From NCBI RefSeq assembly GCF_000299035.1, contig NZ_JH921522.1, positions 1-64,000 on the forward strand: a DNA stretch of 64,000 bases. Reading direction: 5' to 3'. Both the position numbers and the translations under genes were made by a program. Below, piece by piece: positions 1 to 64,000 of this stretch. The stretch's first letter is position 1. Each line of letters begins with the position of its first letter. The notes under the pieces are model-generated. The model was not told where the DNA came from. It was given only the letters and a program-made list of their open reading frames with translations, and searched no databases. The stretch is from Bacillus bingmayongensis. GTDB taxonomy: Bacteria > Bacillota > Bacilli > Bacillales > Bacillaceae_G.

Positions 1-35
1 CAAACCAGGTGCTCTACCAAGCTGAGCCACTTCCC
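1..35 (-). tRNA. tRNA-Pro (UGG), partial
   Basis: The reverse strand reads as the 5' acceptor, D arm and start of the anticodon arm of a proline tRNA (CGGGAAGTGGCTCAG). The window edge cuts the gene inside the anticodon loop, so the UGG anticodon is inferred from the TTTGG context and is only partly visible. It is the last visible gene of the tRNA operon. Confidence 0.85.
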
Positions 36-39
36 GTTA

Positions 40-116
40 TGGCGCGCCCGAGAGGAGTCGAACCCCTAACCTCTTGATCCGTAGTCAAACGCTCTATCCA
101 ATTGAGCTACGGGCGC
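40..116 (-). tRNA. tRNA-Arg (ACG)
   Basis: Complete cloverleaf on the minus strand with acceptor GCGCCCG/CGGGCGC, T-loop GGTTCGACT and anticodon ACG at 80-82. The 3' CCA is encoded (TGG at 40-42 on the plus strand). Confidence 0.96.
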
Positions 117-209
117 TTATTCATGATGTTTTGTCATCGTTGTGTTTTGGCGACTCAATTATCTTATCACACTGCATTTTTAAATGCAAGCACTTTTTTA
201 TTTTTTCTT

Positions 210-295
<86 letters not shown>

Positions 296-299
296 ATAA

Positions 300-380
300 T
301 GCGGGTGAAGGGAGTCGAACCCCCACGCCAAAGGCGCCAGATCCTAAGTCTGGTGCGTCTGCCAATTCCGCCACACCCGC
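300..380 (-). tRNA. tRNA-Leu (UAG)
   Basis: Class II tRNA with a long variable arm, acceptor GCGGGTG/CACCCGC and anticodon TAG within CCAGACTTAGGATCTGG. Unlike its neighbours the 3' CCA is not encoded (the sequence continues ATTATG), so CCA must be added after transcription. Confidence 0.95.
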
Positions 381-393
381 GGATTATTATAAA

Positions 394-469
394 TGGTGAG
401 CCATGAAGGACTCGAACCTTCGACCCTCTGATTAAAAGTCAGATGCTCTACCAACTGAGCTAATGGCTC
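394..469 (-). tRNA. tRNA-Lys (UUU)
   Basis: Full 76-nt cloverleaf with acceptor GAGCCAT/ATGGCTC, anticodon TTT and encoded CCA. Confidence 0.96.
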
Positions 470-474
470 GTAAA

Positions 475-549
475 TGGCTGGGCTAGCTGGATTCGAACCA
501 GCGCATGACGGAGTCAAAGTCCGTTGCCTTACCGCTTGGCTATAGCCCA
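475..549 (-). tRNA. tRNA-Gln (UUG)
   Basis: Cloverleaf with acceptor TGGGCTA/TAGCCCA, anticodon TTG and encoded CCA. It is separated from tRNA-Lys by only 5 nt. Confidence 0.96.
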
Positions 550-633
550 TCGAAAGATATTCCTTTTTAGTGACAAAAATCATTATATCACGATTAGCAA
601 TAAAAAACAACTGCTTATTAGCAGAAGTTAAAA

Positions 634-709
634 TGGCGGTCCCGACCGGGGTCGAACCGGCGATCTCCTGCGTGACAGGCAGGCATGTTAACCACTACAC
701 CACGGGACC
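634..709 (-). tRNA. tRNA-Asp (GUC)
   Basis: Cloverleaf with acceptor GGTCCCG/CGGGACC, anticodon GTC and encoded CCA. Confidence 0.96.
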
Positions 710-711
710 AT

Positions 712-788
<77 letters not shown>

Positions 789-820
789 ACGATACTATTT
801 ATATACTTATATTTAATATA

Positions 821-896
821 TGGTGGAGGATGACGGGATCGAACCGCCGACCCCCTGCTTGTAAGGCAGGTGCTCTCCCAGCTGAGCTAATCCTCC
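821..896 (-). tRNA. tRNA-Val (UAC)
   Basis: Cloverleaf with acceptor GGAGGAT/ATCCTCC, anticodon TAC and encoded CCA. Confidence 0.96.
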
Positions 897-901
897 GAAA
901 G

Positions 902-976
902 TGGTGACCCGTACGGGATTCGAACCCGTGTTACCGCCGTGAAAGGGCGGTGTCTTAACCACTTGACCAACGGGCC
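902..976 (-). tRNA. tRNA-Glu (UUC)
   Basis: Cloverleaf starting GGCCCGTTGGTCAAG, anticodon TTC, encoded CCA. Confidence 0.96.
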
Positions 977-984
977 AATATGAA

Positions 985-1075
985 TGGCAGAGAAGAAGGG
1001 ATTCGAACCCTCGCACCGCGTTAGCGATCTACTCCCTTAGCAGGGGAGCCCCTTGAGCCACTTGGGTACTTCTCT
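985..1075 (-). tRNA. tRNA-Ser (GCU)
   Basis: Class II tRNA with a long variable arm. Acceptor AGAGAAG/CTTCTCT, anticodon GCT in CTGCTAA, encoded CCA. Confidence 0.95.
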
Positions 1076-1078
1076 GTA

Positions 1079-1153
1079 TGGCTCCGCAGGTAGGACTCGA
1101 ACCTACGACCGATCGGTTAACAGCCGATAGCTCTACCACTGAGCTACTGCGGA
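1079..1153 (-). tRNA. tRNA-Asn (GUU)
   Basis: First gene of the tRNA operon. Acceptor TCCGCAG/CTGCGGA, anticodon GTT, encoded CCA. The Asn-Ser-Glu-Val-fMet-Asp order is the usual Bacillus cluster order, but no 5S rRNA gene lies upstream here. Confidence 0.96.
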
Positions 1154-1171
1154 ATAATAAAGACAATTTAC

Positions 1172-1200
1172 ATCTTATATAAATTCATATTATAAGTCAA
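1172..1200 (-). promoter_or_regulatory. tRNA operon promoter P2
   Basis: On the minus strand TTGACT (1200-1195), a 17-bp spacer and TAAGAT (1177-1172), about 19 nt before the first base of tRNA-Asn. Good sigma-A match. Confidence 0.75.
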
Positions 1201-1240
1201 GTCGCTTATACAATATCTTGTACAAACGTGACATGTTTAT

Positions 1241-1269
1241 AATATACTGGATTGATTTTTAACTGTCAA
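1241..1269 (-). promoter_or_regulatory. tRNA operon promoter P1
   Basis: On the minus strand a perfect TTGACA (1269-1264), a 17-bp spacer and TATATT (1246-1241). It overlaps the 3' end of the sprT-like gene and sits about 70 bp upstream of P2, the tandem arrangement typical of stable RNA operons. Confidence 0.75.
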
Positions 1270-1723
1270 GGTGTTTTTTTATCTCTTTTAATCTACCCTT
1301 ACACTTCCCGCAAACATATCTTTTTGTATTAATTTGACGTCTTCTTACATATCGAAGAGTACATGCTATACATTCATACACATGTGTTTTAGACTCTTTT
1401 CTCACTCCCGCTATCCGCTTACAAAATCTAGGGGCTCCAACCTCCTTCAATAACTGACGAAAATCTCGATCACGATGTTGATACCCTCTTCCCATAATAT
1501 GCAAATGATAATGACACAGCTCATGCTTAATAATACCAATTAGTTCTTCTTTTCCATACACTTCATAATAACGATAGTTTAATTCTATATTATGACTTCG
1601 TAACAAATACCTCCCACCAGTTGTACGTAGTCGTTTATTGAACATTGCTTTATGCAAAAAAGCCCTCCCGAAATATTGTAACGATATTTCTTCTACAAGT
1701 CTTTGAATTTCTTTTCCATCCAT
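1259..1723 (-). CDS. SprT-like zinc metalloprotease family protein
   Basis: 154-residue protein of the SprT family (B. subtilis YdcK type). A HELCH zinc-binding motif lies at about residues 67-71 with further histidines behind it, and four cysteines at about 118, 121, 138 and 141 form a C-terminal zinc ribbon. Start ATG follows a GGGGG ribosome site with 7-nt spacing. It sits between tex/cmpA and the tRNA cluster, the same place as ydcK in B. subtilis. Its substrate cannot be told from sequence. The tRNA promoter P1 overlaps its last codons. Confidence 0.85.
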
Positions 1724-1978
1724 TTTTATTCCCCCAAAAACTAAAAATAAACTTACACTTTTCTTCTTTCTTATACATATATTAAATAGTACATATACCC
1801 ATCCTCATTCAAAAAGCGCAGCTTCTATAAACCGTCTTCTCCCTCATCCGTTCATAGAACTTCGCTAACCAAACTCTTATAAGCAGTTCCCAAGATTGAG
1901 TTTTCCATTTACTTTGAATCTTTATCTTGGTCTATGGGGACTACTTGTTAGAGCCGGATTAAACAAGGAGGGATTCTT

Positions 1979-2095
1979 ATGCCTACGTGGCTCCGAAAAC
2001 AAATGCAGCGTGCATATTTTGAAAAAAACCGGTATCAAATTAAGTTACTAAATGAATGCTGGTTTTATTATAGCAAAACACATCAAAATTCCTGA
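1979..2095 (+). CDS. cmpA: Cortex morphogenetic protein CmpA
   Basis: A 38-codon gene with a strong AAGGAGGG site 6 nt upstream of the ATG. The product starts MPTWLRKQMQ and carries the YQIKLLNECW core of CmpA, the small sporulation protein that acts with ClpXP in quality control of spore coat and cortex assembly in B. subtilis. Its place between the sprT-like gene and tex matches the B. subtilis locus. The TGA stop overlaps the first base of a partial bcr1-like repeat. No sigma-E promoter could be placed with confidence. Confidence 0.9.
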   Translation: MPTWLRKQMQRAYFEKNRYQIKLLNECWFYYSKTHQNS

Positions 2096-2150
2096 TAAAG
2101 TGAACGTTTAATCAGTGGGGGATGAAGCCTCCCCCACCGATTAAAATCCC
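2095..2150 (+). repeat. Partial bcr1-like repeat
   Basis: Begins ATAAAGTGAACGTTTAATC directly at the cmpA stop codon and contains GTGGGGG...CCCCCAC, the first arm and hairpin of the full elements at 23392 and 27202. The second half is missing. Confidence 0.6.
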
Positions 2151-2168
2151 ACTAACCATCCGTTCACG

Positions 2169-2194
2169 AAAAAAGAGCAGCGCTACACCTGCTC
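2169..2194 (-). terminator. Terminator of tex
   Basis: On the minus strand GAGCAG...CTGCTC stem followed by TTTTTT, just after the tex stop codon. Confidence 0.8.
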
Positions 2195-2205
2195 TCTTCC
2201 CATTC

Positions 2206-4374
2206 TTATTCAATAGGTAACATCGATAAGGCAACACGTCCTTTTTTCATATCAACATCATCTACCCATACCTTTACAATTTGTCCAACAGAGACCACAT
2301 CTAACGGGTGCTTCACAAACTGTTTGCTCAGTTTAGAAATATGCACTAAACCATCTTGTTTCACACCAATATCGACAAATGCGCCAAAGTCAACAACATT
2401 TCGAACAGTTCCTTCCAACTCCATGCCACGCTTTAAATCTTCTAATTTGAGAATGCCCTTTTTCAAAAGTGGTTTTGGCAATTCATCACGCATATCTCGT
2501 TCTGGACTAATTAAAGCGTCTATAATATCGATTAATGTCGGCTCACCAATATTCGTCTCTTGAGATAATTTAGAAAGCTCCACTCCTTCTAAACACTGTT
2601 GTAAATGTGGTTGTCCTACATCATTAATCGATAACCCTAAACTTTTTAATAGTAATTCAACATTTTTATACTGCTCTGGATGAATACCCGTTCTATCAAG
2701 TGGATTTTCACCTTCTAGTATACGTAAGAAACCAATGCATTGTTCATACGTTTTGGCACCTAGCCGTGGTATTTTCTTTAACTCTGTGCGCTTTGTAAAT
2801 TTTCCATCTTCTTCACGTTTACTTACAATATTTTTCGCAACTGTTTTTGATAATCCCGAAACGTATTGCAATAACGCTACAGAAGCTGTATTCACATTCA
2901 CTCCTACTTGGTTAACAGCTGTTTCCACGACAAATGTTAATGATTCATTTAATCTCTTTTGTGATACATCATGCTGATATTGTCCTACCCCAACTGATTT
3001 TGGATCAATTTTCACAAGTTCGGCAAGCGGATCTTGCAGACGTCTTCCAATCGAAACAGCACTTCTTTCCTCAACTTGAAACTCTGGAAATTCTTCACGA
3101 GCCAAATCAGAAGCTGAATATACACTAGCACCAGCTTCATTGACAATAATATAAAATACGTCTTGCTGTACTAATTGTAAAACATCTACTATAAACTCTT
3201 CCGTCTCTCTAGAAGCCGTACCATTTCCAATCGCAATCATCTGAACCTGATATTTTTCTATAATAGAAATAACTTTTGTTTTTGCATCTTCATATTTTCG
3301 AACAGGTGGATGCGGGTAAATGACATCAATATGCAGAACTTTCCCTGTATCATCTACTACCGCTAACTTACATCCTGTTCGATACGCAGGATCTACCGCT
3401 AATACTACCTTCCCTTTCATCGGTGGCTGTAATAATAAATTACGTAAATTCTCAGAAAAAATGTGAATTGCTTGCTCTTCTGCCGTTTCAGTTAATTCTT
3501 TACGAATCTCCCTTTCGATTGACGGTTGAATTAATCGCTTATATCCATCTTCAATTGCTAATTGTACATACAATGCACTTTTGGAGGATTCATCACGAAT
3601 CACTTTTTTATGTAGAAAACGCACAACCTCTTCTGTTGGTGGAATAACAACAACTTTTAGTACTTCTTCCTTCTCGCCACGATTTATAGCTAACACACGA
3701 TGCGGTACAATTTTTTGGATTGGCTCTTCATAACCGTAATACATCTCATATATGTTTTTTTCATCTTTCTCTTCATCTTTTACAGAGGAAGACATCATTC
3801 CTTTTTTGAAAGTAATATTGCGAATCCAACTACGATATGCAGCATCATCTGATACGATTTCTGCAATAATATCTTGAGCGCCTTGCAATGCTTCTTCGGC
3901 AGATTGTACTTCTTTCTCGATATTCACAAATCCCTTTGCCTTATCTTTTGGGTCTTCTTTTGTAAATAGAAGTAACCACTCCGCTAACGGCTCGAGTCCC
4001 TTATCCTTTGCAATTGTCGCTTTTGTTCTTCTTTTTTCTTTATAAGGACGATACAAATCTTCTACTTCTTGTAGTTTTGTTGCAGATACAATATGACGAC
4101 GTAACTCTTCTGTTAATTTTCCCTTTTCATGAATCAGACGAAGAACCTCTTCTTTTCGATCTTCAAGTTGCATCATATATTGCCATCTTTCTAAGATGGT
4201 ACGAATTTGCACTTCATCTAGAGAACCTGTCCATTCTTTTCGGTAACGAGCAATAAATGGAACTGTGTTACCTTCTTCTGTTAATTGAATAACATGACGA
4301 ACTTGCTTTTCTGTAAAGCCTAATTCTTTCACTAGCATTTTCATTAACGCTTGTCGATTATCTACCGTTTCCAT
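2206..4374 (-). CDS. tex: Tex family RNA-binding transcription accessory protein
   Basis: 722-residue Tex (B. subtilis YdcI). In order: an N-terminal helical Tex region, a YqgF/RNase H-like domain (about 320-440, VVLAVDPAYRTGCKLAVVDD), a helix-hairpin-helix region (about 480-560, KKIPRLGAKTYEQC) and a C-terminal S1 RNA-binding domain (about 645-715, GTVRNVVDFGAFVDIGVKQD). Full family length. The start is uncertain by two codons: an in-frame TTG at 4380 lies 6 nt from AGGAGG, while the ATG at 4374 lies 12 nt away. Downstream of the ndoAI-ndoA pair with a terminator between. Confidence 0.93.
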   Translation of the reverse strand: METVDNRQALMKMLVKELGFTEKQVRHVIQLTEEGNTVPFIARYRKEWTGSLDEVQIRTILERWQYMMQLEDRKEEVLRLIHEKGKLTEELRRHIVSATKLQEVEDLYRPYKEKRRTKATIAKDKGLEPLAEWLLLFTKEDPKDKAKGFVNIEKEVQSAEEALQGAQDIIAEIVSDDAAYRSWIRNITFKKGMMSSSVKDEEKDEKNIYEMYYGYEEPIQKIVPHRVLAINRGEKEEVLKVVVIPPTEEVVRFLHKKVIRDESSKSALYVQLAIEDGYKRLIQPSIEREIRKELTETAEEQAIHIFSENLRNLLLQPPMKGKVVLAVDPAYRTGCKLAVVDDTGKVLHIDVIYPHPPVRKYEDAKTKVISIIEKYQVQMIAIGNGTASRETEEFIVDVLQLVQQDVFYIIVNEAGASVYSASDLAREEFPEFQVEERSAVSIGRRLQDPLAELVKIDPKSVGVGQYQHDVSQKRLNESLTFVVETAVNQVGVNVNTASVALLQYVSGLSKTVAKNIVSKREEDGKFTKRTELKKIPRLGAKTYEQCIGFLRILEGENPLDRTGIHPEQYKNVELLLKSLGLSINDVGQPHLQQCLEGVELSKLSQETNIGEPTLIDIIDALISPERDMRDELPKPLLKKGILKLEDLKRGMELEGTVRNVVDFGAFVDIGVKQDGLVHISKLSKQFVKHPLDVVSVGQIVKVWVDDVDMKKGRVALSMLPIE

Positions 4375-4396
4375 ATACAACCGAAACCTCCTCTAA

Positions 4397-4427
4397 TAAA
4401 AAAAGTTGCCCCTTAAAGAGAGCAACT
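4397..4427 (-). terminator. Terminator of ndoAI-ndoA
   Basis: AGTTGC...GCAACT stem (4404-4427) followed on the minus strand by a run of seven T. Confidence 0.82.
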
Positions 4428-4439
4428 TAAACTGCCGAT

Positions 4440-4790
4440 TTAAAAATCTATTAGTCCTAAACTAATTTGCAGAGCTTCATCTACACGACTCATCATCACT
4501 TCATCTAAATGAGTGATTTTGTCCGTTAAGCGCTGTTTATCGATTGTTCGGATTTGCTCAAGCAAGATAACCGAATCCCTCTCAAACCCGTACTTTTTCG
4601 CATCAATTTCCACATGTGTGGGCAATTTTGCTTTCTGAATCTGTGCAGTAATAGCCGCCACAATCACAGTCGGACTAAAACGATTTCCGATGTCATTTTG
4701 AATGACAAGAACCGGACGAACGCCTCCTTGCTCAGAACCAACAACTGGGGAAAGGTCTGCAAAATACACGTCGCCGCGTTTTACAATCAA
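4440..4790 (-). CDS. ndoA: Type II toxin, mRNA interferase NdoA (MazF/PemK family)
   Basis: 116 residues, the length of EndoA/MazF toxins. It starts [20 protein letters not shown] and has the conserved [12 protein letters not shown] segment with the family arginine. MazF proteins cleave single-stranded mRNA at short sequences (UACAU for the Bacillus enzyme) and are held inactive by the antitoxin. The gene starts 4 nt after the antitoxin stop, so the two are translationally linked. Position downstream of alr is as in B. subtilis. Confidence 0.95.
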
Positions 4791-4794
4791 AATA

Positions 4795-5082
4795 TTACCC
4801 CCCGCTAACTAAGCGTTCTACTGTATGAGCTGCTTCATACTCTGCTAAGAAAGCTTCAGATGCAATACCAAGATTAATTTTTCCCATTTCAATATACCCA
4901 CGTCGCATGGATTCATGTTGGTAGCGTTTCTTCGTCTTATGTTGACGCAATAACAGTTGTGTTGCCTGGCAAATTAGTTCATGGCGATTCTTATTCTCTT
5001 GTTTTCCAATTCCGTCCAATTCCGTTACCACTTGCTTCGGCAACCGAACCACGATTTCAGTAGTTACACTTGATTCGGACAC
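4795..5082 (-). CDS. ndoAI: Antitoxin NdoAI (EndoAI, MazE-like)
   Basis: 95-residue antitoxin with an N-terminal ribbon-helix-helix DNA-binding part (about 8-50, [16 protein letters not shown]) and a C-terminal toxin-binding tail. Start is GTG, preceded by GGAGGTG. It neutralises NdoA and may repress its own operon. Upstream is a 250-bp gap to alr with no clear terminator. Confidence 0.93.
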
Positions 5083-5332
5083 AAAAATACACCTCCACCG
5101 TCAACTACACACCCAAATATATATATGACACCTATTGTAATAATACCATTGTATGGGGCCTGTTGCAAAGACTTCCTTATTCCTTGTTTATGTTTTCCAA
5201 TTCACAAACAAAACATTCACTTTCTTTTACTTTTTATCTCTTTCTAATAAGAAATGAAACGAAATTCCCATCCACGGGAGCTTCCATCACTTTTGATAAC
5301 TAACAGGTAATGGCTATCGCAAAAATACTTAC

Positions 5333-6502
5333 TTATATATCATTTAAATAATTTATGACTTCGACAACTTTACCATCTCGTATAAATATACGAGGAACTC
5401 GAAAGCTTATTGTTGTAATAATTTCATAGTTAATGGTTCCTGAATACTCCGCAACCTCAGTCGCACTAATATATTGGTCACCCTGTCTTCCGATAAGCGT
5501 TACCTTTGTTCCAAGGGAGACCTCACAAGGAAGGTGGATCATAAATTGATCCATTGTAACCCGGCCTACAATAGGAACTCTTTTCCCATTCACAAGTACT
5601 TTAAATCCTTGCAATCTTCTAAGCCAACCATCTGCATACCCAATCGGTACCGTTGCTATCCACTCTTCCGTCTTCGTCCGATAAGTGACACCATAACTAA
5701 TTCCATCACCTTTAATAACTTGTTTAATATGAGCAACTCTCGTATGAAGTGAAAGAGCAGGTTCTAATTTAATCGGTAAAAAAGGGCGTATTTCTACAGA
5801 AGGTGATAATCCATACATTGCAATCCCTAGTCTAACAGCATTGAATGTAATGCCATGAAACCTCATAGCAGCTGCACTATTAGCCGCATGAATGAACTCT
5901 GGATCTACTCCAAATTCCTCAAGCCAACTTAACTGTTCCAAAAACGTATTATATTGCTTATCAAAATAATAGGTTTCCACTTCATCCGCTGTTGAAAAAT
6001 GCGTATACACTCCTTCTAATTCAAAAGATGGAGCATATTTTAAGCTATGCAAAAACCCTTTAAGTTCTTTACGTTCTCGAATTCCAATTCTTCCCATACC
6101 ACTATCGAAATTAATATGAAAACGTAACGGTACCGCGCTATCCCAAATTTCTACAGCTTCCTCGACCCACTCTTTTTGAAAAACAGTTAATGCCACATCA
6201 TTTTCAGCAGCTACATTCACAACACGTGGTGATGAAGGACCTAATACTAAAATTGGCGCGGTAATACCTGCTCGGCGAAGTACTAATGCCTCATCCAAAA
6301 AGGCAACAGCTAGCCTTGTTGCCCCGGCCTCTAACGCAGTTCTGGCTACAGGAACATAGTCATGTCCATATGCATTCCCTTTTACTACAGCAAAAATCTC
6401 AACTCTTTCCGGAATGAGTTCTTTAATGCGCGTTACATTGTTGTAAATTGCATCCAAATTCACTTCTACCCACGTATCACGGTAAAATGATGATTCTTCC
6501 AT
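5333..6502 (-). CDS. alr: Alanine racemase
   Basis: 389-residue PLP enzyme converting L- to D-alanine for peptidoglycan. The PLP lysine lies in AVVKGNAYGH (Lys41) and the catalytic tyrosine region in GDGISYGVTYRT. Fold type III barrel followed by a C-terminal beta domain. The substrate path links to ddl and murF downstream in this window, which use D-Ala. Located between the ydcC-like gene and ndoAI as in B. subtilis dal. Confidence 0.96.
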   Translation of the reverse strand: MEESSFYRDTWVEVNLDAIYNNVTRIKELIPERVEIFAVVKGNAYGHDYVPVARTALEAGATRLAVAFLDEALVLRRAGITAPILVLGPSSPRVVNVAAENDVALTVFQKEWVEEAVEIWDSAVPLRFHINFDSGMGRIGIRERKELKGFLHSLKYAPSFELEGVYTHFSTADEVETYYFDKQYNTFLEQLSWLEEFGVDPEFIHAANSAAAMRFHGITFNAVRLGIAMYGLSPSVEIRPFLPIKLEPALSLHTRVAHIKQVIKGDGISYGVTYRTKTEEWIATVPIGYADGWLRRLQGFKVLVNGKRVPIVGRVTMDQFMIHLPCEVSLGTKVTLIGRQGDQYISATEVAEYSGTINYEIITTISFRVPRIFIRDGKVVEVINYLNDI

Positions 6503-6584
6503 AAAACAACACTTCCTTATATACGATATGCGAAGCTCATTCTTTTATATTCGTCTTTTTATGAAATCCATCCCTCAAAACAAG

Positions 6585-6614
6585 AAAAAACGTGGTGCAT
6601 ATACTTCACCACGT
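6585..6614 (-). terminator. Terminator of the acpS/ydcC-like genes
   Basis: ACGTGGTG...CACCACGT stem with six T on the minus strand, immediately after the lipoprotein gene. Confidence 0.85.
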
Positions 6615-6623
6615 CTAAGAAGT

Positions 6624-7640
6624 TTATTTCTCCTGCTTTGCTGCGACAGAACGAGCTATCATTAACAGCTCATCTGATTTTAAACCTTTAGACACGAGCA
6701 TATATTCCACTCCGTCATGCGACCATGTTAATGAATCTTTTGCTAGGGCACCAATTGTAAAACCAAGATCGACTAACTCTCCACTTACACTTATTGACGC
6801 TGAAGCTTCAGCAACCTTCGCTTTTTCTTGTATTAATGTAAAAGATTTCTTATTTCCAGTGTATGTGAGTATCGCACGCTTGCCACTGTCTGTCTTCAAC
6901 TCTTTCTCTTCATTTAAAACCATCCCTTGCGGAGTATCACGTGGATATAGAACAGCAAATGGTTTGTCTTCTTTCACAGTTGTTTGTACATCCACTTGCG
7001 CCCTTGACATATTTTGTTTCGTATCAAATGCACCCTTATCAAATTTTGTATCAAACTTCACTTTTGAAAAATCTACTTTCACAAGAACATTTTGATCATT
7101 ATCCATCAATTTTACCGAAACGGGTGCTAAATCACTTTTATTAAATTTAATTTCTTGCTTCGGTAGCATATTTTGATGGTGATAATTCGTTTTTGTCTTA
7201 AACACATAATATTTATCTGTTTTCTCAAATGAAAGATTTTTCTCATCCTGTAAGATGTCTCTTACAAGTGACTCATATAAGTAAGCCTGACTGCTATTTT
7301 GCGGCCAGTCGCTTTGAAATCGAAAACTTTTATTAAGAGCTGGTGTTAACACAAATACACCTTCATTATTTCTTAAAATGATTTGACTCTGATCTTTCTT
7401 TGTATTTTTTAAATTTACACGATAATAAGAAGGTTCTTTATGCCAAACTTCCACATTATACTCTTGTGGTTCATTTCCCGTTTTAATAGATAATTTCGCT
7501 TCTGCTTGATAACTTTTCATACCCTTAACCTTGGCTTCTAAATCTCGTACGACATCTTCTTGTTTTTTTTCCATACAACCCGCTAACACGAAAACGGTCA
7601 ATAAACCGACAATAACTAAAAATAGCCGCCTTTTCATCAT
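6624..7640 (-). CDS. LolA/YdcC-like sporulation lipoprotein
   Basis: 338-residue lipoprotein. An AGGGG site 6 nt ahead selects the MMKRRLF start over an upstream in-frame extension. Signal peptide ends in the lipobox VLAGC (Cys22), so it is anchored outside the membrane. The rest resembles the LolA-like beta-barrel half of B. subtilis YdcC, a gene of the sporulation mother-cell programme. The exact function is not established. Lies between acpS and alr, as ydcC does. Confidence 0.82.
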   Translation of the reverse strand: MMKRRLFLVIVGLLTVFVLAGCMEKKQEDVVRDLEAKVKGMKSYQAEAKLSIKTGNEPQEYNVEVWHKEPSYYRVNLKNTKKDQSQIILRNNEGVFVLTPALNKSFRFQSDWPQNSSQAYLYESLVRDILQDEKNLSFEKTDKYYVFKTKTNYHHQNMLPKQEIKFNKSDLAPVSVKLMDNDQNVLVKVDFSKVKFDTKFDKGAFDTKQNMSRAQVDVQTTVKEDKPFAVLYPRDTPQGMVLNEEKELKTDSGKRAILTYTGNKKSFTLIQEKAKVAEASASISVSGELVDLGFTIGALAKDSLTWSHDGVEYMLVSKGLKSDELLMIARSVAAKQEK

Positions 7641-7730
7641 TTCAGCCCCTTTGCCCCTATAAATGAATGGAAGATATTTCTTCCTTATCGCTAACTCAAA
7701 TATATGAGACAAAGATATAAAATATGCAGA

Positions 7731-8090
7731 CTAGCGTGACGAGCTTTCTAAAACAACCTGGGCCACTGCAAACTCTCTACTATGACTGATTGACAGATGA
7801 ACGATATGCTCCGTATTTGCAGCGAGAATCGGCTTGCCTCTATCATCATTTTTTATTTCAATATCTAAAAAGCTTACTTCTTTTCCGATACCAGTTCCAA
7901 CCGCTTTAGAATACGCTTCTTTCGCTGCAAACCTTCCCGCTACAAATTCTACAAGACGATTCCCTTTTAATTCAGAAGCAACACTACGTTCCTCCTCAGT
8001 TAAAATACGCTCCATAAATTTAAGCTTTCCATCTAGCATTTTTTCAATTCGATTCAGTTCGATAATATCAATTCCAATCCCTATAATCAT
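7731..8090 (-). CDS. acpS: Holo-[acyl-carrier-protein] synthase
   Basis: 119-residue AcpS that moves 4'-phosphopantetheine from CoA to Ser of acyl carrier protein. Metal-binding motifs are present: [10 protein letters not shown] near the N-terminus (Asp8) and [14 protein letters not shown] (Glu near 58). Usual length for the trimeric Bacillus enzyme. Confidence 0.95.
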
Positions 8091-8182
8091 TTCAAAAGTC
8101 CCCTTCTTCTATTTATCTTCCTTCATTCATATTGTAAGAATAACAGAGAATCTTTCTGATGCAAAAGGAGTGAAAATATAAA

Positions 8183-8743
8183 ATGCCAATTCCATATATG
8201 CGGACTCCCTTACAACCCGTCGTTCTCTCTTTACTTTGCTTGCAACTAATCATGATGATACTTGGAGATTTTTTCTTTCCTACTTTAGCTGCTTACAATG
8301 AATATATTTCTAAAGGTGAATGGTGGCGGTTTATAACCTCTCTATTTATACATGTAGACTTTCAGCACTTTCTTTCTAATAGCATTTGTCTATTTCTGCT
8401 CGGTCAATCTATCGAAAAACAACTAGGCAGCATTCGCTTCCCTATTTTATTTTTCGCCGCCGGCATTAGCGGCAATATTTTTTCTTATATTATTATGCCC
8501 ATCGGGTATGTTCATGCCGGCGCATCAGGTGGTATTTTCGGATTACTTGGTTCACAACTTTTTCTTTTGTATAGTCGCCACCAGTCTTCTCAGCCAAAAG
8601 AATTAGTTTTCTTTTCTTCAATTATATTTCTATTACTTCTTTTCACCTTCTCTAATCCTTCCGCTAATCCTATTAGCCATTTAACTGGACTACTAATTGG
8701 TGGTATTTGCACTCCATTTTTAACAAAAGAAAAGATGGTGTAG
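8183..8743 (+). CDS. Rhomboid family intramembrane serine protease
   Basis: 186-residue polytopic membrane protein with the rhomboid catalytic dyad: Ser115 in GASGGIFG and His166 in SHLTGLL. The L1-loop WWR (47-49) and HVDFQHFLSN region are also present. It is a minimal six-helix rhomboid, divergent from acpS as ydcA is in B. subtilis. The GGAG site is about 12 nt from the ATG, longer than usual. Substrate unknown. Confidence 0.9.
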   Translation: MPIPYMRTPLQPVVLSLLCLQLIMMILGDFFFPTLAAYNEYISKGEWWRFITSLFIHVDFQHFLSNSICLFLLGQSIEKQLGSIRFPILFFAAGISGNIFSYIIMPIGYVHAGASGGIFGLLGSQLFLLYSRHQSSQPKELVFFSSIIFLLLLFTFSNPSANPISHLTGLLIGGICTPFLTKEKMV

Positions 8744-8746
8744 AGC

Positions 8747-9709
8747 TTATTTAACATAAAAGCTCCCACCATCGACTATTTCCACCTCTGGTTTTGCACC
8801 AAGATCTCGCATTAATTGAAATAAAGACTCATCCTTCTTTTTCGCTTCAATCATACAATCTATTTGCGAAACGCTACCTTTGATTTTCTGTAACAAAGAT
8901 AAAAATGTATCTGCATCAATAAAATCCGCATGAGCTCTAGGATCCTTTCCTTTTCGCGGACTAGAAATATGCATTTTGATTGGCAATAAAGACACTTTCC
9001 AAGTATTCACTACACGTTCCCAATCTTCATACCAATCCTCTTTATCGTTATTCATCATATGATGGTGCAAATCAAATACAATCGGAATTTCCAGTTTTTC
9101 ACCTAAATATAACGTTTCTTTTAATGAAAAAGTCGTATCATCATTTTCTAACATAATCATTTCTTGAATACTTGCAGGAACGTTGGACCAATTTTCAATG
9201 AAATGTTCTAATGCAAGTTCTTTATCATTATATCCACCACCAACATGTAACACGCAGCGATGTCCTCGTTTTATCCCCATTCCCTTTAGCAACTTTCGGT
9301 GCATCTGAAGCGTTTTTACCGACTGTTTAAAAATATTTTCTTGCGGTGAATTTAATACAACAAAATGATCCGGGTGAAAATCGATTCTCATGTTCATCTG
9401 ATGTGCAAATTCACCTAACCCTTTTAAATTCTCCTTTAAAGGACGAATATAATTCCAATCGAGCAATTCTTCATGGTTTGCTAAAGGAATTAATTTTGAG
9501 CTAAGCCGAAAAAAGGATATATCATGTCCCTTATTATGTTTTAATAACCGCAAACAATTTTCTAAATTAGAATTAGCAATTCTTTCAAGCTTATGAATCG
9601 CCGCCTCCCGATCTTTCATACGTTGAAACTGTGCATATGTCATCGTTTGAGAAGGAGATGCATTTTTCAAGTGTACACTCATCGCTACATAACCAAGTCT
9701 TACAAGCAT
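8747..9709 (-). CDS. uvsE: UV damage endonuclease UvsE
   Basis: 320-residue TIM-barrel UV damage endonuclease that nicks DNA 5' of UV photoproducts. The start MLVRLGYVAM is set by AGAGGGG just upstream; the open frame runs on upstream into the cshA 3' end and that extension is an artefact. Family motifs include LHVGGGYNDKE, IMLENDDTTF and FDLHHHMMN (metal-binding His/Glu/Asp). Length matches B. subtilis YwjD. Ends 3 bp from the convergent rhomboid gene. Confidence 0.9.
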   Translation of the reverse strand: MLVRLGYVAMSVHLKNASPSQTMTYAQFQRMKDREAAIHKLERIANSNLENCLRLLKHNKGHDISFFRLSSKLIPLANHEELLDWNYIRPLKENLKGLGEFAHQMNMRIDFHPDHFVVLNSPQENIFKQSVKTLQMHRKLLKGMGIKRGHRCVLHVGGGYNDKELALEHFIENWSNVPASIQEMIMLENDDTTFSLKETLYLGEKLEIPIVFDLHHHMMNNDKEDWYEDWERVVNTWKVSLLPIKMHISSPRKGKDPRAHADFIDADTFLSLLQKIKGSVSQIDCMIEAKKKDESLFQLMRDLGAKPEVEIVDGGSFYVK

Positions 9710-9761
9710 AAAGCCCCTCTTTTCTATACAACTTATTATGTAGTATGCGCAATTACACAAA

Positions 9762-9791
9762 TAAAAAAGGATGCCCTTTTTTTGGACATCC
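9762..9791 (-). terminator. Terminator of cshA
   Basis: GGATGTCC...GGGCATCC stem on the minus strand followed by TTTTTT, 10 nt after the cshA stop. Confidence 0.85.
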
Positions 9792-9800
9792 TCTCTTTTA

Positions 9801-11354
9801 TTAAGCTTGTGGCTTACGGCTATGATGTTTTCTTTCACCGCGTCCATTTGAAGATCCCGGGCGACCTTGACCTTCACCTTTACGACCACGGTTACGGTTA
9901 CCGTCACGATTGCGACCATCACGGTTGCGATCACGATTACGGCCGTCACCGCCACCACGCCCATCGCGACTACGGTTACGGTTACCATCACGGTATCCAC
10001 TTCCGTTACCACCGCGCTTTTTAGAACCTCTTGAAACTACAGGTGGTTCTGATGTTAAAGAAATCGGTGTTGTATCTGGTTCTTTTGTCATCATTTTTAA
10101 AGCAGCTGCTACAACAGTTACAGAATCATTTTCTTCTAACATTTCTTCTGCAATACGTTTGTAGTATGATAAGTTATCATTTTCAATTGTGCTTTGAAGT
10201 TTTTCTGCGATTAAACGTTGTTGACCTTCTAACGCTTCGTCAAGTGTCGGTGCATTCATGCGGTCCATTTTACGTTTTGTTGTACGCTCGATATTTTTTA
10301 ATTGTCCTGATTCACGTGGCGTTACAAATAGCATTGCAATACCTTTTTTACCAGCACGGCCAGTACGACCAATACGGTGAACGTATGATTCTGGATCTTG
10401 TGGAATATCGAAGTTGTATACGTGTGTTACACCTGAAATATCAAGGCCACGCGCTGCAACGTCTGTTGCAACAAGAACTTCAATAGAACCTTCTTTAAAT
10501 TTACGCAATACAGACATACGTTTCGCTTGCGTTAAATCACCATGAATACCTTCTGCTGCATAACCGCGTAAGTTTAATGCTTCTGATAACTCATCCACAC
10601 GACGCTTTGTGCGACCAAATACGATTGCAAGCTCTGGAGATTGAATATCTAATAAGCGTGTTAACACGTCAAACTTTTTCTTTTCTTGCACTTCTAAATA
10701 GAATTGCTGAATGTTTGGCATTGTTACTTCTTTTGCTTTTACTTTAATGTGCTGAGGCTCAGTCATGAAACGCTCAGCAATACGACGGATTGGATCTGGC
10801 ATTGTTGCTGAGAATAATAATGTTTGATGTGTTTCTGGCACATCTGTTAAAATCGCTTCAATATCTTCAATGAAGCCCATGTTTAACATTTCATCTGCTT
10901 CGTCAAGAACAACAGTTTCTACGTTTTGTAGACGAAGTGTCTTACGGTTAATATGATCTAAAATACGACCCGGCGTACCAACAATAATGTGTGGGTGTTT
11001 TTTTAGAGCACGAATTTGGCGGTTAATATCTTGGCCACCATAGATTGGTAAAATACGAACACGTTTATGTTTACCAATTTTGTAAAGTTCTTCTCCAACT
11101 TGAATTGCTAATTCACGCGTTGGCGCGATAACAATACCTTGAACTGATTCTTTATGTGTATCCACTTTGTCTAATAGTGGTAATCCGAATGCTGCTGTTT
11201 TCCCTGTACCTGTTTGTGCTTGCCCAATAATGTCTTTACCTTGCAATGCATGTGGAATTGTTTCAGCTTGAATTGGCGTAGCCTCTTCAAAGCCCATACT
11301 TTCAACAGATTGCAGTAAAGAATCACTTAATCCTAATTCTCGAAATGTTGTCAA
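9801..11354 (-). CDS. cshA: DEAD-box ATP-dependent RNA helicase CshA
   Basis: 517-residue RNA helicase. Q motif near residues 5-30, Walker A AQTGTGKT (46-53), DEAD (151-154), LFSATMP and [10 protein letters not shown] motifs are intact. After about residue 440 comes a low-complexity RG/RN/RD-rich tail that likely binds RNA. CshA unwinds RNA in ribosome assembly and in the degradosome, and matters in the cold. Start is TTG behind AGGAG. The 145-nt leader contains a terminator-like hairpin, listed separately. Confidence 0.94.
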
Positions 11355-11390
11355 TGTTACTTCTCCTTTTCTATCCTATACTTATCATTT

Positions 11391-11423
11391 AAAAAAAGGC
11401 GTTTTCCGAATTTGCGGAAAAGC
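11391..11423 (-). terminator. Terminator-like hairpin in the cshA leader
   Basis: On the minus strand GGC-TTTTCCG ... CGGAAAA-C-GCC followed by TTTTTTT. It lies downstream of a good promoter (11503-11531) and 36 nt upstream of the cshA start codon, so it could act as an attenuator. It could also terminate read-through from murF. Confidence 0.7.
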
Positions 11424-11502
11424 CCTTTTCCTGAATGCTCACGTATATAAACGGGCGTATATTCTTCGCGAAAATACTTCTAAACGTTATTACACTTTAT
11501 CA

Positions 11503-11531
11503 ATTATAAGTTTTGTATGTGCAAAAAGCAA
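11503..11531 (-). promoter_or_regulatory. cshA promoter
   Basis: Minus strand TTGCTT, 17-bp spacer, perfect TATAAT (11508-11503). A 12/14 match to the CcpA cre consensus (TGTAAGCGCTTATT, 11597-11610) lies about 65 bp further upstream. Confidence 0.6.
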
Positions 11532-11659
11532 ACCCAACTGTTACCTTATTTCATATAAAGAGCTTTTTTCTTCACTTTTATTTTTTATTTTTTTACTGTA
11601 AGCGCTTATTAGCAGTTTCCGCTATTTTTGTATCTGTCATCCCTATTTACATGCACCAA

Positions 11660-13036
11660 TTATTTCAACATCGTAATGACTTCTTCCAATTTCATTCCAC
11701 GAGATGCTTTTACTAATACAACATCTTTCATATCAACAACAGCCTTTAAATCTTTCACAAGCTCTTCTTTATTATCATATGCTTTCACACGCTCATTAGA
11801 AAAGTTAATTTTTGCTCCTTCAGCAATTTGTGCTCCTAGTTTACCGTACGTAAATATATAGGAAATTCGCGCAGGGTCAATTAACTTACCCACTTCATAG
11901 TGAAATTGTACTTCTTGATCACCAAGCTCTAACATATCCCCAAGAACAACAATTTTTTTCGAAAATCCATCTAAACCATTCATTAAATGGAATGCTGCTT
12001 CCATTGCTGTTGGACTTGCATTATATGCGTCATTAATAATCGTTAATCCACTATCTGTTTTTACAATTTCCATACGCATACCTGTCATTTTGAGTGTTAG
12101 TAGGCCTTGCTTCATCTCTTCCCACGTTACACCAAAATATTTCGCAATTGCCATTGATGCCAATGTATTATATACATTATGTTTTCCAAGAACCGGTAGA
12201 GAAAATGTAACATTTTCTGCCTGGTTCATCTTGAAATGAGTGCCAGTCGCCTGTAATGTTACAGAGGTTGGATAATAATCATTCGCTCTCGCATCACCAA
12301 ACGTAACAGTTTCTGCTGCTAAATTCATCTTTGGAACACGATTTGTTAAAAGCGGCTCATCCCCATTGTATACAAAAACTCCACCATCTTGTAATCCTGT
12401 AACGATTTCGAGTTTCGCCTCAGCAATCGCATCGCGGGATCCTAAATCCATTAAATGCGCTTCTCCAATATTTGTAATGATTGCAGCGTTCGGGCGAGCC
12501 AACTTAGATAAAAATTCAATTTCACCCAGGCTAGACATTCCCATCTCTAATACAGCCATTTCTGTATTTTCTTCTAGATTTAAAATAGTAAGCGGCAAAC
12601 CGATATGGTTATTAAAGTTACCCTCTGTTTTTTGAACCTTAAATTTGGTTGCAAGGAGGCTTGTCACAATATCTTTCGTAGACGTTTTGCCGTTACTTCC
12701 TGTTACACCTATAACTTTTACATCTAACTGATCACGGTAGCTTTTTGCTAATGTTTGCAGCGCTTCTAATGTATCTTCTACAAAAATCACCGGTATATTC
12801 GTAGGTGGATTTTGTACATCCTTTTTCCAAAGCGTAGCTACAGCACCATTTTCAATTGCTTTATCTACAAAATTATGACCATCAAAGCGATTACCTTGAA
12901 TCGGAACATATAAGTTACCTTTTTCTATTTTTCGTGTATCAATTGATACGCCTTGTATAGTCATTTCGCTATATTGTTCTACTAAGCCGGCACCACTTAC
13001 CATTTGTTCTACTTGTTTTAACATTCGCTTTATCAT
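11660..13036 (-). CDS. murF: UDP-N-acetylmuramoyl-tripeptide--D-alanyl-D-alanine ligase
   Basis: 458-residue Mur ligase that adds D-Ala-D-Ala to the UDP-MurNAc tripeptide. Three domains: N-terminal UDP-binding, central ATPase with VTGSNGKTSTKD (about 111-122) and C-terminal domain with the NDAYNASPTAM motif. AAGGAG precedes the ATG by 7 nt. Co-oriented with ddl, 59 bp upstream, whose product is its substrate. Confidence 0.96.
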   Translation of the reverse strand: MIKRMLKQVEQMVSGAGLVEQYSEMTIQGVSIDTRKIEKGNLYVPIQGNRFDGHNFVDKAIENGAVATLWKKDVQNPPTNIPVIFVEDTLEALQTLAKSYRDQLDVKVIGVTGSNGKTSTKDIVTSLLATKFKVQKTEGNFNNHIGLPLTILNLEENTEMAVLEMGMSSLGEIEFLSKLARPNAAIITNIGEAHLMDLGSRDAIAEAKLEIVTGLQDGGVFVYNGDEPLLTNRVPKMNLAAETVTFGDARANDYYPTSVTLQATGTHFKMNQAENVTFSLPVLGKHNVYNTLASMAIAKYFGVTWEEMKQGLLTLKMTGMRMEIVKTDSGLTIINDAYNASPTAMEAAFHLMNGLDGFSKKIVVLGDMLELGDQEVQFHYEVGKLIDPARISYIFTYGKLGAQIAEGAKINFSNERVKAYDNKEELVKDLKAVVDMKDVVLVKASRGMKLEEVITMLK

Positions 13037-13043
13037 AAAAACA

Positions 13044-13076
13044 CTCCTTACATAGATGAAGCACTATTCTCTTGAA
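13044..13076. other. Intercistronic hairpin between ddl and murF
   Basis: A near-perfect stem GAAGCACTATTC/GAATAGTGCTTC. On the ddl-murF strand it is not followed by T, so it is more likely an mRNA-stability or processing structure than a terminator. Confidence 0.5.
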
Positions 13077-13095
13077 TAGTGCTTCCCCCTTTTTG

Positions 13096-14181
13096 TTAGA
13101 TTGTATATTTAATTTTTTGCTTTTCTTCGTGACGCTCAATCGCCAACTGAATTAATTCTTCAATTAACTCCGGATACGGCAAGCCCGTGTGTTGCCATAG
13201 CAGCGGGAACATACTAAATGGCGTAAATCCTGGCATTGTATTTACTTCATTAATATATACTTCTCCGCCTTTCGTTAAGAAGAAATCCGCTCTTGTTAAT
13301 CCAGCACCATCTAAAGATTGGAATGCACGAATTGCATCTCTTTGAATCGTTGCCGACTCTTCTTCTGTAATTTCAGCTGGAATAATTAATGCCGTATCAC
13401 CATCAATGTATTTTGATTTATAATCATAAAACTCTTTCTTCGGTACAATTTCACCGACAACAGAGTATTTTGGCTCATCATTACCTAAAACGCCAACTTC
13501 CACTTCACGACCTACAATATTTTCTTCTACAATAATCTTGCGGTCAAATTGGAACGCTTCTTCAAATGCTTTTTCTAATTCTTCACGATCTTTACATTTA
13601 TTGATACCAACACTTGATCCAAGGTTTGCTGGTTTAACAAAGCATGGGTAGCCTAATACTTCTTCTACCTTTTCATAAGCAGCTTGAGGGTTTTTCTCCC
13701 ATACACTGCGAATGCAAGATGCGTACTTCGCTTGTTTTAATCCAGCTTCCGCAAAGATATTTTTCATAACAACTTTATCCATACCAGCAGCTGATGCTAA
13801 CACACCATTCCCAACGTATGGAATATTCATTAATTCTAACAACCCTTGTACCGTTCCATCTTCACCATTTGGTCCGTGTAACAATGGGAAAATAACATCA
13901 ATCGCCTCTTCTTGCTTAGAAGAAGACGGGATAATTTCTGTACTTAATGATACTGGAGAAATTGCATTTTCCTCTCCATTCATTTGTAAAGCTTGCACGC
14001 TTGTTACTTCACCTTCAATGCGTTCACCACGCATCCATTGTCCTTGCTCTGTAATATAAATCGGATGAATCTCGAATTTTTCTTGATTTAATGCTTTTAT
14101 AGCAGCAAGAGCTGTTTGTAATGAAACTTGATGCTCTGCTGATTTTCCACCATATAATAAACCTAATTTAATTTTCGTCAA
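13096..14181 (-). CDS. ddl: D-alanine--D-alanine ligase
   Basis: 361-residue ATP-grasp ligase joining two D-alanines. Conserved pieces: [16 protein letters not shown] at the N-terminus, [23 protein letters not shown] and the C-terminal [10 protein letters not shown] that binds Mg-ATP. The chosen start is TTG at 14181, preceded by AGGGTG and giving MTKIKLG. Works between alr and murF in the same pathway. Confidence 0.95.
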
Positions 14182-14256
14182 TGAAATCACCCTAACCAAT
14201 TGTTTTCATTTTTCTATTTTAGCACTTTTTATAAAAATAGACAGTTCCTATTTAAA

Positions 14257-14311
14257 ATAAAGTGAAACTTTTCTCAACAGGGATCTTACTGCCTACAAAT
14301 AGAGAAATAAA
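14257..14311. repeat. Short bcr1-like repeat
   Basis: 55 bp from ATAAAGTGAAACTTTTC through GGATCTTACTGCC to GAAATAAA. It is the short form of the repeat (central module missing) and is flanked by ATAAA direct repeats. Confidence 0.7.
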
Positions 14312-14460
14312 TGACAGAACGGTTTCACCAATTGCATTTTTATGAAAAGTTATTCTAGATTCATATCCTTTCCTTACAACAAAGCTGTGTTATAACCTGT
14401 TCTAGTTATGTACCTAATATATATGAAGAAATACCGCTTTTTGTGTATGTCACCTATTAA

Positions 14461-15735
14461 TTATGAAGACTGTTTCGTCACAATTTCCTTTTGTCTTTGT
14501 TCTACAAGGCGATCTAAAGAAATATATACAATACCTGCTACTACACATCCTACCCCTAAAATCGTGAACAATAAGTGCCCTAGCGATCGATCAAGTAATA
14601 GTCCGCCAAGAAGCGGGCCGAATGCATTTCCTGTAATCCACTGCAAGCTTGCTGCACCCATATATGTCCCTCGTAAATGTTCCGGTGCTAAATTGGCTAC
14701 AAACGTCATTTGCACAGGCGACATAATCATTTCACCTAGCGTATAGACCGCATAGACAACAAATAATGTTATTAAAATAACCGTAGCATTTGTTCCAAAT
14801 TCACCAAACCACTTTGGAAGCCAACCGATGAAAAACAATCCAATTCCAAATAACCACGCCCCATATAACATCGTCTTTCCAACAGGTTTATCTGTTGCCC
14901 ATTTTGAAATTTGAAATTGGAATAAGACAACTAGTAAGCCATTTAAAGCCATTAAATATGGATACGGGTTATTTTTACCAAAGATTTCTTTCATTTCATT
15001 ATCAAAATGAAGAGGAAGCATACCTTCTGTTTGTGAAAAACCCATGGAAATAATAATACCGGCCAACAAATAAATCATTAGTACCTTATCTCGCAAGACA
15101 ACTTTCCAGACAGCTTCTGATCCCTTTTCTTTATCCTTCTGTTCTTTCAATCCAGTTTTCGGCATGGTTTCTTGAATAAGTATTAACACAAGAAGTGCAT
15201 AAAACAGCATTGTGGATGAAGCAATAATAAACACTAGATTTTTTGAAAGAACAACTACCGAAGCCCCCATAATTGGTCCGATTGCTGCCCCAATATTATG
15301 TCCCATTCGTAATAAACCGTACGCCTCCGTCCTCTTTTCAGGTGCTGTCACATCTGCTACCATCGCTGATGCCGCTGGATGAAATAGCGAATTACTTAAT
15401 CCTAAAAGAATAGACAAAATAGCATAAGGAATAAATCCTTCTATAAATAAAAAACCAAGCATCAACACCGCATTACTCGCCATCGAAAATATCATAATCG
15501 GCTTTCTACCATATATATCAGCAATTCGACCTCCTATAAGCGAACCAAAACTTGCTGCAATTGGAGAAAGTGCCATAATAATCCCTACTTGCAATAAAGA
15601 ATCTACCTTATCTTTTAAATACAATGCAAAAAATGGCATTAACATCATCATTGCAATTCCATTTAATGTTTCTCCTATAAAACGGATCCATACGTTACGA
15701 TCCATCGCTCGTAACTCACGCCATGTCTTTTTCAT
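14461..15735 (-). CDS. Major facilitator superfamily transporter
   Basis: 424 residues with about 12 hydrophobic segments. The loop 2-3 signature GGRIADIYGRKPIM (about 68-81) is the MFS motif A, and GHNIGAAIGPIMG in TM5 resembles motif C of drug/proton antiporters. Likely an exporter of small molecules, substrate unknown. Starts behind AGGAG. A monocistronic gene. Confidence 0.85.
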   Translation of the reverse strand: MKKTWRELRAMDRNVWIRFIGETLNGIAMMMLMPFFALYLKDKVDSLLQVGIIMALSPIAASFGSLIGGRIADIYGRKPIMIFSMASNAVLMLGFLFIEGFIPYAILSILLGLSNSLFHPAASAMVADVTAPEKRTEAYGLLRMGHNIGAAIGPIMGASVVVLSKNLVFIIASSTMLFYALLVLILIQETMPKTGLKEQKDKEKGSEAVWKVVLRDKVLMIYLLAGIIISMGFSQTEGMLPLHFDNEMKEIFGKNNPYPYLMALNGLLVVLFQFQISKWATDKPVGKTMLYGAWLFGIGLFFIGWLPKWFGEFGTNATVILITLFVVYAVYTLGEMIMSPVQMTFVANLAPEHLRGTYMGAASLQWITGNAFGPLLGGLLLDRSLGHLLFTILGVGCVVAGIVYISLDRLVEQRQKEIVTKQSS

Positions 15736-15800
15736 TTACAACACTCCTTTAATCAACCACTCCTTATCTTATATTAATTTTAGAAAAATGTAAATTTTCA

Positions 15801-15843
15801 AAATAAAAGATCCGTTCTATTCTATTTAGAACGGATCTTTTTC
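15801..15843 (-). terminator. Terminator of the amino acid permease gene
   Basis: Perfect GATCCGTTCT/AGAACGGATC stem flanked by A- and T-runs, so it can act on both strands. It abuts the permease stop codon. Confidence 0.85.
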
Positions 15844-17259
15844 TTATAAATTCGCTACATCTTCCTCATCTTTTTTATTATTTAAAACGCTATGCTTTCG
15901 GCTATAAAGGAAATAAACCACTACACCAATCACCATCCAAATACCAAAGCTCATCCATGCAGTTCCTGATAATTGAAGCATTAAATATACACAAAAGATA
16001 ACTGTTAATGCAGGTAAAACTGGTACAAGCGGTGCTTTAAAAGCACGTGGTAAATCTGGGTGTGTTTTTCTCATTACAATAACAGCAACAGCTACAAGTG
16101 CAAATGCGGATAATGTTCCCATATTTACAAGATGTGCTAGTACATTTAAATCAATAAGCCCTGAAATAAGTGCTGCTATAATACCTGTTGTCCATGTATT
16201 TAAAAATGGTGTTTTAAATTTCGGATGAACTTTTGCAAGACGCTTCGGCAATAACCCATCGCGACTCATTGCATATGAAACACGAACCTGTCCATACATC
16301 ATTACTAACATTACAGTTGTAATTCCTGTAATTGCTCCTACCGAAATAATACCGGCTAAACTATCTTGTCCAATAAACTGAAGCGCAAAAGCTACCGGAT
16401 CAGAAATGTTCAGCTGACCATATGGTACAATCCCTGTCAAAATAAGTGAAACAACAATATAAAGAATCGTACAAATGAGTAATGACGCTATAATACCAAT
16501 TGGTAAATCCCTTTGCGGACGTTTTACCTCCTCCGCTGCCGTTGATACAGCATCAAATCCAATAAACGCAAAGAATACCGTTGCAGCCCCAGCCATTACA
16601 CCATCAAGACCAAACGGCATGAACGGTGTCCAGTTTTCCGGCTTTACATAATTAAAACCAGCAAAGATAAAGAGCACAACAACTGCTAACTTAATAAAAA
16701 CCATTATATTATTTACACGGGCACTTTCACGTACTCCCCTAGATAAAAGAACAGTCATAATTAAAATGATAATTACAGCTGGTAAATCAATAAGACCACC
16801 CTTTCCCGTTCCAGGAGCCGAGGATAAAATGGTTGGAATATGAATCCCAAAACCTTTTAATAAAGATTGAAAATAAGCAGACCATCCGTTAGCTACCGCA
16901 GATGTTGCTAATAAATACTCCAACATTAAATCCCATCCAATTAAAAATGCAAACACCTCTCCCATCGTCGCATATGTATACGTGTAAACGCTTCCTGAAA
17001 CTGGGACAGAAGATGCAAATTCTGCGTAACAGAATGCAGCAAAGGCACAAGCTAATGCAGCTATAGCAAATGATAAAATGATAGCTGGTCCAGAATGTTT
17101 CGCTGCAACAACACCGGTAAGCACAAATATTCCTGTCCCGACAATAGCTCCAATCCCAAGCATTGTTAAATCCAGTGCTCCCAATGTTCTCGATAATGTT
17201 TTCTGTTTACTTTCTTGCATTAATTTTGCAATCGGCTTTTTTTGAAAAATTTGCTTCAT
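15844..17259 (-). CDS. Amino acid permease (APC family, YfnA-like)
   Basis: 471-residue APC-superfamily permease with about 12 membrane segments. TM1 carries GIGAIVGTGIFVLTG, the substrate-binding unwound helix. Best described as a cationic/branched amino acid transporter of the YfnA type; the substrate is not certain. The start at 17259 follows AGGGGTG; an in-frame extension to 17337 lacks a ribosome site. No T-box or lysine riboswitch was seen in the 200 bp upstream. Confidence 0.86.
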   Translation of the reverse strand: MKQIFQKKPIAKLMQESKQKTLSRTLGALDLTMLGIGAIVGTGIFVLTGVVAAKHSGPAIILSFAIAALACAFAAFCYAEFASSVPVSGSVYTYTYATMGEVFAFLIGWDLMLEYLLATSAVANGWSAYFQSLLKGFGIHIPTILSSAPGTGKGGLIDLPAVIIILIMTVLLSRGVRESARVNNIMVFIKLAVVVLFIFAGFNYVKPENWTPFMPFGLDGVMAGAATVFFAFIGFDAVSTAAEEVKRPQRDLPIGIIASLLICTILYIVVSLILTGIVPYGQLNISDPVAFALQFIGQDSLAGIISVGAITGITTVMLVMMYGQVRVSYAMSRDGLLPKRLAKVHPKFKTPFLNTWTTGIIAALISGLIDLNVLAHLVNMGTLSAFALVAVAVIVMRKTHPDLPRAFKAPLVPVLPALTVIFCVYLMLQLSGTAWMSFGIWMVIGVVVYFLYSRKHSVLNNKKDEEDVANL

Positions 17260-17552
17260 AGCATGCACCCCTATTTTAAATTTTCTGAAAATTTTTAATT
17301 TATTTTTCATTTTACTTATAACATGTTTTTTAGTCAATACTTTTGTCGAAATAAACAGAAAAATATATCGTCAGCTTAAAGAATAAAAAACAACCTCTTT
17401 ATAACTCTTTCTATTTTTATATTTGTTCACCACATTAAATGATTTCATGATTCGGCATAAAAAGATAAAGAATATACAAATAATGTATATAGTTATATCC
17501 CTATATCTTTTTATGATTTTTTTTGATATTCTATAAATTGTCGATTCCAACT

Positions 17553-17598
17553 AAAGAAAGAGGCATACTCATTTTATGAGCATGCCTCTTTCCTTTAT
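17553..17598 (-). terminator. Terminator of the hppD-fah-hmgA operon
   Basis: 15-bp stem AAGAGGCATACTCAT/ATGAGCATGCCTCTT. It lies 46 nt past hmgA, beyond the short bcr1-like repeat. Confidence 0.75.
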
Positions 17599-17647
17599 CT
17601 CACTATTTACGGGCAGTAAGCCCCCACTGATGGAAGTTTCATTTTAT
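17594..17647. repeat. Short bcr1-like repeat at the hmgA stop codon
   Basis: 54 bp flanked by TTTAT on both sides, containing GGGCAGTAAGCCCCCACTGA and AGTTTCATTTTAT. The right-hand TTTAT contains the hmgA stop codon (TAA on the minus strand, 17644-17646). Confidence 0.7.
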
Positions 17648-18816
17648 TTCGTAGTATATGAACCTTCTTCAATCCAGCTATACATATACTTCTCATCTTC
17701 CGTTTCATGTGCTTGTTTCACAATACGGAGCGGGCGGAATGTATCGATCATAACCGCTAGTTCAATTGTTTCTTTTTTCCCTAAGCTTGCTTCTGTTTTT
17801 CCAGGATGTGGCCCATGCGGAATACCACTTGGATGGAGTGTAATTGAACCTTCTTCTACACCTTTTCTACTCATAAAGTTCCCTTCTACATAATAAAGAA
17901 CTTCATCACTATTTACGTTACTATGATAATACGGCGCTGGAATTGCTTCCGGATGATAATCATATAAACGCGGCACAAAAGAACAAATAACAAAGTTATG
18001 ACCTTCAAAAGTTTGATGGACTGGCGGCGGCTGATGAATACGGCCTGTAATCGGCTCAAAATCCTCGACATTAAAGACCCAAGGATATAAATATCCATCC
18101 CATCCGACAACATCTAACGGATGATGCTGCATAATATGCTTATGCATATAACCTCTCGACTTTGTCATAACGACAAACTCGCCTTTTTCATCATATGTTT
18201 CTAACTTCTCTGGCCCTCGAATATCTCTTTCACAGAAAGGACTATGTTCTAACAATTGACCATACTCATTACGATAACGACGCGGGGTTGTAATTTGGCT
18301 ATTCGCTTCTACAACAAGAAACTTAGACTCTCCCTCATCTGGAATAACTCGGTAAATTGTTCCGATTGGAATCGTTACATAATCACCCTTCCGGTAATGA
18401 ATCGTTCCAAACATCGTCTCAATTTTCCCAGTCCCATAATGAACGAATAACATTTCATCTCCATCACCATTGCGATAGAAATAATCCATTTTTTCTGTTG
18501 GATTAACAACACCGATTAATAGGTCCTCATTCCCTAATACGAAATTCCTTCCACTTACTGCATCACCAGTTTTTCTATTTTCCTTCATGCGAAAGTGACG
18601 ATGAGCCAGCGCTACATCTTCTTCATACTGTAACTGACAAGAATGTGCTAACGCAGCATGTCCTACTTCAGTTGGCATATAATGATGATACAAAATAGAT
18701 TGTGTACCAGAGAAACCTTTCGTTCCCATCACCTGTTCACGATAAAGTGATCCATCTTCTTTACGAAATTGTACATGTCGTTTATGAGGAAGCTCCCCCA
18801 TGTGACGATAATACAT
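17644..18816 (-). CDS. hmgA: Homogentisate 1,2-dioxygenase
   Basis: 390-residue non-heme iron ring-cleavage dioxygenase converting homogentisate to maleylacetoacetate. The cupin core has the iron-binding HPSGIPHGPHPG region near residue 335. The ATG at 18816 follows GGGTG; a GTG three codons earlier is possible. It overlaps the end of the fah gene by 35 bp, so translation is probably coupled. Third gene of the tyrosine catabolic operon. Confidence 0.93.
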   Translation of the reverse strand: MYYRHMGELPHKRHVQFRKEDGSLYREQVMGTKGFSGTQSILYHHYMPTEVGHAALAHSCQLQYEEDVALAHRHFRMKENRKTGDAVSGRNFVLGNEDLLIGVVNPTEKMDYFYRNGDGDEMLFVHYGTGKIETMFGTIHYRKGDYVTIPIGTIYRVIPDEGESKFLVVEANSQITTPRRYRNEYGQLLEHSPFCERDIRGPEKLETYDEKGEFVVMTKSRGYMHKHIMQHHPLDVVGWDGYLYPWVFNVEDFEPITGRIHQPPPVHQTFEGHNFVICSFVPRLYDYHPEAIPAPYYHSNVNSDEVLYYVEGNFMSRKGVEEGSITLHPSGIPHGPHPGKTEASLGKKETIELAVMIDTFRPLRIVKQAHETEDEKYMYSWIEEGSYTTK

Positions 18817-19738
18817 GCCCATCACCCGCTTTCGTTTCTTTTTTCACTGTGTTACGCAATGTGCCTAGCCCAGTGATCGTAAGTTCTACAACGTCACCAT
18901 CTTGTAACCACTTTTCTGTACCAAGTTCTAAAATACAGCCAGTACCAACCGTGCCAGAACCAATTACATCTCCTGGATATAACGTAACATCCTCTGAAGC
19001 ACGTTCTATCATTTCTGCAAACGTATAGTAAATATCTCGGAAATTCCCTTTAGACAAAAGTTCTCCGTTCACGTGAGCATTCATTTCTAAGTTATAATGT
19101 TCACCTGTGCGATAAACTTCTAATTCCTCTTTCGTAACAAGATAAGCTCCTAATGAAGTAGCAAAGTCCTTTCCTTTTGCTGGACCAAGCCCTACTTTCA
19201 TTTCTTTAGCTTGCAAATCTCTTGCGCTCCAGTCATTCATAATACAATAACCGAAAATATATTCTTCTGCTTGTTCACGCGAAATATTTCTTCCTTCTTT
19301 CCCAATGACACAAGCAATTTCTAATTCATAGTCAAGCTTTTGAGATTGTTTTGGGCAAGAAACTGTAACTTCTGGACCGATAACAGCACGATGATTTGTA
19401 AAATAAAAAACCGGAATATCATACCACTCCGGAACAACATCTAAACCACGACTTCCACGAGCCGTTTTGACATGTTGCTCAAACGCATAAAAGTCACGAA
19501 TACTACCTGGATTTGGGAGGGCCGCACAAAGCTGTACATCTTCCAAAGTGTACACGCCACTTGTTGGTTTTCGAATACCTCGCGCTATTTCTACATATTC
19601 ATCCGCTTTCTCTAAAAAAGCGAGCATAGATGAAGGAAGAGTCCCATTACTTGCTATATTCATATCAATTACTTTGTCACCTTCTAGCCAACCAGCACGC
19701 ATTTCTTCTGAAGGAAGACGAAATGTAATAAATTTCAT
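18782..19738 (-). CDS. Fumarylacetoacetate hydrolase family protein
   Basis: 318 residues with the FAH-family metal-binding core: YELEIACVIGKEGRNI and DWSARDLQAKEM, and SGTVGTGCI near the end. In this operon it probably splits fumarylacetoacetate to fumarate and acetoacetate, the last step after HmgA. No maleylacetoacetate isomerase gene is seen nearby. Start ATG is 7 nt after AGGAGG. Confidence 0.88.
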   Translation of the reverse strand: MKFITFRLPSEEMRAGWLEGDKVIDMNIASNGTLPSSMLAFLEKADEYVEIARGIRKPTSGVYTLEDVQLCAALPNPGSIRDFYAFEQHVKTARGSRGLDVVPEWYDIPVFYFTNHRAVIGPEVTVSCPKQSQKLDYELEIACVIGKEGRNISREQAEEYIFGYCIMNDWSARDLQAKEMKVGLGPAKGKDFATSLGAYLVTKEELEVYRTGEHYNLEMNAHVNGELLSKGNFRDIYYTFAEMIERASEDVTLYPGDVIGSGTVGTGCILELGTEKWLQDGDVVELTITGLGTLRNTVKKETKAGDGHVLSSHGGASS

Positions 19739-19761
19739 CAATATTCCTCCTCACCGTTTAT

Positions 19762-19810
19762 ATAAAGTGAAACTTTAATCAGCGGGGGTTTTCTCCATCC
19801 CCCACTGACA
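19762..19810. repeat. Partial bcr1-like repeat
   Basis: ATAAAGTGAAACTTTAATC followed by the GGGGG...CCCCC hairpin and ACTGA. Only the first half of the full repeat is present. It sits in the intercistronic gap between hppD and fah. Confidence 0.65.
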
Positions 19811-19820
19811 GATAATAATT

Positions 19821-20939
19821 TTATAGATTTCCGCGGCGCTCTTGTTCTCTTTCAATGGATTCAAATAAAGCCTTAAAGTTTCCTTCTCCGAACCCACGAG
19901 AACCTTTACGCTGAATAATTTCAATAAATAATGTTGGACGATCCACGATTGGCTTCGTAAAAATTTGTAGCAAGTAGCCTTCTTCATCACGATCCACAAG
20001 AATCTTAAGTTCTTTTAACTTATCAACTTCTTCATCGATTTCGCCAACGCGCGCTGTTAACTCATCATAATACGTGTCTGGTGTATCTAAAAACTCAACT
20101 CCATTGGCACGAAGCGCTTTAACTGTTTTTACAATATCATTTGTCAATAATGCTAGATGCTGTACACCTGCACCATTATAAAACTCTAAGTATTCTTGGA
20201 TTTGTGATTTACGCTTACCATCTGCTGGTTCATTAATCGGAAATTTAATACGACTTCCATTTGTCATAACTTTTGACATTAAAGCGGAATATTCTGTACT
20301 AATATCATCATCATCAAAATGAATCATTTGTTTAAAGCCCATAACGTTTTCATAATAGCTAACCCACTCTTCCATTTTTTCAACGTTACCAACAACGTGA
20401 TCCACAGCGATTAGTCCTGATTCTTCACTCGGAATATTAAATTCAACTTCTTCATAACCAGGCATAAATTTACCTTTATAATTTTTACGCTCCACAAGAG
20501 TATGGATTGTATCACCATACGTACCGATAACCGCCTTTTTTAATGTCCCATGCTCATCCGTTAATTCTTCCGGCGGAGCAATCGCAACAGCACCTCGTTT
20601 TACAGCCTCTGAATATGCCTTTTCAACATCGTCAACAAGTAAAGCTACGTCTTTTACTCCATCACCATGAGTTTTTACAAATTCCGCAATACGACTTTCA
20701 CTATTTAAAGTCCCAGACACAACAAAACGCATGTTTTTTTGTACAAGAACATACGATACCTTTTCACGGTTCCCTGTTTCCAATCCAGAATAGGCAACAA
20801 TTTTAAATCCAAACGCCCTCGCAAGGTAATAACTTGATTGTTTTGCATTTCCTACATAAAATTCTAAATGATCGACATCACGTACCGGAAAGAAATCCTC
20901 CATTTGTGCAGCTAACGTATCCATAGATTTTTGTTTCAT
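19821..20939 (-). CDS. hppD: 4-hydroxyphenylpyruvate dioxygenase
   Basis: 372-residue Fe(II) dioxygenase making homogentisate. Two VOC-type halves: the N-terminal RDVDHLEFYVGNAKQSSYY and the catalytic C-terminal half with iron ligands in VDHVVGNV, GVQHLALLTNDI and the Glu of RPTLFIEIIQRKGSRGFG. First gene of the operon. A palindrome and a cre-like site lie in its upstream region (21021-21040 and about 20991). Confidence 0.95.
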   Translation of the reverse strand: MKQKSMDTLAAQMEDFFPVRDVDHLEFYVGNAKQSSYYLARAFGFKIVAYSGLETGNREKVSYVLVQKNMRFVVSGTLNSESRIAEFVKTHGDGVKDVALLVDDVEKAYSEAVKRGAVAIAPPEELTDEHGTLKKAVIGTYGDTIHTLVERKNYKGKFMPGYEEVEFNIPSEESGLIAVDHVVGNVEKMEEWVSYYENVMGFKQMIHFDDDDISTEYSALMSKVMTNGSRIKFPINEPADGKRKSQIQEYLEFYNGAGVQHLALLTNDIVKTVKALRANGVEFLDTPDTYYDELTARVGEIDEEVDKLKELKILVDRDEEGYLLQIFTKPIVDRPTLFIEIIQRKGSRGFGEGNFKALFESIEREQERRGNL

Positions 20940-21020
20940 AAATTCCTCATCCCCCTGTAAATAAATTGAATGTTACATACTTAGAACTAATCGAAAACGC
21001 TTCCAGTTATCACTAAAAAA

Positions 21021-21040
21021 TTAGTTAGCAAGCTAACAAA
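21021..21040. promoter_or_regulatory. Candidate operator upstream of hppD
   Basis: Inverted repeat TTaGTTAGC-AA-GCTAACaAA, a MarR-like palindrome about 90 bp upstream of the hppD start. The adjacent cre-like site (12/14 match read on the minus strand) suggests carbon catabolite control as well. Confidence 0.45.
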
Positions 21041-21410
21041 TTTCTGACTCTTAAAATTTTCTATCTTTTCTGTCAAATTCCTCTTTTTTTCTTCTATATA
21101 AATTTCGACTTTTTTCTATTTAAAACAACATCCAAATTAATTGACGCTAGCAAAAAATATAATCATCAAAATATTACGGAGAAAAACAAAAAAGGGATAT
21201 TGGCGAACAAGATGATACATGCTCCACTTCATTTTTGGTTCTGATTCTCCATCTTCTTTCCTTTATAACTTAAAACCGTGTCGAAACTTTTCTATTTAAC
21301 TCATTTCAAAAAATACATTTTTACCCATTTGTGATATATAGAATTCATTCCAATGAACAACTTCATACGAACATATGTATTTTCTGTAAAAATCCATATC
21401 TGAATTATTA

Positions 21411-21450
21411 AAAGAAAAAGAAGCCTTATCTTAAGTAGATATAGGCTCTT
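21411..21450 (-). terminator. Terminator of the kinase/RpiR genes
   Basis: AGCCT-ATATCT...AGATAAGGCT imperfect stem followed by TTCTTTTTCTTTT on the minus strand. Confidence 0.65.
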
Positions 21451-21519
21451 TAAGCAGTGGCGCAATAATTAAAAGGCGAAAATCACAGATAAATAATTTG
21501 TACCGAGATTTATTATGCT

Positions 21520-22389
21520 TTATATCTTAGATGGATTTCTTCCTGTGAATCTTAATACAGATTCTCTTGAACGCTCAATTTCTTTAATATTTTCATCATA
21601 ATATTTTGATGCATATGCATAGAAGATAATGTCGATAGTCAGAAATTGTGCAAATAATGAACTTGTTGCTGCGCTACGAAATTTAGCCTCCGGTGCACGA
21701 ACATGATGCAAAGACATATCGACTTTGTTAGTTAATCTATTGTTCCCAAATTGCGATAATCCGATTGTTTGAATACCAGATGCTGTAGCGATATCAACAA
21801 GTCGCAGTACTTCTTCGGTTTCACCACTATTGGATATACTGAAAAAAACACAATCCTTTGTTGATGCAGCAAGTGCTGTAGCCATGATATGTGCATCTTG
21901 ATTTGCACTTACAATCTTTCCTAAACGTAACCATTTATGAGTAATATCTTCCGCAACGAGCCATGAAGCTCCTAATCCATAGACATAAATAACATCCGCA
22001 TTTCTCATAGTTTCAACTATTTGATCAAGAACGACTTCATCTAAATAAAGCGCTGTTTCTTGTATCGCTTGTACAGAGTTAGAAACTATTTTTTCTTTAA
22101 TGGCCGTTATTGTTTCATTTGGTTCAATGTCATAAAAACCTTTCTTCTCTGGTCGTGAGATATGCGATGATAGAGATACCTTTAACTCTGAAAAACTAGC
22201 AATTTCAATAGAACGACAAAGTCTCGTAACAGCAGAACTACTCGCATTAGCATGAGTAGCTAATTCATGTATAGTCATTCTAATAACTTCTTGAGGATTG
22301 TTTAAAATATATTGTGCTATTTTCCTTTCAGATTTCGGTAATTGATGTAATAAACTTTCAATTTTTAATAATACATTCACAACTTGCAT
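21520..22389 (-). CDS. MurR/RpiR family transcriptional regulator
   Basis: 289 residues with an N-terminal RpiR helix-turn-helix (about 35-60, HELATHANASSSAVTRLC) and a C-terminal SIS sugar-phosphate binding domain (about 120-250, VYGLGASWLVAEDI). Such regulators sense phosphosugars such as MurNAc-6-P or GlcNAc-6-P. It lies 25 bp downstream of a sugar kinase gene, so it probably regulates that kinase in response to its product. Confidence 0.88.
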   Translation of the reverse strand: MQVVNVLLKIESLLHQLPKSERKIAQYILNNPQEVIRMTIHELATHANASSSAVTRLCRSIEIASFSELKVSLSSHISRPEKKGFYDIEPNETITAIKEKIVSNSVQAIQETALYLDEVVLDQIVETMRNADVIYVYGLGASWLVAEDITHKWLRLGKIVSANQDAHIMATALAASTKDCVFFSISNSGETEEVLRLVDIATASGIQTIGLSQFGNNRLTNKVDMSLHHVRAPEAKFRSAATSSLFAQFLTIDIIFYAYASKYYDENIKEIERSRESVLRFTGRNPSKI

Positions 22390-22414
22390 ATTGAATTACT
22401 CCCTTAACTTTAAA

Positions 22415-23311
22415 TTAACTCATATATTTCAGAGCTAAGTAGTAACATCCTAATGTAGATGATACATCTTCTAAAATAAATTGTACTTCCGGTTTTTCTT
22501 GTTTAATCTTTTCAATAAAGGAAGTTTGTACAAACGATATATTAGTTAATACGCTCCCTTTAATAGCAATTGTAACATTGTTATCAAAATTTAATTTCTT
22601 GCAAACATCAAGCGTAGTCTTAGCAAGGTGATAACCTGCTTCTTTAAGAATATTCTGTGAGAAATCATCACCTGCTTTTGCTTGTTGGACAATTATTGGA
22701 ACAAATGAAGCAATCTCCGCCTTAGTTGAGGAATAAATAAATTTTTTTAATTCTAGTACACTGTGATAACCAAGTTTTGTTAGTATTAACTTAGTTAGAT
22801 CACTATAATTTAATCCCGCATCTTCTTCTTGCGTCATTTTAATAAAAACCTGCATAGCAATCCAATAGCCACTTCCCTCATCCCCAAGAATATGTCCCCA
22901 GCCACCTGCTAATTTTTCGATACCATTATGAACTCCAATACTAACAGAACCTGTTCCTGAAATTGTTAAGATACCATCTTTTCCTTTTAGTAAAGCAGCA
23001 TGTGCAACAATTCCATCATTTACAATCGTAAACGGAATATTAAACGCCTCATAAAGAGCATCTTTTATACCTTTTGTATTTTTAACCCCTCCATACCCAG
23101 CTAATCCTAGACATATGTACTGGCATTCTTCCTTTTTTAAAGGAACTAAGCATTGTTCAATCGCATCAATAATGTTAATAATAGCTTGTTTTTCATTTAG
23201 AAGTAAGTTTCCATACCCCGCTTTACCTTCACTTATTTTTTTTCCATTTAAATCATAAGCTACCGCTTCCGTTTTAGTGCCTCCACCGTCTACGCCGATA
23301 ATATAACTCAT
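22415..23311 (-). CDS. BadF/BadG/BcrA-type N-acetylglucosamine kinase
   Basis: 298-residue ASKHA kinase: phosphate-1 loop GVDGGGTKTEAVAYD at the N-terminus, TISGTGSVSIGV and GGWGHILGDEGSGYW as in GlcNAc/MurNAc kinases. It probably phosphorylates an aminosugar from cell wall turnover or the medium. Paired with the RpiR regulator; no transporter or hydrolase gene accompanies it here. Start ATG behind GAGGAGG. A terminator-like hairpin lies in its leader. Confidence 0.83.
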   Translation of the reverse strand: MSYIIGVDGGGTKTEAVAYDLNGKKISEGKAGYGNLLLNEKQAIINIIDAIEQCLVPLKKEECQYICLGLAGYGGVKNTKGIKDALYEAFNIPFTIVNDGIVAHAALLKGKDGILTISGTGSVSIGVHNGIEKLAGGWGHILGDEGSGYWIAMQVFIKMTQEEDAGLNYSDLTKLILTKLGYHSVLELKKFIYSSTKAEIASFVPIIVQQAKAGDDFSQNILKEAGYHLAKTTLDVCKKLNFDNNVTIAIKGSVLTNISFVQTSFIEKIKQEKPEVQFILEDVSSTLGCYYLALKYMS

Positions 23312-23335
23312 GTAGATTCCTCCTCATTCATATAT

Positions 23336-23364
23336 AAAAAAGGAAGGAGCACTCTGTTCCTTCC
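23336..23364 (-). terminator. Terminator-like hairpin upstream of the kinase gene
   Basis: GGAAGGA...TCCTTCC stem followed by TTTTTT on the minus strand, 25 nt upstream of the kinase start. It may attenuate the kinase transcript or stop read-through from the peptide genes. Confidence 0.6.
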
Positions 23365-23391
23365 CTTTCCCTTGCTTTGAGATTTTTCTCG

Positions 23392-23549
23392 ATAAAGTGA
23401 AATTTTAATCAGTGGGGGTCTTCTTCATCCCCCACTGATTATTAGCCTTCACCAATCGGGCTTTTACGGGCAGCCCGTCTCCCACCTAACTTCTTTGCTT
23501 TTGTTGAATCTTGAGGTGGGGTCTTACTGCCCGCGAATAGCGGGATAAA
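23392..23549. repeat. Full-length bcr1-like repeat
   Basis: 158 bp bounded by ATAAA direct repeats. Order: ATAAAGTGAAATTTTAATC, GTGGGGG...CCCCCAC hairpin, TCGGGCTTTTACGGGC, CCCACCTAACTTCTTT, TGAGGTGGGG, CTTACTGCCCGCG, GCGGGATAAA. Length and the TTTAT/ATAAA boundary agree with the bcr1 repeat described for the B. cereus group. Confidence 0.8.
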
Positions 23550-23659
23550 ATAGAGAAATTATAATGTGGTTATTACGAAGGTGTAGTCTTGTGTTCAAAA
23601 ACCTTCTAATAGGGGTATTGGGGCTATTTGTGCTAGTTTGTATTTCTATCTATTATTGC

Positions 23660-23716
23660 AAAAAAGACTCTAACATATTAACTATCTATAATATGCTAGA
23701 GTCTTTATTTTTTTTG
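23660..23716 (-). terminator. Bidirectional terminator after the tandem peptide genes
   Basis: AAAGACTCTA (23663-23672) pairs with TAGAGTCTTT (23697-23706); A/T runs flank both sides. It lies 50 nt past the third peptide gene. Confidence 0.75.
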
Positions 23717-23763
23717 AATAATAGTACGAATAATATATGAGAAATTCCACTTATCTATACTTA

Positions 23764-23868
23764 TCATACTAATACATTTGCAAGGAATACAATAAGTGCC
23801 GTTAACACTGCTGCTCCACCTGCTGCCCCTAAGAAATCCATTTTTGTTACTTGTAATACTTGTTCCAT
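23764..23868 (-). CDS. Tiny hydrophobic peptide, tandem copy 3
   Basis: 34 codons behind AAGGAG. The peptide has a polar start MEQVLQVTKMD and a hydrophobic helix FLGAAGGAAVLTALIVFLA, ending NVLV. It is a paralogue of the two genes just upstream; conserved codons (LTKMD.LG, LTALIVFL) show that the frames are translated. It has no cleavable signal and no double-glycine leader. Function unknown; a membrane-inserting or signalling peptide is possible. Confidence 0.72.
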   Translation of the reverse strand: MEQVLQVTKMDFLGAAGGAAVLTALIVFLANVLV

Positions 23869-23937
23869 ACTCCTCATTCTCCTTTCATCTTTATTTTACA
23901 CTCTTCATGCTGCCCTATTACTTGTACAAAACTTCTA

Positions 23938-24048
23938 TTATACTAATACACTTGAAAGAAATACGATTAATGCTGTTAACGCTGTTGCTGCTCCTGCTGA
24001 TCCTAATAAGTCCATTTTTGTTAGTTGTAATACTTCTTTGTTTTCCAT
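23938..24048 (-). CDS. Tiny hydrophobic peptide, tandem copy 2
   Basis: 36 codons behind AAGGGAG. Starts MENKEVLQLTKMD, then LLGSAGAATALTALIVFL, ending SSVLV. Same architecture as its neighbours, with most differences in the small-residue GSAGAA segment. Function unknown. Too short for routine gene finding. Confidence 0.72.
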   Translation of the reverse strand: MENKEVLQLTKMDLLGSAGAATALTALIVFLSSVLV

Positions 24049-24124
24049 ATTCCCATTCTCCCTTCAATTTATAACTATCTTTTTACGTTGTAATACCTAT
24101 GCCACTTCTTTTACAAAATTCTTA

Positions 24125-24235
24125 TTATACTAAAGCGTTAGCTAGAAATACGATTAATGCCGTTAATACTGCCGCTCCACTCGCTGATCCTAATAAATCC
24201 ATTTTTGTTAGTTGTAATACTTGTTCGTTTTTCAT
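24125..24235 (-). CDS. Tiny hydrophobic peptide, tandem copy 1
   Basis: 36 codons behind AAGGAG, first of three tandem paralogues. Starts MKNEQVLQLTKMD, then LLGSASGAAVLTALIVFLA, ending NALV. The core G-A-S-G-A-A-x-L-T-A is shared with the peptide at 63869 (GLASGAALLTA) and the decayed copy at 52878. The upstream region carries TTACA-type repeats. Function unknown. Confidence 0.75.
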   Translation of the reverse strand: MKNEQVLQLTKMDLLGSASGAAVLTALIVFLANALV

Positions 24236-24290
24236 ATTTACTCTCTCCTTATTAATAGATATTTATATGTAATTTCTAAGAAATGATTAA

Positions 24291-24354
24291 TTCATAGTTT
24301 TTATCTTAACGTTACATTAAAACAAATAGTGTAATGTTTGTAACATTAATGTAA
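24291..24354 (-). promoter_or_regulatory. Candidate BceR-like operator and promoter of the tandem peptides
   Basis: On the minus strand TTACA-N4-TGTTA (24354-24341), then at the spacing seen at the other peptide loci TAATGT (24319-24314), 17 bp, TATGAA (24296-24291). Weaker than the five matching promoters. A second copy of the same TTACATTAATGTTA core lies at 24473-24486. Confidence 0.5.
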
Positions 24355-24504
24355 CATAAGTTTTTTCATACTGCAATATAAATACATAAAATTTATTACA
24401 TTTTTTTTACGACATTATTTGCAAACATTCATAAACCCCTTTATATAGCGTTTTCCGACACGTATACATTTGTAACATTAATGTAATATTATGATTACAA
24501 AACG

Positions 24505-24555
24505 AAATAAAAAAGTAGTAGAAAGAGTCCCAAATAGCTCTTCTACTACTTTTTG
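24505..24555 (-). terminator. Terminator of the HAD-IIA gene
   Basis: AAAAAGTAGTAGAA pairs with TTCTACTACTTTTT, directly after the gene; T-runs on both strands. Confidence 0.85.
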
Positions 24556-24596
24556 TACAATATGAACGTAAAAACACCGATTTTTAACAGCCGATA

Positions 24597-25409
24597 TCAA
24601 ACCTTTTTTCTCACATCAAGATGTAGTTGTTTATGTAATTCTTTTACAGTGCCTACAATAATATCTGCCTTCAAAACTGATTTCATTGCCATTTCATAAG
24701 AAGTGACACCTGTTAGTACAAGGGCCGTCCTCATATTTGCTTGCTTTCCAAATAAAATATCAGTATCTAAACGGTCTCCTATAACTAAGCATTCCTCTGG
24801 CTGTAAACATAAAGAAAGCATGACTTTATGAATATAGTAGTAAGAAGGTTTACCAATTGTGACTGTCGCTTTTGTATCAGTCGCTACTTCAATCGCTTTT
24901 ACCAATGAACCTGTATCTGGAATACGATCACCTTGAATAGGGCAAAACGAGTCCGGGTTGATTTCAACCAGCTGTGCTCCGCTTTGAATTGCCTGCATAC
25001 ACTCATGTAGTTTTTTATATGAAAATGTTTTATCCAATCCAACAAGAACATGTGTAGCTTCTAGCGGATTATTTGTCACCCTAATATGAAAGGTTTTTAA
25101 TTCTTGGAAGACGTGTTCGCTCCCAACAACAAATACATTGGCATCCCGATTTGTCTCATAAAAATATTGAGCTGCCAGAAAAGCTGCTGTCATAATTTCA
25201 GACAAATCGACTTGTAATCCTAAGTTAGCTAAACTCTTCTGAATACAAACCCTTGTTTTAATGGACGTATTCGTAATAAACATAAGCTTCTTATTTTGAG
25301 CACGTACATAAGAAATAATCTCTATTACACCTGGCAACAACTGATCCTCTAAATAGATTGTGCCATCTAAATCAAATAAATAAGCTTGAAGATTTAAAGG
25401 ATTCCTCAA
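24597..25409 (-). CDS. HAD superfamily IIA phosphatase (NagD/AraL-like)
   Basis: 270 residues. HAD motif I FDLDGTIYLED near residue 13, motif II Thr/Ser in FITNTS and motif III/IV GDRLDTDILFGKQ; the cap is type C2A as in NagD, AraL and glycerol-phosphate phosphatases. The start is TTG, with AAGGAG 13 nt away, which is long. The gene has a Pho-box promoter and a leader hairpin, and is divergent from a GlpP-like gene. I infer dephosphorylation of a small organophosphate, perhaps glycerol phosphate, under phosphate limitation. Confidence 0.85.
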   Translation of the reverse strand: MRNPLNLQAYLFDLDGTIYLEDQLLPGVIEIISYVRAQNKKLMFITNTSIKTRVCIQKSLANLGLQVDLSEIMTAAFLAAQYFYETNRDANVFVVGSEHVFQELKTFHIRVTNNPLEATHVLVGLDKTFSYKKLHECMQAIQSGAQLVEINPDSFCPIQGDRIPDTGSLVKAIEVATDTKATVTIGKPSYYYIHKVMLSLCLQPEECLVIGDRLDTDILFGKQANMRTALVLTGVTSYEMAMKSVLKADIIVGTVKELHKQLHLDVRKKV

Positions 25410-25487
25410 TTTTCTAAAACAACTCCTTTCTAAAAAATAGAAACAAAATCAGAGCCTCACATATTTTAAATCTCAAAATGAATACGT

Positions 25488-25572
25488 AAAAAAAGCCTTT
25501 CAAAAAGCAATAGTAAACAAATCCGTACAACAGTGTACAGCTTCACTTCTCTATTACCTCATGAAAGGCTTT
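25488..25572 (-). terminator. Attenuator-like terminator in the HAD leader
   Basis: On the minus strand AAAGCCTTTCA (25572-25562) pairs with TGAAAGGCTTT (25502-25492), followed by seven T. The 59-nt loop contains a smaller GTACA/TGTAC hairpin. It lies between the Pho-type promoter and the gene, so it can act as an attenuator; the divergent GlpP-like antiterminator is the obvious candidate regulator. Confidence 0.65.
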
Positions 25573-25605
25573 CTCTTCGTCTCCTGCCTCGTGAATTCCC
25601 ATATG

Positions 25606-25648
25606 TTTATATTTCAAAAATAACAAAGTAATATTAAGAAAATGTTAA
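25606..25648 (-). promoter_or_regulatory. PhoP-box promoter of the HAD gene
   Basis: Minus strand: TTAACA-N5-TTAATA-N5-TTGTTA (exact 11-bp period), 9 bp, then TATAAA as -10 (25611-25606). This is the PhoP tandem-repeat architecture (TT(A/T)ACA with 11-bp period). Confidence 0.7.
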
Positions 25649-25688
25649 GGAACATGTCGTCATTTGTAAATATATGGAACAAGTTTTG

Positions 25689-25731
25689 TTAACATTAGTT
25701 TAAAACTTCCTTAACATTATCCGCTTACAAT
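25689..25731 (+). promoter_or_regulatory. PhoP-box promoter of the GlpP-like operon
   Basis: Plus strand: TTAACA (25689), TTAAAA (25700), TTAACA (25711), each 11 bp apart, then 9 bp and TACAAT (25726-25731). Same geometry as the divergent promoter at 25606-25648. Confidence 0.75.
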
Positions 25732-25768
25732 GAGGTTATAGAGTCTTATTGTAAAGGAAGGATATCCA

Positions 25769-26344
25769 TTGAACACACAATCTTTCTTCAAAAAGCAACG
25801 CCTCATCGCTGCGTGCACATGCGAAAATATTAACAAAGCGCTTACCTCTGATGCCGATGCACTACTATTGATGAATGGAACATTATCATTTTTCATCAAA
25901 TATAGAAAAGTACTAAAAGAATGCCCAAAGCCACTATTCATTCATCTCGATTTAATAAAAGGTTTATCTAATGATATAGAAGCAATTCATTTTCTAAAGA
26001 AGTACTGTACACCAACTGGGATTGTTTCAACGAAAGGCATGTCTATTAAAGCAGCAAAAAAAGAAGGTTTACTTGCCATTCAGCGCATCTTCTTAATTGA
26101 TAGCAATTCACTTCATACAGCCATGCATAATATCAAAGTAAATAAACCTGATATAGTAGAAATCATGCCAGGTATCGCTCCAAATATCGTCCCTATCTTA
26201 AAACAACAACTATCACAACCCATCATTCTAGGGGGTCTTATTTGGACAGAAGAACAAGTAAAGGCTGCACTACATTCTCAAGTAGAAGGTATTTCATTAA
26301 GTAAAGAAAAATTATGGAATCAGAAAATTATGGAAGGAGTATAA
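25769..26344 (+). CDS. GlpP family glycerol-3-phosphate-responsive antiterminator
   Basis: 191 residues, a TIM-barrel RNA-binding antiterminator family member. Conserved GlpP pieces: LFIHLDLIKGLSND, GIVSTKGMSIKAAKKEG, AIQRIFLIDS, KPDIVEIMPGIAPNI and LGGLIWTEEQV. TTG start 7 nt after GGAAGG. GlpP with glycerol-3-phosphate lets polymerase pass a leader terminator. It is not next to glpFKD here, so it is probably a second, phosphate-starvation-linked paralogue acting on the divergent HAD leader; that target is inference. Confidence 0.88.
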   Translation: MNTQSFFKKQRLIAACTCENINKALTSDADALLLMNGTLSFFIKYRKVLKECPKPLFIHLDLIKGLSNDIEAIHFLKKYCTPTGIVSTKGMSIKAAKKEGLLAIQRIFLIDSNSLHTAMHNIKVNKPDIVEIMPGIAPNIVPILKQQLSQPIILGGLIWTEEQVKAALHSQVEGISLSKEKLWNQKIMEGV

Positions 26345-27159
26345 CGATACAAATTGATTATTCGGATTTATTGTTATTCCCGGCAAGCATAGAAGAAAAA
26401 ATCCCAATGTTTATGGAGCAGGAAGCAGACTATATAGAATTATTGCTAGATGGCAGTGAGTGGTATGATTTAGCCTCCATATATCAAGAAAAAGTAGTTT
26501 CACTAAAAAATTTAAATGTAACCTATGCTATTCATCCACCAGCGTGGGGTGTGAATTTAGCCATTGAAAATAAGGAATTGCGTAATGCGGCGCTGAAACA
26601 ACATATAACAGCTCTTCATTTTGCATATAATATAGATGCTCATTATTTCGTTGTTCATCCTGGTTTTTATGTTTCACCTTTGTTTCACTTACATACTGCG
26701 CAAGAATTAGCTACCGAGGCTGTCTATACTCTATATAAAGAAGCAAAAGAATTAGGGATTAAATTAGTAATTGAAAACGTTGGATATAATGGAACATCTT
26801 TATTTACAGAACAAGAATACATTTCATTTGTAGATCAATTTGATCCAAATATAATTGGATATGTTCTCGATACAGGGCATGCCTATCTCAACAACTGGAA
26901 TATCCCAAATGTTATTGAGCAAACTTCCTCTCGCCTATGGACAATGCATTTAAATGATAACCACGGAGTAGAAGATGAACATTTACCAATTGGTAACGGC
27001 TCTATTAACTGGGAACTAATTTTTTCAGCCTTGCACAAACAGCCACAGCTCCCCTCTTACTTTTTACTAGAATATGGATTCGACGTAAATATAAAAAAAC
27101 TACGAGAACATAATCAATTATTACTGAACAAGATCATTCAGGCACACACCTCTCTCTAA
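26314..27159 (+). CDS. Sugar phosphate isomerase/epimerase-like TIM-barrel protein
   Basis: 281 residues from the first ATG, with AP-endonuclease-2/xylose isomerase-like motifs: AIHPPAWGVN, FVVHPGFY, LVIENVGYNG, GYVLDTGHAY and WTMHLNDNHG, i.e. the metal-binding His/Glu/Asp set. The ATG at 26314 has no ribosome site; AAGGAG at 26332 instead points to an ATA codon at 26347, which would give ...IQIDYSDL as N-terminus. Overlaps the glpP-like gene, same operon. Substrate unknown. Confidence 0.82.
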   Translation: MESENYGRSITIQIDYSDLLLFPASIEEKIPMFMEQEADYIELLLDGSEWYDLASIYQEKVVSLKNLNVTYAIHPPAWGVNLAIENKELRNAALKQHITALHFAYNIDAHYFVVHPGFYVSPLFHLHTAQELATEAVYTLYKEAKELGIKLVIENVGYNGTSLFTEQEYISFVDQFDPNIIGYVLDTGHAYLNNWNIPNVIEQTSSRLWTMHLNDNHGVEDEHLPIGNGSINWELIFSALHKQPQLPSYFLLEYGFDVNIKKLREHNQLLLNKIIQAHTSL

Positions 27160-27162
27160 AAT

Positions 27163-27185
27163 AGACTGTACGCAGTCTTTTTTTA
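27163..27185 (+). terminator. Terminator of the GlpP-like operon
   Basis: AGACTG-TACG-CAGTCT stem followed by TTTTTTT. Confidence 0.8.
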
Positions 27186-27201
27186 TTCCTTTCATAACTA
27201 T

Positions 27202-27358
27202 ATAAAGCGAAACGTTAATCAGTGGGGGTTTTCTCCATCCCCACTGATTATTAGCCCTCACCAGTCGGGCTTTTACAGACAGTTCATCCCCCACCTAACT
27301 TCTTTTATTCCGCTGAATTTTGAGGTAGGAGTGTTACTGTCCATTAATGCGAGATAAA
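27202..27358. repeat. Full-length bcr1-like repeat
   Basis: 157 bp bounded by ATAAA direct repeats, co-linear with the copy at 23392. Differences include CAGACAGTTCATC for CGGGCAGCCCGTC, where both sides of the hairpin vary. Confidence 0.8.
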
Positions 27359-27364
27359 TCCATT

Positions 27365-27546
27365 TTGATTTTTCAACATATAATTCGCTTCTACGAAGAA
27401 CAAAAGGTGACCTGCACTCGTTTTCTATCTTTGTTTTAACTTGGCTGGAGCAGGAAAAGGATCTGGCTGCTTCTATACATGGACGGATGCTCTCTCTCCC
27501 ACCTAAAAAGAAAGGTTCTATGTCAGTTTTTCAATTTGTACTTATA
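27365..27546. repeat. Second intergenic repeat family, copy 1
   Basis: About 180 bp closely matching 53046-53226. Shared blocks: AAAAGGTGACCTGCACTCG, TTTGTTTTAACTTGGC, CGGATGCTCTC, TCCCACCTAAAAAGAAAGG and ATGTCAGTTTTTCAATT. It starts directly after a bcr1-like repeat and contains the false N-terminal extension of the downstream gene. Confidence 0.75.
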
Positions 27547-27577
27547 TATGTATAATAAAAGCAAAGAGGTGGTCAGT

Positions 27578-28450
27578 TTGAAATTAATCGCACTAGATAT
27601 GGATGGTACACTACTATCATCTAATCTTGAAATCTCCAAGGAAAATTTACAAGCTATTCAGAGTGCTAAAGCAGCCGGTCATGTGGTAATGATTTGTTCT
27701 GGTCGTGCGAAAGAAGACGCTTTAAAACTATTGGAAGAGTATCAATTATCACTTCCAGTTGGAGCAAGCAATGGGGCAATTGTTTATGTTGATGGAAAAG
27801 TAATTAACGCACGTTGTTTACAAAATGATAAAGTATACAAGCTTGCGAAATTACTAGAAGCTGAAGGATTTCCATATAAGCTGTACACAAATAAAGGCGT
27901 TTATTCTCCTTACAATTGGAATGAAAAAGTAATGCATACATTCGAAGAAAATAAGCATGTGCTTGATGTTACAATTGAAGAATTGGAAAGAATTACAGAG
28001 AAGCAAAAAAAATCTAACTTAATTACTGATTTCCAAAAAATTGAAGATGTCGTAAATAATCCAGAGTTAGAAATCTCGAAATTCTTTATTTTAACGTTTG
28101 ATGCAGATCATCGTTCACAGCTACTGCATTCTTTACAAGAAGATAAAGAAATTATGGTCACAGCATCAGCTCCGACAAATTTAGAAATTATGGACAAGCA
28201 TGGCCATAAAGGAAATGGATTACAAGAAATGGCATCATATTTCAACATTCCAATTCAAGATACAATTGCAATTGGTGATAACTTTAATGATGTACCGATG
28301 CTTGAAGTAGCCGGTCTATCTGTTGCGATGGGAAATGCTGAAGAAGATGTAAAGAAATTATGTGATGTTGTTACATTAACAAATGATGAACACGGTGTTG
28401 CACATGCAATTGAACAATATGTACTAAAACAACCATCATCAAGTAAATAA
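27578..28450 (+). CDS. Cof-type HAD-IIB family phosphatase
   Basis: 290 residues. Motif I LIALDMDGTLLSS, motif II CSGR and motif IV IGDNFNDVPMLE are intact, with the C2B cap between. Family members such as YidA/YwpJ dephosphorylate sugar phosphates or FMN-like compounds. The TTG start at 27578 follows AAAGAGGTGG; the longer frame from 27479 runs through repeat DNA and is rejected. Monocistronic. Confidence 0.88.
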   Translation: MKLIALDMDGTLLSSNLEISKENLQAIQSAKAAGHVVMICSGRAKEDALKLLEEYQLSLPVGASNGAIVYVDGKVINARCLQNDKVYKLAKLLEAEGFPYKLYTNKGVYSPYNWNEKVMHTFEENKHVLDVTIEELERITEKQKKSNLITDFQKIEDVVNNPELEISKFFILTFDADHRSQLLHSLQEDKEIMVTASAPTNLEIMDKHGHKGNGLQEMASYFNIPIQDTIAIGDNFNDVPMLEVAGLSVAMGNAEEDVKKLCDVVTLTNDEHGVAHAIEQYVLKQPSSSK

Positions 28451-28453
28451 AAT

Positions 28454-28491
28454 AAGGACTCTTCCATAATGCGGAAGAGTCCTTTTCTTTT
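28454..28491. terminator. Convergent bidirectional terminator
   Basis: AAGGACTCTTCC/GGAAGAGTCCTT stem with T-run, between the convergent HAD gene and oppF; it overlaps the oppF stop. Confidence 0.85.
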
Positions 28492-29455
28492 ATACATGAT
28501 GACAAGCAACAAGATGTCCTTCTCCAACATCACGAAATTCCGGTACAGTCTGCTTACAAATATCTGTTGCAAATGGGCAACGTGTATGAAAGCGGCAGCC
28601 TGATGGTGGATTCGCTGGACTTGGAATATCCCCTTGTAGAATAATCCTTTCTCGCTTAACAGTTGGATCAGGAATTGGTACTGCGGATAACAAAGCCTTC
28701 GTATATGGATGAAGCGGATTTGCAAATAGCTCATCACGAGGTGCTGTTTCCACGATTGTCCCTAAATACATAATACCTATTTTTGTACATAAGTGTTCGA
28801 CAACACTTAAATCATGTGAAATAAATAAATAGGATAAACCTTTTTTCTCTTGTAAATCGCTAAACAAATTAATAATTTGTGCTTGAATCGATACATCTAA
28901 TGCCGCAACGGGTTCATCAGCAACAATAAATTCTGGATTTAATACCATCGCCCTTGCAATAACAATACGCTGACGTTGTCCACCAGAAAACTCATGAGGA
29001 TAACGATCGATATGATAAGGTGCTAATCCACATAACTCTAACACTTCTAATACCTTTTCACGAACATTTTCTTTCGTTGCTAAACCGTGAGCTAACATCG
29101 GTTCACCAAGCGCTTCTCCAATTCGCATCCGTGGATTTAATGAACTAAATGGATCTTGGAATACAAGTTGCATATTAGGACGATGTTTCCGCAGTTCTTC
29201 TTTCGATAACGTGTGAACATCTTGACCTTTAAATTTCACTTCGCCCTCTGTTTTTTGAACGAGACGAAGAATTGTTTTACCAATCGTCGTCTTTCCACTT
29301 CCGGATTCACCGACTAGACCAAATACTTCACCTTTATTAATCGTAAAGCTAACTCCATCTACCGCTTTTACATGCCCAATCGTTCTACTAAATACGCCGC
29401 CTTTAATAGGAAAATACGTTTTTAAATTCTTTACTTCTAATAACGGTTCACTCAT
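28490..29455 (-). CDS. oppF: Oligopeptide ABC transporter ATP-binding protein OppF
   Basis: 321-residue ABC ATPase: Walker A GESGSGKTT, signature SGGQRQR, Walker B FIVADEPVAALD and H-loop, plus the C-terminal oligopeptide extension with CRFHTRCPFATDIC cysteines. It pairs with OppD to drive peptide uptake. Overlaps oppD by 4 bp (ATGA). Confidence 0.92.
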   Translation of the reverse strand: MSEPLLEVKNLKTYFPIKGGVFSRTIGHVKAVDGVSFTINKGEVFGLVGESGSGKTTIGKTILRLVQKTEGEVKFKGQDVHTLSKEELRKHRPNMQLVFQDPFSSLNPRMRIGEALGEPMLAHGLATKENVREKVLEVLELCGLAPYHIDRYPHEFSGGQRQRIVIARAMVLNPEFIVADEPVAALDVSIQAQIINLFSDLQEKKGLSYLFISHDLSVVEHLCTKIGIMYLGTIVETAPRDELFANPLHPYTKALLSAVPIPDPTVKRERIILQGDIPSPANPPSGCRFHTRCPFATDICKQTVPEFRDVGEGHLVACHHV

Positions 29456-30432
29456 TGCTCAGCACGCTCCTCATATAACCAGCAAGCTACTTTATGATTA
29501 TCTTCATGTACTTCAAGATCGGGTACTGCATTTTTGCATATGTCCATGCAATGTTCACAGCGACCACTAAAGTAGCAAAATTCTCCTAGGCCAACTAAGT
29601 TTGGAACTTGTCCTGGAATTGAATAAAGCTTATCTGTTCGTTTTCCCATCACCGGCTTTGATTTTAATAAACCTTTTGTATATGGATGTTTCGGATTTTG
29701 GAATAGCTCCAGTACAGGTGCTTCTTCAATGACTTTACCACCATACATCACAACAACGTAATCTGCCATTTCTGCTACTACACCTAAATCATGTGTAATT
29801 AATAAAATGGATGTTTTAAATTCCTCTTTTACTTGTCTTAGTAGATCTAATATTTGCGCCTGGATTGTAACATCCAGGGCTGTTGTAGGCTCATCGGCAA
29901 TTAATAGTTTAGGGTTACAACTTAGTGCAATCGCAATCATAATCCGTTGCAACATTCCACCACTTAGCTCATGTGGATAGGAATGTACTATTTCATCCGC
30001 ACGTGCAATACCAACTTTACGAATTAATTCAATTGCTTTCTTATACGCTTCATTTTTACTAAGAAGTTCATGTTCTCTTAACGTCTCAACAATTTGTTCC
30101 CCAACAGTAAAAACCGGGTTAAGGGATGTCATCGGCTCTTGGAAAATCATCGCAATATCGTTTCCTCTTAAACTTCGAAGCTCCTTCTCTTTCATGCCCA
30201 AAAGACTTTGACCTTCATAAAGGATATCACCACCAACAATGCCGCCAGATTCAGCAATAAGTCCCATAATAGATAAAGCCGTTACACTTTTCCCACAACC
30301 TGATTCTCCTACTACACAAACAGTTTCACCCTCTCGTACCGAAAAACTAACATGATTGACAGCCTTTACTGTACCTTCTTCCGTCTGAAAGTACGTTTGT
30401 AAATCCTTTAGCTCTACTACTGCTTTACCCAT
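29452..30432 (-). CDS. oppD: Oligopeptide ABC transporter ATP-binding protein OppD
   Basis: 326-residue ABC ATPase: Walker A GESGCGKS, signature LSGGMLQR, Walker B LLIADEPTTALD and a C-terminal cysteine cluster (CYFSGRCEHCMDIC) typical of the OppD/DppD group, which may bind an iron-sulfur cluster. Co-translated with oppF. Confidence 0.92.
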   Translation of the reverse strand: MGKAVVELKDLQTYFQTEEGTVKAVNHVSFSVREGETVCVVGESGCGKSVTALSIMGLIAESGGIVGGDILYEGQSLLGMKEKELRSLRGNDIAMIFQEPMTSLNPVFTVGEQIVETLREHELLSKNEAYKKAIELIRKVGIARADEIVHSYPHELSGGMLQRIMIAIALSCNPKLLIADEPTTALDVTIQAQILDLLRQVKEEFKTSILLITHDLGVVAEMADYVVVMYGGKVIEEAPVLELFQNPKHPYTKGLLKSKPVMGKRTDKLYSIPGQVPNLVGLGEFCYFSGRCEHCMDICKNAVPDLEVHEDNHKVACWLYEERAEQ

Positions 30433-30442
30433 GCTCCCTCAC

Positions 30443-31366
30443 CTACCGCTTCATTTTTGGATCCAATGCATCACGAAGTGCATCACCAAGTAAGTTAATT
30501 GATACAACTGTTATAAAAATCGCAAAACCAGGCGGTATCCATAACCATGGACGTTTTTGGAAATCAATTAATGAGTTTGCAGCACTAATCATATTTCCCC
30601 ATGATGGTGTTGGTGGGACAACCCCAAGCCCTAAATAACTTAATGCCGATTCGCTTAAAATAGATCCCGCCACACCTAACGTTGCCACAACAATTAATAG
30701 CGGAAAAACATTCGGAATTAAATGATGGAGAATTTTGCGAGAATCTTTTAATCCTAATACATCAGCAGCTTGCATAAACGCCTGTTCACGAAGCGTCAAA
30801 ATTTGTCCTCTAACAAGACGGGCAAGCCCTGGCCAACCTACTAGACTTAAGATAATCATGATTACGTAAAGACGATATTCAGATGGGAGTTTCCATTCAG
30901 ATAAGATAGCTCCCATAATTATCAGTAATGGTAATCCTGGGATAGACATTAACACATCCGCGATGCGCATAATAATATGATCTACAATACCACGGTAAAA
31001 ACCGGAAATAGCCCCTAATATTGCTCCAAGTATGACAGATAAAACCATCGAAGCTAAACCAATTGTTAATGAAATCCGGCCGGCTTGCATTAATCGTGTT
31101 AAAATATCTCGTCCCAATTGATCTGTGCCAAGCCAATGTGAAAAATTCGGTGGTTTATTAATTTGTGTTACTTGTACTGTTCCTTCAGCATACGGCGAAA
31201 AGAATGGCCCAATGAAACTAAATAAAAACATAAAAATTAAAACATACAAACCAAACAGTGCTAATTTATTTTTCTTTATTTTCTTATAAGCCTGACGCCA
31301 TGGTGATGCTTCATTGTCCTTTTTCTGTTCTTTCTTTTTCTTAATTATTGTTGTAACAGTTTCCAT
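30443..31366 (-). CDS. oppC: Oligopeptide ABC transporter permease OppC
   Basis: 307 residues, N-terminal membrane anchor then five to six further helices. DppC-type permease with the coupling EAA loop (AADVLGLKDSRKILHHLIPNV). It forms the channel with OppB. 12 bp after oppB. Confidence 0.92.
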   Translation of the reverse strand: METVTTIIKKKKEQKKDNEASPWRQAYKKIKKNKLALFGLYVLIFMFLFSFIGPFFSPYAEGTVQVTQINKPPNFSHWLGTDQLGRDILTRLMQAGRISLTIGLASMVLSVILGAILGAISGFYRGIVDHIIMRIADVLMSIPGLPLLIIMGAILSEWKLPSEYRLYVIMIILSLVGWPGLARLVRGQILTLREQAFMQAADVLGLKDSRKILHHLIPNVFPLLIVVATLGVAGSILSESALSYLGLGVVPPTPSWGNMISAANSLIDFQKRPWLWIPPGFAIFITVVSINLLGDALRDALDPKMKR

Positions 31367-31378
31367 CTCTTCCCCCCC

Positions 31379-32335
31379 TTACTTCAGCCGAATACGCGGA
31401 TCAACAAGCGCATATACAATATCCGCAAAAAAGTTTGCCATAATCGTTAAACATGAAAGAAACATTGTAAATGCCATTAACACTGTGTAATCACGGAAGT
31501 TCAATGCTTCCAATTGGATACTACCAATACCTGGCCAGTTAAAAATTTGTTCAATAATAATTGCTCCTGAGAACAATCCTGGTAATTCAAATGCAAGTAA
31601 TGTAATCGCTGGTAAAATCGCATTTTTTAGTGCATGTTTATAAATAACAGCTTTTTCTTTCAAACCTTTTGCACGTGCAGTACGGATATAATCTTGTCTT
31701 ACGACCTCAAGCATACCCGTTCTAAAATAACGCGTTAATGATCCTACCCCAAGAAGCGTTAAAATAAACACCGGTAAAATCATATGTCGTAATACTTCTA
31801 ATATGTATGTAATGCCAGTCGAATTACTCCCAATGTCAATCATACCGCCAATTGGCAATAAATTTAGATCAACTGCCAATACCTTAATTAGAAATAATCC
31901 GATAAAGAATGATGGAAATGACATCGCAGCAAAAACACCAATTGTGACAAATCTATCAAACCATGAATGTTGTTTTGTCGCTGAAACAACGCCAATAATA
32001 AGTGCGATTATCCAAGTGAAAAATAAAGCTGCCACTGCAACAATAAAAGTATTCCAAATGAATTTATTTAGTAATGATGTCACCGGCTCTTGATATTGCA
32101 ACGAGAAACCGAAATCACCGTGTAATGCATTGCCTAACCAATGAAAGTATCGCTCAATAATTGGCTTATTTAATCCATATAATTCTCTTAATTCTTGTGC
32201 TCGTTCTGGCGTTAACTTTGGATTAGAATCAACATAATCGCCCGGCAGGAGGGCAAATAAGAAAAAGATAATAATAGATGTACCAAACAATGTAGGAATC
32301 ATTTGCAGAAACCTACGAATGATATATGTCTTCAC
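31379..32335 (-). CDS. oppB: Oligopeptide ABC transporter permease OppB
   Basis: 318 residues, six membrane segments. EAA loop RTARAKGLKEKAVIYKHALKN. The GTG at 32335 (MKTYIIRRFLQM) follows GGGGAG by 7 nt and is preferred to the longer frame from 32350. Confidence 0.92.
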   Translation of the reverse strand: MKTYIIRRFLQMIPTLFGTSIIIFFLFALLPGDYVDSNPKLTPERAQELRELYGLNKPIIERYFHWLGNALHGDFGFSLQYQEPVTSLLNKFIWNTFIVAVAALFFTWIIALIIGVVSATKQHSWFDRFVTIGVFAAMSFPSFFIGLFLIKVLAVDLNLLPIGGMIDIGSNSTGITYILEVLRHMILPVFILTLLGVGSLTRYFRTGMLEVVRQDYIRTARAKGLKEKAVIYKHALKNAILPAITLLAFELPGLFSGAIIIEQIFNWPGIGSIQLEALNFRDYTVLMAFTMFLSCLTIMANFFADIVYALVDPRIRLK

Positions 32336-32443
32336 TTTTTGTCTCCCCAATCATATTTACTTAAAAATAGAAGAACATTTTTTCAAATCAGCATCTTATC
32401 ACTTGCTGTATGAAAAAATGTCTTCTATTATACTCACTTATCT

Positions 32444-34171
32444 TTATTCTTCAATTGATAACACTGGTAAGTTTGAGCTAATGCCATCGTATTTTTCTGG
32501 ATTAATCCCTTTTATTCGAGCATTATAACCATAAAGTAATTTACGGTAGTTTAATAAAATAACTGGTGGATCATCACTTAACTCTTTATATAATTCTTTA
32601 TAAATTTGCTTGCGCTTCTCAATGTCAACTGTTTCTATACCTTTTACAATCAATTCATCCACTTTTACATTTTTATAACCTGTATCATTTTTAGGATTAG
32701 TCGACAAGTAGTCAATGACAACTTCGCTTGGATCACTAATACCTGGCGTTGATACAGACGCTAAATCATAGTCACCTTTTCCAAGTTTTGAAAGCATTGT
32801 ATTAAAGTCCATCAACTCTGGATTAAACTCGATTCCTATCGCTTTATAATTTTCCTTAGCAATTGGAATAAAGATATCATTTGTTTTCCCTGTACTTGAT
32901 GCATAATACGTTAATTTTAATTTTTGACCATCTTTTTCACGAATTCCATCAGAACCAACTTTCCATCCTGCTTCATCCAATAATTTTTTTGCTTTTTCTA
33001 CATCATATTCGTATTTATTAATTCCTTCTTCCGTATACGCCCAAGAGACTGGAGCAATTGGTACATTTGCAACGGATCCGTAACCTTGTAAAGCTGTATC
33101 TACATATTTTTTACGATCTAATCCATAAATCAGTGCCTGACGCACTTTTTTATCTTTTAAATACGGTTTCTTATTATTCATATAGATATAGGCAATATCA
33201 CTTGATGATTCCAGATGAATATTCGCAAATCCTAAACCTTTTAATTGCTCAATATTTTCTGGATTCGCTCTAAATCCAGTATAGTCAAGTTCTCCTGTTT
33301 GGAATAACTGGAATCCTGTGTCACCTGATGTAATTTTATAAATGAAATTTTTAATTTTTGGTTTTCCTGCATAGTAGTGTTCGTTCGCAACAAAACGAAC
33401 TTCTTGTCCTGGAACATACTTATCAAACTTATAAGGACCAGCAGCAATTGGCTGACCATATAATGCTTTCAAATAATCTAAACTTGTATTTTGTTTATAA
33501 TCTTTCCCATAATATGCTTTAGATAAGACAGGTCCTCCAAGGCTTGTTAACGCTTGAGAATTTACCTTCTCTGTTGTAATTTTAATTGTTTGTGGATCAA
33601 CTACTTTAATCCCCTCAATAGAAGTTGCTTTTCCTTCTTTATAATCTTTTCCGCCCTTAATTGCATACTGGGAAATGTCTTCACTACCTTCATATGCTTT
33701 GTCATGTAACAGCGTTAATGTAAATGCCACATCATCTGCCGTTAATGGTGAACCGTCACTAAACTTTAAATCCTTACGTAAATGAAATGTATATGTTAAC
33801 TGATCAGCAGAAACATCCCATTTTTCTGCAAGCTCTGGAATTGGTTTTCCTTGCTTATCCCTTGTAACAAGAGAAGCAAAAATAACAGATGTTACGTTGC
33901 CATCCCAACCATTATCCTGAAAATATGGTAAGAACACACCACCTGGTTTAGAAATGGCAGTAATGAAAGTATCTTTCCGCTGGTTGGCTTTCTCTGGACT
34001 TTTCTTCTTATCTGTAGCTACAATTTTTTCTATCTTTAAATCTTTTAAATCCTGCTGCTTAACTGGTTCCGTCGAAGCTTTATCCTCTTGTCCCCCACAA
34101 GCGGATAACACAAGCGAACTACTCAGTAATACTGAAAATACACCAGCCCATTTTCTGGTTTTTTTCTTCAT
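32444..34171 (-). CDS. oppA: Peptide ABC transporter substrate-binding lipoprotein OppA
   Basis: 575-residue binding protein. Signal peptide with lipobox VLSAC (Cys25). SBP family 5 motifs: RKDLKFSDGSPLTADDVAFT and the repeated GIREKDGQKLKLTYYAS. Binds oligopeptides outside the membrane and passes them to OppBC. The start at MKKKTRK follows GGGTGGGG. It is a close paralogue of the next gene upstream; the two probably differ in peptide range. Confidence 0.9.
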   Translation of the reverse strand: MKKKTRKWAGVFSVLLSSSLVLSACGGQEDKASTEPVKQQDLKDLKIEKIVATDKKKSPEKANQRKDTFITAISKPGGVFLPYFQDNGWDGNVTSVIFASLVTRDKQGKPIPELAEKWDVSADQLTYTFHLRKDLKFSDGSPLTADDVAFTLTLLHDKAYEGSEDISQYAIKGGKDYKEGKATSIEGIKVVDPQTIKITTEKVNSQALTSLGGPVLSKAYYGKDYKQNTSLDYLKALYGQPIAAGPYKFDKYVPGQEVRFVANEHYYAGKPKIKNFIYKITSGDTGFQLFQTGELDYTGFRANPENIEQLKGLGFANIHLESSSDIAYIYMNNKKPYLKDKKVRQALIYGLDRKKYVDTALQGYGSVANVPIAPVSWAYTEEGINKYEYDVEKAKKLLDEAGWKVGSDGIREKDGQKLKLTYYASSTGKTNDIFIPIAKENYKAIGIEFNPELMDFNTMLSKLGKGDYDLASVSTPGISDPSEVVIDYLSTNPKNDTGYKNVKVDELIVKGIETVDIEKRKQIYKELYKELSDDPPVILLNYRKLLYGYNARIKGINPEKYDGISSNLPVLSIEE

Positions 34172-34249
34172 TGTCCCCACCCTAACTTTTTTTAATAATT
34201 ACACCTTATGAACTGCTTGCCTTATGTATGCCTCCCACAGCAACATTTT

Positions 34250-34352
34250 TAATAACCTATCGGAAAAGTCGGTTTTAAATACAAAAAAAATAGATATTTT
34301 ATGAGGGGTAACATTATTATTCCGACTTTCCCGGTAGACTTTATGGTTATTA
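34250..34352. repeat. 103-bp imperfect palindromic element between the oppA paralogues
   Basis: TAATAACC at the left pairs with GGTTATTA at the right; inside, TATCGGAAAAGTCGG (34258-34272) pairs with CCGACTTTCCCGGTA (34322-34336) with two mismatches around an A/T-rich 49-nt loop. It has no T-run typical of a terminator. It may be a small mobile or regulatory RNA element. Confidence 0.5.
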
Positions 34353-34417
34353 GCTTATATCGTTCACTATATTTTGTCAATTCTTTCTATATAAATATTT
34401 TAAGAATTTTCATGAAA

Positions 34418-36121
34418 TTATTGTTGAATCTTTAATTTAGGTAAACTTAACAATATTCCATTATAATTATCTTCCTGTAATCCTTGTATTCTCGCATTAT
34501 GAGCAGAAACTTCTTTACTATTATTTAAGAATATAACGGGCGGATCTTCGCTAAGTTCTTGATATAGCTTCTTATAAATTTCTTTTCTTTTCTCAATATC
34601 CAATGTTTGTAATGCTTGCGTTGCTAATTCATCCACTTTGGGGTTATGATATCCATCATAGTTCCGTTTACTTGTTGAAACGAACTCTTCAATTGTACCA
34701 CTTGGATCATCAATTATTGGCGTCGACACCATCGCTAGGTCATAATCCCCTTTGATTACCTTCGAAATCATCGTATTAAAGTCCATATATTCTGGATTGA
34801 AGTCTACACCAATTTTTTTATAATCTTCTTTCATAATCGGTATCAAAACATCATTCATTTTACTATCAGAAGAAGCAAAGTAACTCACTTTCAATTTCTG
34901 ACCGTCTTTTTCACGAATTCCATCTGAACCTTCTTTCCAACCAGCTTCATCAAGTAATTTCTTCGCCTTATCTAAGTTATACTCATACTTATTAATGCCC
35001 TCTTCTGTATACGCCCAAGAAACAGGAGTAATCGGTATGTTAACAAGTGAAGCATACCCTTGAAAATACGTATCAATGACCTTTTGGCGCTCTAATCCGT
35101 AAATAAATGCCTGACGAACACGCTTATCTTTAAAGTACGGTTTCTTATAATTCATTTTAATATAGCCATAGGAACTTCCCGTATACACATTGATATTCGC
35201 AAAACCTAACCCTTTTAACTGCTCGACCGTTTCTTCATTTGTTGCAAAGCCATCATAGTCGACTTCACCTGTTTGAAACTGCTGCAGCTTCGTATCACCT
35301 TTTGTAATTTTGTAGATAAAATGCTCAATCTTCGGTTTTCCTTCAAAATAATTTTCATTTGCCACAAAACGAACTTCTTGTCCTGGAATATACTTATCTA
35401 ATTTATAAGCCCCTGCTCCCATTGGTTTTCCGTATAACTCTTTTAAATACTCTAAATTTCCTTGCTTGTACTCTTTTCCGTAATAAGCCTTTGATATAAC
35501 TTCCCCACCTATAAGAGATAATGTTTGTGCATTTACTTTTTCTGTCGTAATTATAATTGTCTTAGGATCAACAACTTGGATTCCTTCAATGGTATTTACT
35601 TTCCCTTCCTTATATGCTTGCCCACCCTTAATAGCTGTCTGACTTATATCTGTTGCCCCGCTATAAGTTGGGTCATGTAATAGTGTTAATGTAAACGCCA
35701 CATCATCTGCTGTTACTGGAGATCCATCACTAAATTTCAAATCATCTTTTAAATGAAACGTATATGTCAGCTGATCAGCAGAAATATCCCATTTCTTTGC
35801 CAGAATCGGGATTGGCTTCCCTTCCTTACCTAATCCAACAAGTGGTGCAAAAATAGCTTGTGTGATATTTCCATCCCACCCATTTTCCATAAAGTGCGGA
35901 AGGAATATTCCTCCTGGACTGGGCATTCCAATTACAAAGGTATCTTTTCTTTCTTTTGCTTTTGCTGGATTTTTTGCTTTGTCACTCGCTTGGATAAATT
36001 CATCTTTTACTTTCGGTACGTTTGCTTTTTCATTTGTACTTGCTTCTTCTTGTCCACATCCCACCAGCAGCATGGATGTACTAAAGAGAGTAGCAAGTAA
36101 ACCAGTAAATACCTTTCTCAT
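34418..36121 (-). CDS. Peptide ABC transporter substrate-binding lipoprotein, second OppA paralogue
   Basis: 567 residues. The start MRKVFTGL follows AGGGTGAG; lipobox LLVGC (Cys22). Same domain plan as the neighbouring OppA, with the shared segment PVSWAYTEEGINKYEYNLDKA. First gene of the opp cluster. Tandem binding proteins with one permease set suggest broadened peptide specificity. Confidence 0.9.
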   Translation of the reverse strand: MRKVFTGLLATLFSTSMLLVGCGQEEASTNEKANVPKVKDEFIQASDKAKNPAKAKERKDTFVIGMPSPGGIFLPHFMENGWDGNITQAIFAPLVGLGKEGKPIPILAKKWDISADQLTYTFHLKDDLKFSDGSPVTADDVAFTLTLLHDPTYSGATDISQTAIKGGQAYKEGKVNTIEGIQVVDPKTIIITTEKVNAQTLSLIGGEVISKAYYGKEYKQGNLEYLKELYGKPMGAGAYKLDKYIPGQEVRFVANENYFEGKPKIEHFIYKITKGDTKLQQFQTGEVDYDGFATNEETVEQLKGLGFANINVYTGSSYGYIKMNYKKPYFKDKRVRQAFIYGLERQKVIDTYFQGYASLVNIPITPVSWAYTEEGINKYEYNLDKAKKLLDEAGWKEGSDGIREKDGQKLKVSYFASSDSKMNDVLIPIMKEDYKKIGVDFNPEYMDFNTMISKVIKGDYDLAMVSTPIIDDPSGTIEEFVSTSKRNYDGYHNPKVDELATQALQTLDIEKRKEIYKKLYQELSEDPPVIFLNNSKEVSAHNARIQGLQEDNYNGILLSLPKLKIQQ

Positions 36122-36359
36122 TTTTCTCACCCTTACTTTATATTTTCTACCTATGTAACGAAACAACAGACTCCTTTCTGTAACTATCTTTACTTTACCC
36201 ATAAAAATAGTATGAATTAATTTCAAGATTATTCCTTTTTTTAAATTGTGTCAATCATTCCTTACTATTTTTTACTATAAAGAAACGATTTAAAAATGAT
36301 TCTATTATTCAGCGAACGAGCATAGACTACTAACAAACTATCAAAAAGGGGGCGAAAAT

Positions 36360-36557
36360 ATGGACAAACTATTCCAATATGTCTTGCACTATGTTGCATT
36401 AACACTCATGATAGTCGGGGCATTGTTACTCTTCCCGTTTTTCCCAAAGTTCGTCCTCTTTTTAGCATTCTTCTTTATGCTCGGACTTGCGATTATCATC
36501 TCTATGGGAGAAGACGATACACAAAAAGAAAGCAGAGTTCAGCGCGTTAAGCTGTAA
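36360..36557 (+). CDS. Small two-helix membrane protein
   Basis: 65 residues with two hydrophobic helices (about 8-30 and 30-50) and a charged tail EDDTQKESRVQRVKL. AAGGGGG site 7-8 nt ahead of the ATG and a strong terminator directly after it support expression. No family recognised. Confidence 0.65.
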   Translation: MDKLFQYVLHYVALTLMIVGALLLFPFFPKFVLFLAFFFMLGLAIIISMGEDDTQKESRVQRVKL

Positions 36558-36571
36558 ACTCTGCTTTTTTT
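36528..36571. terminator. Terminator of the small membrane protein gene
   Basis: AAGCAGAGTT (36530-36539) pairs with AACTCTGCTT (36557-36566), then a T-run. It overlaps the end of the coding region and also faces the convergent exporter operon. Confidence 0.8.
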
Positions 36572-37716
36572 CAATCATAACGTATTCTTGTTAAACCAAT
36601 TACAAAGAATACACCAGCAAATAAAATGAGTATACCAACATATCCTGCTATATCTACCAAGGTGCCTCCCCTTACAATCAATTCGGTAAATCCGCGCATT
36701 GCCCAAGTTTGAGGAACAAAGTTTGCTACCGTTTGCATCCATTCTGGTTCTATTTCAATTGGCCAGTACAGACCACTAATCATACACGTTGAAACGACAA
36801 CGATATTACCTAATGCTGATTGCTGCTCCGTTGTCTTCACAATACTTGCTAATAATAACGCTAAACCAATCACTGCTAGCAATAACACTGAAACAAGTGT
36901 AATCGTCCCTAACAAATTTCCCCACTGTACATCGAACAAAATATTCGTTAATAACATTAACATCCCAAATTGAATCCAACCAATTAAAAAGAAGGAAAGT
37001 ATATATCCTCCCAGGATTTTAGCCTTTGAAACCGGTGTTACTAATAAACGATACCAAACGCCAAGTTGTCTTGATTTTAAAATTGTTCCTGTCGCACTTA
37101 GCATCACAATCATTACAAATAGAATCGAAAATCCTGCCGCTCGCCCTGTTACGTTATTCAGCTTCTCCTCTCCAGATATAATGGATTCCTTTTGAAGTGA
37201 AACTGGTTCTGCTTTTGTATGAATCGTTTCATACATCTTCTCCCAAGACGTTCCCCCTTTTTTCTCTGAATCCCTTGCTCCCGCTACTTCTACTTCCATC
37301 TTTTTCATTGCGCTTTGTAATACTTGTTCTACAGATGCTCCTCCTGTAAAATCAGCGCTTGATTGGAATTTAACCTTCTCTATCTTCCCGTCTGCCATAC
37401 TCTTTTGAAATTCTTTTGGGATTGTTACAATACCCGAGGACTTCTTATTTTCGATTTTCTGTTTCGCTTCTTCATACGTTACCTTTTCTATAGAAATCAA
37501 ATCACTTTTCTCTATTTCTTTATAATAGGAGTTGGATAACGTAGATTCATCTTGATCTACTAAACTAATATTTACTTTCTCGTTTCCACTTCCACCTAAA
37601 AGTCCACCAAAAATGAGTGTAAAAATAATCGGCATTCCGAACATGAGTATATAGCTTTGTGGCCTAATTAAGATTTGTTTTAATTCTAACCAACAAAGTG
37701 CCCAAACTTTCTTCAT
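36571..37716 (-). CDS. lnrN: ABC transporter permease, LnrN-like
   Basis: 381-residue ABC-2 type permease: one N-terminal helix, a large extracellular domain (about 40-180) and five C-terminal helices. With the two genes upstream it completes an ATPase-permease-permease exporter. Gene order and sizes match B. subtilis lnrLMN (yfiLMN), which exports linearmycin-type antifungal polyenes. The symbol is given by order and size, not by a search. Confidence 0.72.
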   Translation of the reverse strand: MKKVWALCWLELKQILIRPQSYILMFGMPIIFTLIFGGLLGGSGNEKVNISLVDQDESTLSNSYYKEIEKSDLISIEKVTYEEAKQKIENKKSSGIVTIPKEFQKSMADGKIEKVKFQSSADFTGGASVEQVLQSAMKKMEVEVAGARDSEKKGGTSWEKMYETIHTKAEPVSLQKESIISGEEKLNNVTGRAAGFSILFVMIVMLSATGTILKSRQLGVWYRLLVTPVSKAKILGGYILSFFLIGWIQFGMLMLLTNILFDVQWGNLLGTITLVSVLLLAVIGLALLLASIVKTTEQQSALGNIVVVSTCMISGLYWPIEIEPEWMQTVANFVPQTWAMRGFTELIVRGGTLVDIAGYVGILILFAGVFFVIGLTRIRYD

Positions 37717-37727
37717 TGACTTTCCTC

Positions 37728-38924
37728 CTATCTTGTACGTAAACGGAATGTTCCAATGATAACGGAAATAATACCTGCACTAGATAAACTTAAGATAACT
37801 GGAAGTAATGCATACCATGTTGTTCCCGACATAATATCTAAAAAACTTGTAAGAGCCCATTTATTTGGGGCAATGTTAGCAATTGTTTGAAGGGTATCTG
37901 GAAATGCATAGATCGGTAACATACAGCCTCCTAATACTGCTAACAACTGAATTCCGATCCCTCCCATTAAATCTGCTGTTTTTTCCTCACGAATAAATGC
38001 TGCAATAAGCATAGATAAACCAGCAACACAAAATGCATAAGCGATCCCTACTACAATAATCTGAGTAATATCTTCACCCCAGTTCACATGAAAGGCATAA
38101 TGAGTAGCAATTACAAATACCCCAAATTGAATACAAGCAAATAGTAATGTGCCAAAAAATTTACCTAATAAAATAGCAAAAGAACTTGTCGGTGTACTGA
38201 ATAGCCTTGCTAATGTTTCAGTTCGTTGCTCTGTCACAATAGATTTTGCGCCTACTGTTATGTTAAATAATAAAAACATGACTAACATGGCCGCAGCATA
38301 ATATTGCATCGCAGCAACTGTTTTTTTGCCAATCGTCCCTTTCTCAATTCCAACCGTATTCGAAGTCGCCACTGTTTGTAAGTTAGCACTTACCTCTTTT
38401 GCAACCTGTTCCATATTTCCTGGCTGTGACTGCGCTAAGTCTGTTACGATACTCCTAGTAGAAACAGCAATTGTTTGAGCACGTTCCGAAAAAGAATGAA
38501 TAAGCGATTCCGTGATTTTTGCTTGTATATCTTTTGATGGATCTGTAATCAATTTTGGCTCTTTTAATTTTCCATCCTTGATATGTTCACTCCACCCGTT
38601 TGGAATCATAATTCCAACATCAATTTTCTGCTTCCTTAGCAGATTCTCCAGCTCTTTTTGTGAGGTGACTACTTCTACTTTTACATCATCTTTTATTTCC
38701 CTTGATTGTAATACATCCTTTTGAAATACATTTGCAAACTCATCCGTTCCTTCTTGATAATAACCAATTACCGTTTTAGGTAATCCGCTATTATCAAATA
38801 TGTTACTTAGTGCTGATCCTAAAATAGCTGTTAATAAGAGTGGCATAAGTAACATCATCATAAATCCACGCCGATCTATTAAACGAATTTTTAAATCTTT
38901 CCATGCAATAATAAAACTTTTCAT
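37728..38924 (-). CDS. lnrM: ABC transporter permease, LnrM-like
   Basis: 398-residue ABC-2 permease with the same plan as its downstream partner: N-terminal helix, external domain, five C-terminal helices (AGLSMLIAAFIREEKTADLMGG coupling region). Preceded by AGGGGG and 15 bp after the ATPase gene. Confidence 0.72.
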   Translation of the reverse strand: MKSFIIAWKDLKIRLIDRRGFMMMLLMPLLLTAILGSALSNIFDNSGLPKTVIGYYQEGTDEFANVFQKDVLQSREIKDDVKVEVVTSQKELENLLRKQKIDVGIMIPNGWSEHIKDGKLKEPKLITDPSKDIQAKITESLIHSFSERAQTIAVSTRSIVTDLAQSQPGNMEQVAKEVSANLQTVATSNTVGIEKGTIGKKTVAAMQYYAAAMLVMFLLFNITVGAKSIVTEQRTETLARLFSTPTSSFAILLGKFFGTLLFACIQFGVFVIATHYAFHVNWGEDITQIIVVGIAYAFCVAGLSMLIAAFIREEKTADLMGGIGIQLLAVLGGCMLPIYAFPDTLQTIANIAPNKWALTSFLDIMSGTTWYALLPVILSLSSAGIISVIIGTFRLRTR

Positions 38925-38939
38925 GTGTTCCTAACCCCC

Positions 38940-39872
38940 TTAATCACGAAGCGAACGCCCTGTTAACTGTAAAAAGAGGGCTTCTAAATTTGGCTCTTGT
39001 ACTTCAAGCTTTAAAATTTGCATATGATTTTCTACAACCACCGAAACAACAGTACCGACAGCTTCTCCATTCTTCAATCCAATATCAAGTGTATTTGTAT
39101 CTTCATCGATGATAATCCGTTCAACAGTAGGGATTTCTTTTAATTTCTTCAATAAATCTTGGCTATAACGATTCAGTTGTAACTTCACCATAAAACCATC
39201 AGCAAGACGATTACATAACTCCGTTTTCGTCCCTGATGCGATTACCTTTCCATAATCAACAATAGCGATCCGTTCACATAAATACTCCACTTCTTCCATG
39301 TAATGACTCGTATAAATCACCGTCATACCCTTTTCATTTAATCCTTTTACCGTTTCTAAAATGTGGTTCCGTGATTGCGGATCAATTCCAACTGTCGGTT
39401 CATCCATAATTAATAACTCTGGTTCGTGCATAAGTGCTGCACCAATGTTAATTCGGCGTTTCATTCCACCTGAAAATGTTTCAATTTTATCTTTTGCACG
39501 ATCTTGTAAGCCTACATATACTAGTACCTCGTCTGCCCGCTTCTTTGCAGTAGCTCCACTTAAACCGTACATTTTTCCCCAGAAGATTAAATTCTCTTTG
39601 GCGGAAAGCGTTGGGTATAACGCGATATCTTGCGGAACAATACCAATCTTCTTTTTCACATCTAATGGATAATCTTTTACAGACTTCCCCCCAACCTTTA
39701 TATCTCCACCTTCATATGGAATAAGTCCACAAATCATTGATATCGTCGTTGACTTTCCTGCACCGTTTGGACCAAGCAAACCAAATGTTTCTCCTTTCTT
39801 CACTTCAAAAGATACATTCTTTACCACTTCTTTCTTCCCAAATGACTTTGTAATATGATCTACGACTAACAT
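38940..39872 (-). CDS. lnrL: ABC transporter ATP-binding protein, LnrL-like
   Basis: 310-residue ATPase: Walker A GPNGAGKSTT, signature FSGGMKRRINIG, Walker B LLIMDEPTVGIDP, H-loop YTSHYMEE, and a C-terminal domain seen in drug and lipid exporters. Separated by a terminator from the regulator gene upstream, so it probably has its own promoter controlled by LnrK. Confidence 0.78.
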   Translation of the reverse strand: MLVVDHITKSFGKKEVVKNVSFEVKKGETFGLLGPNGAGKSTTISMICGLIPYEGGDIKVGGKSVKDYPLDVKKKIGIVPQDIALYPTLSAKENLIFWGKMYGLSGATAKKRADEVLVYVGLQDRAKDKIETFSGGMKRRINIGAALMHEPELLIMDEPTVGIDPQSRNHILETVKGLNEKGMTVIYTSHYMEEVEYLCERIAIVDYGKVIASGTKTELCNRLADGFMVKLQLNRYSQDLLKKLKEIPTVERIIIDEDTNTLDIGLKNGEAVGTVVSVVVENHMQILKLEVQEPNLEALFLQLTGRSLRD

Positions 39873-39961
39873 GTCGATTCAGCCCCTTTGTATTCATCTA
39901 CAGTTTCATTGTAAAAAAATATCCTCTTTCTTCCATCTCCCTTAAGATAGAAATGCAAAAT

Positions 39962-39988
39962 AAAAAAGCAGCACAATCTGCTGCTTTT
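39962..39988 (-). terminator. Terminator between regulator and exporter genes
   Basis: AAAGCAGCA...TGCTGCTTT stem followed by TTTTTTA on the minus strand, after the response regulator gene. Confidence 0.8.
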
Positions 39989-40010
39989 CCTTATTTTTCT
40001 ATGCCAAAAG

Positions 40011-40673
40011 TCATGTGTATGTTGTAACACCGTATCTTACTGCATATATAGCTGCTTGCGTCCGATCTCTAAGCTCTAGCTTACTAATTAGATTAGATAC
40101 ATGATTTTTTACAGTTCCCTCTGTAATAAACAATTTCTCAGCAATTTCTTTATTATTTAATCCAAGACCTATTTCTCTTAATACATCTATTTCACGCTCT
40201 GTTAATTGTTCCATTTGCCTTGGCTTACTTTTCTCCGATATTTCTACTACTTTTGTTCTTTTTAGTTCCTTCACAATTTGCGCTGTTATATCTTGAGGAA
40301 GAACGGCTCCTCCTCCATGGACCGTCAATATTGCCTGAACAATTGCATCCGTCTCCATATCTTTTAATAAATAACCGCTCGCTCCTTGTTCTAATGCTTC
40401 AAAAATAAGTTCACTATCATTAAAAGTCGTCAGCATAAGAACCTTCATATCAGGAAATCTTTCTCTTATTAAACGAGTTCCTTCAACACCATTTATACGT
40501 GGCATTCGAATATCCATCAAAATAATTTCAGGGTGTAGTTGTTCCGCCTTTTGAACTACTTCATCCCCATCATTCGCTGTTCCCACCACCTCAAGTTCTG
40601 AACGTAAATTTAATAGCATTGCTAAACCATCACGAATAAGTGATTGATCATCAACGATCATAATACGAATCAT
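40011..40673 (-). CDS. lnrK: NarL/LuxR-type response regulator, LnrK-like
   Basis: 220 residues. Receiver with IMIVDDQ acidic pocket and phosphoacceptor Asp54 (ILMDIRMP); C-terminal LuxR helix-turn-helix (LTEREIDVLREIGLGLNNKEI, about 153-205). Start ATG 6 nt after AGGAGG; its ATG overlaps the kinase TGA (ATGA). Expected to activate the adjacent exporter. Confidence 0.88.
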   Translation of the reverse strand: MIRIMIVDDQSLIRDGLAMLLNLRSELEVVGTANDGDEVVQKAEQLHPEIILMDIRMPRINGVEGTRLIRERFPDMKVLMLTTFNDSELIFEALEQGASGYLLKDMETDAIVQAILTVHGGGAVLPQDITAQIVKELKRTKVVEISEKSKPRQMEQLTEREIDVLREIGLGLNNKEIAEKLFITEGTVKNHVSNLISKLELRDRTQAAIYAVRYGVTTYT

Positions 40674-41863
40674 ACTGTTCCTCCTATTACCCACTTCTTC
40701 TCCTTAAGTGGGAACTCAATCTGCAATCGAAACCCCTTCTCTTTTTCACACTCAAATCGAATGATCCCCCCATGCTCTTCTACACGTTCTTTCATATTCA
40801 TTAGCCCAAAACCTGGACTCACTTCATTTACACCGACACCATTATCTGAAATAGATAACATAACTTTTTCGTCCAAACAAATAAGTCTAACTTCACACGC
40901 GCTAGCTTTTCCGTGTCGCTTCGCATTTGTTAATGATTCCTGTATAACCCGTAGTAAAGGAGGATGTAATGACAGTGGAATCGTAACTGGATCACCTTGT
41001 AAATGAAATGTTACTTGTACTTTCGTTACCTTTGAAAATTCGTTTAGCATTTCACGCACATTCTCTATTATATTTCCTAAGTTTTGTTCCTCTTTCAATG
41101 TACGAACCGATGCTCTTACTTCTTGCAGAGATTTTCTAGCTAATTCATGACATGTATGTAAAACTTCTTCTGTAACTTCCGACTTTTGCTTCCATAAAGC
41201 CTCAGCAAGCTGCAATTGAACAAGTAAAGCCGTCATATTATGACCAACTGTGTCATGAATTTCTCGGGCAATATCGTTCCTCTCCCGAACTGTAGTTAAT
41301 TCCTCTACTTCTTTTGCATAAAGCTGCAACTGTTCATATGCTTCTTTTAGAGCTGTATGTGATAATGTCAATTTTTCATATTGATCATCAACAGTTTGGC
41401 GAGCTACTGTAAGTTTTTTAATTAAGTTTCCCGCTAAAGCACTGAAGACAATGAACATAAAATTAATGGCATTTTCCCAAATCCTTATCTCTCCAGCATA
41501 CCAATATGTATATAGTAAAATAGCAAACCAGCATACAAAGAAAAAACTCGCAAACAAATATACGACTACTTTCCGTTGTGTATTCATAAATAAGCCTACT
41601 GCATCAATCCCAAATATAATTAAATATAAAGATGTCTGTGGAACTAAGAATCCTAATAGGGCTGTAATTACCCCATTTGAAAGTAATATATATAAATTAC
41701 GCCGCTTCTCTTGATGTGAGTGCATAAGTAGAATGTGATTTACAATGTAAACAAATAATGAAAAACCAACGAAGATTTTCAAGTCTACTGTTTCACGTGA
41801 AACATAAATCATATATACAATACAAATAATAACAATCGTAATGATACGCGCGTACCCTAACAT
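40670..41863 (-). CDS. lnrJ: Sensor histidine kinase (HisKA_3 family), LnrJ-like
   Basis: 397 residues. Five to six N-terminal membrane helices without a large external domain, a coiled segment (about 155-190), HisKA_3 with His203 (REIHDTVGHNM) and an HATPase_c domain (NAKRHGKA, DNGVGV, GFGLMNMKERVEEHGG). Intramembrane-sensing kinase as in LnrJ/DesK. Start set by GAGGGGGG. Confidence 0.87.
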   Translation of the reverse strand: MLGYARIITIVIICIVYMIYVSRETVDLKIFVGFSLFVYIVNHILLMHSHQEKRRNLYILLSNGVITALLGFLVPQTSLYLIIFGIDAVGLFMNTQRKVVVYLFASFFFVCWFAILLYTYWYAGEIRIWENAINFMFIVFSALAGNLIKKLTVARQTVDDQYEKLTLSHTALKEAYEQLQLYAKEVEELTTVRERNDIAREIHDTVGHNMTALLVQLQLAEALWKQKSEVTEEVLHTCHELARKSLQEVRASVRTLKEEQNLGNIIENVREMLNEFSKVTKVQVTFHLQGDPVTIPLSLHPPLLRVIQESLTNAKRHGKASACEVRLICLDEKVMLSISDNGVGVNEVSPGFGLMNMKERVEEHGGIIRFECEKEKGFRLQIEFPLKEKKWVIGGTV

Positions 41864-41984
41864 AAGGCCCCCCTCATATTTTTTAACTCTCATTTAAAAT
41901 TACGCCCCTGTTTTGAAAATCATATTCATAATATAACGAAAGGGAATTTATAACAATGATGAACAAAACGCCCCTCCATTCCCA

Positions 41985-42040
41985 TAAAGAAAAGCAAGCC
42001 TCCTTACTCACATACTACGAGAGGATAACTTGCTTTTCTT
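41985..42040 (-). terminator. Terminator of the ABC-F gene
   Basis: GAAAAGCAAG (41989-41998) pairs with CTTGCTTTTC (42029-42038), with T-rich flanks. Confidence 0.75.
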
Positions 42041-42044
42041 TTAC

Positions 42045-43925
42045 TTATTCCATCATACTGTCTAATCTGTTATATAATTCTACACGTAATAACTCTTTCT
42101 CTGTTTTTTCTTTATATAGCTGTTCTAGCACTTCAACATCACGTTCGTCTTCCATTGTACACTCCAGCGCATATATATCTTCTTCTATATGCATAAGCTT
42201 ATTTTCAATTCCTTCTACATCACTAGATTCCTTCTTCTTTACATTCATTACTTTTATTTTTGGAACCTCTTGCTGCTCTTGTTTCACTACTTGATTCTCT
42301 ATTCTTTCTGCCCATTTCTGACGTGCCCAAGCATAGTTCCCTGCAAACTCAAACAATTTATGCTCATCAATCCAATACGTTTTCTCAAATAACTTATTTA
42401 AAAAGTAGCGGTCATGTGAAACAGCAAGGATTGTTCCATTATATTGTTCGAGTGCTTCTTCCAACACTTCCCTCGATTCGATATCAAGATGGTTTGTGGG
42501 CTCATCTAACACAAGGAAGTTTATATCTTGATACATAAGCTGTGCCAAACGTAATCTCATTCGTTCACCACCGCTAAGTTGATTGACCTTTTTAAAAACA
42601 GCTGGGCCATAAAATAAAAAGCGAGCTAATATGTGGCGAGCTTCTCCTTCTGTTACAGCTACATGCTCCCGGAAAGCTTCCAGTACCTTAGTTTTTATAT
42701 TTCCATAAGCATGCTGTGATAAATAACCGATTTTCACACCACTACCGATTCGAATCTCGCCAGTATCTGGTTTCATTTCCTCCAATAACAATTTTAATAA
42801 TGTTGTTTTCCCTGTACCGTTACGCCCAACAATAGCCGCACGCTCTTGAAAACGAACATGTAAATTCGCCCCCTGGAATAAAGAACGCTCAGCAAAACTT
42901 TTGCCAACTTCCTTCATTACAATAACGTCTTTTCCACTTCTCTCTTGTCCTTCAAACTGAAGTCCCATCTGTTTTCTTTCTATAATTGGCTTCTTTAACT
43001 TTTCCATCCGTTCTAAAGCGCGCTCCATATTTCTAGCCCGTTTATGCAGTCCTTCATTCGGAGGATTCGCTTGATTCGCCCATTCTTTTAGGCGCTTAAT
43101 TGCTTCTTTCATTTTCTTTATTTTCTTTTGCTGTTCCTGATAAGATTGGAACTCTTGCAGTAGCCTTTCCTCCTTTTCTTTCACAAATTGCGAGTAATTG
43201 GTATAGTACACGTGAAGTTCGCCATCTTCTAAATCAAAAATTTTCGTAACGACTTCATCTAGAAAATAACGATCATGTGAAATCACAATAACTGTTCCTG
43301 TATACTCTTTCAAGAATTGTTCAAGCCACTCCACTGCAAATAAATCTAAATGATTTGTTGGTTCATCTAACAGGAGTAAATCTGGTTTCTGCAATAGCAT
43401 ATAGGCGAGACTCACCTTTGTTTGTTCTCCTCCACTTAACTGCGTAAAAATACGTGAAAATAGCTCTGTTACTTGTAGACCATTTGCTACCTTCATGATA
43501 TTCGCTTCTATTTCATAGCCGCCCAAGAACGCAAATTGTTCCTGTACTACTCCATATTTCTCCATTAATTTTTGTAAATCAGCTGGCTCTTGTTCCTCTG
43601 CCATACGTTTCTCTAAACTACGCATTTCTATTTCCAATTCTTTCTCTTTTACAAAAGCAGAGCTTAATACATCGTATACAGTCGCTTCACCAGCAAACTT
43701 TGGAATTTGTGCTACATGACCAATACGTGTCCCTTTCTTCATATGAATTGCACCAGCATCTATATTCTCTATTCCTGTTAACAACTGAAAAATTGTGGTC
43801 TTCCCACTACCATTGCGGCCAACTAATCCAATGCGTTCGCCATTCTTTATTTCAAGCGATATATTTTCAAATATGATATTTCCACCAAAAGATTTCGTTA
43901 TATTGTTTACACTACAAATTGTCAT
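42045..43925 (-). CDS. ABC-F family ATPase, probable antibiotic-resistance type
   Basis: 626 residues, two ABC domains in one chain without membrane segments: Walker A GRNGSGKTT and GRNGTGKTT, signatures LSGGEQTK and LSGGERMR, two LLDEPTNHLD/LVLDEPTNHLD Walker B motifs, a charged interdomain linker (about 240-320) and a coiled C-terminal extension. ABC-F proteins act on the ribosome, often removing drugs. The start follows AAGGAG; a longer frame from 44021 runs through the leader hairpin. The attenuator-type leader points to an inducible resistance factor rather than a housekeeping one. Confidence 0.86.
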   Translation of the reverse strand: MTICSVNNITKSFGGNIIFENISLEIKNGERIGLVGRNGSGKTTIFQLLTGIENIDAGAIHMKKGTRIGHVAQIPKFAGEATVYDVLSSAFVKEKELEIEMRSLEKRMAEEQEPADLQKLMEKYGVVQEQFAFLGGYEIEANIMKVANGLQVTELFSRIFTQLSGGEQTKVSLAYMLLQKPDLLLLDEPTNHLDLFAVEWLEQFLKEYTGTVIVISHDRYFLDEVVTKIFDLEDGELHVYYTNYSQFVKEKEERLLQEFQSYQEQQKKIKKMKEAIKRLKEWANQANPPNEGLHKRARNMERALERMEKLKKPIIERKQMGLQFEGQERSGKDVIVMKEVGKSFAERSLFQGANLHVRFQERAAIVGRNGTGKTTLLKLLLEEMKPDTGEIRIGSGVKIGYLSQHAYGNIKTKVLEAFREHVAVTEGEARHILARFLFYGPAVFKKVNQLSGGERMRLRLAQLMYQDINFLVLDEPTNHLDIESREVLEEALEQYNGTILAVSHDRYFLNKLFEKTYWIDEHKLFEFAGNYAWARQKWAERIENQVVKQEQQEVPKIKVMNVKKKESSDVEGIENKLMHIEEDIYALECTMEDERDVEVLEQLYKEKTEKELLRVELYNRLDSMME

Positions 43926-43946
43926 TTTCCGTACTCCTTTCAACGT

Positions 43947-43985
43947 AAAAAACCATGGGGAAAGAAACTTTCCCCATGGTTTTTG
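43947..43985 (-). terminator. Leader terminator 2 of the ABC-F gene
   Basis: 15-bp stem AAACCATGGGGAAAG/CTTTCCCCATGGTTT with six T on the minus strand, 22 nt before the ABC-F start codon. Very stable; it must be bypassed for expression. Confidence 0.8.
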
Positions 43986-43990
43986 GCATA

Positions 43991-44017
43991 GAAAAAGGAA
44001 GCTAAATAGCTCCCTTT
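43991..44017 (-). terminator. Leader terminator 1 of the ABC-F gene
   Basis: AAAGGGAGCT...AGCTTCCTTT stem (one G-T pair) followed by a short T-run, immediately upstream of the stronger hairpin. Confidence 0.6.
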
Positions 44018-44050
44018 TCACACGTCTTATAAAAATGGGTGAAGAGATTT

Positions 44051-44185
44051 CTATCGTTCAATAGCTACTATGCAATTGCTAAAAAAGGGCATACGTATCC
44101 CGTTGGCAACCACATCATGAAAAATCGCACGACAAAAATAGAGGAAATCTAAAAATTTTGTGCGCACAGCTAAAGAACATTTCAT
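44051..44185 (-). CDS. Leader peptide upstream of the ABC-F gene
   Basis: 44 codons starting MKCSLAVRTKF behind AAAGGAG at 8-nt spacing, a better ribosome site than most. It contains RAIFHDVVANGIRMPFF and ends CIVAIER. It ends about 34 nt before the first of two leader hairpins. Position and translation signal fit an upstream ORF at which drug-stalled ribosomes would change leader folding. No known peptide family. Confidence 0.6.
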   Translation of the reverse strand: MKCSLAVRTKFLDFLYFCRAIFHDVVANGIRMPFFSNCIVAIER

Positions 44186-44227
44186 CTCATTCACTCCTTT
44201 CGTACGAAATTTGATACTTACTTCTTT

Positions 44228-44256
44228 ATTATACTTCCCCATTTAATGTTTGAATA
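44228..44256 (-). promoter_or_regulatory. Candidate promoter of the ABC-F leader transcript
   Basis: Perfect TATAAT on the minus strand (44233-44228) with a weak -35 (TATTCA) 17 bp upstream; start of transcription would be about 35 nt before the leader peptide ATG. Confidence 0.5.
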
Positions 44257-44314
44257 GTCATTTTTCTGAAAATAATGAAGATAGACTAAACATTTCAACA
44301 AATTACATCCAATC

Positions 44315-44378
44315 TTACAAAACTGTTATGTTCACGTAATGGAAAGCGATAGTACGAAATGAAGCCTCCTTATACAAT
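44315..44378 (+). promoter_or_regulatory. BceR-like operator and promoter of the 44.4-kb peptide genes
   Basis: TTACA-N4-TGTTA (44315-44328), GTAAT, GCGATAG, -35 TAGTAC (44350-44355), 17 bp, -10 TACAAT (44373-44378). Every element falls at the same offset as in the 63.6-kb promoter. Confidence 0.7.
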
Positions 44379-44418
44379 AAAGATGTAAACAAGAGATAAA
44401 CAAAAGGAGAAAATAATC

Positions 44419-44499
44419 ATGATGAAAGAAATCGTAAAAGCAATCTTCGAAGTGTTAGTAAACGGACAAGCAGTTGTAAAAGAACTAAACCAACTATAA
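44419..44499 (+). CDS. Tiny peptide, DAKAV family member 1
   Basis: 26 codons behind AAAGGAG. MMKEIVKAIFEVLVNGQAV followed by VKELNQL: an amphipathic helix with no signal peptide. Related to the next gene (ALIDAKAV, ELNEQ) and to the gene at 63754 (ALVDAKAV). First gene after a BceR-like promoter. Function unknown. Confidence 0.72.
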   Translation: MMKEIVKAIFEVLVNGQAVVKELNQL

Positions 44500-44513
44500 A
44501 AGGAGGAATAAAA

Positions 44514-44591
44514 ATGATGAACATGGTAAAAATGATTCTCCACGCTTTAATTGATGCAAAAGCAGTTAGCCAAGAATTAAATGAACAATAA
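44514..44591 (+). CDS. Tiny peptide, DAKAV family member 2
   Basis: 25 codons behind AAGGAGG. MMNMVKMILHALIDAKAVSQ followed by ELNEQ. It is 14 nt after member 1 and clearly paralogous. Conservation of the helix pattern while the DNA differs supports translation. Function unknown. Confidence 0.74.
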   Translation: MMNMVKMILHALIDAKAVSQELNEQ

Positions 44592-44607
44592 AAAGGGGAA
44601 AACGAAT

Positions 44608-44730
44608 ATGAAGAAAGCCATTTTTACAATTGTAGGTACAATCTTTGCCTTACACACACTAAAAAATAGAAAAAAGAAACAGAATGAAAATACTCTATAT
44701 TATCCATATACATTATTACAGAAAAAATAA
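44608..44730 (+). CDS. Tiny membrane peptide with basic tail
   Basis: 40 codons behind AAGGGG. One hydrophobic segment (AIFTIVGTIFALHTL) followed by NRKKKQ and a tyrosine-containing tail. Not related in sequence to the two preceding peptides but in the same transcript, ending at a strong terminator. Function unknown. Confidence 0.62.
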   Translation: MKKAIFTIVGTIFALHTLKNRKKKQNENTLYYPYTLLQKK

Positions 44731-44778
44731 AAGACAAGATACCCATGTGCAATTAGGATATCTTGTCTTTTGTTTTTT
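44729..44778 (+). terminator. Terminator of the 44.4-kb peptide operon
   Basis: AAAGACAAGATA pairs with TATCTTGTCTTT, followed by TGTTTTTT. Confidence 0.85.
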
Positions 44779-44890
44779 CTATTAAAAATTGTTGTTCCTT
44801 CTCCTCTTCTCACTACAAAGGATTTCCCTTTCCTTTTCACGAATATAGTAGACGGGAATTTTACATATATTTTCAAAGGGGCATATACGA

Positions 44891-45661
44891 ATGGATACAC
44901 AACAACTTTATTTTTTAAATGATATTGGAAAACAAAAACCAGAAAGTATTCGCAATAAAAGCACCGCTTGTCCTTTTTGCGATACAGAAAACCTCACTGA
45001 TATTTTAGAAACCGAAAATTCTATCATCTGGTTAAAAAATAAATTTCCAACATTGAAAGATACGTTCCAAACAGTTCTTATCGAAACGGATAATTGTGAT
45101 GATCATATCGCAACCTATACACAAGAACATATGCAAAAATTAATTCGTTTCTCAATTAAACATTGGCTCGCTTTAGAAAAGAGCAATGAATTTACTTCCG
45201 TTATTTTATATAAAAATCACGGTCCATTTTCAGGGGGAAGTTTGCACCATGCGCATATGCAAATTATCGGAATGAAGTATGTAGACTGCCTGGAAAACAT
45301 AGCACCTAAAAACTTTCAAGGCGTAATCGTAAAAAAAGACGAACAGATTGAACTTAATATTTCTACACGACCAATTATCGGCTTCACCGAGTTTAATATT
45401 GTCATTGAAGACATGAAATCGATCGATATGATGGCACACTATATTCAGCAAACTGTGCGTTACATACTAACAGATTTTCATAAAGGATGTAGCAGCTATA
45501 ATTTATTCTTCTATCATCTCCATGAAAAAATAGTCTGTAAAGTTGTTCCTCGTTTTGTTGTTTCACCATTATATGTCGGGTATAAAATCCCTCAAGTTTC
45601 TACAAAGCTAGAAGATGTGAAGCAACAACTCGCACGATATTTTACGAGAAAAGGTGAGTAA
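44891..45661 (+). CDS. GalT/HIT-like DUF4931 family protein
   Basis: 256 residues. CPFCDTENLT near residue 28 (zinc cysteines as in galactose-1-phosphate uridylyltransferase) and HHAHMQIIGM near 122 (HIT-type nucleotide transfer histidines). Probably binds or transfers nucleotides; substrate unknown. Start behind AAAGGGG. Confidence 0.75.
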   Translation: MDTQQLYFLNDIGKQKPESIRNKSTACPFCDTENLTDILETENSIIWLKNKFPTLKDTFQTVLIETDNCDDHIATYTQEHMQKLIRFSIKHWLALEKSNEFTSVILYKNHGPFSGGSLHHAHMQIIGMKYVDCLENIAPKNFQGVIVKKDEQIELNISTRPIIGFTEFNIVIEDMKSIDMMAHYIQQTVRYILTDFHKGCSSYNLFFYHLHEKIVCKVVPRFVVSPLYVGYKIPQVSTKLEDVKQQLARYFTRKGE

Positions 45662-45663
45662 AA

Positions 45664-46164
45664 ATAAATTATATAGCTCGAAAAGCTACTATAAATGATA
45701 TAGAGTCATTAATTGATTTGCGCGTTTCCTTACTTAAAGAAGTAGATGGGCTGCATTCATATGAAGAGGAAGGTTCTTTCAGGCGCGCTACAGAACAATA
45801 TTTACAAGTTGAAATACAAACAGGAAATTTTATCGCTTATATAGCTACCGTCAATGAAAAAGTTGTTAGTATAAGTGGAGTAACTTTCTTTCATCGACCA
45901 CCTTATATAGAAAATTTAGAAGGCAAGGAAGCCTACATTTTGAACATGTATACTCTGCCGAAGTACCGTGGACATGGTATAGCCAAAAAATTACTAGAAT
46001 ACCGCTTAGAGGAATGTAAAGAAAACGGCGTAAAACGAATATGGCTTCATTCGTCTAAAGATGGTGAACCGCTATACAAAAAAATAGGCTTTACTAATAA
46101 ACAAAATGAAATGGAGCTTTTTCTGTTAGAAAAACAGAGTAGGTTCTTAGCACCTACTCTTTGA
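45664..46164 (+). CDS. GNAT family N-acetyltransferase with an ATA at the expected start
   Basis: 166 residues counted from the ATA at 45664. Acetyl-CoA loop TLPKYRGHGIAKKLLEYRLE and the C-terminal LYKKIGF are intact. A good AAAGGTGA site ends 6 nt before the ATA; an in-frame stop lies 9 nt upstream of it, and the next usable codon, TTG at 45718, has no ribosome site and would remove the first strand and helix (YIARKATINDIESLIDL). Either ATA is used or the start codon was lost by ATG to ATA. Acceptor substrate unknown. Confidence 0.75.
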   Translation: MNYIARKATINDIESLIDLRVSLLKEVDGLHSYEEEGSFRRATEQYLQVEIQTGNFIAYIATVNEKVVSISGVTFFHRPPYIENLEGKEAYILNMYTLPKYRGHGIAKKLLEYRLEECKENGVKRIWLHSSKDGEPLYKKIGFTNKQNEMELFLLEKQSRFLAPTL

Positions 46165-46687
46165 TTACCCCTTTATTTCGATAGTACACGTCCTCTAGCC
46201 CAACGTTATACTTCATATTTTGATCTGTCCACTCAGTTCCTAGATTGCCAGGCCACCCGGACGTATTTGCTATATATTTTAGTAATGCTAAATCTGTTAA
46301 ACCCTTTTGCACACCTCTTTTATACCCTTTCATTAAATGAGGCATGGCAATTTGGGCATTTGTCCGCGGGTCTTTCAATTGCTCGTCCGTTAGGTGATCA
46401 GGAGCAAGTCCCCCGCCTCGATGTAACTGAAATAATCCAAAAGAAGTGCCATTGTCTCCAACACTTCGCGGGTTCAAACGACTTTCATGCTCGGCAATTG
46501 TAAGAGGTATCCATTCTGGGAGATTTACTTTCTTTGCTTCTTCAATAATAATTTGTTTCATTTGTTTTGCTTCCTCTGAATCAACGTAACTTGTTTGATT
46601 CGTCAATCTTTCCATTCCTTCAGATTCTCCTTGGAAATATAAATACATCCCAAGAACAACTAAAAATCCTACAAAGAATTTTTTCAC
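46154..46687 (-). CDS. SLT-domain lytic transglycosylase-like protein
   Basis: 177 residues: an N-terminal signal anchor, then a lysozyme-like fold with catalytic Glu in IAEHESRLNPRS, followed by GTSFGLFQLHRGGG and a WPGNLGTEW region. Probably cuts peptidoglycan glycan strands outside the membrane. Its 3' end overlaps the convergent GNAT gene by 11 bp. Confidence 0.85.
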   Translation of the reverse strand: MKKFFVGFLVVLGMYLYFQGESEGMERLTNQTSYVDSEEAKQMKQIIIEEAKKVNLPEWIPLTIAEHESRLNPRSVGDNGTSFGLFQLHRGGGLAPDHLTDEQLKDPRTNAQIAMPHLMKGYKRGVQKGLTDLALLKYIANTSGWPGNLGTEWTDQNMKYNVGLEDVYYRNKGVIKE

Positions 46688-46979
46688 TACCTCTACCTCT
46701 TTCTATGCTGAAATTTGTCCCCTTTCAGCCCTTCCTTTACAATTACCTGCAATCTATCATCCTATTACTCTTAAATCATATCAAACAAGCATTCATCTTA
46801 ACATCATGCTTTAGACCGATTTTATGAACAATGCATAATAAAATAGTAAGAAAAATGTAGCATTCTTTCTCTATTATATATATGTAATTTTTACCATAAC
46901 CCATTTTACATGGATTCCACCTTTTTATTTGTATATAATTGTAAATTGAATTCTACAAAAAGAACAGGAGACTGCCTAC

Positions 46980-48632
46980 ATGAAAGGAAAGTTATTACTC
47001 TTTCTCACCATTTTACTACTCATTCCTATCCATACTTCTGCTCAAACAACGAAAAAGCCAAAAGTACTGATTTTGCATAGCACAGAAAACGGACAAGTTA
47101 CAAATGATATACAAATTTTAAATAATTTACTCGGACATTTTACAAGTGATATAACACTAAAAAATGCAGCACAGCCAAACGAACTTCCTACACAATCATC
47201 TTATACACATGTCATTTACATAGGAGAGAAAAAAGAGCACTTTTCTGATGAAACAAAACAATTTTTAGAAAGTTTTTCAGGCCCCTTATTATTTCTCGGG
47301 GAAAATATAGAACAATTACCAAATCGTTTTTCCTTTATTACGCTTAAAGAAGAACAAGTGCGAGTTCATACTTTACAATATCCAACACATCATCTCAAAA
47401 ACAACTTGCACGAAGATCGTTTGATTCAACAATTTGATACAGCTGGGGAATCTCCTCTTGCATATGCAATTGGTTCAAACGGTACATATCCCTTTATCGT
47501 GAAACAAAATCAATCCTATTACGTAGCGACATCACAGCTGTTTAATTGGACATCTCATTACGTTGGTGAAATGCTCTTTTCTTACTTCCAACAAAAACCG
47601 GAAACAAATAAACATCGTGCCTATTTACGCTTAGAAGATATACACCCAACAGCCGATACGAAGCAATTACAGAAAATCGCTGAACTATTAAAAGAAAAGA
47701 ATATACCTTATATGATTGCTGTCATCCCAGTGTATAAAGATCCAAGTACAGGAAAGACAATACACTTACAAGATAAACCTGAGTTAATAGATGTATTACG
47801 TTTTATGCAAGATAACGGCGGCTCCATCGTTATGCATGGCTATACCCACCAATTTTATGATAGTGAAACAGGAGAAGGATTTGAATTTTGGGATGTAAAA
47901 ACTGATCAACCGATCCGCCATCCTAATCATGAACAACCAAAAGCGAGACAGGATTTCGAGTCAGATACTGCTTATAAGGAATACGTGGAAAATGGTAAAA
48001 AATTTGAAGAAACGTATATAACAGAACATATTGAAAAAGGAATTGAAGAACTCGTAGCAGCTAAATTATACCCGCTCGCTTTTGAAGCACCGCACTATGC
48101 AATTTCACAAAAAGGGTATGAGATATTATCACGCTACTTTTCAACTTATGTAGGGCAATTACAGTTAGGTGACGCAACATGGAAAACCATGCACGCAACA
48201 GCCTTTTCAAGTAAACCATCTTTTTTACATGGGATGAAGGTGCTCCCTGAAACAGTTGGATTTATAGAGGCAGATCATCCTCATGCAGCTTCTAAAATGA
48301 AAGAACGTGCATTATCATTTACAAAGCTATCAGATGGCATAATCGGTTCCTTCTATCACCCATACTTAGGGATCACACCTCTCAAACAACTATTAAGTGA
48401 ATTAGAAGGCATTCCAAATATAGAATGGATTGATTTACAAAGAGAATCAAATGAAGTAAAGATGAAGGATATCCACATTACTTCTAATAAAGATGGTATC
48501 CATATTGATAAACCTTTTTCTTTAAGTGACACGATTGAATCTCTGAAGAAGTATGGATTTTTTCTCATACTTGGAATCGTCTTAATTGTATTTTTGTTAT
48601 TAATACGGCGTGCAAAACGGCTCGAATCATAA
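46980..48632 (+). CDS. DUF2334 polysaccharide deacetylase-like membrane protein
   Basis: 550 residues. N-terminal signal (LLLFLTILLLIPIHTSAQ), an N-terminal domain, a deacetylase-like barrel from about 215 (YLRLEDIHPTAD, SIVMHGYTHQF, AFEAPHYAIS), and a C-terminal membrane helix with RRAKR stop-transfer. Conserved Asp/His suggest a metal-dependent hydrolase facing the wall. Starts behind AGGAG. Confidence 0.8.
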   Translation: MKGKLLLFLTILLLIPIHTSAQTTKKPKVLILHSTENGQVTNDIQILNNLLGHFTSDITLKNAAQPNELPTQSSYTHVIYIGEKKEHFSDETKQFLESFSGPLLFLGENIEQLPNRFSFITLKEEQVRVHTLQYPTHHLKNNLHEDRLIQQFDTAGESPLAYAIGSNGTYPFIVKQNQSYYVATSQLFNWTSHYVGEMLFSYFQQKPETNKHRAYLRLEDIHPTADTKQLQKIAELLKEKNIPYMIAVIPVYKDPSTGKTIHLQDKPELIDVLRFMQDNGGSIVMHGYTHQFYDSETGEGFEFWDVKTDQPIRHPNHEQPKARQDFESDTAYKEYVENGKKFEETYITEHIEKGIEELVAAKLYPLAFEAPHYAISQKGYEILSRYFSTYVGQLQLGDATWKTMHATAFSSKPSFLHGMKVLPETVGFIEADHPHAASKMKERALSFTKLSDGIIGSFYHPYLGITPLKQLLSELEGIPNIEWIDLQRESNEVKMKDIHITSNKDGIHIDKPFSLSDTIESLKKYGFFLILGIVLIVFLLLIRRAKRLES

Positions 48633-48669
48633 AAAAATACCAAGCACAAATTTGTGCTTGGTATTTTTT
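48630..48669. terminator. Bidirectional terminator
   Basis: 16-bp perfect stem AAATACCAAGCACAAA/TTTGTGCTTGGTATTT between two convergent genes. Confidence 0.88.
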
Positions 48670-50176
48670 ATTCCAAATCAAAACGAGGCACTTTATCTAC
48701 TACCCATTGCTTATTCTCGTAGATCAACTCTATTTCTACTTCTTTTTTCACATCTTCATAGTCATTATACGTTTCTGCCGTCGCCAATATTTTTCCATCT
48801 TTTAGCTTAGCAGAAATAATTTTGGTATATTTAGTACCTGCTCCTGATCCCAAATCTCCAACAACATAGTGCATCTTTCCACCTATTTCCTTTATGTATT
48901 CACTTTTCATATACTTCGTAATGAAATCCTTTGAGAAATAAGTAGCTAATGATGTCTCTAATGCCGTCTTCGTATTATATGTAGGAAGTGTTAATTCCCC
49001 GTATGAAAAACGGTCTACTGGTTTCGTATTCCCTGTTGATGCTGAAACGGCAATATTAATAATCTCTTGTTGAGCGTTGACTACCTTTCGTAGCAATGCA
49101 TCATCAGATAGTCGTTTATCTTGCTTTTCATTTGATTTCTTTGTATCAAGATTTAGAATTAGACCATTATCTGTATATAAATGCATGTCACCGGCTATAA
49201 AGTATAAATAAGATTTAGATGGTTCAACCGCTCCATCATAAATTTGCTTTTCATTCCCACCATTAATCTTTCTTTTATAAACACCGTCTTTTTTTAAGTA
49301 ATAGAAGGAATCTCCTTTTATATTCATCTTTAAGGCATCTTTTATTTCTAATGTCTCTCTATTTTGTTGAACATCCAACTCATATATACCCTTATCTCGT
49401 TTTTGATTATCTAAATTCAACGAAAAATCTACAATTGCATATAGTTTTTCCTTATTGTATGTACCACTAGATATTTCTGCAAAACTTTCCTTTGACCAAG
49501 TTTGGTCACCTTTGCTCACTTGTGTGCCACGAAATTTATTCCAGTGCACAATATTATCATCGATCGTTTCAGCCCAACCAGATGTTTTAATCGGTGACTC
49601 TTCTTCTTGTCCTGTTTTCAAATCCAATTTCACAATCCCTACAATATCAAACCCACCATGTTCAGAATACTTTTTCGTATAGAATAACGATTGATCCTTT
49701 ACGTAAACGTAATTTGTATTTGTTTTCAGCGTATCTAATTTCTTTGTAGAAATATCATATTTCATCAAAGAAGGCATTACATTTGTATTCGTATTTTTCT
49801 CTCGATCCCAGTGGATAAAATATAAAGCCTTATCTTTTATATTTATATAAGAAGCGTTTACTCCCTTTACGACAAGCTCCGATGTTTGAAACTTATCTTT
49901 CGTACGATAAATGCCCCCTGTATTTTTATCACCATTTACCGCATAGTAGATCCAACCATCACCTTCTGCCATTTTTCCTTTATTAGAGATATTTCCGATC
50001 GCATTTCCTCTTTTCTCATTTTCTTTCATTTGTTCTTTTACTGCTGGATCAACTTCTTTTATTTCTTGTCCTATACTTGTGGTCGTCGCTTTCTTCTCTG
50101 TTTCACATCCCAATACAGAAATCACCATAGCTGCCGTCATAATAGCAACAGCCATTTTTTTATATACTCTCCCCAC
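48668..50176 (-). CDS. Lipoprotein with beta-propeller-like (DUF5050-type) repeats
   Basis: 502 residues. Lipobox VLGC (Cys24), then repeats of the form W-I-Y-Y / Y-F-I-H-W with SYLYFIAGDMHLY and LYAIVDFSL, as in DUF5050 propellers, and a C-terminal NTF2-like region (about 380-500). Function unknown; a surface sensor or binding protein is plausible. GTG start with a distant GGAG; the exact start is uncertain. Confidence 0.7.
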   Translation of the reverse strand: MGRVYKKMAVAIMTAAMVISVLGCETEKKATTTSIGQEIKEVDPAVKEQMKENEKRGNAIGNISNKGKMAEGDGWIYYAVNGDKNTGGIYRTKDKFQTSELVVKGVNASYINIKDKALYFIHWDREKNTNTNVMPSLMKYDISTKKLDTLKTNTNYVYVKDQSLFYTKKYSEHGGFDIVGIVKLDLKTGQEEESPIKTSGWAETIDDNIVHWNKFRGTQVSKGDQTWSKESFAEISSGTYNKEKLYAIVDFSLNLDNQKRDKGIYELDVQQNRETLEIKDALKMNIKGDSFYYLKKDGVYKRKINGGNEKQIYDGAVEPSKSYLYFIAGDMHLYTDNGLILNLDTKKSNEKQDKRLSDDALLRKVVNAQQEIINIAVSASTGNTKPVDRFSYGELTLPTYNTKTALETSLATYFSKDFITKYMKSEYIKEIGGKMHYVVGDLGSGAGTKYTKIISAKLKDGKILATAETYNDYEDVKKEVEIELIYENKQWVVDKVPRFDLE

Positions 50177-50291
50177 TCTTTTTCCCCATCTCCTTTTATT
50201 AAAACCTCGATGTATATTATAAATTATAGAAAATAATAGAAATAATATCCATATACTTCAAATAAAAAAGGATAGAGGCTTTTCTTTACCT

Positions 50292-51056
50292 CTACCTTTT
50301 CCCATAAAACTGAACTGTATTTTGATATATTTGCTCTGCTACCTCTTCTATTGGCAATTGTTTAATCTGACTAATCTCCACTAGCACATCTTTAATCATA
50401 TTCGGATGTGTCATTATATCTTCTTGAAATTCCCAAGGTCCATCGGTTTCTACCATCATATATTCTAATGGATAAAACGATACAATCTTTCTAATTTTCT
50501 CCTTCTTCATAACATCTGGTGTGATTGAAATGTAGTATCCATTTTGAATCATTCGCTCCATCGTTTTTTTACTCCCCTTAAACCAATGAAAATGCGCACG
50601 TGATATCTCATACTGTTCCAGTAAATCACATACAATATCAGCGTCTTCATAGACTGCATGTAAAACAATCGGTAAATTGAACCTTTTCGCAAGTATGATA
50701 AATCTCTCTAACACCTCTACATAATAACCTAATACGATATCTTGCTGTTCTTGCCTTAAGTAATATGGCAAGCCGACCTCTCCTACAGCAACAAGCTTTT
50801 TTGCATTCTCCTCAATTAACTTATAAATTTGCTCACATTCTTTTTCATTGATTACTTGCTCCGGATGAAAACCAAGTGCTGGATGTACAAATGAATGTTG
50901 TTTGGCTAAAGATAATGTTTGTTGACAAGAATGATAGTTCATCGATACCGCAATCATACCTTCAATCTCGTCCGCTCCTCTTACATTATCAATTAAATGT
51001 ATTTGTTCTTCTTTCCTATATTGATCTAAATGTATATGACTATCGATCCACCGCAT
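50292..51056 (-). CDS. TatD family hydrolase
   Basis: 254-residue metal-dependent amidohydrolase-fold protein: DSHIHLDQY, ALGFHPEQ, GEVGLPYY, VLHAVY, FHWFKGSK and VETDGPWEF supply the metal ligands. TatD members are 3'-5' DNA exonucleases or deoxyribonucleases; this divergent branch is uncharacterised. The start MRWIDSHIH follows AGGAG. Confidence 0.87.
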   Translation of the reverse strand: MRWIDSHIHLDQYRKEEQIHLIDNVRGADEIEGMIAVSMNYHSCQQTLSLAKQHSFVHPALGFHPEQVINEKECEQIYKLIEENAKKLVAVGEVGLPYYLRQEQQDIVLGYYVEVLERFIILAKRFNLPIVLHAVYEDADIVCDLLEQYEISRAHFHWFKGSKKTMERMIQNGYYISITPDVMKKEKIRKIVSFYPLEYMMVETDGPWEFQEDIMTHPNMIKDVLVEISQIKQLPIEEVAEQIYQNTVQFYGKR

Positions 51057-51108
51057 CTTTATCATCTCCTACACCCATTTTAATATGATATTCAAGAGTG
51101 AGTGCAAA

Positions 51109-51142
51109 TAAAAAACAAGAAGGAAGCTCCTTCTTGTTTTAT
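51109..51142 (-). terminator. Terminator of the 51.2-kb peptide gene
   Basis: AAAACAAGAAGGA/TCCTTCTTGTTTT stem with T-run on the minus strand, 9 nt after the peptide stop codon. Confidence 0.83.
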
Positions 51143-51150
51143 CATCTATA

Positions 51151-51264
51151 TTATTTAACAATTAAATTTGTAATTATATCAAAAAGTCCAACACATACGA
51201 CAGCAACAGTAAAGTATCTACAGAAATCTTTTATCGGAAACTTAACTACTTCTTCTTTTTGCAT
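51151..51264 (-). CDS. Tiny single-helix membrane peptide
   Basis: 37 codons behind AGGGAG. Polar start MQKEEVVKFPIKDFCR, then a hydrophobic helix TVAVVCVGLFDIITNLIV and a final K. Own promoter with a perfect BceR-like operator and own terminator. It is not closely similar to the other tiny peptides but shares their promoter and size. Function unknown. Confidence 0.7.
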   Translation of the reverse strand: MQKEEVVKFPIKDFCRYFTVAVVCVGLFDIITNLIVK

Positions 51265-51313
51265 CCCATTCTTCTCCCTTCTTATTACCTTTCCTAATTT
51301 TTTATCTATTTTT

Positions 51314-51377
51314 ATTATGCAAAAAATGTGACAAATAAGCTATCGAATTAACTTACGAAAACATTACAATGTTGTAA
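51314..51377 (-). promoter_or_regulatory. BceR-like operator and promoter of the 51.2-kb peptide
   Basis: Minus strand TTACA-N4-TGTAA (51377-51364), GTAAG, AATTCGATAG, -35 TAGCTT (51342-51337), 17 bp, -10 CATAAT (51319-51314). Confidence 0.72.
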
Positions 51378-51493
51378 GGTTTTAAAAAATAGCCTCATCT
51401 CATAATGAGATGGTATTATCCCCTTTAAGTAGACAGTGTAAAAAGACCATGTACATACATGGGTGTTACACTATTACTTGGAGGGGATTTTTC

Positions 51494-51814
51494 GTGGTTA
51501 AAAAAGGTACAACATTCAATACGTATTCAGATGGATTAAAACTATCAGCTGTTCAAAGTTATTTAAATGGAGAAGGCAGTTATCAAGCTATAGCTAAGCA
51601 ATATAATATCAGGAGCTCTACACAACTTAAGGATTGGGTGAAAAAATATAAAGAATTGGGTGATATTACAGATACTCGTGGAAAAAATAGCGGAACTCAA
51701 GGTATTCCTAATCCTCTAAAAGGAAAACGTGTCCATTTTAACAGTGTGGAGGAAGAGAGAGACTACTACAAGGCACAGGTTGCATATTTAAAAAAGCGTT
51801 ATCCAAATCTGTAA
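51494..51814 (+). CDS. IS3-family transposase OrfA
   Basis: 106 residues, GTG start 6 nt after GGAGGGG. N-terminal helix-turn-helix (AVQSYLNGEGSYQAIAKQYN) that binds the IS ends. Ends with TTA AAA AAG, an A6G slippery heptamer at 51790-51796 typical of programmed -1 frameshifting. Confidence 0.88.
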   Translation: MVKKGTTFNTYSDGLKLSAVQSYLNGEGSYQAIAKQYNIRSSTQLKDWVKKYKELGDITDTRGKNSGTQGIPNPLKGKRVHFNSVEEERDYYKAQVAYLKKRYPNL

Positions 51815-51867
51815 ATGGAGGTGCACTGAGGCACAAGGAGCGATATCGTATCATTGAATCGTTAAAA

Positions 51868-52689
51868 ATGAAATATCCGATCACTTGGCTTACTAAATTC
51901 GCAGGTGTACATCGAGCGGGTTATTATAAATGGATCCGTGCGAAAACAGCTAAAAATGTACGATCAGAAGCGGATCAACAATTAAAAAAAGTGATACAAT
52001 CTATCCACCTGAAGTACAAACAATACGGCTATCCACGTATGAAAATAGCTTTACAGGAGGAAGGTTTCTTTGTAAATCATAAAAAGGTTTATCGATTAAT
52101 GAGTGAGCTCAACATTCAATCTATTATTCGTAAGAAGCGACGCTTCTTTAAAGGGAATTATTCGAATACTTTTCCGAATGTTTTAAACCGTGAATTTAAA
52201 AATCGAAAACAAAATGAAGCGCTCGTTACAGATATTACGTATTTACGAATCCAAGATGGATTTCGCTATCTTTCTGTCGTGCAAGACATTTATAATAATG
52301 AAATTGTTTCTTGGAAAATCTCTAGACGCAATGACAATGAACTCGTATTAGATACGCTTGAAAATTTGGTACAAAAAAGAGATGTGCGTGGAACCATTCT
52401 TCATTCAGATCAAGGGTTCCAGTACACATCTCATGTCTACAACAAACGACTTTCAGATTTGGGTATCATCGGCAGCCACTCTCGCAAAGGAAACTGCCAT
52501 GATAATGCCTGCATCGAGTCATTTTTCTCCCATTTTAAATCGGAGATGTTGTATTTACACCATTTTAAAACAGAAGAAGAAGTAGTACAAGCAATTGAGG
52601 AATATATCTACTTCTATAACTATAAACGATTCCAAAAACGACTCAACCACCGAGCTCCGATAGAATATCGAATCTTGATGGCTGCCTAG
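51868..52689 (+). CDS. IS3-family transposase OrfB (DDE integrase)
   Basis: 273 residues from the first ATG; the frame is open back to the slippery site, so the working protein is an OrfAB fusion made by -1 frameshift. Catalytic DDE: VTDITYLRI, LHSDQGFQY and NACIESFFSHFKSE. All three acidic residues are intact, so the element may still move. Confidence 0.9.
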   Translation: MKYPITWLTKFAGVHRAGYYKWIRAKTAKNVRSEADQQLKKVIQSIHLKYKQYGYPRMKIALQEEGFFVNHKKVYRLMSELNIQSIIRKKRRFFKGNYSNTFPNVLNREFKNRKQNEALVTDITYLRIQDGFRYLSVVQDIYNNEIVSWKISRRNDNELVLDTLENLVQKRDVRGTILHSDQGFQYTSHVYNKRLSDLGIIGSHSRKGNCHDNACIESFFSHFKSEMLYLHHFKTEEEVVQAIEEYIYFYNYKRFQKRLNHRAPIEYRILMAA

Positions 52690-52814
52690 TCTTTTTTATA
52701 GCTGTCTACTTGACAGGGCTAACACCAAGATAAGGCCTATTCAATAGTTGGTTGTTTTTCAAACATTCATCATCATTTCAGACAGAAAGTTATATGTTCA
52801 AACTTTCTACTTGT

Positions 52815-52878
52815 ATTGTAATAGAATTCGCATATGGCAACTATCGAATTACCTTACATGTACCTTACAATGTTGTCA
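52815..52878 (-). promoter_or_regulatory. BceR-like operator and promoter, orphaned
   Basis: Minus strand TGACA-N4-TGTAA (52878-52865), GTAAG, AATTCGATAG, -35 TAGTTG (52843-52838), 17 bp, -10 TACAAT (52820-52815). Downstream only ATGATGATGAATGTTTGA is left of a peptide gene before the IS. Confidence 0.68.
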
Positions 52879-53039
52879 TGAACAATATCACTTTTAACAA
52901 ATTAGCTGTAATCAGACTTGCTAGCGTTGCAGCTCTACTTACAGCTTGGCCTAGTATAAACTTGTTTCTACTTTCTTGTTATATAGTTAGAGCTCCTAGA
53001 TTCCATACTCACTGTCTAATTAAAACATATTATATATAA
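52878..53039 (+). pseudogene. Decayed hydrophobic tiny-peptide gene
   Basis: Starts MNNITFNKLAVIRLASVAAL then LTAW, clearly homologous to the gene at 63869 (MNNITCNKLDFIGLASGAAL, LTAF). It has lost DFIG and SGA residues, runs past the usual stop, and its ATG overlaps the last base of an operator, so it has no ribosome site. Confidence 0.65.
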
Positions 53040-53045
53040 AACTAT

Positions 53046-53226
53046 CTTGATTTTTCGACATATAAGTCACTGCTACGAAGAATAAAAGGTGACCTGCACT
53101 CGTTTTCTCCCTTTGTTTTAACTTGGCATGATGCAGAAGAGGGTCTGACCGCTTCTATGCTTGGCCGGATGCTCTCTCCCACCTAAAAAGAAAGGTTTAT
53201 GTCAGTTTTTCAATTCGTATTTATAT
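53046..53226. repeat. Second intergenic repeat family, copy 2
   Basis: About 181 bp co-linear with 27365-27546, sharing the long identical blocks listed there. A short bcr1-like repeat follows 50 bp later, so both copies lie beside a bcr1-like element. Confidence 0.75.
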
Positions 53227-53276
53227 AGTAATTGTATATTCAAATACTGATAACGAAAAATTTCTTCTTTAAAAGA

Positions 53277-53330
53277 TTTATCCCGCATTAACGGGCAGTA
53301 AGATTCCCACTGATTAAAGTTTCACTTTAT
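53277..53330. repeat. Short bcr1-like repeat
   Basis: 54 bp flanked by TTTAT on both sides: TTTATCCCGCATTAACGGGC, AGTAAGATTCCCACTGATTA, AGTTTCACTTTAT. It equals the two outer ends of the full repeat joined without the central module. Confidence 0.75.
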
Positions 53331-53382
53331 ATGCAATAAAAGACTGTAATACACTCGCCATGTTACAGTTTTTTACAATGTT

Positions 53383-53772
53383 TTACCTCATCTTCAAAAG
53401 CTGACTTCTCGCCTGCACAGGAATATTTTGATCCTCAATCTCTACTAATGATTCACCATAACGTCCTTTTGCGAAAATTTTCAATGCCTCATCTCTTTTT
53501 AACATATTTTTTACCGTTTTCTTTATAGTTTGTTCTCTTCCTTTTTCATCGTATGCAACAAATTCATATTCGTACCAATCATCGCCAACGTGCTGACCGA
53601 TACCATTTACAATCGTATAGTATTCTTTCGTTTTATAAAATGGATTATATTTATCAATTACTGGTCCAAGCTTTGTTGGTAGTAGTAGTATAGTTGCAGC
53701 TACCGTCGCAATCCCAGTAATAATTACTCGCTTTTTTACCCTTTCCCACTCCAAGATGGATTCCTCCTCCAT
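53383..53772 (-). CDS. YxeA-like (DUF1093) membrane-anchored protein
   Basis: 129 residues from the ATG at 53772; a TTG at 53754 is 8 nt after GGAGGAGG and is the likelier start (123 residues). One N-terminal helix (VIITGIATVAATILLLP) and an exported YxeA-type domain with EYEFVAYDEKGREQTIKKTV and LKIFAKGRYGESLVEIEDQNIP. B. subtilis yxeA belongs to the YxdJK antimicrobial-peptide response. Here a BceR-like promoter precedes the gene. Confidence 0.78.
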   Translation of the reverse strand: MEEESILEWERVKKRVIITGIATVAATILLLPTKLGPVIDKYNPFYKTKEYYTIVNGIGQHVGDDWYEYEFVAYDEKGREQTIKKTVKNMLKRDEALKIFAKGRYGESLVEIEDQNIPVQARSQLLKMR

Positions 53773-53799
53773 ACAATATGTGTAGTTTTCTATAAACTT

Positions 53800-53863
53800 A
53801 TTTTAAAGAGAAAGACTCAATTCCGCCATTGAATCCCATTACATTTCCCTTACATTTTTGTAA
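53800..53863 (-). promoter_or_regulatory. BceR-like operator and promoter of the YxeA-like gene
   Basis: Minus strand TTACA-N4-TGTAA (53863-53850), GTAAT, GATTC, -35 TGGCGG (53828-53823), 17 bp, -10 TAAAAT (53805-53800). Same spacing as the peptide promoters, with a degenerate -35. Confidence 0.68.
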
Positions 53864-53916
53864 GAATTCGAATGAAATTTTATAATATTTTTAACAATTT
53901 GTGAACCCTCCAAAAC

Positions 53917-53959
53917 TGTGATAAACATCACACCCTCTATTTTCCAAATATTCTATAAT
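53917..53959 (+). promoter_or_regulatory. Fnr/CRP-type site and promoter of nirB
   Basis: Perfect palindrome TGTGA-N6-TCACA (53917-53932) and TATAAT (53954-53959). With a start near 53966 the palindrome centre lies at about -41.5, the class II activator position. Confidence 0.75.
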
Positions 53960-54009
53960 ACGAGTATAAAAGTTTGTTAAACATTTCACATTTAAGAGGG
54001 GAAATGAAT

Positions 54010-56415
54010 ATGAAAAAACGTTTAGTCATGATCGGGAATGGTATGGCTGGTATACGCTGCATTGAAGAGATTTTAAAACAAGATCCGAAGCTTTATGACA
54101 TTACCATTTTTGGTGATGAACCTCACCCAAACTACAATCGTATTATGCTATCTCACGTCCTACAAAGAAAAACAAATATACAAGATATCATTATGAACGA
54201 ATACAGTTGGTACGAAGAAAATGATATTACACTGTATACAAATGAAAAAGTAATAAATATTGATCGTGAAGAACAAGTCATTGTTACAGAAAAGAACCGT
54301 ATCGTTATGTACGACAAGCTCATTGTTGCAACAGGGTCTAGTGCTTTTATCTTACCTGTTGAAGGTTCGGAGCTTCCAGGTGTAACAGGATTTCGTACAA
54401 TTGAAGATACACAATTTATGATGGATGCTGCTAAGCAATATAAAAAAGCTGTTGTAATAGGCGGTGGATTACTTGGTTTAGAAGCCGCACGAGGGCTTAT
54501 TGACCTTGGCATGGACGTACACGTTGTACATTTAATGCCTCACTTAATGGAGCAACAACTTGATGCTAAAGCTGCTTCATTACTGCGTGAAGATTTAGAA
54601 GCACAAGGTATGAAGTTTCTTATGGAAAAGAAAACAGTGAAAATTCTTGGTACTGACCATGTTGAAGGTATCCAATTTGAAGATAGCAGTGTTGTAACAT
54701 GCGATTTAATTGTAATGGCTGTGGGGATACGTCCAAATACACAGTTAGCTAAAGATGCTGGTTTACTTGTAAACCGCGGCATCGTTACGAATAACTATAT
54801 GCAAACAGATGATGAATCCATCTATGCAGTTGGTGAATGTGCCGAGCATAATGGTATTGCCTATGGTCTTGTCGCTCCTTTATACGAACAAGGTGCCATA
54901 CTGGCAAAACATATAACGAACTCACAAACAGGCGGGTATACAGGTAGTATTGTCGGTACACAGCTTAAAGTTGCAGGATGCGATTTATTCTCTGCCGGAC
55001 AAATTTATGAAGATGATAAGACAAAAGCAATCTCAATCTTTAATGATTGTACACGTTCCTATAAAAAAGTATTAATTCGCGACAACAAAGTCGTTGGTAT
55101 TGTTTTATACGGAGACACCACTGAAGGTACACGGCTCTTTAGTATGTTGAAAAAGGAAGAAGATATACAAGAATACACACCAGCTTCTCTTCTTCATAAA
55201 GCTGGTGAAGAAAGCGGACTTGACGTTGCAAGCATGAGTGCTGATGACACTGTTTGTGGGTGTAACGGTGTGACAAAAGGAACAATTGTTCATGCCATTT
55301 TAGAACAAGATTTAACAACTTTTGAAGAAGTAAAAGGATGCACAAAAGCTGCTGGATCATGTGGTAAATGTCGTCCACTTGTTGAACAAATTTTATCACA
55401 TACACTCGGGGATAGCTTCGATGCATCTGCACAATCTGTTGGTATGTGCGGATGTACAACTTTATCACGTGATGAAGTTGTCACAGCGATTCATGAAAAA
55501 GGGTTAAAATCGCCAAAAGAAGTACGAAACGTCCTTGGCTTCGCACATGAAGATGGCTGTTCAAAATGCCGTCCTGCATTAAATTACTATTTACGTATGG
55601 CACGTCCAGAAGAATATGCAGATGATAAGGCATCCCGATTCGTTAATGAAAGAATGAATGGTAATATTCAGCATGATGGCACATTTTCTGTTATTCCTCG
55701 TATGTATGGCGGTGTTACTACTGCAGATGATTTAATGAGAATTGCTGAAGTTGCGAAAAAGTATGATGTGCCGCTCGTAAAAATAACAGGCGCAAGTCGA
55801 ATCGGCTTATACGGTGTTAAAAAAGAAGATTTACCAAGAGTTTGGGCTGACCTCGATATGACTTCTGGTTATGCTTATTCGAAATCCCTTCGCAATGTAA
55901 AATCTTGCGTCGGCTCTCGCTTCTGTCGCTTTGGTACAAAAGATTCATTAGGGCTTGGTATGTTACTTGAACAATCGTTAGAAATGGTAGATACACCGCA
56001 CAAAATGAAAATGGGCGTAACGGGTTGTCCACGTAACTGTGCAGAAGCATTAACAAAAGACTTCGGCGTCGTTTGTGTTGAAAATGGATTCCAACTTTAT
56101 ATTGGCGGTAACGGTGGGACAGAAGTTCGTGAAGCTGATTTTGTAATGATTGTCCCTACAGAAGAAGATGTACTTCGCATTGCCACAGCTTATGTACAAC
56201 ATTACCGTGAAACTGGCATTTATGGCGAACGAACAGCCTATTGGGTCGAACGAATCGGCTTAGATCACATAAAAGAAATACTGCAAGATAAGCAAATGGT
56301 CGCTATGCTAAATGAACGTTTCCAAAAAGCGCGTAACACATATGAAGAAGCTTGGGGACAAGCGCTAGAAACTAAATCCTTAAAAGCCATGTATGAAGTA
56401 GAAACTGTAAAGTAA
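54010..56415 (+). CDS. nirB: Nitrite reductase (NADH) large subunit
   Basis: 801-residue cytoplasmic enzyme reducing nitrite to ammonium. Order: FAD/NADH oxidoreductase half (GNGMAGIRCIEEI; VIGGGLLGLEAARGL; about 1-400), two BFD-like [2Fe-2S] stretches (CGCNGVTKG, GSCGKCRP, MCGCTTLS, CSKCRP; about 415-540), then the sulfite/nitrite reductase half with 4Fe-4S/siroheme cysteines CVGSRFCRFG and TGCPRNC. Start MKKRLVMIGN behind GAGGGG. First gene of nirBD-siroheme operon. Confidence 0.95.
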   Translation: MKKRLVMIGNGMAGIRCIEEILKQDPKLYDITIFGDEPHPNYNRIMLSHVLQRKTNIQDIIMNEYSWYEENDITLYTNEKVINIDREEQVIVTEKNRIVMYDKLIVATGSSAFILPVEGSELPGVTGFRTIEDTQFMMDAAKQYKKAVVIGGGLLGLEAARGLIDLGMDVHVVHLMPHLMEQQLDAKAASLLREDLEAQGMKFLMEKKTVKILGTDHVEGIQFEDSSVVTCDLIVMAVGIRPNTQLAKDAGLLVNRGIVTNNYMQTDDESIYAVGECAEHNGIAYGLVAPLYEQGAILAKHITNSQTGGYTGSIVGTQLKVAGCDLFSAGQIYEDDKTKAISIFNDCTRSYKKVLIRDNKVVGIVLYGDTTEGTRLFSMLKKEEDIQEYTPASLLHKAGEESGLDVASMSADDTVCGCNGVTKGTIVHAILEQDLTTFEEVKGCTKAAGSCGKCRPLVEQILSHTLGDSFDASAQSVGMCGCTTLSRDEVVTAIHEKGLKSPKEVRNVLGFAHEDGCSKCRPALNYYLRMARPEEYADDKASRFVNERMNGNIQHDGTFSVIPRMYGGVTTADDLMRIAEVAKKYDVPLVKITGASRIGLYGVKKEDLPRVWADLDMTSGYAYSKSLRNVKSCVGSRFCRFGTKDSLGLGMLLEQSLEMVDTPHKMKMGVTGCPRNCAEALTKDFGVVCVENGFQLYIGGNGGTEVREADFVMIVPTEEDVLRIATAYVQHYRETGIYGERTAYWVERIGLDHIKEILQDKQMVAMLNERFQKARNTYEEAWGQALETKSLKAMYEVETVK

Positions 56416-56427
56416 GGAGCGATCTAC

Positions 56428-56745
56428 ATGTTACAAACAAAAGAGAAAATAAAAATAATGCGCGCCGAAGATCTTCCCATGCAAATCGGTAAGGAAGTGC
56501 GAATGAAGGACATATCCATCGCCTTGTTTCGTCTTTCAAATGGCGACATTCGCGCTGTAGAAAATCGGTGTCCTCATAAAACTGGGCCTTTAGCGGAAGG
56601 AATTGTTTCTGGAGAATTCGTCTTCTGTCCGTTGCATGATTGGAAAATTTCATTAATAACAGGTGAAGTTCAAAAACCTGATGATGGTTGTATTCAAACA
56701 TATGAAGTAGAAGTTATTGATGGGGATATTTATATATACATGTAA
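56428..56745 (+). CDS. nirD: Nitrite reductase (NADH) small subunit
   Basis: 105-residue Rieske-type protein. The 2Fe-2S ligands are visible: Cys48/His50 in NRCPHKTG and Cys67/His70 in FCPLHDW. Partner of NirB, 12 bp downstream, ribosome site AAGGAG. Confidence 0.94.
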   Translation: MLQTKEKIKIMRAEDLPMQIGKEVRMKDISIALFRLSNGDIRAVENRCPHKTGPLAEGIVSGEFVFCPLHDWKISLITGEVQKPDDGCIQTYEVEVIDGDIYIYM

Positions 56746-56804
56746 CTTGTACAAGAAATCCTTTTTGGGGTTTCCTTTCAAGTAAAAATAGATGAGGTGG
56801 AGAG

Positions 56805-58229
56805 ATGAACGGATACGTATATTTAGTTGGTGCAGGGCCTGGTGATGAAGGACTTATTACAAAAAAAGCAATAGATTGCCTAAAAAAAGCAGATGTTGTT
56901 TTATATGACCGCTTATTGAATCAAAATTTACTTCGCTATACAAAGCCAACATGCGAACTCGTTTACTGCGGGAAAATGCCAACAAATCATATTATGCGAC
57001 AAGAAATGATTAACACGCATTTAATTAAGTCTGCCAAAGAAGGTAAAATTGTCGTCCGCTTAAAAGGCGGAGATCCATCGATTTTTGGCCGCGTTGGTGA
57101 AGAAGCAGCAGCTTTAGCAGCTGAAGATATTCTATATGAAATTGTTCCAGGTATTACATCTAGTATTGCCGCTAGTGCGTATGCCGGCATCCCTCTTACC
57201 CATCGCAACTATAGTAATAGTGTCACGTTGCTAACTGGTCATACAAAGGGAGCAATTAGCGACCAAGTCAATTACAGTGCCCTCTTAAACAGCGATACAA
57301 TCGCCTTTTACATGGGTGTTAAAAACTTACCGGTAATTTGCGAAAACTTATTGCAAACAGGAAGAAAAAAGGATACACCCGTAGCAGTCATTGAATGGGG
57401 TACAACGGGAAAACAACGAGTTGTTACAGGTACATTGTCTACAATCGTTGATTCCGTAAAGAAAGAACATATTTCAAATCCTTCGATGACAATCGTTGGT
57501 GAGGTTGTATCTTTACGTAAACAAATTGCTTGGCAAGAACACAAACCACTACACGGAAAAAAAGTTTTATTTGCCTCTGCAACAAATAAAACAAGTATAC
57601 TAGCGCAAAAGTTACAAACAAATGGAGCAGAAATATATCAAATACCAACTTTCAAAAAGCGGGAATATCAGTTAACATCCGATCAACTCTGTGAAATATT
57701 TAAAGCCGAGCGCCTTGTTTTCTGTTCACCTGAGAGTGTAGCAATCTTATTACAATCATGTGAGCAGCATCAAAAAGATATTCGCTCCTTACAAGCAACA
57801 CTACAACATATGAATAGCGCTACTCAAAAAACGCTTATGCAGTATGGATTATTAAGCGAATCAGCAAGATTCTCTACCGAAACAACTATTTACTTAGGAC
57901 GAAATATTAACCGCATTGCCATCATTCAAGAAAAAATAGGTGCGGGTTCTCATATCCTAACGCATGAATATCAAATTGATTATCGTTTTGATGAAGTTCA
58001 TACATGTACACTGACTGAATTCACATGGGATAGTATTGTATTCGAAGGACGCGCTGCAATTGATACGTTTATAACAGAAGTAAAACGCCTCGGATTCATG
58101 GATATTCTTCATTTACCATTCTCATATGCCGATGAACCGACTCTGCAATATGCAAATAAAGTCGGATTCCATAATATCGATCATCAGCTGCAAGCTATCA
58201 TCGAGGAGAAAGAAGTGGTGGCAGGGTGA
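56805..58229 (+). CDS. Uroporphyrinogen-III C-methyltransferase fused to a HemD-like domain
   Basis: 474 residues. N-terminal SUMT (about 1-240): YLVGAGPGDEGLIT, VRLKGGDPSIFGRVGEE, GITSSIAASAYAGIPLTHR. It makes precorrin-2 for siroheme. The C-terminal about 225 residues resemble uroporphyrinogen-III synthase (HGKKVLFASATNKTS, LVFCSPESVAILL) and diverge strongly. Resembles B. subtilis NasF in role. Stop overlaps sirB by 4 bp (ATGA-type overlap). Confidence 0.9.
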   Translation: MNGYVYLVGAGPGDEGLITKKAIDCLKKADVVLYDRLLNQNLLRYTKPTCELVYCGKMPTNHIMRQEMINTHLIKSAKEGKIVVRLKGGDPSIFGRVGEEAAALAAEDILYEIVPGITSSIAASAYAGIPLTHRNYSNSVTLLTGHTKGAISDQVNYSALLNSDTIAFYMGVKNLPVICENLLQTGRKKDTPVAVIEWGTTGKQRVVTGTLSTIVDSVKKEHISNPSMTIVGEVVSLRKQIAWQEHKPLHGKKVLFASATNKTSILAQKLQTNGAEIYQIPTFKKREYQLTSDQLCEIFKAERLVFCSPESVAILLQSCEQHQKDIRSLQATLQHMNSATQKTLMQYGLLSESARFSTETTIYLGRNINRIAIIQEKIGAGSHILTHEYQIDYRFDEVHTCTLTEFTWDSIVFEGRAAIDTFITEVKRLGFMDILHLPFSYADEPTLQYANKVGFHNIDHQLQAIIEEKEVVAG

Positions 58230-58936
58230 AAGGTATCGTTTATATTGGACATGGTAGCCGATTACAAGAAGGCAACGAACAGTTCATTCACTTTGTTCAG
58301 TCCGTTATAAAAGAACGAAGCGAGATCATCCAAAAAATTGGATTTCTTGAACTAACCACACCGACTGTACAAGACGCAATTGCAGAAGCCATCCAAGACG
58401 GTGCGACTGAGGTTTTAATTGTCCCTGTTTTATTATTTGCAGCAGCCCATTATAAACGTGATGTCCCTTTTGAAATTGAGAAAATACAAAAACGCTATCC
58501 ACACATTACATTTTCAATTGCACCACCTTTCAGTACGCATCCGTTTATGATTGAACTTGTGATAAAACGAATACGTGAAGCTATGCCCATACAAGGTAGT
58601 GAAGTCTTACTTGTCGGCCGTGGTAGTAGTGATTCTCAGCCTATACATGAATTAAGGCAAATTGGATCAGTAGTCGAGCAAAAACTCTGCTTGTCTGTTT
58701 CCTGTTCCTTTTTAACAAAAGGAACACCTTCTTTTACTGATGAACTCAATGAAAAGGCCGCATCCGAAAAGCATGTATATGTCATGCCGTATCTTCTCTT
58801 CACCGGCTTATTACTTCAGAAAATAAATCGGCATGCCAAAAAATACGCTAACGTTACAACTTGTAACTGCCTTCAATTTGATTCCTACATGAAGTCTGCT
58901 TTATTAGAGCGAATGGAGGAACATGTACATGCATAA
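58226..58936 (+). CDS. sirB: Sirohydrochlorin ferrochelatase SirB (CbiX-like)
   Basis: 236 residues, two CbiX-like halves. Iron/tetrapyrrole-binding His9 in YIGHGSR, and AAHYKRDVPFEI. Inserts Fe2+ to finish siroheme for NirB. GTG start overlapping the methyltransferase stop. Confidence 0.9.
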   Translation: MKGIVYIGHGSRLQEGNEQFIHFVQSVIKERSEIIQKIGFLELTTPTVQDAIAEAIQDGATEVLIVPVLLFAAAHYKRDVPFEIEKIQKRYPHITFSIAPPFSTHPFMIELVIKRIREAMPIQGSEVLLVGRGSSDSQPIHELRQIGSVVEQKLCLSVSCSFLTKGTPSFTDELNEKAASEKHVYVMPYLLFTGLLLQKINRHAKKYANVTTCNCLQFDSYMKSALLERMEEHVHA

Positions 58937-59378
58937 CATCTATCCTATTATGTGTAATCTACAAGGCAAAACGGTTGTAATTATCGGTGGTGGGAAAATT
59001 GCATACCGAAAGGCAGCTGGATTAGAGAACACAGGAGCTCATGTTACTATTGTGAGCCCATATATTTGTGAAGAAATGAAGAATCTTACCTATATTACAT
59101 GGAAGAAAAAAACATTTACAGAAGAAGATATTAAAGATGCCCATCTCATTTATGCTGCAACAAATTATCATGATGTAAATATGATGGTCAAACACGCTGC
59201 TCATGATTTTCAATGGGTGAATATCGTAAGTGATGGGACAGAGTCATCCTTTCATACACCTGCAATCATTCGAAATGACGAATATGTTATAAGCATATCA
59301 ACTTCTGGTAAAAATCCATCCTTTGCAAAACGAATCAAGCAAAAACTAATGACGCTCTTTCCTCAAATTATAAAATAA
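58929..59378 (+). CDS. sirC: Precorrin-2 dehydrogenase SirC
   Basis: 149 residues, NAD-dependent oxidation of precorrin-2 to sirohydrochlorin. Rossmann loop VVIIGGGKIAYRKAAGL and the SF-H-T-P-A-I-I-R motif (SSFHTPAIIR). Short, without the ferrochelatase/methyltransferase part of CysG. ATG at 58929, 9 nt after GGAGG; overlaps sirB by 8 bp. Confidence 0.9.
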   Translation: MHNIYPIMCNLQGKTVVIIGGGKIAYRKAAGLENTGAHVTIVSPYICEEMKNLTYITWKKKTFTEEDIKDAHLIYAATNYHDVNMMVKHAAHDFQWVNIVSDGTESSFHTPAIIRNDEYVISISTSGKNPSFAKRIKQKLMTLFPQIIK

Positions 59379-59412
59379 AAAAGATGAACGAATCCCCCTC
59401 GTTCATCTTTTT
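59378..59412. terminator. Bidirectional terminator after the nir operon
   Basis: AAAAAGATGAACGA/TCGTTCATCTTTTT stem between the nir operon and the convergent YitT-type gene. Confidence 0.88.
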
Positions 59413-60247
59413 AGCTTGCTTTAAAACCACCGCCAAGTACATCTCGTACGTCATGAATAACAACAAACGCATCTTCATCCACGTTACTGATTACTTGTTT
59501 TAATTTTACAAGCTCTTGTTTATTAATTACAACATATAGTACTTCTTTATTTTTTCCAGTATAACCACCGCGTCCTTCTAAAACAGTAACACCGCGTGTC
59601 ATATGTTTTGTAATCGTTTCACGAATTAAATCGGGTTGACTCGATATAATCGTAACCGCTGTTTTCGTATTAATTCCTTCTACAATGAAGTCGATTACTT
59701 TTGCTCCGATAAATACTGCAACGAGCGTATACATTGCTTTTTCTTGCCCAATGATAAACACCGAACCGGCAATTACAACAATATCAATAATAAGAACACC
59801 TTTTCCAACGCTCCACCCTAAATATTGATTCGCTAATTGTGCTAAAATTGCAGATCCTCCAGATGTACCTCCCGCTCGGAACATACAACCTAAACCAATC
59901 CCAACAAACACTCCAGCAAACAAAGCTGCTAATAACGTATCGCTGTTTACTCTATGTCCAATGTGTTCTGTTGCATATAAAAACAAGGAAGTTTCTACAA
60001 TACCGAGGATTGTGTAAACTATCGTTTTTTTATCAAAAAATTTATAACCAATAGCTAATAAAACCGCATTCAACGCAAAGTTCACAATCCCTGGTGACCA
60101 TCCAAATAAATAATAGGTGACAACTGTTAAACCGATGATTCCACCTTCCGATAAACGGTTTGGAATTGCAAAATAGTTAATACCAATTGCAAATAATAGT
60201 GAACCAATTGTAATTAATGCAATTTCTTTCATACGTTGATTAAACAT
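59411..60247 (-). CDS. YitT family membrane protein (DUF161/DUF2179)
   Basis: 278 residues: five to six membrane helices (GSLLFAIGINYFAIPNRLSEGG, GCMFRAGGTSGGSAILAQL) and a C-terminal cytoplasmic DUF2179 domain (GVTVLEGRGGYTGKNKEVLYVV). Widely conserved in Bacillus with no settled function. Start MFNQRMKEI behind GGAGGGGGG. Confidence 0.85.
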   Translation of the reverse strand: MFNQRMKEIALITIGSLLFAIGINYFAIPNRLSEGGIIGLTVVTYYLFGWSPGIVNFALNAVLLAIGYKFFDKKTIVYTILGIVETSLFLYATEHIGHRVNSDTLLAALFAGVFVGIGLGCMFRAGGTSGGSAILAQLANQYLGWSVGKGVLIIDIVVIAGSVFIIGQEKAMYTLVAVFIGAKVIDFIVEGINTKTAVTIISSQPDLIRETITKHMTRGVTVLEGRGGYTGKNKEVLYVVINKQELVKLKQVISNVDEDAFVVIHDVRDVLGGGFKAS

Positions 60248-60366
60248 AAGTTGTAACCCCCCTCCATTTGACATTGTATCACTATCTTACAGAGGTATAG
60301 AAATAGTTTTTACCACACTCTTTTTTCTTATAACAGCTATATAATTATGTTTACATAAATGTTTGT

Positions 60367-60696
60367 TTAGTTATACAAGTTCGCCCTAACAGCATCAACA
60401 AATTTCTTCACGTTCCCCGCTTGAACATACTTAGCCACCACAACTTCACTATTATGAATAAACACTAACCGTGGAAATATTTCTATATCATCTATACAAA
60501 AATACGAGTATTCTTCAAATATTATAGGGTAATATGGAAATTCTCCATAAAAAAGAATCCGCTTATTAGTAGCAACAAATATACCTTGTTGGTATGAAAA
60601 GGAAAAGTTATCCTTCTCGAATATTCCTACCACAAAAGATAAAATTTGTTCATCAGATTCTAAATACTTTTTTACATTCAATAATAGGTCGTTCAT
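60367..60696 (-). CDS. Bacterial PH-domain protein (YokE-like)
   Basis: 109 residues. GIFVATNKRILFYGEFPY and the following strands are typical of short bacterial PH domains. No signal or membrane segment. Ribosome site GGAGG. Function unknown. Confidence 0.7.
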   Translation of the reverse strand: MNDLLLNVKKYLESDEQILSFVVGIFEKDNFSFSYQQGIFVATNKRILFYGEFPYYPIIFEEYSYFCIDDIEIFPRLVFIHNSEVVVAKYVQAGNVKKFVDAVRANLYN

Positions 60697-60814
60697 GAAT
60701 ATTCCTCCAAATTCAATTCATTGTCGTAACACTTGAAAAGAATCCATGGATTACTACATAACCGGTATAGCTTAGTTATAAAGTATGAAACGCGTTTCCA
60801 GTCAAACACATTTT

Positions 60815-60851
60815 CAAAAAAATCCGTTATGCCATTACACATAACGGATTC
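60815..60851 (-). terminator. Terminator of the LacI-type regulator gene
   Basis: AATCCGTTAT/ATAACGGATT stem with a T-run on the minus strand, overlapping the end of the gene region. Confidence 0.83.
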
Positions 60852-60854
60852 CAG

Positions 60855-61832
60855 TTAAACGGTAGAGCGTTCCACCAAATTATAAGGAATTTCTATCTTT
60901 TCTTGTTTCCAATCATCATTGCTTATTTGTTTGTAAAATAGTTCAAAAGCACTTTTACCAATCTCTTTCACATGTTGATCAATTGTTGTGATTTGTAACA
61001 CTTGGGAAATGGGTTGATTATCGAAACCAATAATCGCTAAATCCTGTGGAACATTTATGCCTAATTTTTTAGCTTCTGTCATAATTCCAATAGCAACTTC
61101 ATCCCCAGCTACTAGCAACGCCTCAGGAACATGCTCCATCTCTTTTAACTTATCTGCAACCCTCACACCATCTTCTAATGTAAAGCATTCCGTAAAAATT
61201 CGATTTTCGATAATTTCTTCATCTATCAGTTGTAAAGCTTGCTTATAAGCCTCAAATCTCTTTTTACTACTAGCTCCTCTCTGCCTCCCTGTGCAATATC
61301 CAATTTTTTTGTAGCCTTTCTTGATCAAGTAATTCATCCCTAATTGAAAAGCTCCAAAATGATTTATATATACGCTGGATATGCCCAAAACGTCGGTCTC
61401 TTCACAAGCAATAATCGCCCCATATGAAGCATAGTGCTTAATTACATCCCAATCATTCGAGCGTGAACAAATAATGATACCATCTAGTTGTTTTGTTTTT
61501 AACATATGTAAACTTTCTATTTCTTCTCGCTTATTATAATTAGTCTGACAAAGAAGGACTCGGTAATTATGAGCTAATGCACCTTCCATAATTCCTCCAA
61601 CGATTGCATCGAAATGTGGATGGTCAATATAAGGTAAAATCACACCAACAATATTTGTTTTTCCTTTTGATAAATGAACTGCCTTTGCATTTTGCGAGTA
61701 ATTCAATTTCTCAACAACCTCTAAAACCGCTTGTCGTTTTTCTTTACTTACATATGGATGGTCATTCAACACTCGTGAAACAGTTGTAACCGACACACCT
61801 GCTAGCTTTGCAATATCTCTAATATTAGCCAT
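60855..61832 (-). CDS. LacI family transcriptional regulator
   Basis: 325 residues. N-terminal LacI helix-turn-helix (NIRDIAKLAGVSVTTVSRVLN, residues 3-23) and a periplasmic-binding-like sugar domain. No sugar gene is adjacent, so the target is unknown. Start ATG 5 nt after GAGGTGA. A DegA/CcpA-like local regulator. Confidence 0.9.
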   Translation of the reverse strand: MANIRDIAKLAGVSVTTVSRVLNDHPYVSKEKRQAVLEVVEKLNYSQNAKAVHLSKGKTNIVGVILPYIDHPHFDAIVGGIMEGALAHNYRVLLCQTNYNKREEIESLHMLKTKQLDGIIICSRSNDWDVIKHYASYGAIIACEETDVLGISSVYINHFGAFQLGMNYLIKKGYKKIGYCTGRQRGASSKKRFEAYKQALQLIDEEIIENRIFTECFTLEDGVRVADKLKEMEHVPEALLVAGDEVAIGIMTEAKKLGINVPQDLAIIGFDNQPISQVLQITTIDQHVKEIGKSAFELFYKQISNDDWKQEKIEIPYNLVERSTV

Positions 61833-61858
61833 CTGCTCACCTCTTTCCCTCATCTTAT

Positions 61859-61893
61859 AAAAAAGAAGATTATCCTAAGATAATCTCCTTTTT
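61859..61893 (-). terminator. Terminator of the 62-kb lipoprotein gene
   Basis: AGATTATC-CTAA-GATAATCT stem with T-run on the minus strand. Confidence 0.82.
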
Positions 61894-62969
61894 TATAACG
61901 TATTTACATCCTTTTGGCTATCTTGCTCCTGCTTTTCAGGCTGGTAGATAAATACATGTTCCTCATATCGACCTGGTTTATCACCTACACGAGCTCCTCC
62001 AGCTATAAATTTAATCGCAAACTCTTTTGCCTCAATCATTGGAAAACTAATGATATATTCCTTCGCCTCACCATCTTGAATATCTGCAGCATCTGTTATT
62101 GGTAGCTTATCGCGATCTAATGGAGAAATTTGTTTACCATCTTGCAAAATAACTGTATTGTTTGGATACATATTCATCTTCAGCCCAGTTCGATTCTCAA
62201 CTCTGACTTTTAGCGTAATTCGATCACCAGTTAATTTTTTATAATCAAATTCGCCTTCTTTAATTTGTACAGTATACCCTTCAAAATCAATTCGATTTCC
62301 ATTTATAATTGTTCCGCCCTTAGTATCGGGTCTATCTACATATTTTGCTCTCATACTTGCACTGGACTGAGGAGGTTGATTTTGATTACCTTTCTCTTTC
62401 AAACTATCCTTTGCTTTATCTTCAGCAGCAGGGGGTTGTGAAGAACTTGCACTACCTTTATTTCCATCCGATGAAAACAATTCATTTGGAGATTTAATTT
62501 CTTTTCCATCCAATGTTTTGATCGATTTTATTGATGTACTTTTTATTCTCCATTTTTTATCTTCTTTATCAAGTGTATGCACGGCTTCCGTTACATTATC
62601 TGTATAATTCTCACTTTCCCTTTTACTCTTTGTTTCTTGTTTCACTTCTACAGTTGCATACTTATCAGAATAAGAAAGTACCTTTACCTTTTTTAAACTA
62701 GCTTTTAAATCAAGTAATTCGAACATCTGTCCTGTTGTTTTTTTTGAAATTTCATAACTATAAACCTTACTCGAAAGCGTGTCTAGATATCCGTCCAAGT
62801 CTTCTTTATTAAATGCTTCTACATTCTCTTCTAATGCTTGTTTCACTTCTTTTTCTACATTACTCTCTTTAGGCTTCGCATTACTTTTTGTTGAGCATCC
62901 CATAGTTCCAAGTAATAAGACACCAGCTAACAACGACATTCCCCATTTTATATGTACTACTTTTTTCAT
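61893..62969 (-). CDS. Lipoprotein with NTF2-like and immunoglobulin-like domains
   Basis: 358 residues. Lipobox GTMGC (Cys25). An N-terminal NTF2-like domain (about 35-165, EAFNKEDLDGYLDTLSSKVY) is followed by a Ser/Gln/Pro-rich linker and a C-terminal beta domain (about 225-345, like DUF5068/DUF4352: TLKVRVENRTGLKMNMYPN). The first domain is paralogous to the whole next gene. Function unknown. Confidence 0.75.
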   Translation of the reverse strand: MKKVVHIKWGMSLLAGVLLLGTMGCSTKSNAKPKESNVEKEVKQALEENVEAFNKEDLDGYLDTLSSKVYSYEISKKTTGQMFELLDLKASLKKVKVLSYSDKYATVEVKQETKSKRESENYTDNVTEAVHTLDKEDKKWRIKSTSIKSIKTLDGKEIKSPNELFSSDGNKGSASSSQPPAAEDKAKDSLKEKGNQNQPPQSSASMRAKYVDRPDTKGGTIINGNRIDFEGYTVQIKEGEFDYKKLTGDRITLKVRVENRTGLKMNMYPNNTVILQDGKQISPLDRDKLPITDAADIQDGEAKEYIISFPMIEAKEFAIKFIAGGARVGDKPGRYEEHVFIYQPEKQEQDSQKDVNTL

Positions 62970-63059
62970 ATTAAATCCCCTTTATTTTATAACTTTTTCT
63001 TTGATTGTTTCGTACACACTATTACTAGATTTCCTCTTTCTTTATTCTACATTTTAATA

Positions 63060-63566
63060 TCAAGATTCTTTTCCAGTTCTCTCTTTTAATAAAGACTCCC
63101 CATCCAATGTCTCAGCAGTTAACATCCCTTGACTTGTAATAACCCATTTATCTTTTTCTTTTTCTAATACAAAGCGCGTCTTTACAACATTATCCGTATA
63201 CTCTACACTCTTATCCTTATTTTTAGCTGTTGTTTTTGCCTCTATTGTTGCATATTTATCATTTATAGATAAAACCTGCATCCGATCAATTGTAATTTTG
63301 ACATCATACTCATCTAATAAAGTCTCATTCTCTTCTTTTATTACGTCATATGCAAATATGTCTTTCGAATATGTTTTCATATAATCATCAGTATCTTTCT
63401 GATTAAATGCTTTTACTTGGTCTGAAATTACCTTTTCTACCTCTTTTTTTGCTTTTGCTTGTGCATTTTCATCTTCTTTCTTTTTGTCTACACCACAACC
63501 ACTTATCCCTAATGCCAAAACCATACAAGCTAATACCCCGTATTTTTTCTTACTTAATTTTCCCAT
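63060..63566 (-). CDS. Lipoprotein with NTF2-like domain
   Basis: 168 residues. Lipobox GISGC (Cys24), then one NTF2-like domain (KAFNQKDTDDYMKTYSKDIF, SINDKYATIEAKT, EYTDNVV). It matches the N-terminal half of the downstream lipoprotein, so the pair arose by duplication. Function unknown. Confidence 0.75.
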   Translation of the reverse strand: MGKLSKKKYGVLACMVLALGISGCGVDKKKEDENAQAKAKKEVEKVISDQVKAFNQKDTDDYMKTYSKDIFAYDVIKEENETLLDEYDVKITIDRMQVLSINDKYATIEAKTTAKNKDKSVEYTDNVVKTRFVLEKEKDKWVITSQGMLTAETLDGESLLKERTGKES

Positions 63567-63644
63567 GATGTTCCCCCTTTTAATTCCCTTAATATTCCAC
63601 TAGTATATTTTATCACAAAAATGATTATTAAAATGAATTATCTC

Positions 63645-63708
63645 TTACAAAAATGTAATCTTGCTGTAAGCTAATTCGATAGTTGCCCCTACCTGTATTT
63701 CATATAAT
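63645..63708 (+). promoter_or_regulatory. BceR-like operator and promoter of the 63.8-kb peptide pair
   Basis: TTACA-N4-TGTAA (63645-63658), GTAAG, AATTCGATAG, -35 TAGTTG (63680-63685), 17 bp, perfect TATAAT (63703-63708). Reference copy for the module. Confidence 0.75.
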
Positions 63709-63753
63709 TAAGTTAGAAAGTAACAACAACCATTCGAAAAGGAGCGGATATAC

Positions 63754-63855
63754 ATGATGAACGAATTAAAAACTAACAAATTCTTAAATACAATGAGCAT
63801 GGTGTTATCCGCTCTTGTCGACGCAAAAGCTGTTGCTACTACTTTAAACAAGTAA
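63754..63855 (+). CDS. Tiny peptide, DAKAV family member 3
   Basis: 33 codons behind AAAAGGAG. Polar MMNELKTNKFLNTM, then SMVLSALVDAKAVATTLNK. The ALVDAKAV core matches ALIDAKAV in the gene at 44514. First gene after a BceR-like promoter; followed 13 nt later by a hydrophobic peptide gene. Function unknown. Confidence 0.75.
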   Translation: MMNELKTNKFLNTMSMVLSALVDAKAVATTLNK

Positions 63856-63868
63856 GGAGAGAATACCT

Positions 63869-63964
63869 ATGAACAACATTACTTGTAACAAATTAGATTT
63901 TATTGGACTAGCTAGCGGCGCTGCTCTTCTTACAGCTTTCATTTATGCTGCTACGCTTATATAA
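63869..63964 (+). CDS. Tiny hydrophobic peptide, SGAA family
   Basis: 31 codons behind AAGGAG. MNNITCNKLDFIGLASGAAL then LTAFIYAATLI. Its core resembles the tandem peptides at 23.8-24.2 kb (DLLGSASGAAVLTALI), and it has a decayed copy at 52878. Co-transcribed with a DAKAV peptide. Function unknown. Confidence 0.75.
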   Translation: MNNITCNKLDFIGLASGAALLTAFIYAATLI

Positions 63965-64000
63965 CTTTGTGTCCCCTTCCCCTTTATATAAATAGTAATA

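What the first reader, a model, noticed from the sequence alone, without database searches (positions are those of the whole stretch)
44315..63708. One promoter module recurs at five tiny-peptide and YxeA-like loci
At 44315(+), 51377(-), 52878(-), 53863(-) and 63645(+) the same elements fall at identical offsets: TTACA-N4-TGTAA (one mismatch allowed), 7 bp, GTAA, AATTCGATAG (variants GCGATAG, ATTCAATGG), a weak -35, exactly 17 bp, then a good -10. The inverted repeat matches the TnACA-N4-TGTAA consensus described for BceR-like regulators. Weak -35 with an upstream operator suggests activation. Each promoter faces a peptide gene of 25-37 codons, a peptide remnant or a YxeA-like gene. I infer a dispersed regulon, perhaps induced by antimicrobial peptides. 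No BceR-like system is in this window.
Basis: partly seen in the sequence, partly recalled or inferred. Interest (0 to 1): 0.92.

Follow-up and report, generated by a model that had tools for sequence, protein, structure and literature searches.

The report
Shared stress promoter driving tiny peptides
Five scattered promoters in a Bacillus-like chromosome carry the same switch that other Gram-positive bacteria place in front of their antimicrobial-peptide defence pumps, but here it drives very small peptide genes and one small accessory protein of unknown role.

Summary
All five sites exist with identical geometry; the 38-bp pattern occurs five times in the window and in none of 100 shuffles. 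A matrix built from other organisms scores the five sites 40-52 bits, the next-best place -11.5.

The BceR-type reading is supported. In Bacillus sp. J37 one cluster holds module, 30-aa peptide, response regulator, kinase, transporter and YxeA; its permease is closest to PsdB. Peptide-only searches found seven further relatives; all seven have the inverted repeat 91-110 bp upstream and six score as full modules, against none of five in a sister subfamily.

Best reading: a Psd/Bce-type antimicrobial-peptide regulon whose accessory micropeptides and YxeA are dispersed. Not shown: a cognate regulator in this genome (not held), induction, and peptide function. Many BceA genes use another operator (8 of 26 scored loci pass). 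I file it as a new variant of a known kind.

The parts
44315..44352 (+). BceR/PsdR-type operator module (inverted repeat, second half-site, element overlapping the -35)
   Evidence: 39.9 bits
44373..44378 (+). -10 TACAAT at +58
44419..44499 (+). 26-aa peptide, subfamily A (VLVxGxxVxxELN)
44514..44591 (+). 25-aa peptide, subfamily A
44608..44730 (+). 40-aa hydrophobic then basic peptide (net charge +8); no NCBIfam match
51340..51377 (-). BceR/PsdR-type operator module
   Evidence: 46.3 bits
51314..51319 (-). -10 CATAAT at +58
51151..51264 (-). 37-aa peptide with one hydrophobic segment; terminator-like hairpin follows at 51140-51112
52841..52878 (-). BceR/PsdR-type operator module in front of a decayed peptide remnant
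   Evidence: 48.0 bits
52815..52820 (-). -10 TACAAT at +58
52740..52776 (-). decayed remnant resembling the start of the 63754 peptide gene (judged by eye; end approximate)
52878..52946 (+). DUF3948-like start on the opposite strand, beginning inside the module (by eye against the 63869 peptide; about 23 residues alike within an open frame of 53)
51410..52689 (+). IS3-family element between the 51377 and 52878 sites (extent from its two ORFs)
   Evidence: NF033516
53826..53863 (-). BceR/PsdR-type operator module
   Evidence: 49.3 bits
53800..53805 (-). -10 TAAAAT at +58
53383..53772 (-). YxeA-family protein, 129 aa, N-terminal hydrophobic segment
   Evidence: TIGR01655, 44 bits, cutoff 29.65; PF06486, 47.8 bits, cutoff 26.3
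63645..63682 (+). BceR/PsdR-type operator module
   Evidence: 52.1 bits
63703..63708 (+). -10 TATAAT at +58
63754..63855 (+). 33-aa peptide, subfamily A
63869..63964 (+). 31-aa DUF3948 peptide
   Evidence: (PF13134, E 1.1e-12)

Best explanation
Each of the five is a promoter activated by an OmpR-type response regulator of the Psd/Bce family, the regulators paired with BceAB/PsdAB-type antimicrobial-peptide transporters. The regulator reads an inverted repeat (CTTACA-N4-TGTAAG), then a second TGTAAG half-site one helical turn (11 bp) downstream and a third, weaker element (TCGATRG) another 11 bp down that overlaps a poor -35, and recruits RNA polymerase to a good -10 (shown: geometry and conservation; inferred: binding and activation). 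In the window this switch is detached from the transporter and drives short operons encoding micropeptides of three or more types (subfamily A, DUF3948, peptides with one hydrophobic segment) and a YxeA-family protein. Most likely, transporter-sensed lantibiotic-like peptides raise these products, which work at the membrane as accessory factors of the response, tuning signalling or adding protection in the way reported for YxeA-family YsaD and for the small membrane protein VraH (inferred).
For: Pattern: 5 in window, 0 in 100 shuffles. By a sequence motif the first downstream gene is a BceA-like ATPase at 64 of 118, and 85 of 118 loci hold a BceA-like or response-regulator frame. In 249 genomes of the order of C. 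firmus, one mismatch allowed: 16 matches in 14 genomes, 0 for the reversed control; by my count 11 of 16 lie directly before a BceA-like gene, 9 of these 11 just after a kinase-like gene (by eye). In 91 nonredundant sites the best -10 is at +58 in 67 and +59 in 10, a position not fixed by the pattern. Matrix from other organisms: the five window sites rank first, next -11.5; 30 random windows reach at most -2.8. Clusters: J37 and, with a shortened kinase frame, L198. Regulator subfamily: 6 of 7 against 0 of 11; without J37, 5 of 6 against 0 of 11, P 0.001. Peptide-only searches: inverted repeat in 7 of 7 subfamily A, matrix score above the null maximum in 6 of 7; 0 of 5 in subfamily B. Subfamily A ORFs differ mostly at third codon positions (149/80/251 over 15 non-independent pairs). 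YsaD and VraH: passages.
Against: No regulator or transporter of this type was noticed among the window's listed ORFs and its genome is not held. In a motif-blind set only 8 of 26 scored BceA-like loci exceed the null maximum: scores above 0 in 5 of 7 with at least 59% identity to the J37 ATPase, 2 of 19 below; so many BceA genes use another operator. L157's spacer is one base shorter and the locked matrix gives -34.1; its genome's best regulator match to J37 is 39%. L206 has a 57% regulator and no site. Four of the 11 distant regulators are not next to a BceA-like gene, which weakens that contrast. L226 is a near relative of C. firmus, so the seven peptide loci are not seven independent events. 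No expression, binding or function data for any window gene. The one DUF3948 expression report found concerns plasmid loss in B. cereus G9241, not antimicrobial peptides (passage).
Confidence: 0.8

Rival explanations
1. The promoters belong to another OmpR-family regulator with a similar half-site (for example a GraR/VirR-like or PhoP-like protein), and the match to bceA promoters is shared ancestry only.
For: Half-sites are alike across this regulator family: the GraR operator is ACAAA/TTTGT (passages) and the L. paracasei ApsR/PsdR consensus is AnnTTACnAnnnnGTnAG (passages).
Against: The module tracks regulators at least 53% identical to that of J37 (6 of 7) and not more distant paralogues (0 of 11, 7 of them next to a BceA-like gene) in the same genomes.
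Confidence: 0.12
2. The peptides are secreted antimicrobial or surfactant peptides (bacteriocin- or PSM-like) induced by envelope stress, not accessory factors.
For: Size 25-40 aa, hydrophobic or amphipathic, tandem paralogues.
Against: Subfamily A is encoded inside the regulator-transporter cluster in J37 and next to it in L198, and beside YxeA in C. firmus and L226; near-neutral charge for the subfamily A members. I noticed no processing or export gene beside them but did not search for one.
Confidence: 0.15
3. The transcripts act as RNAs and the ORFs are incidental.
For: Very short ORFs; among the window proteins tested only the DUF3948 peptide and YxeA match Pfam or NCBIfam above cutoff. 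Rfam was not searched.
Against: Third-position excess in subfamily A, a GGAG-type ribosome site in 11 of 12 aligned promoters, DUF3948 is a Pfam family.
Confidence: 0.06
4. The five copies are a recently dispersed repeat element without regulatory role.
For: Five copies within 20 kb, one pair next to an IS3 element.
Against: Motif and -10 positions are conserved while spacers are 0.26-0.44 and upstream flanks 0.21-0.35 identical, and the same constraint appears in other phyla.
Confidence: 0.02

Closest known systems
BceRS-BceAB / PsdRS-PsdAB detoxification modules (B. subtilis and other Bacillota)
   Same: Operator with TTACA-N4-TGTAA upstream of a promoter with a weak -35; the module, with at most one mismatch, precedes bceA-like genes beside kinase genes
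   Different: In the window the operator serves dispersed micropeptide and YxeA operons; no regulator, kinase or transporter of this kind was noticed there
YxeA family (TIGR01655), B. subtilis yxdLM-yxeA and L. lactis YsaD
   Same: Window 53383-53772 is a family member; YsaD is co-transcribed with a Bce-like transporter and altered its signalling in reporter tests (passages of PMC7438565)
   Different: Window copy stands alone with its own promoter, away from a transporter
DUF3948 (PF13134)
   Same: Peptide at 63869-63961 matches; [quoted passage not shown] cereus and B. anthracis genomes, were the transcripts most increased at 37 C after loss of a plasmid in B. cereus G9241 (one passage, PMC10196113)
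   Different: That passage names no promoter or inducer; here one DUF3948 gene is second in a module-driven operon
VraH of S. aureus VraDEH
   Same: Small membrane protein tied to a Bce-type transporter regulon (passages of PMC5786555)
   Different: The VraH motif is absent; the window peptides belong to other families

Membership tests
BceR/PsdR-type operator | Inverted repeat TNACA-N4-TGTAA | tested here: met
   4 of 5 sites fit it exactly; 44315 has one mismatch
BceR/PsdR-type operator | Fixed position relative to the -10 | tested here: met
   -10 at +58 in 5 of 5 as in 67 of 91 other sites
BceR/PsdR-type operator | Same module in front of transporter genes next to the cognate regulator | tested here: met
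   In other genomes; not in the window itself
BceR/PsdR-type operator | Cognate regulator present in the same genome | not testable with these tools
   Whole genome not held; B. cereus-group genomes appear not to be in the searched sets (inferred)
BceR/PsdR-type operator | Binding by the phosphorylated regulator and induction by antimicrobial peptides | not testable with these tools
   needs experiments
YxeA family TIGR01655 / PF06486 | Score above curated cutoff | tested here: met
   44 against 29.65 bits; 47.8 against 26.3 bits
DUF3948 PF13134 | Score above curated cutoff | tested here: met
   47.9 against 25 bits for 63869-63961; four other window peptides scanned against Pfam (44419, 44514, 51154, 63754) have no match
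VraH | Conserved YYKRREEKGK C-terminal motif | tested here: not met
   Motif as quoted is absent from the window peptides (by eye)
Subfamily A micropeptide (described here) | xVLVDGKxVAxELN core and a module 91-110 bp upstream | tested here: met
   Core. Module: J37, C. firmus and window genes by construction; 7 of 7 relatives found by peptide sequence have the inverted repeat and 6 of 7 pass the matrix. Within the second and third genes of an operon the distance does not apply

The most novel reading that the evidence does not exclude
Subfamily A is a previously unnamed third component of Psd-type antimicrobial-peptide modules, encoded first in the regulator operon in some Bacillaceae, and the window shows a lineage in which this micropeptide, DUF3948 and YxeA were multiplied and scattered as separately controlled units of one regulon. 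Bce/Psd-type promoters drive other, seemingly unrelated small ORFs too (54 aa in Paenibacillus L040/L073; 30 aa in Clostridia-type L074/L085; 36 aa in Eggerthellaceae L037/L046), so inducible micropeptides may be a general, overlooked arm of this defence.
Probability: 0.4. Interest if true: 0.75.

Novelty: new variant of a known kind. Interest (0 to 1): 0.6.

Why it matters
It gives a regulon, and so a testable condition, to peptide genes too small for most annotation (DUF3948 and an unnamed family of about 25-38 aa), and ties them to antimicrobial-peptide defence. It also gives a longer promoter signature than the inverted repeat alone, strict enough to find members of this regulon by sequence across Bacillota. 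If the peptides tune Psd-type transporters or their kinases, they would be a new handle on how these modules set their sensitivity.

Tried and rejected
Own-genome scan: not possible. B. cereus-group relatives: 2 of 299 genomes of the order of B. glycinifermentans matched the exact pattern; in 31 genomes, 28 of them from that draw, the window's nirB-like gene matched in 21 and at 70% identity at best, so I infer the group is not held. Plasmids: window DNA 63560-64000 and two window peptides found nothing, YxeA only distant enterococcal and lactococcal relatives in 6 records. Inverted repeat alone: rejected as a criterion because it occurs at 11 other places in the window. A claim that all BceA genes carry the module: rejected, 8 of 26 scored loci; 4 of 30 fetched loci could not be scored. 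Hits dropped before counting peptide relatives: C. firmus (already in the model; found), and L164, L224, L225, which lie inside frames of 252, 323 and 333 aa. Sister subfamily B (L161, L162, L163, L165, L166) has no module and was kept as contrast. DUF3948 in the 4 genomes holding L001, L019, L094 and L106: weak matches in 4, above cutoff in 0; control genomes 6 of 14 weak, 0 above cutoff. A simple motif scan for OmpR-type regulators in the window found none but also missed the known NarL-like one, so it carries no weight. Papers: B. cereus regulator-site predictions by de Been et al. 2008, a 2011 paper on coevolution of these systems and a 2017 paper on BceR/PsdR binding sites are not held; the last two are known to me by recall and citation only, de Been only through citations. 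So I cannot exclude that part of this regulon is already in print. Structure prediction of the peptide family was tried five times; the machine was busy. Rfam was not searched.
Full report
What was checked. The five sites are real and share a strict geometry: inverted repeat TTACA-N4-TGTAA, GTAA 7 bp further on, a CGATRG element, and a -10 hexamer at +58 from the first T in all five. The joint pattern has 5 matches in 64 kb and none in 100 shuffles. The inverted repeat alone is common here (16 places with up to one mismatch), so the strength lies in the combination. Motif and -10 positions agree while free spacer positions (0.26-0.44) and the 100 bp upstream (0.21-0.35) are near the random level (mean 0.27, 99% 0.38); the 46 bp after the -10 are 0.28-0.46, a little above it in some pairs. 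This argues for selection on the module and against recent duplication.

What the module is. The record titles include Clostridia, Lachnospiraceae, Paenibacillus, Bacillaceae, Eggerthellaceae, Atopobiaceae, Collinsella and one labelled Bacteroidales. At 64 of 118 the first downstream gene carries the BceA-like ATPase motif; 41 have another ORF of at least 60 aa, 10 a shorter one and 3 none; a few of these are visibly BceA genes cut by a contig end or a frame break. This classification is by sequence motif, not by profile. In the order of C. firmus (249 genomes, one mismatch allowed) there are 16 matches in 14 genomes and none for the reversed control pattern; by my count 11 of 16 sit directly before a BceA-like gene, 9 of these just after a kinase-like gene, and one more lies behind a kinase gene at a contig end. 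The other four face a YxeA gene, the C. firmus peptide, a 46-aa ORF and a 351-aa protein.

Promoter anatomy. In 91 nonredundant sites from other organisms, columns that my pattern left free are conserved: C at -1 (0.61), G at +14 (0.90) and +25 (0.85), and the -10 at +58 (67 of 91) or +59 (10 of 91). The half-site therefore reads TGTAAG, once inverted and twice direct with 11-bp spacing; the third element TCGATRG, again 11 bp down, matches it at three positions only. With a 17-bp spacer the -35 starts at +35, inside CGATRG. I infer activation like that of other OmpR/PhoB-type regulators with a half-site at the -35. The other-organism matrix ranks exactly the five window sites first (39.9-52.1 bits; next -11.5). 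The training sites were chosen with a pattern derived from the window, so this is not fully independent; the free columns and the -10 are.

Link to a regulator subfamily. In Bacillus sp. J37 one cluster holds module, 30-aa peptide, OmpR-type regulator, kinase, a second degenerate site, BceA-like ATPase, FtsX-type permease and YxeA. The permease matches PsdB (E 3.9e-80) far better than BceB (1.7e-27) and the kinase's best solved relative is BceS (1.4e-32). Among 18 regulator loci in seven peptide-bearing genomes, 6 of 7 with at least 53% identity to the J37 regulator have the module, against 0 of 11 below that; 4 of those 11 are not next to a BceA-like gene. One of the seven genomes (G359) has no regulator above 39%. 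In a motif-blind set of BceA-like genes only 8 of 26 scored loci exceed the null maximum; scores are above 0 in 5 of 7 with at least 59% identity to the J37 ATPase and in 2 of 19 below (identities). Nine of the 26 instead show, by eye, another sequence (TGTCACATGC...TTTGTT) near that place, so the family uses more than one operator.

Link to peptides and YxeA. The window peptides at 44419, 44514 and 63754 share a core (VLVDGKxVAxELN-like) with the J37 and C. firmus peptides. A profile of these five, run over 397 genomes without reference to DNA motifs, gave 12 hits; a second profile over 193 genomes gave 5, two of them new and usable. The seven new members of subfamily A all carry the inverted repeat 91-110 bp before the start codon, six of them with a matrix score of 18.5-42.8 against a null maximum of -11.5; L157 has a spacer one base shorter and fails the locked matrix; L158, L159 and L167 carry variant half-sites. 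L226 is a near relative of C. firmus. Five members of a sister subfamily (VVYELN) have none. YxeA follows the peptide in C. firmus and L226 and closes the cluster in J37 and L198; in L198 the peptide is divergent from the regulator and the kinase frame is short. A transglycosylase-like protein follows the peptide in L157 (E 4e-59 to a PBP1A model, below that model's cutoff). Codon positions differ 149/80/251 over 15 pairs, as expected of coding sequence; the pairs are not independent.

The window loci. 44315 drives three small ORFs, 51377 one, 63645 two, of which 63869-63961 is DUF3948, and 53863 a YxeA-family gene. 52878 faces a decayed remnant, with an IS3 element between it and 51377 and a DUF3948-like start on the other strand. 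No regulator of this class was noticed in the listed ORFs (lists of at least 80 and 110 aa); the one regulator tested is NarL-like. The organism looks like the Bacillus cereus group: this rests on gene order recalled from memory and on DUF3948 being reported from B. cereus and B. anthracis (passage); the species is not determined.

Mechanism and its status. Shown by sequence: module, geometry, recurrence, linkage. Inferred: the transporter senses a lantibiotic-like peptide, the kinase phosphorylates the regulator, which binds and activates; the peptides and YxeA then act at the membrane. Precedents read as passages: YsaD, a YxeA-family protein in a Lactococcus Bce-like module, altered signalling, in opposite directions with two transporter variants, and was dispensable for resistance; VraH is a small membrane component of VraDEH.

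Novelty. BceR-type operators, YxeA and DUF3948 are each known. In the listings of ten literature searches I saw no report of these peptides under such a promoter; only one listed paper names DUF3948. The library lacks key subscription papers, so this is weak evidence. I file it as a new variant of a known kind.

Noticed in passing
L179, L181, L185, L192-L197 upstream of BceA-like genes: A different sequence (TGTCACATGC...TTTTGTTCGG...) sits near where the module would be in these nine of 26 loci, suggesting a second operator type for another BceR paralogue group (by eye).
   Followed up: no
L040, L073, L074, L085, L037, L046, L083, L108, L078, L115: Other small ORFs (30-68 aa) are the first gene after the module in Paenibacillus, Clostridia-type and Eggerthellaceae records; five pairs were compared and three show a clear third-codon-position excess.
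   Followed up: partly
L161, L162, L163, L165, L166: Sister micropeptide subfamily (MKDALRLTLTVVEVMVNGKKVVYELN and alike) without the module; some lie near a gene that looks like peptide release factor 3 (recalled from sequence, not tested).
   Followed up: no
L157:1616-2269, L003, L006, L053, L072: Transglycosylase-like genes follow the module, in L157 behind the tiny peptide (profile match for L157 only; the others by eye).
   Followed up: partly
L029, L038, L048, L059, L063, L067, L077, L091, L097, L110: In Paenibacillus records the module faces a conserved protein, about 500 aa where complete (MRLFELLLFLSNIGLFALTV...), not a transporter.
   Followed up: no
window 51410-52689: The IS3-family element is 84.6% identical to one on a Klebsiella grimontii plasmid record (CP079755.1) and 84.8% to one on a plasmid of Bacillaceae bacterium C02; the Klebsiella case may be transfer or assembly contamination.
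   Followed up: no
L198:5860-6282 and L208: The kinase frame found in L198 is short (140 aa), and the C. firmus regulator hit carries an in-frame stop in the scanned frame.
   Followed up: no
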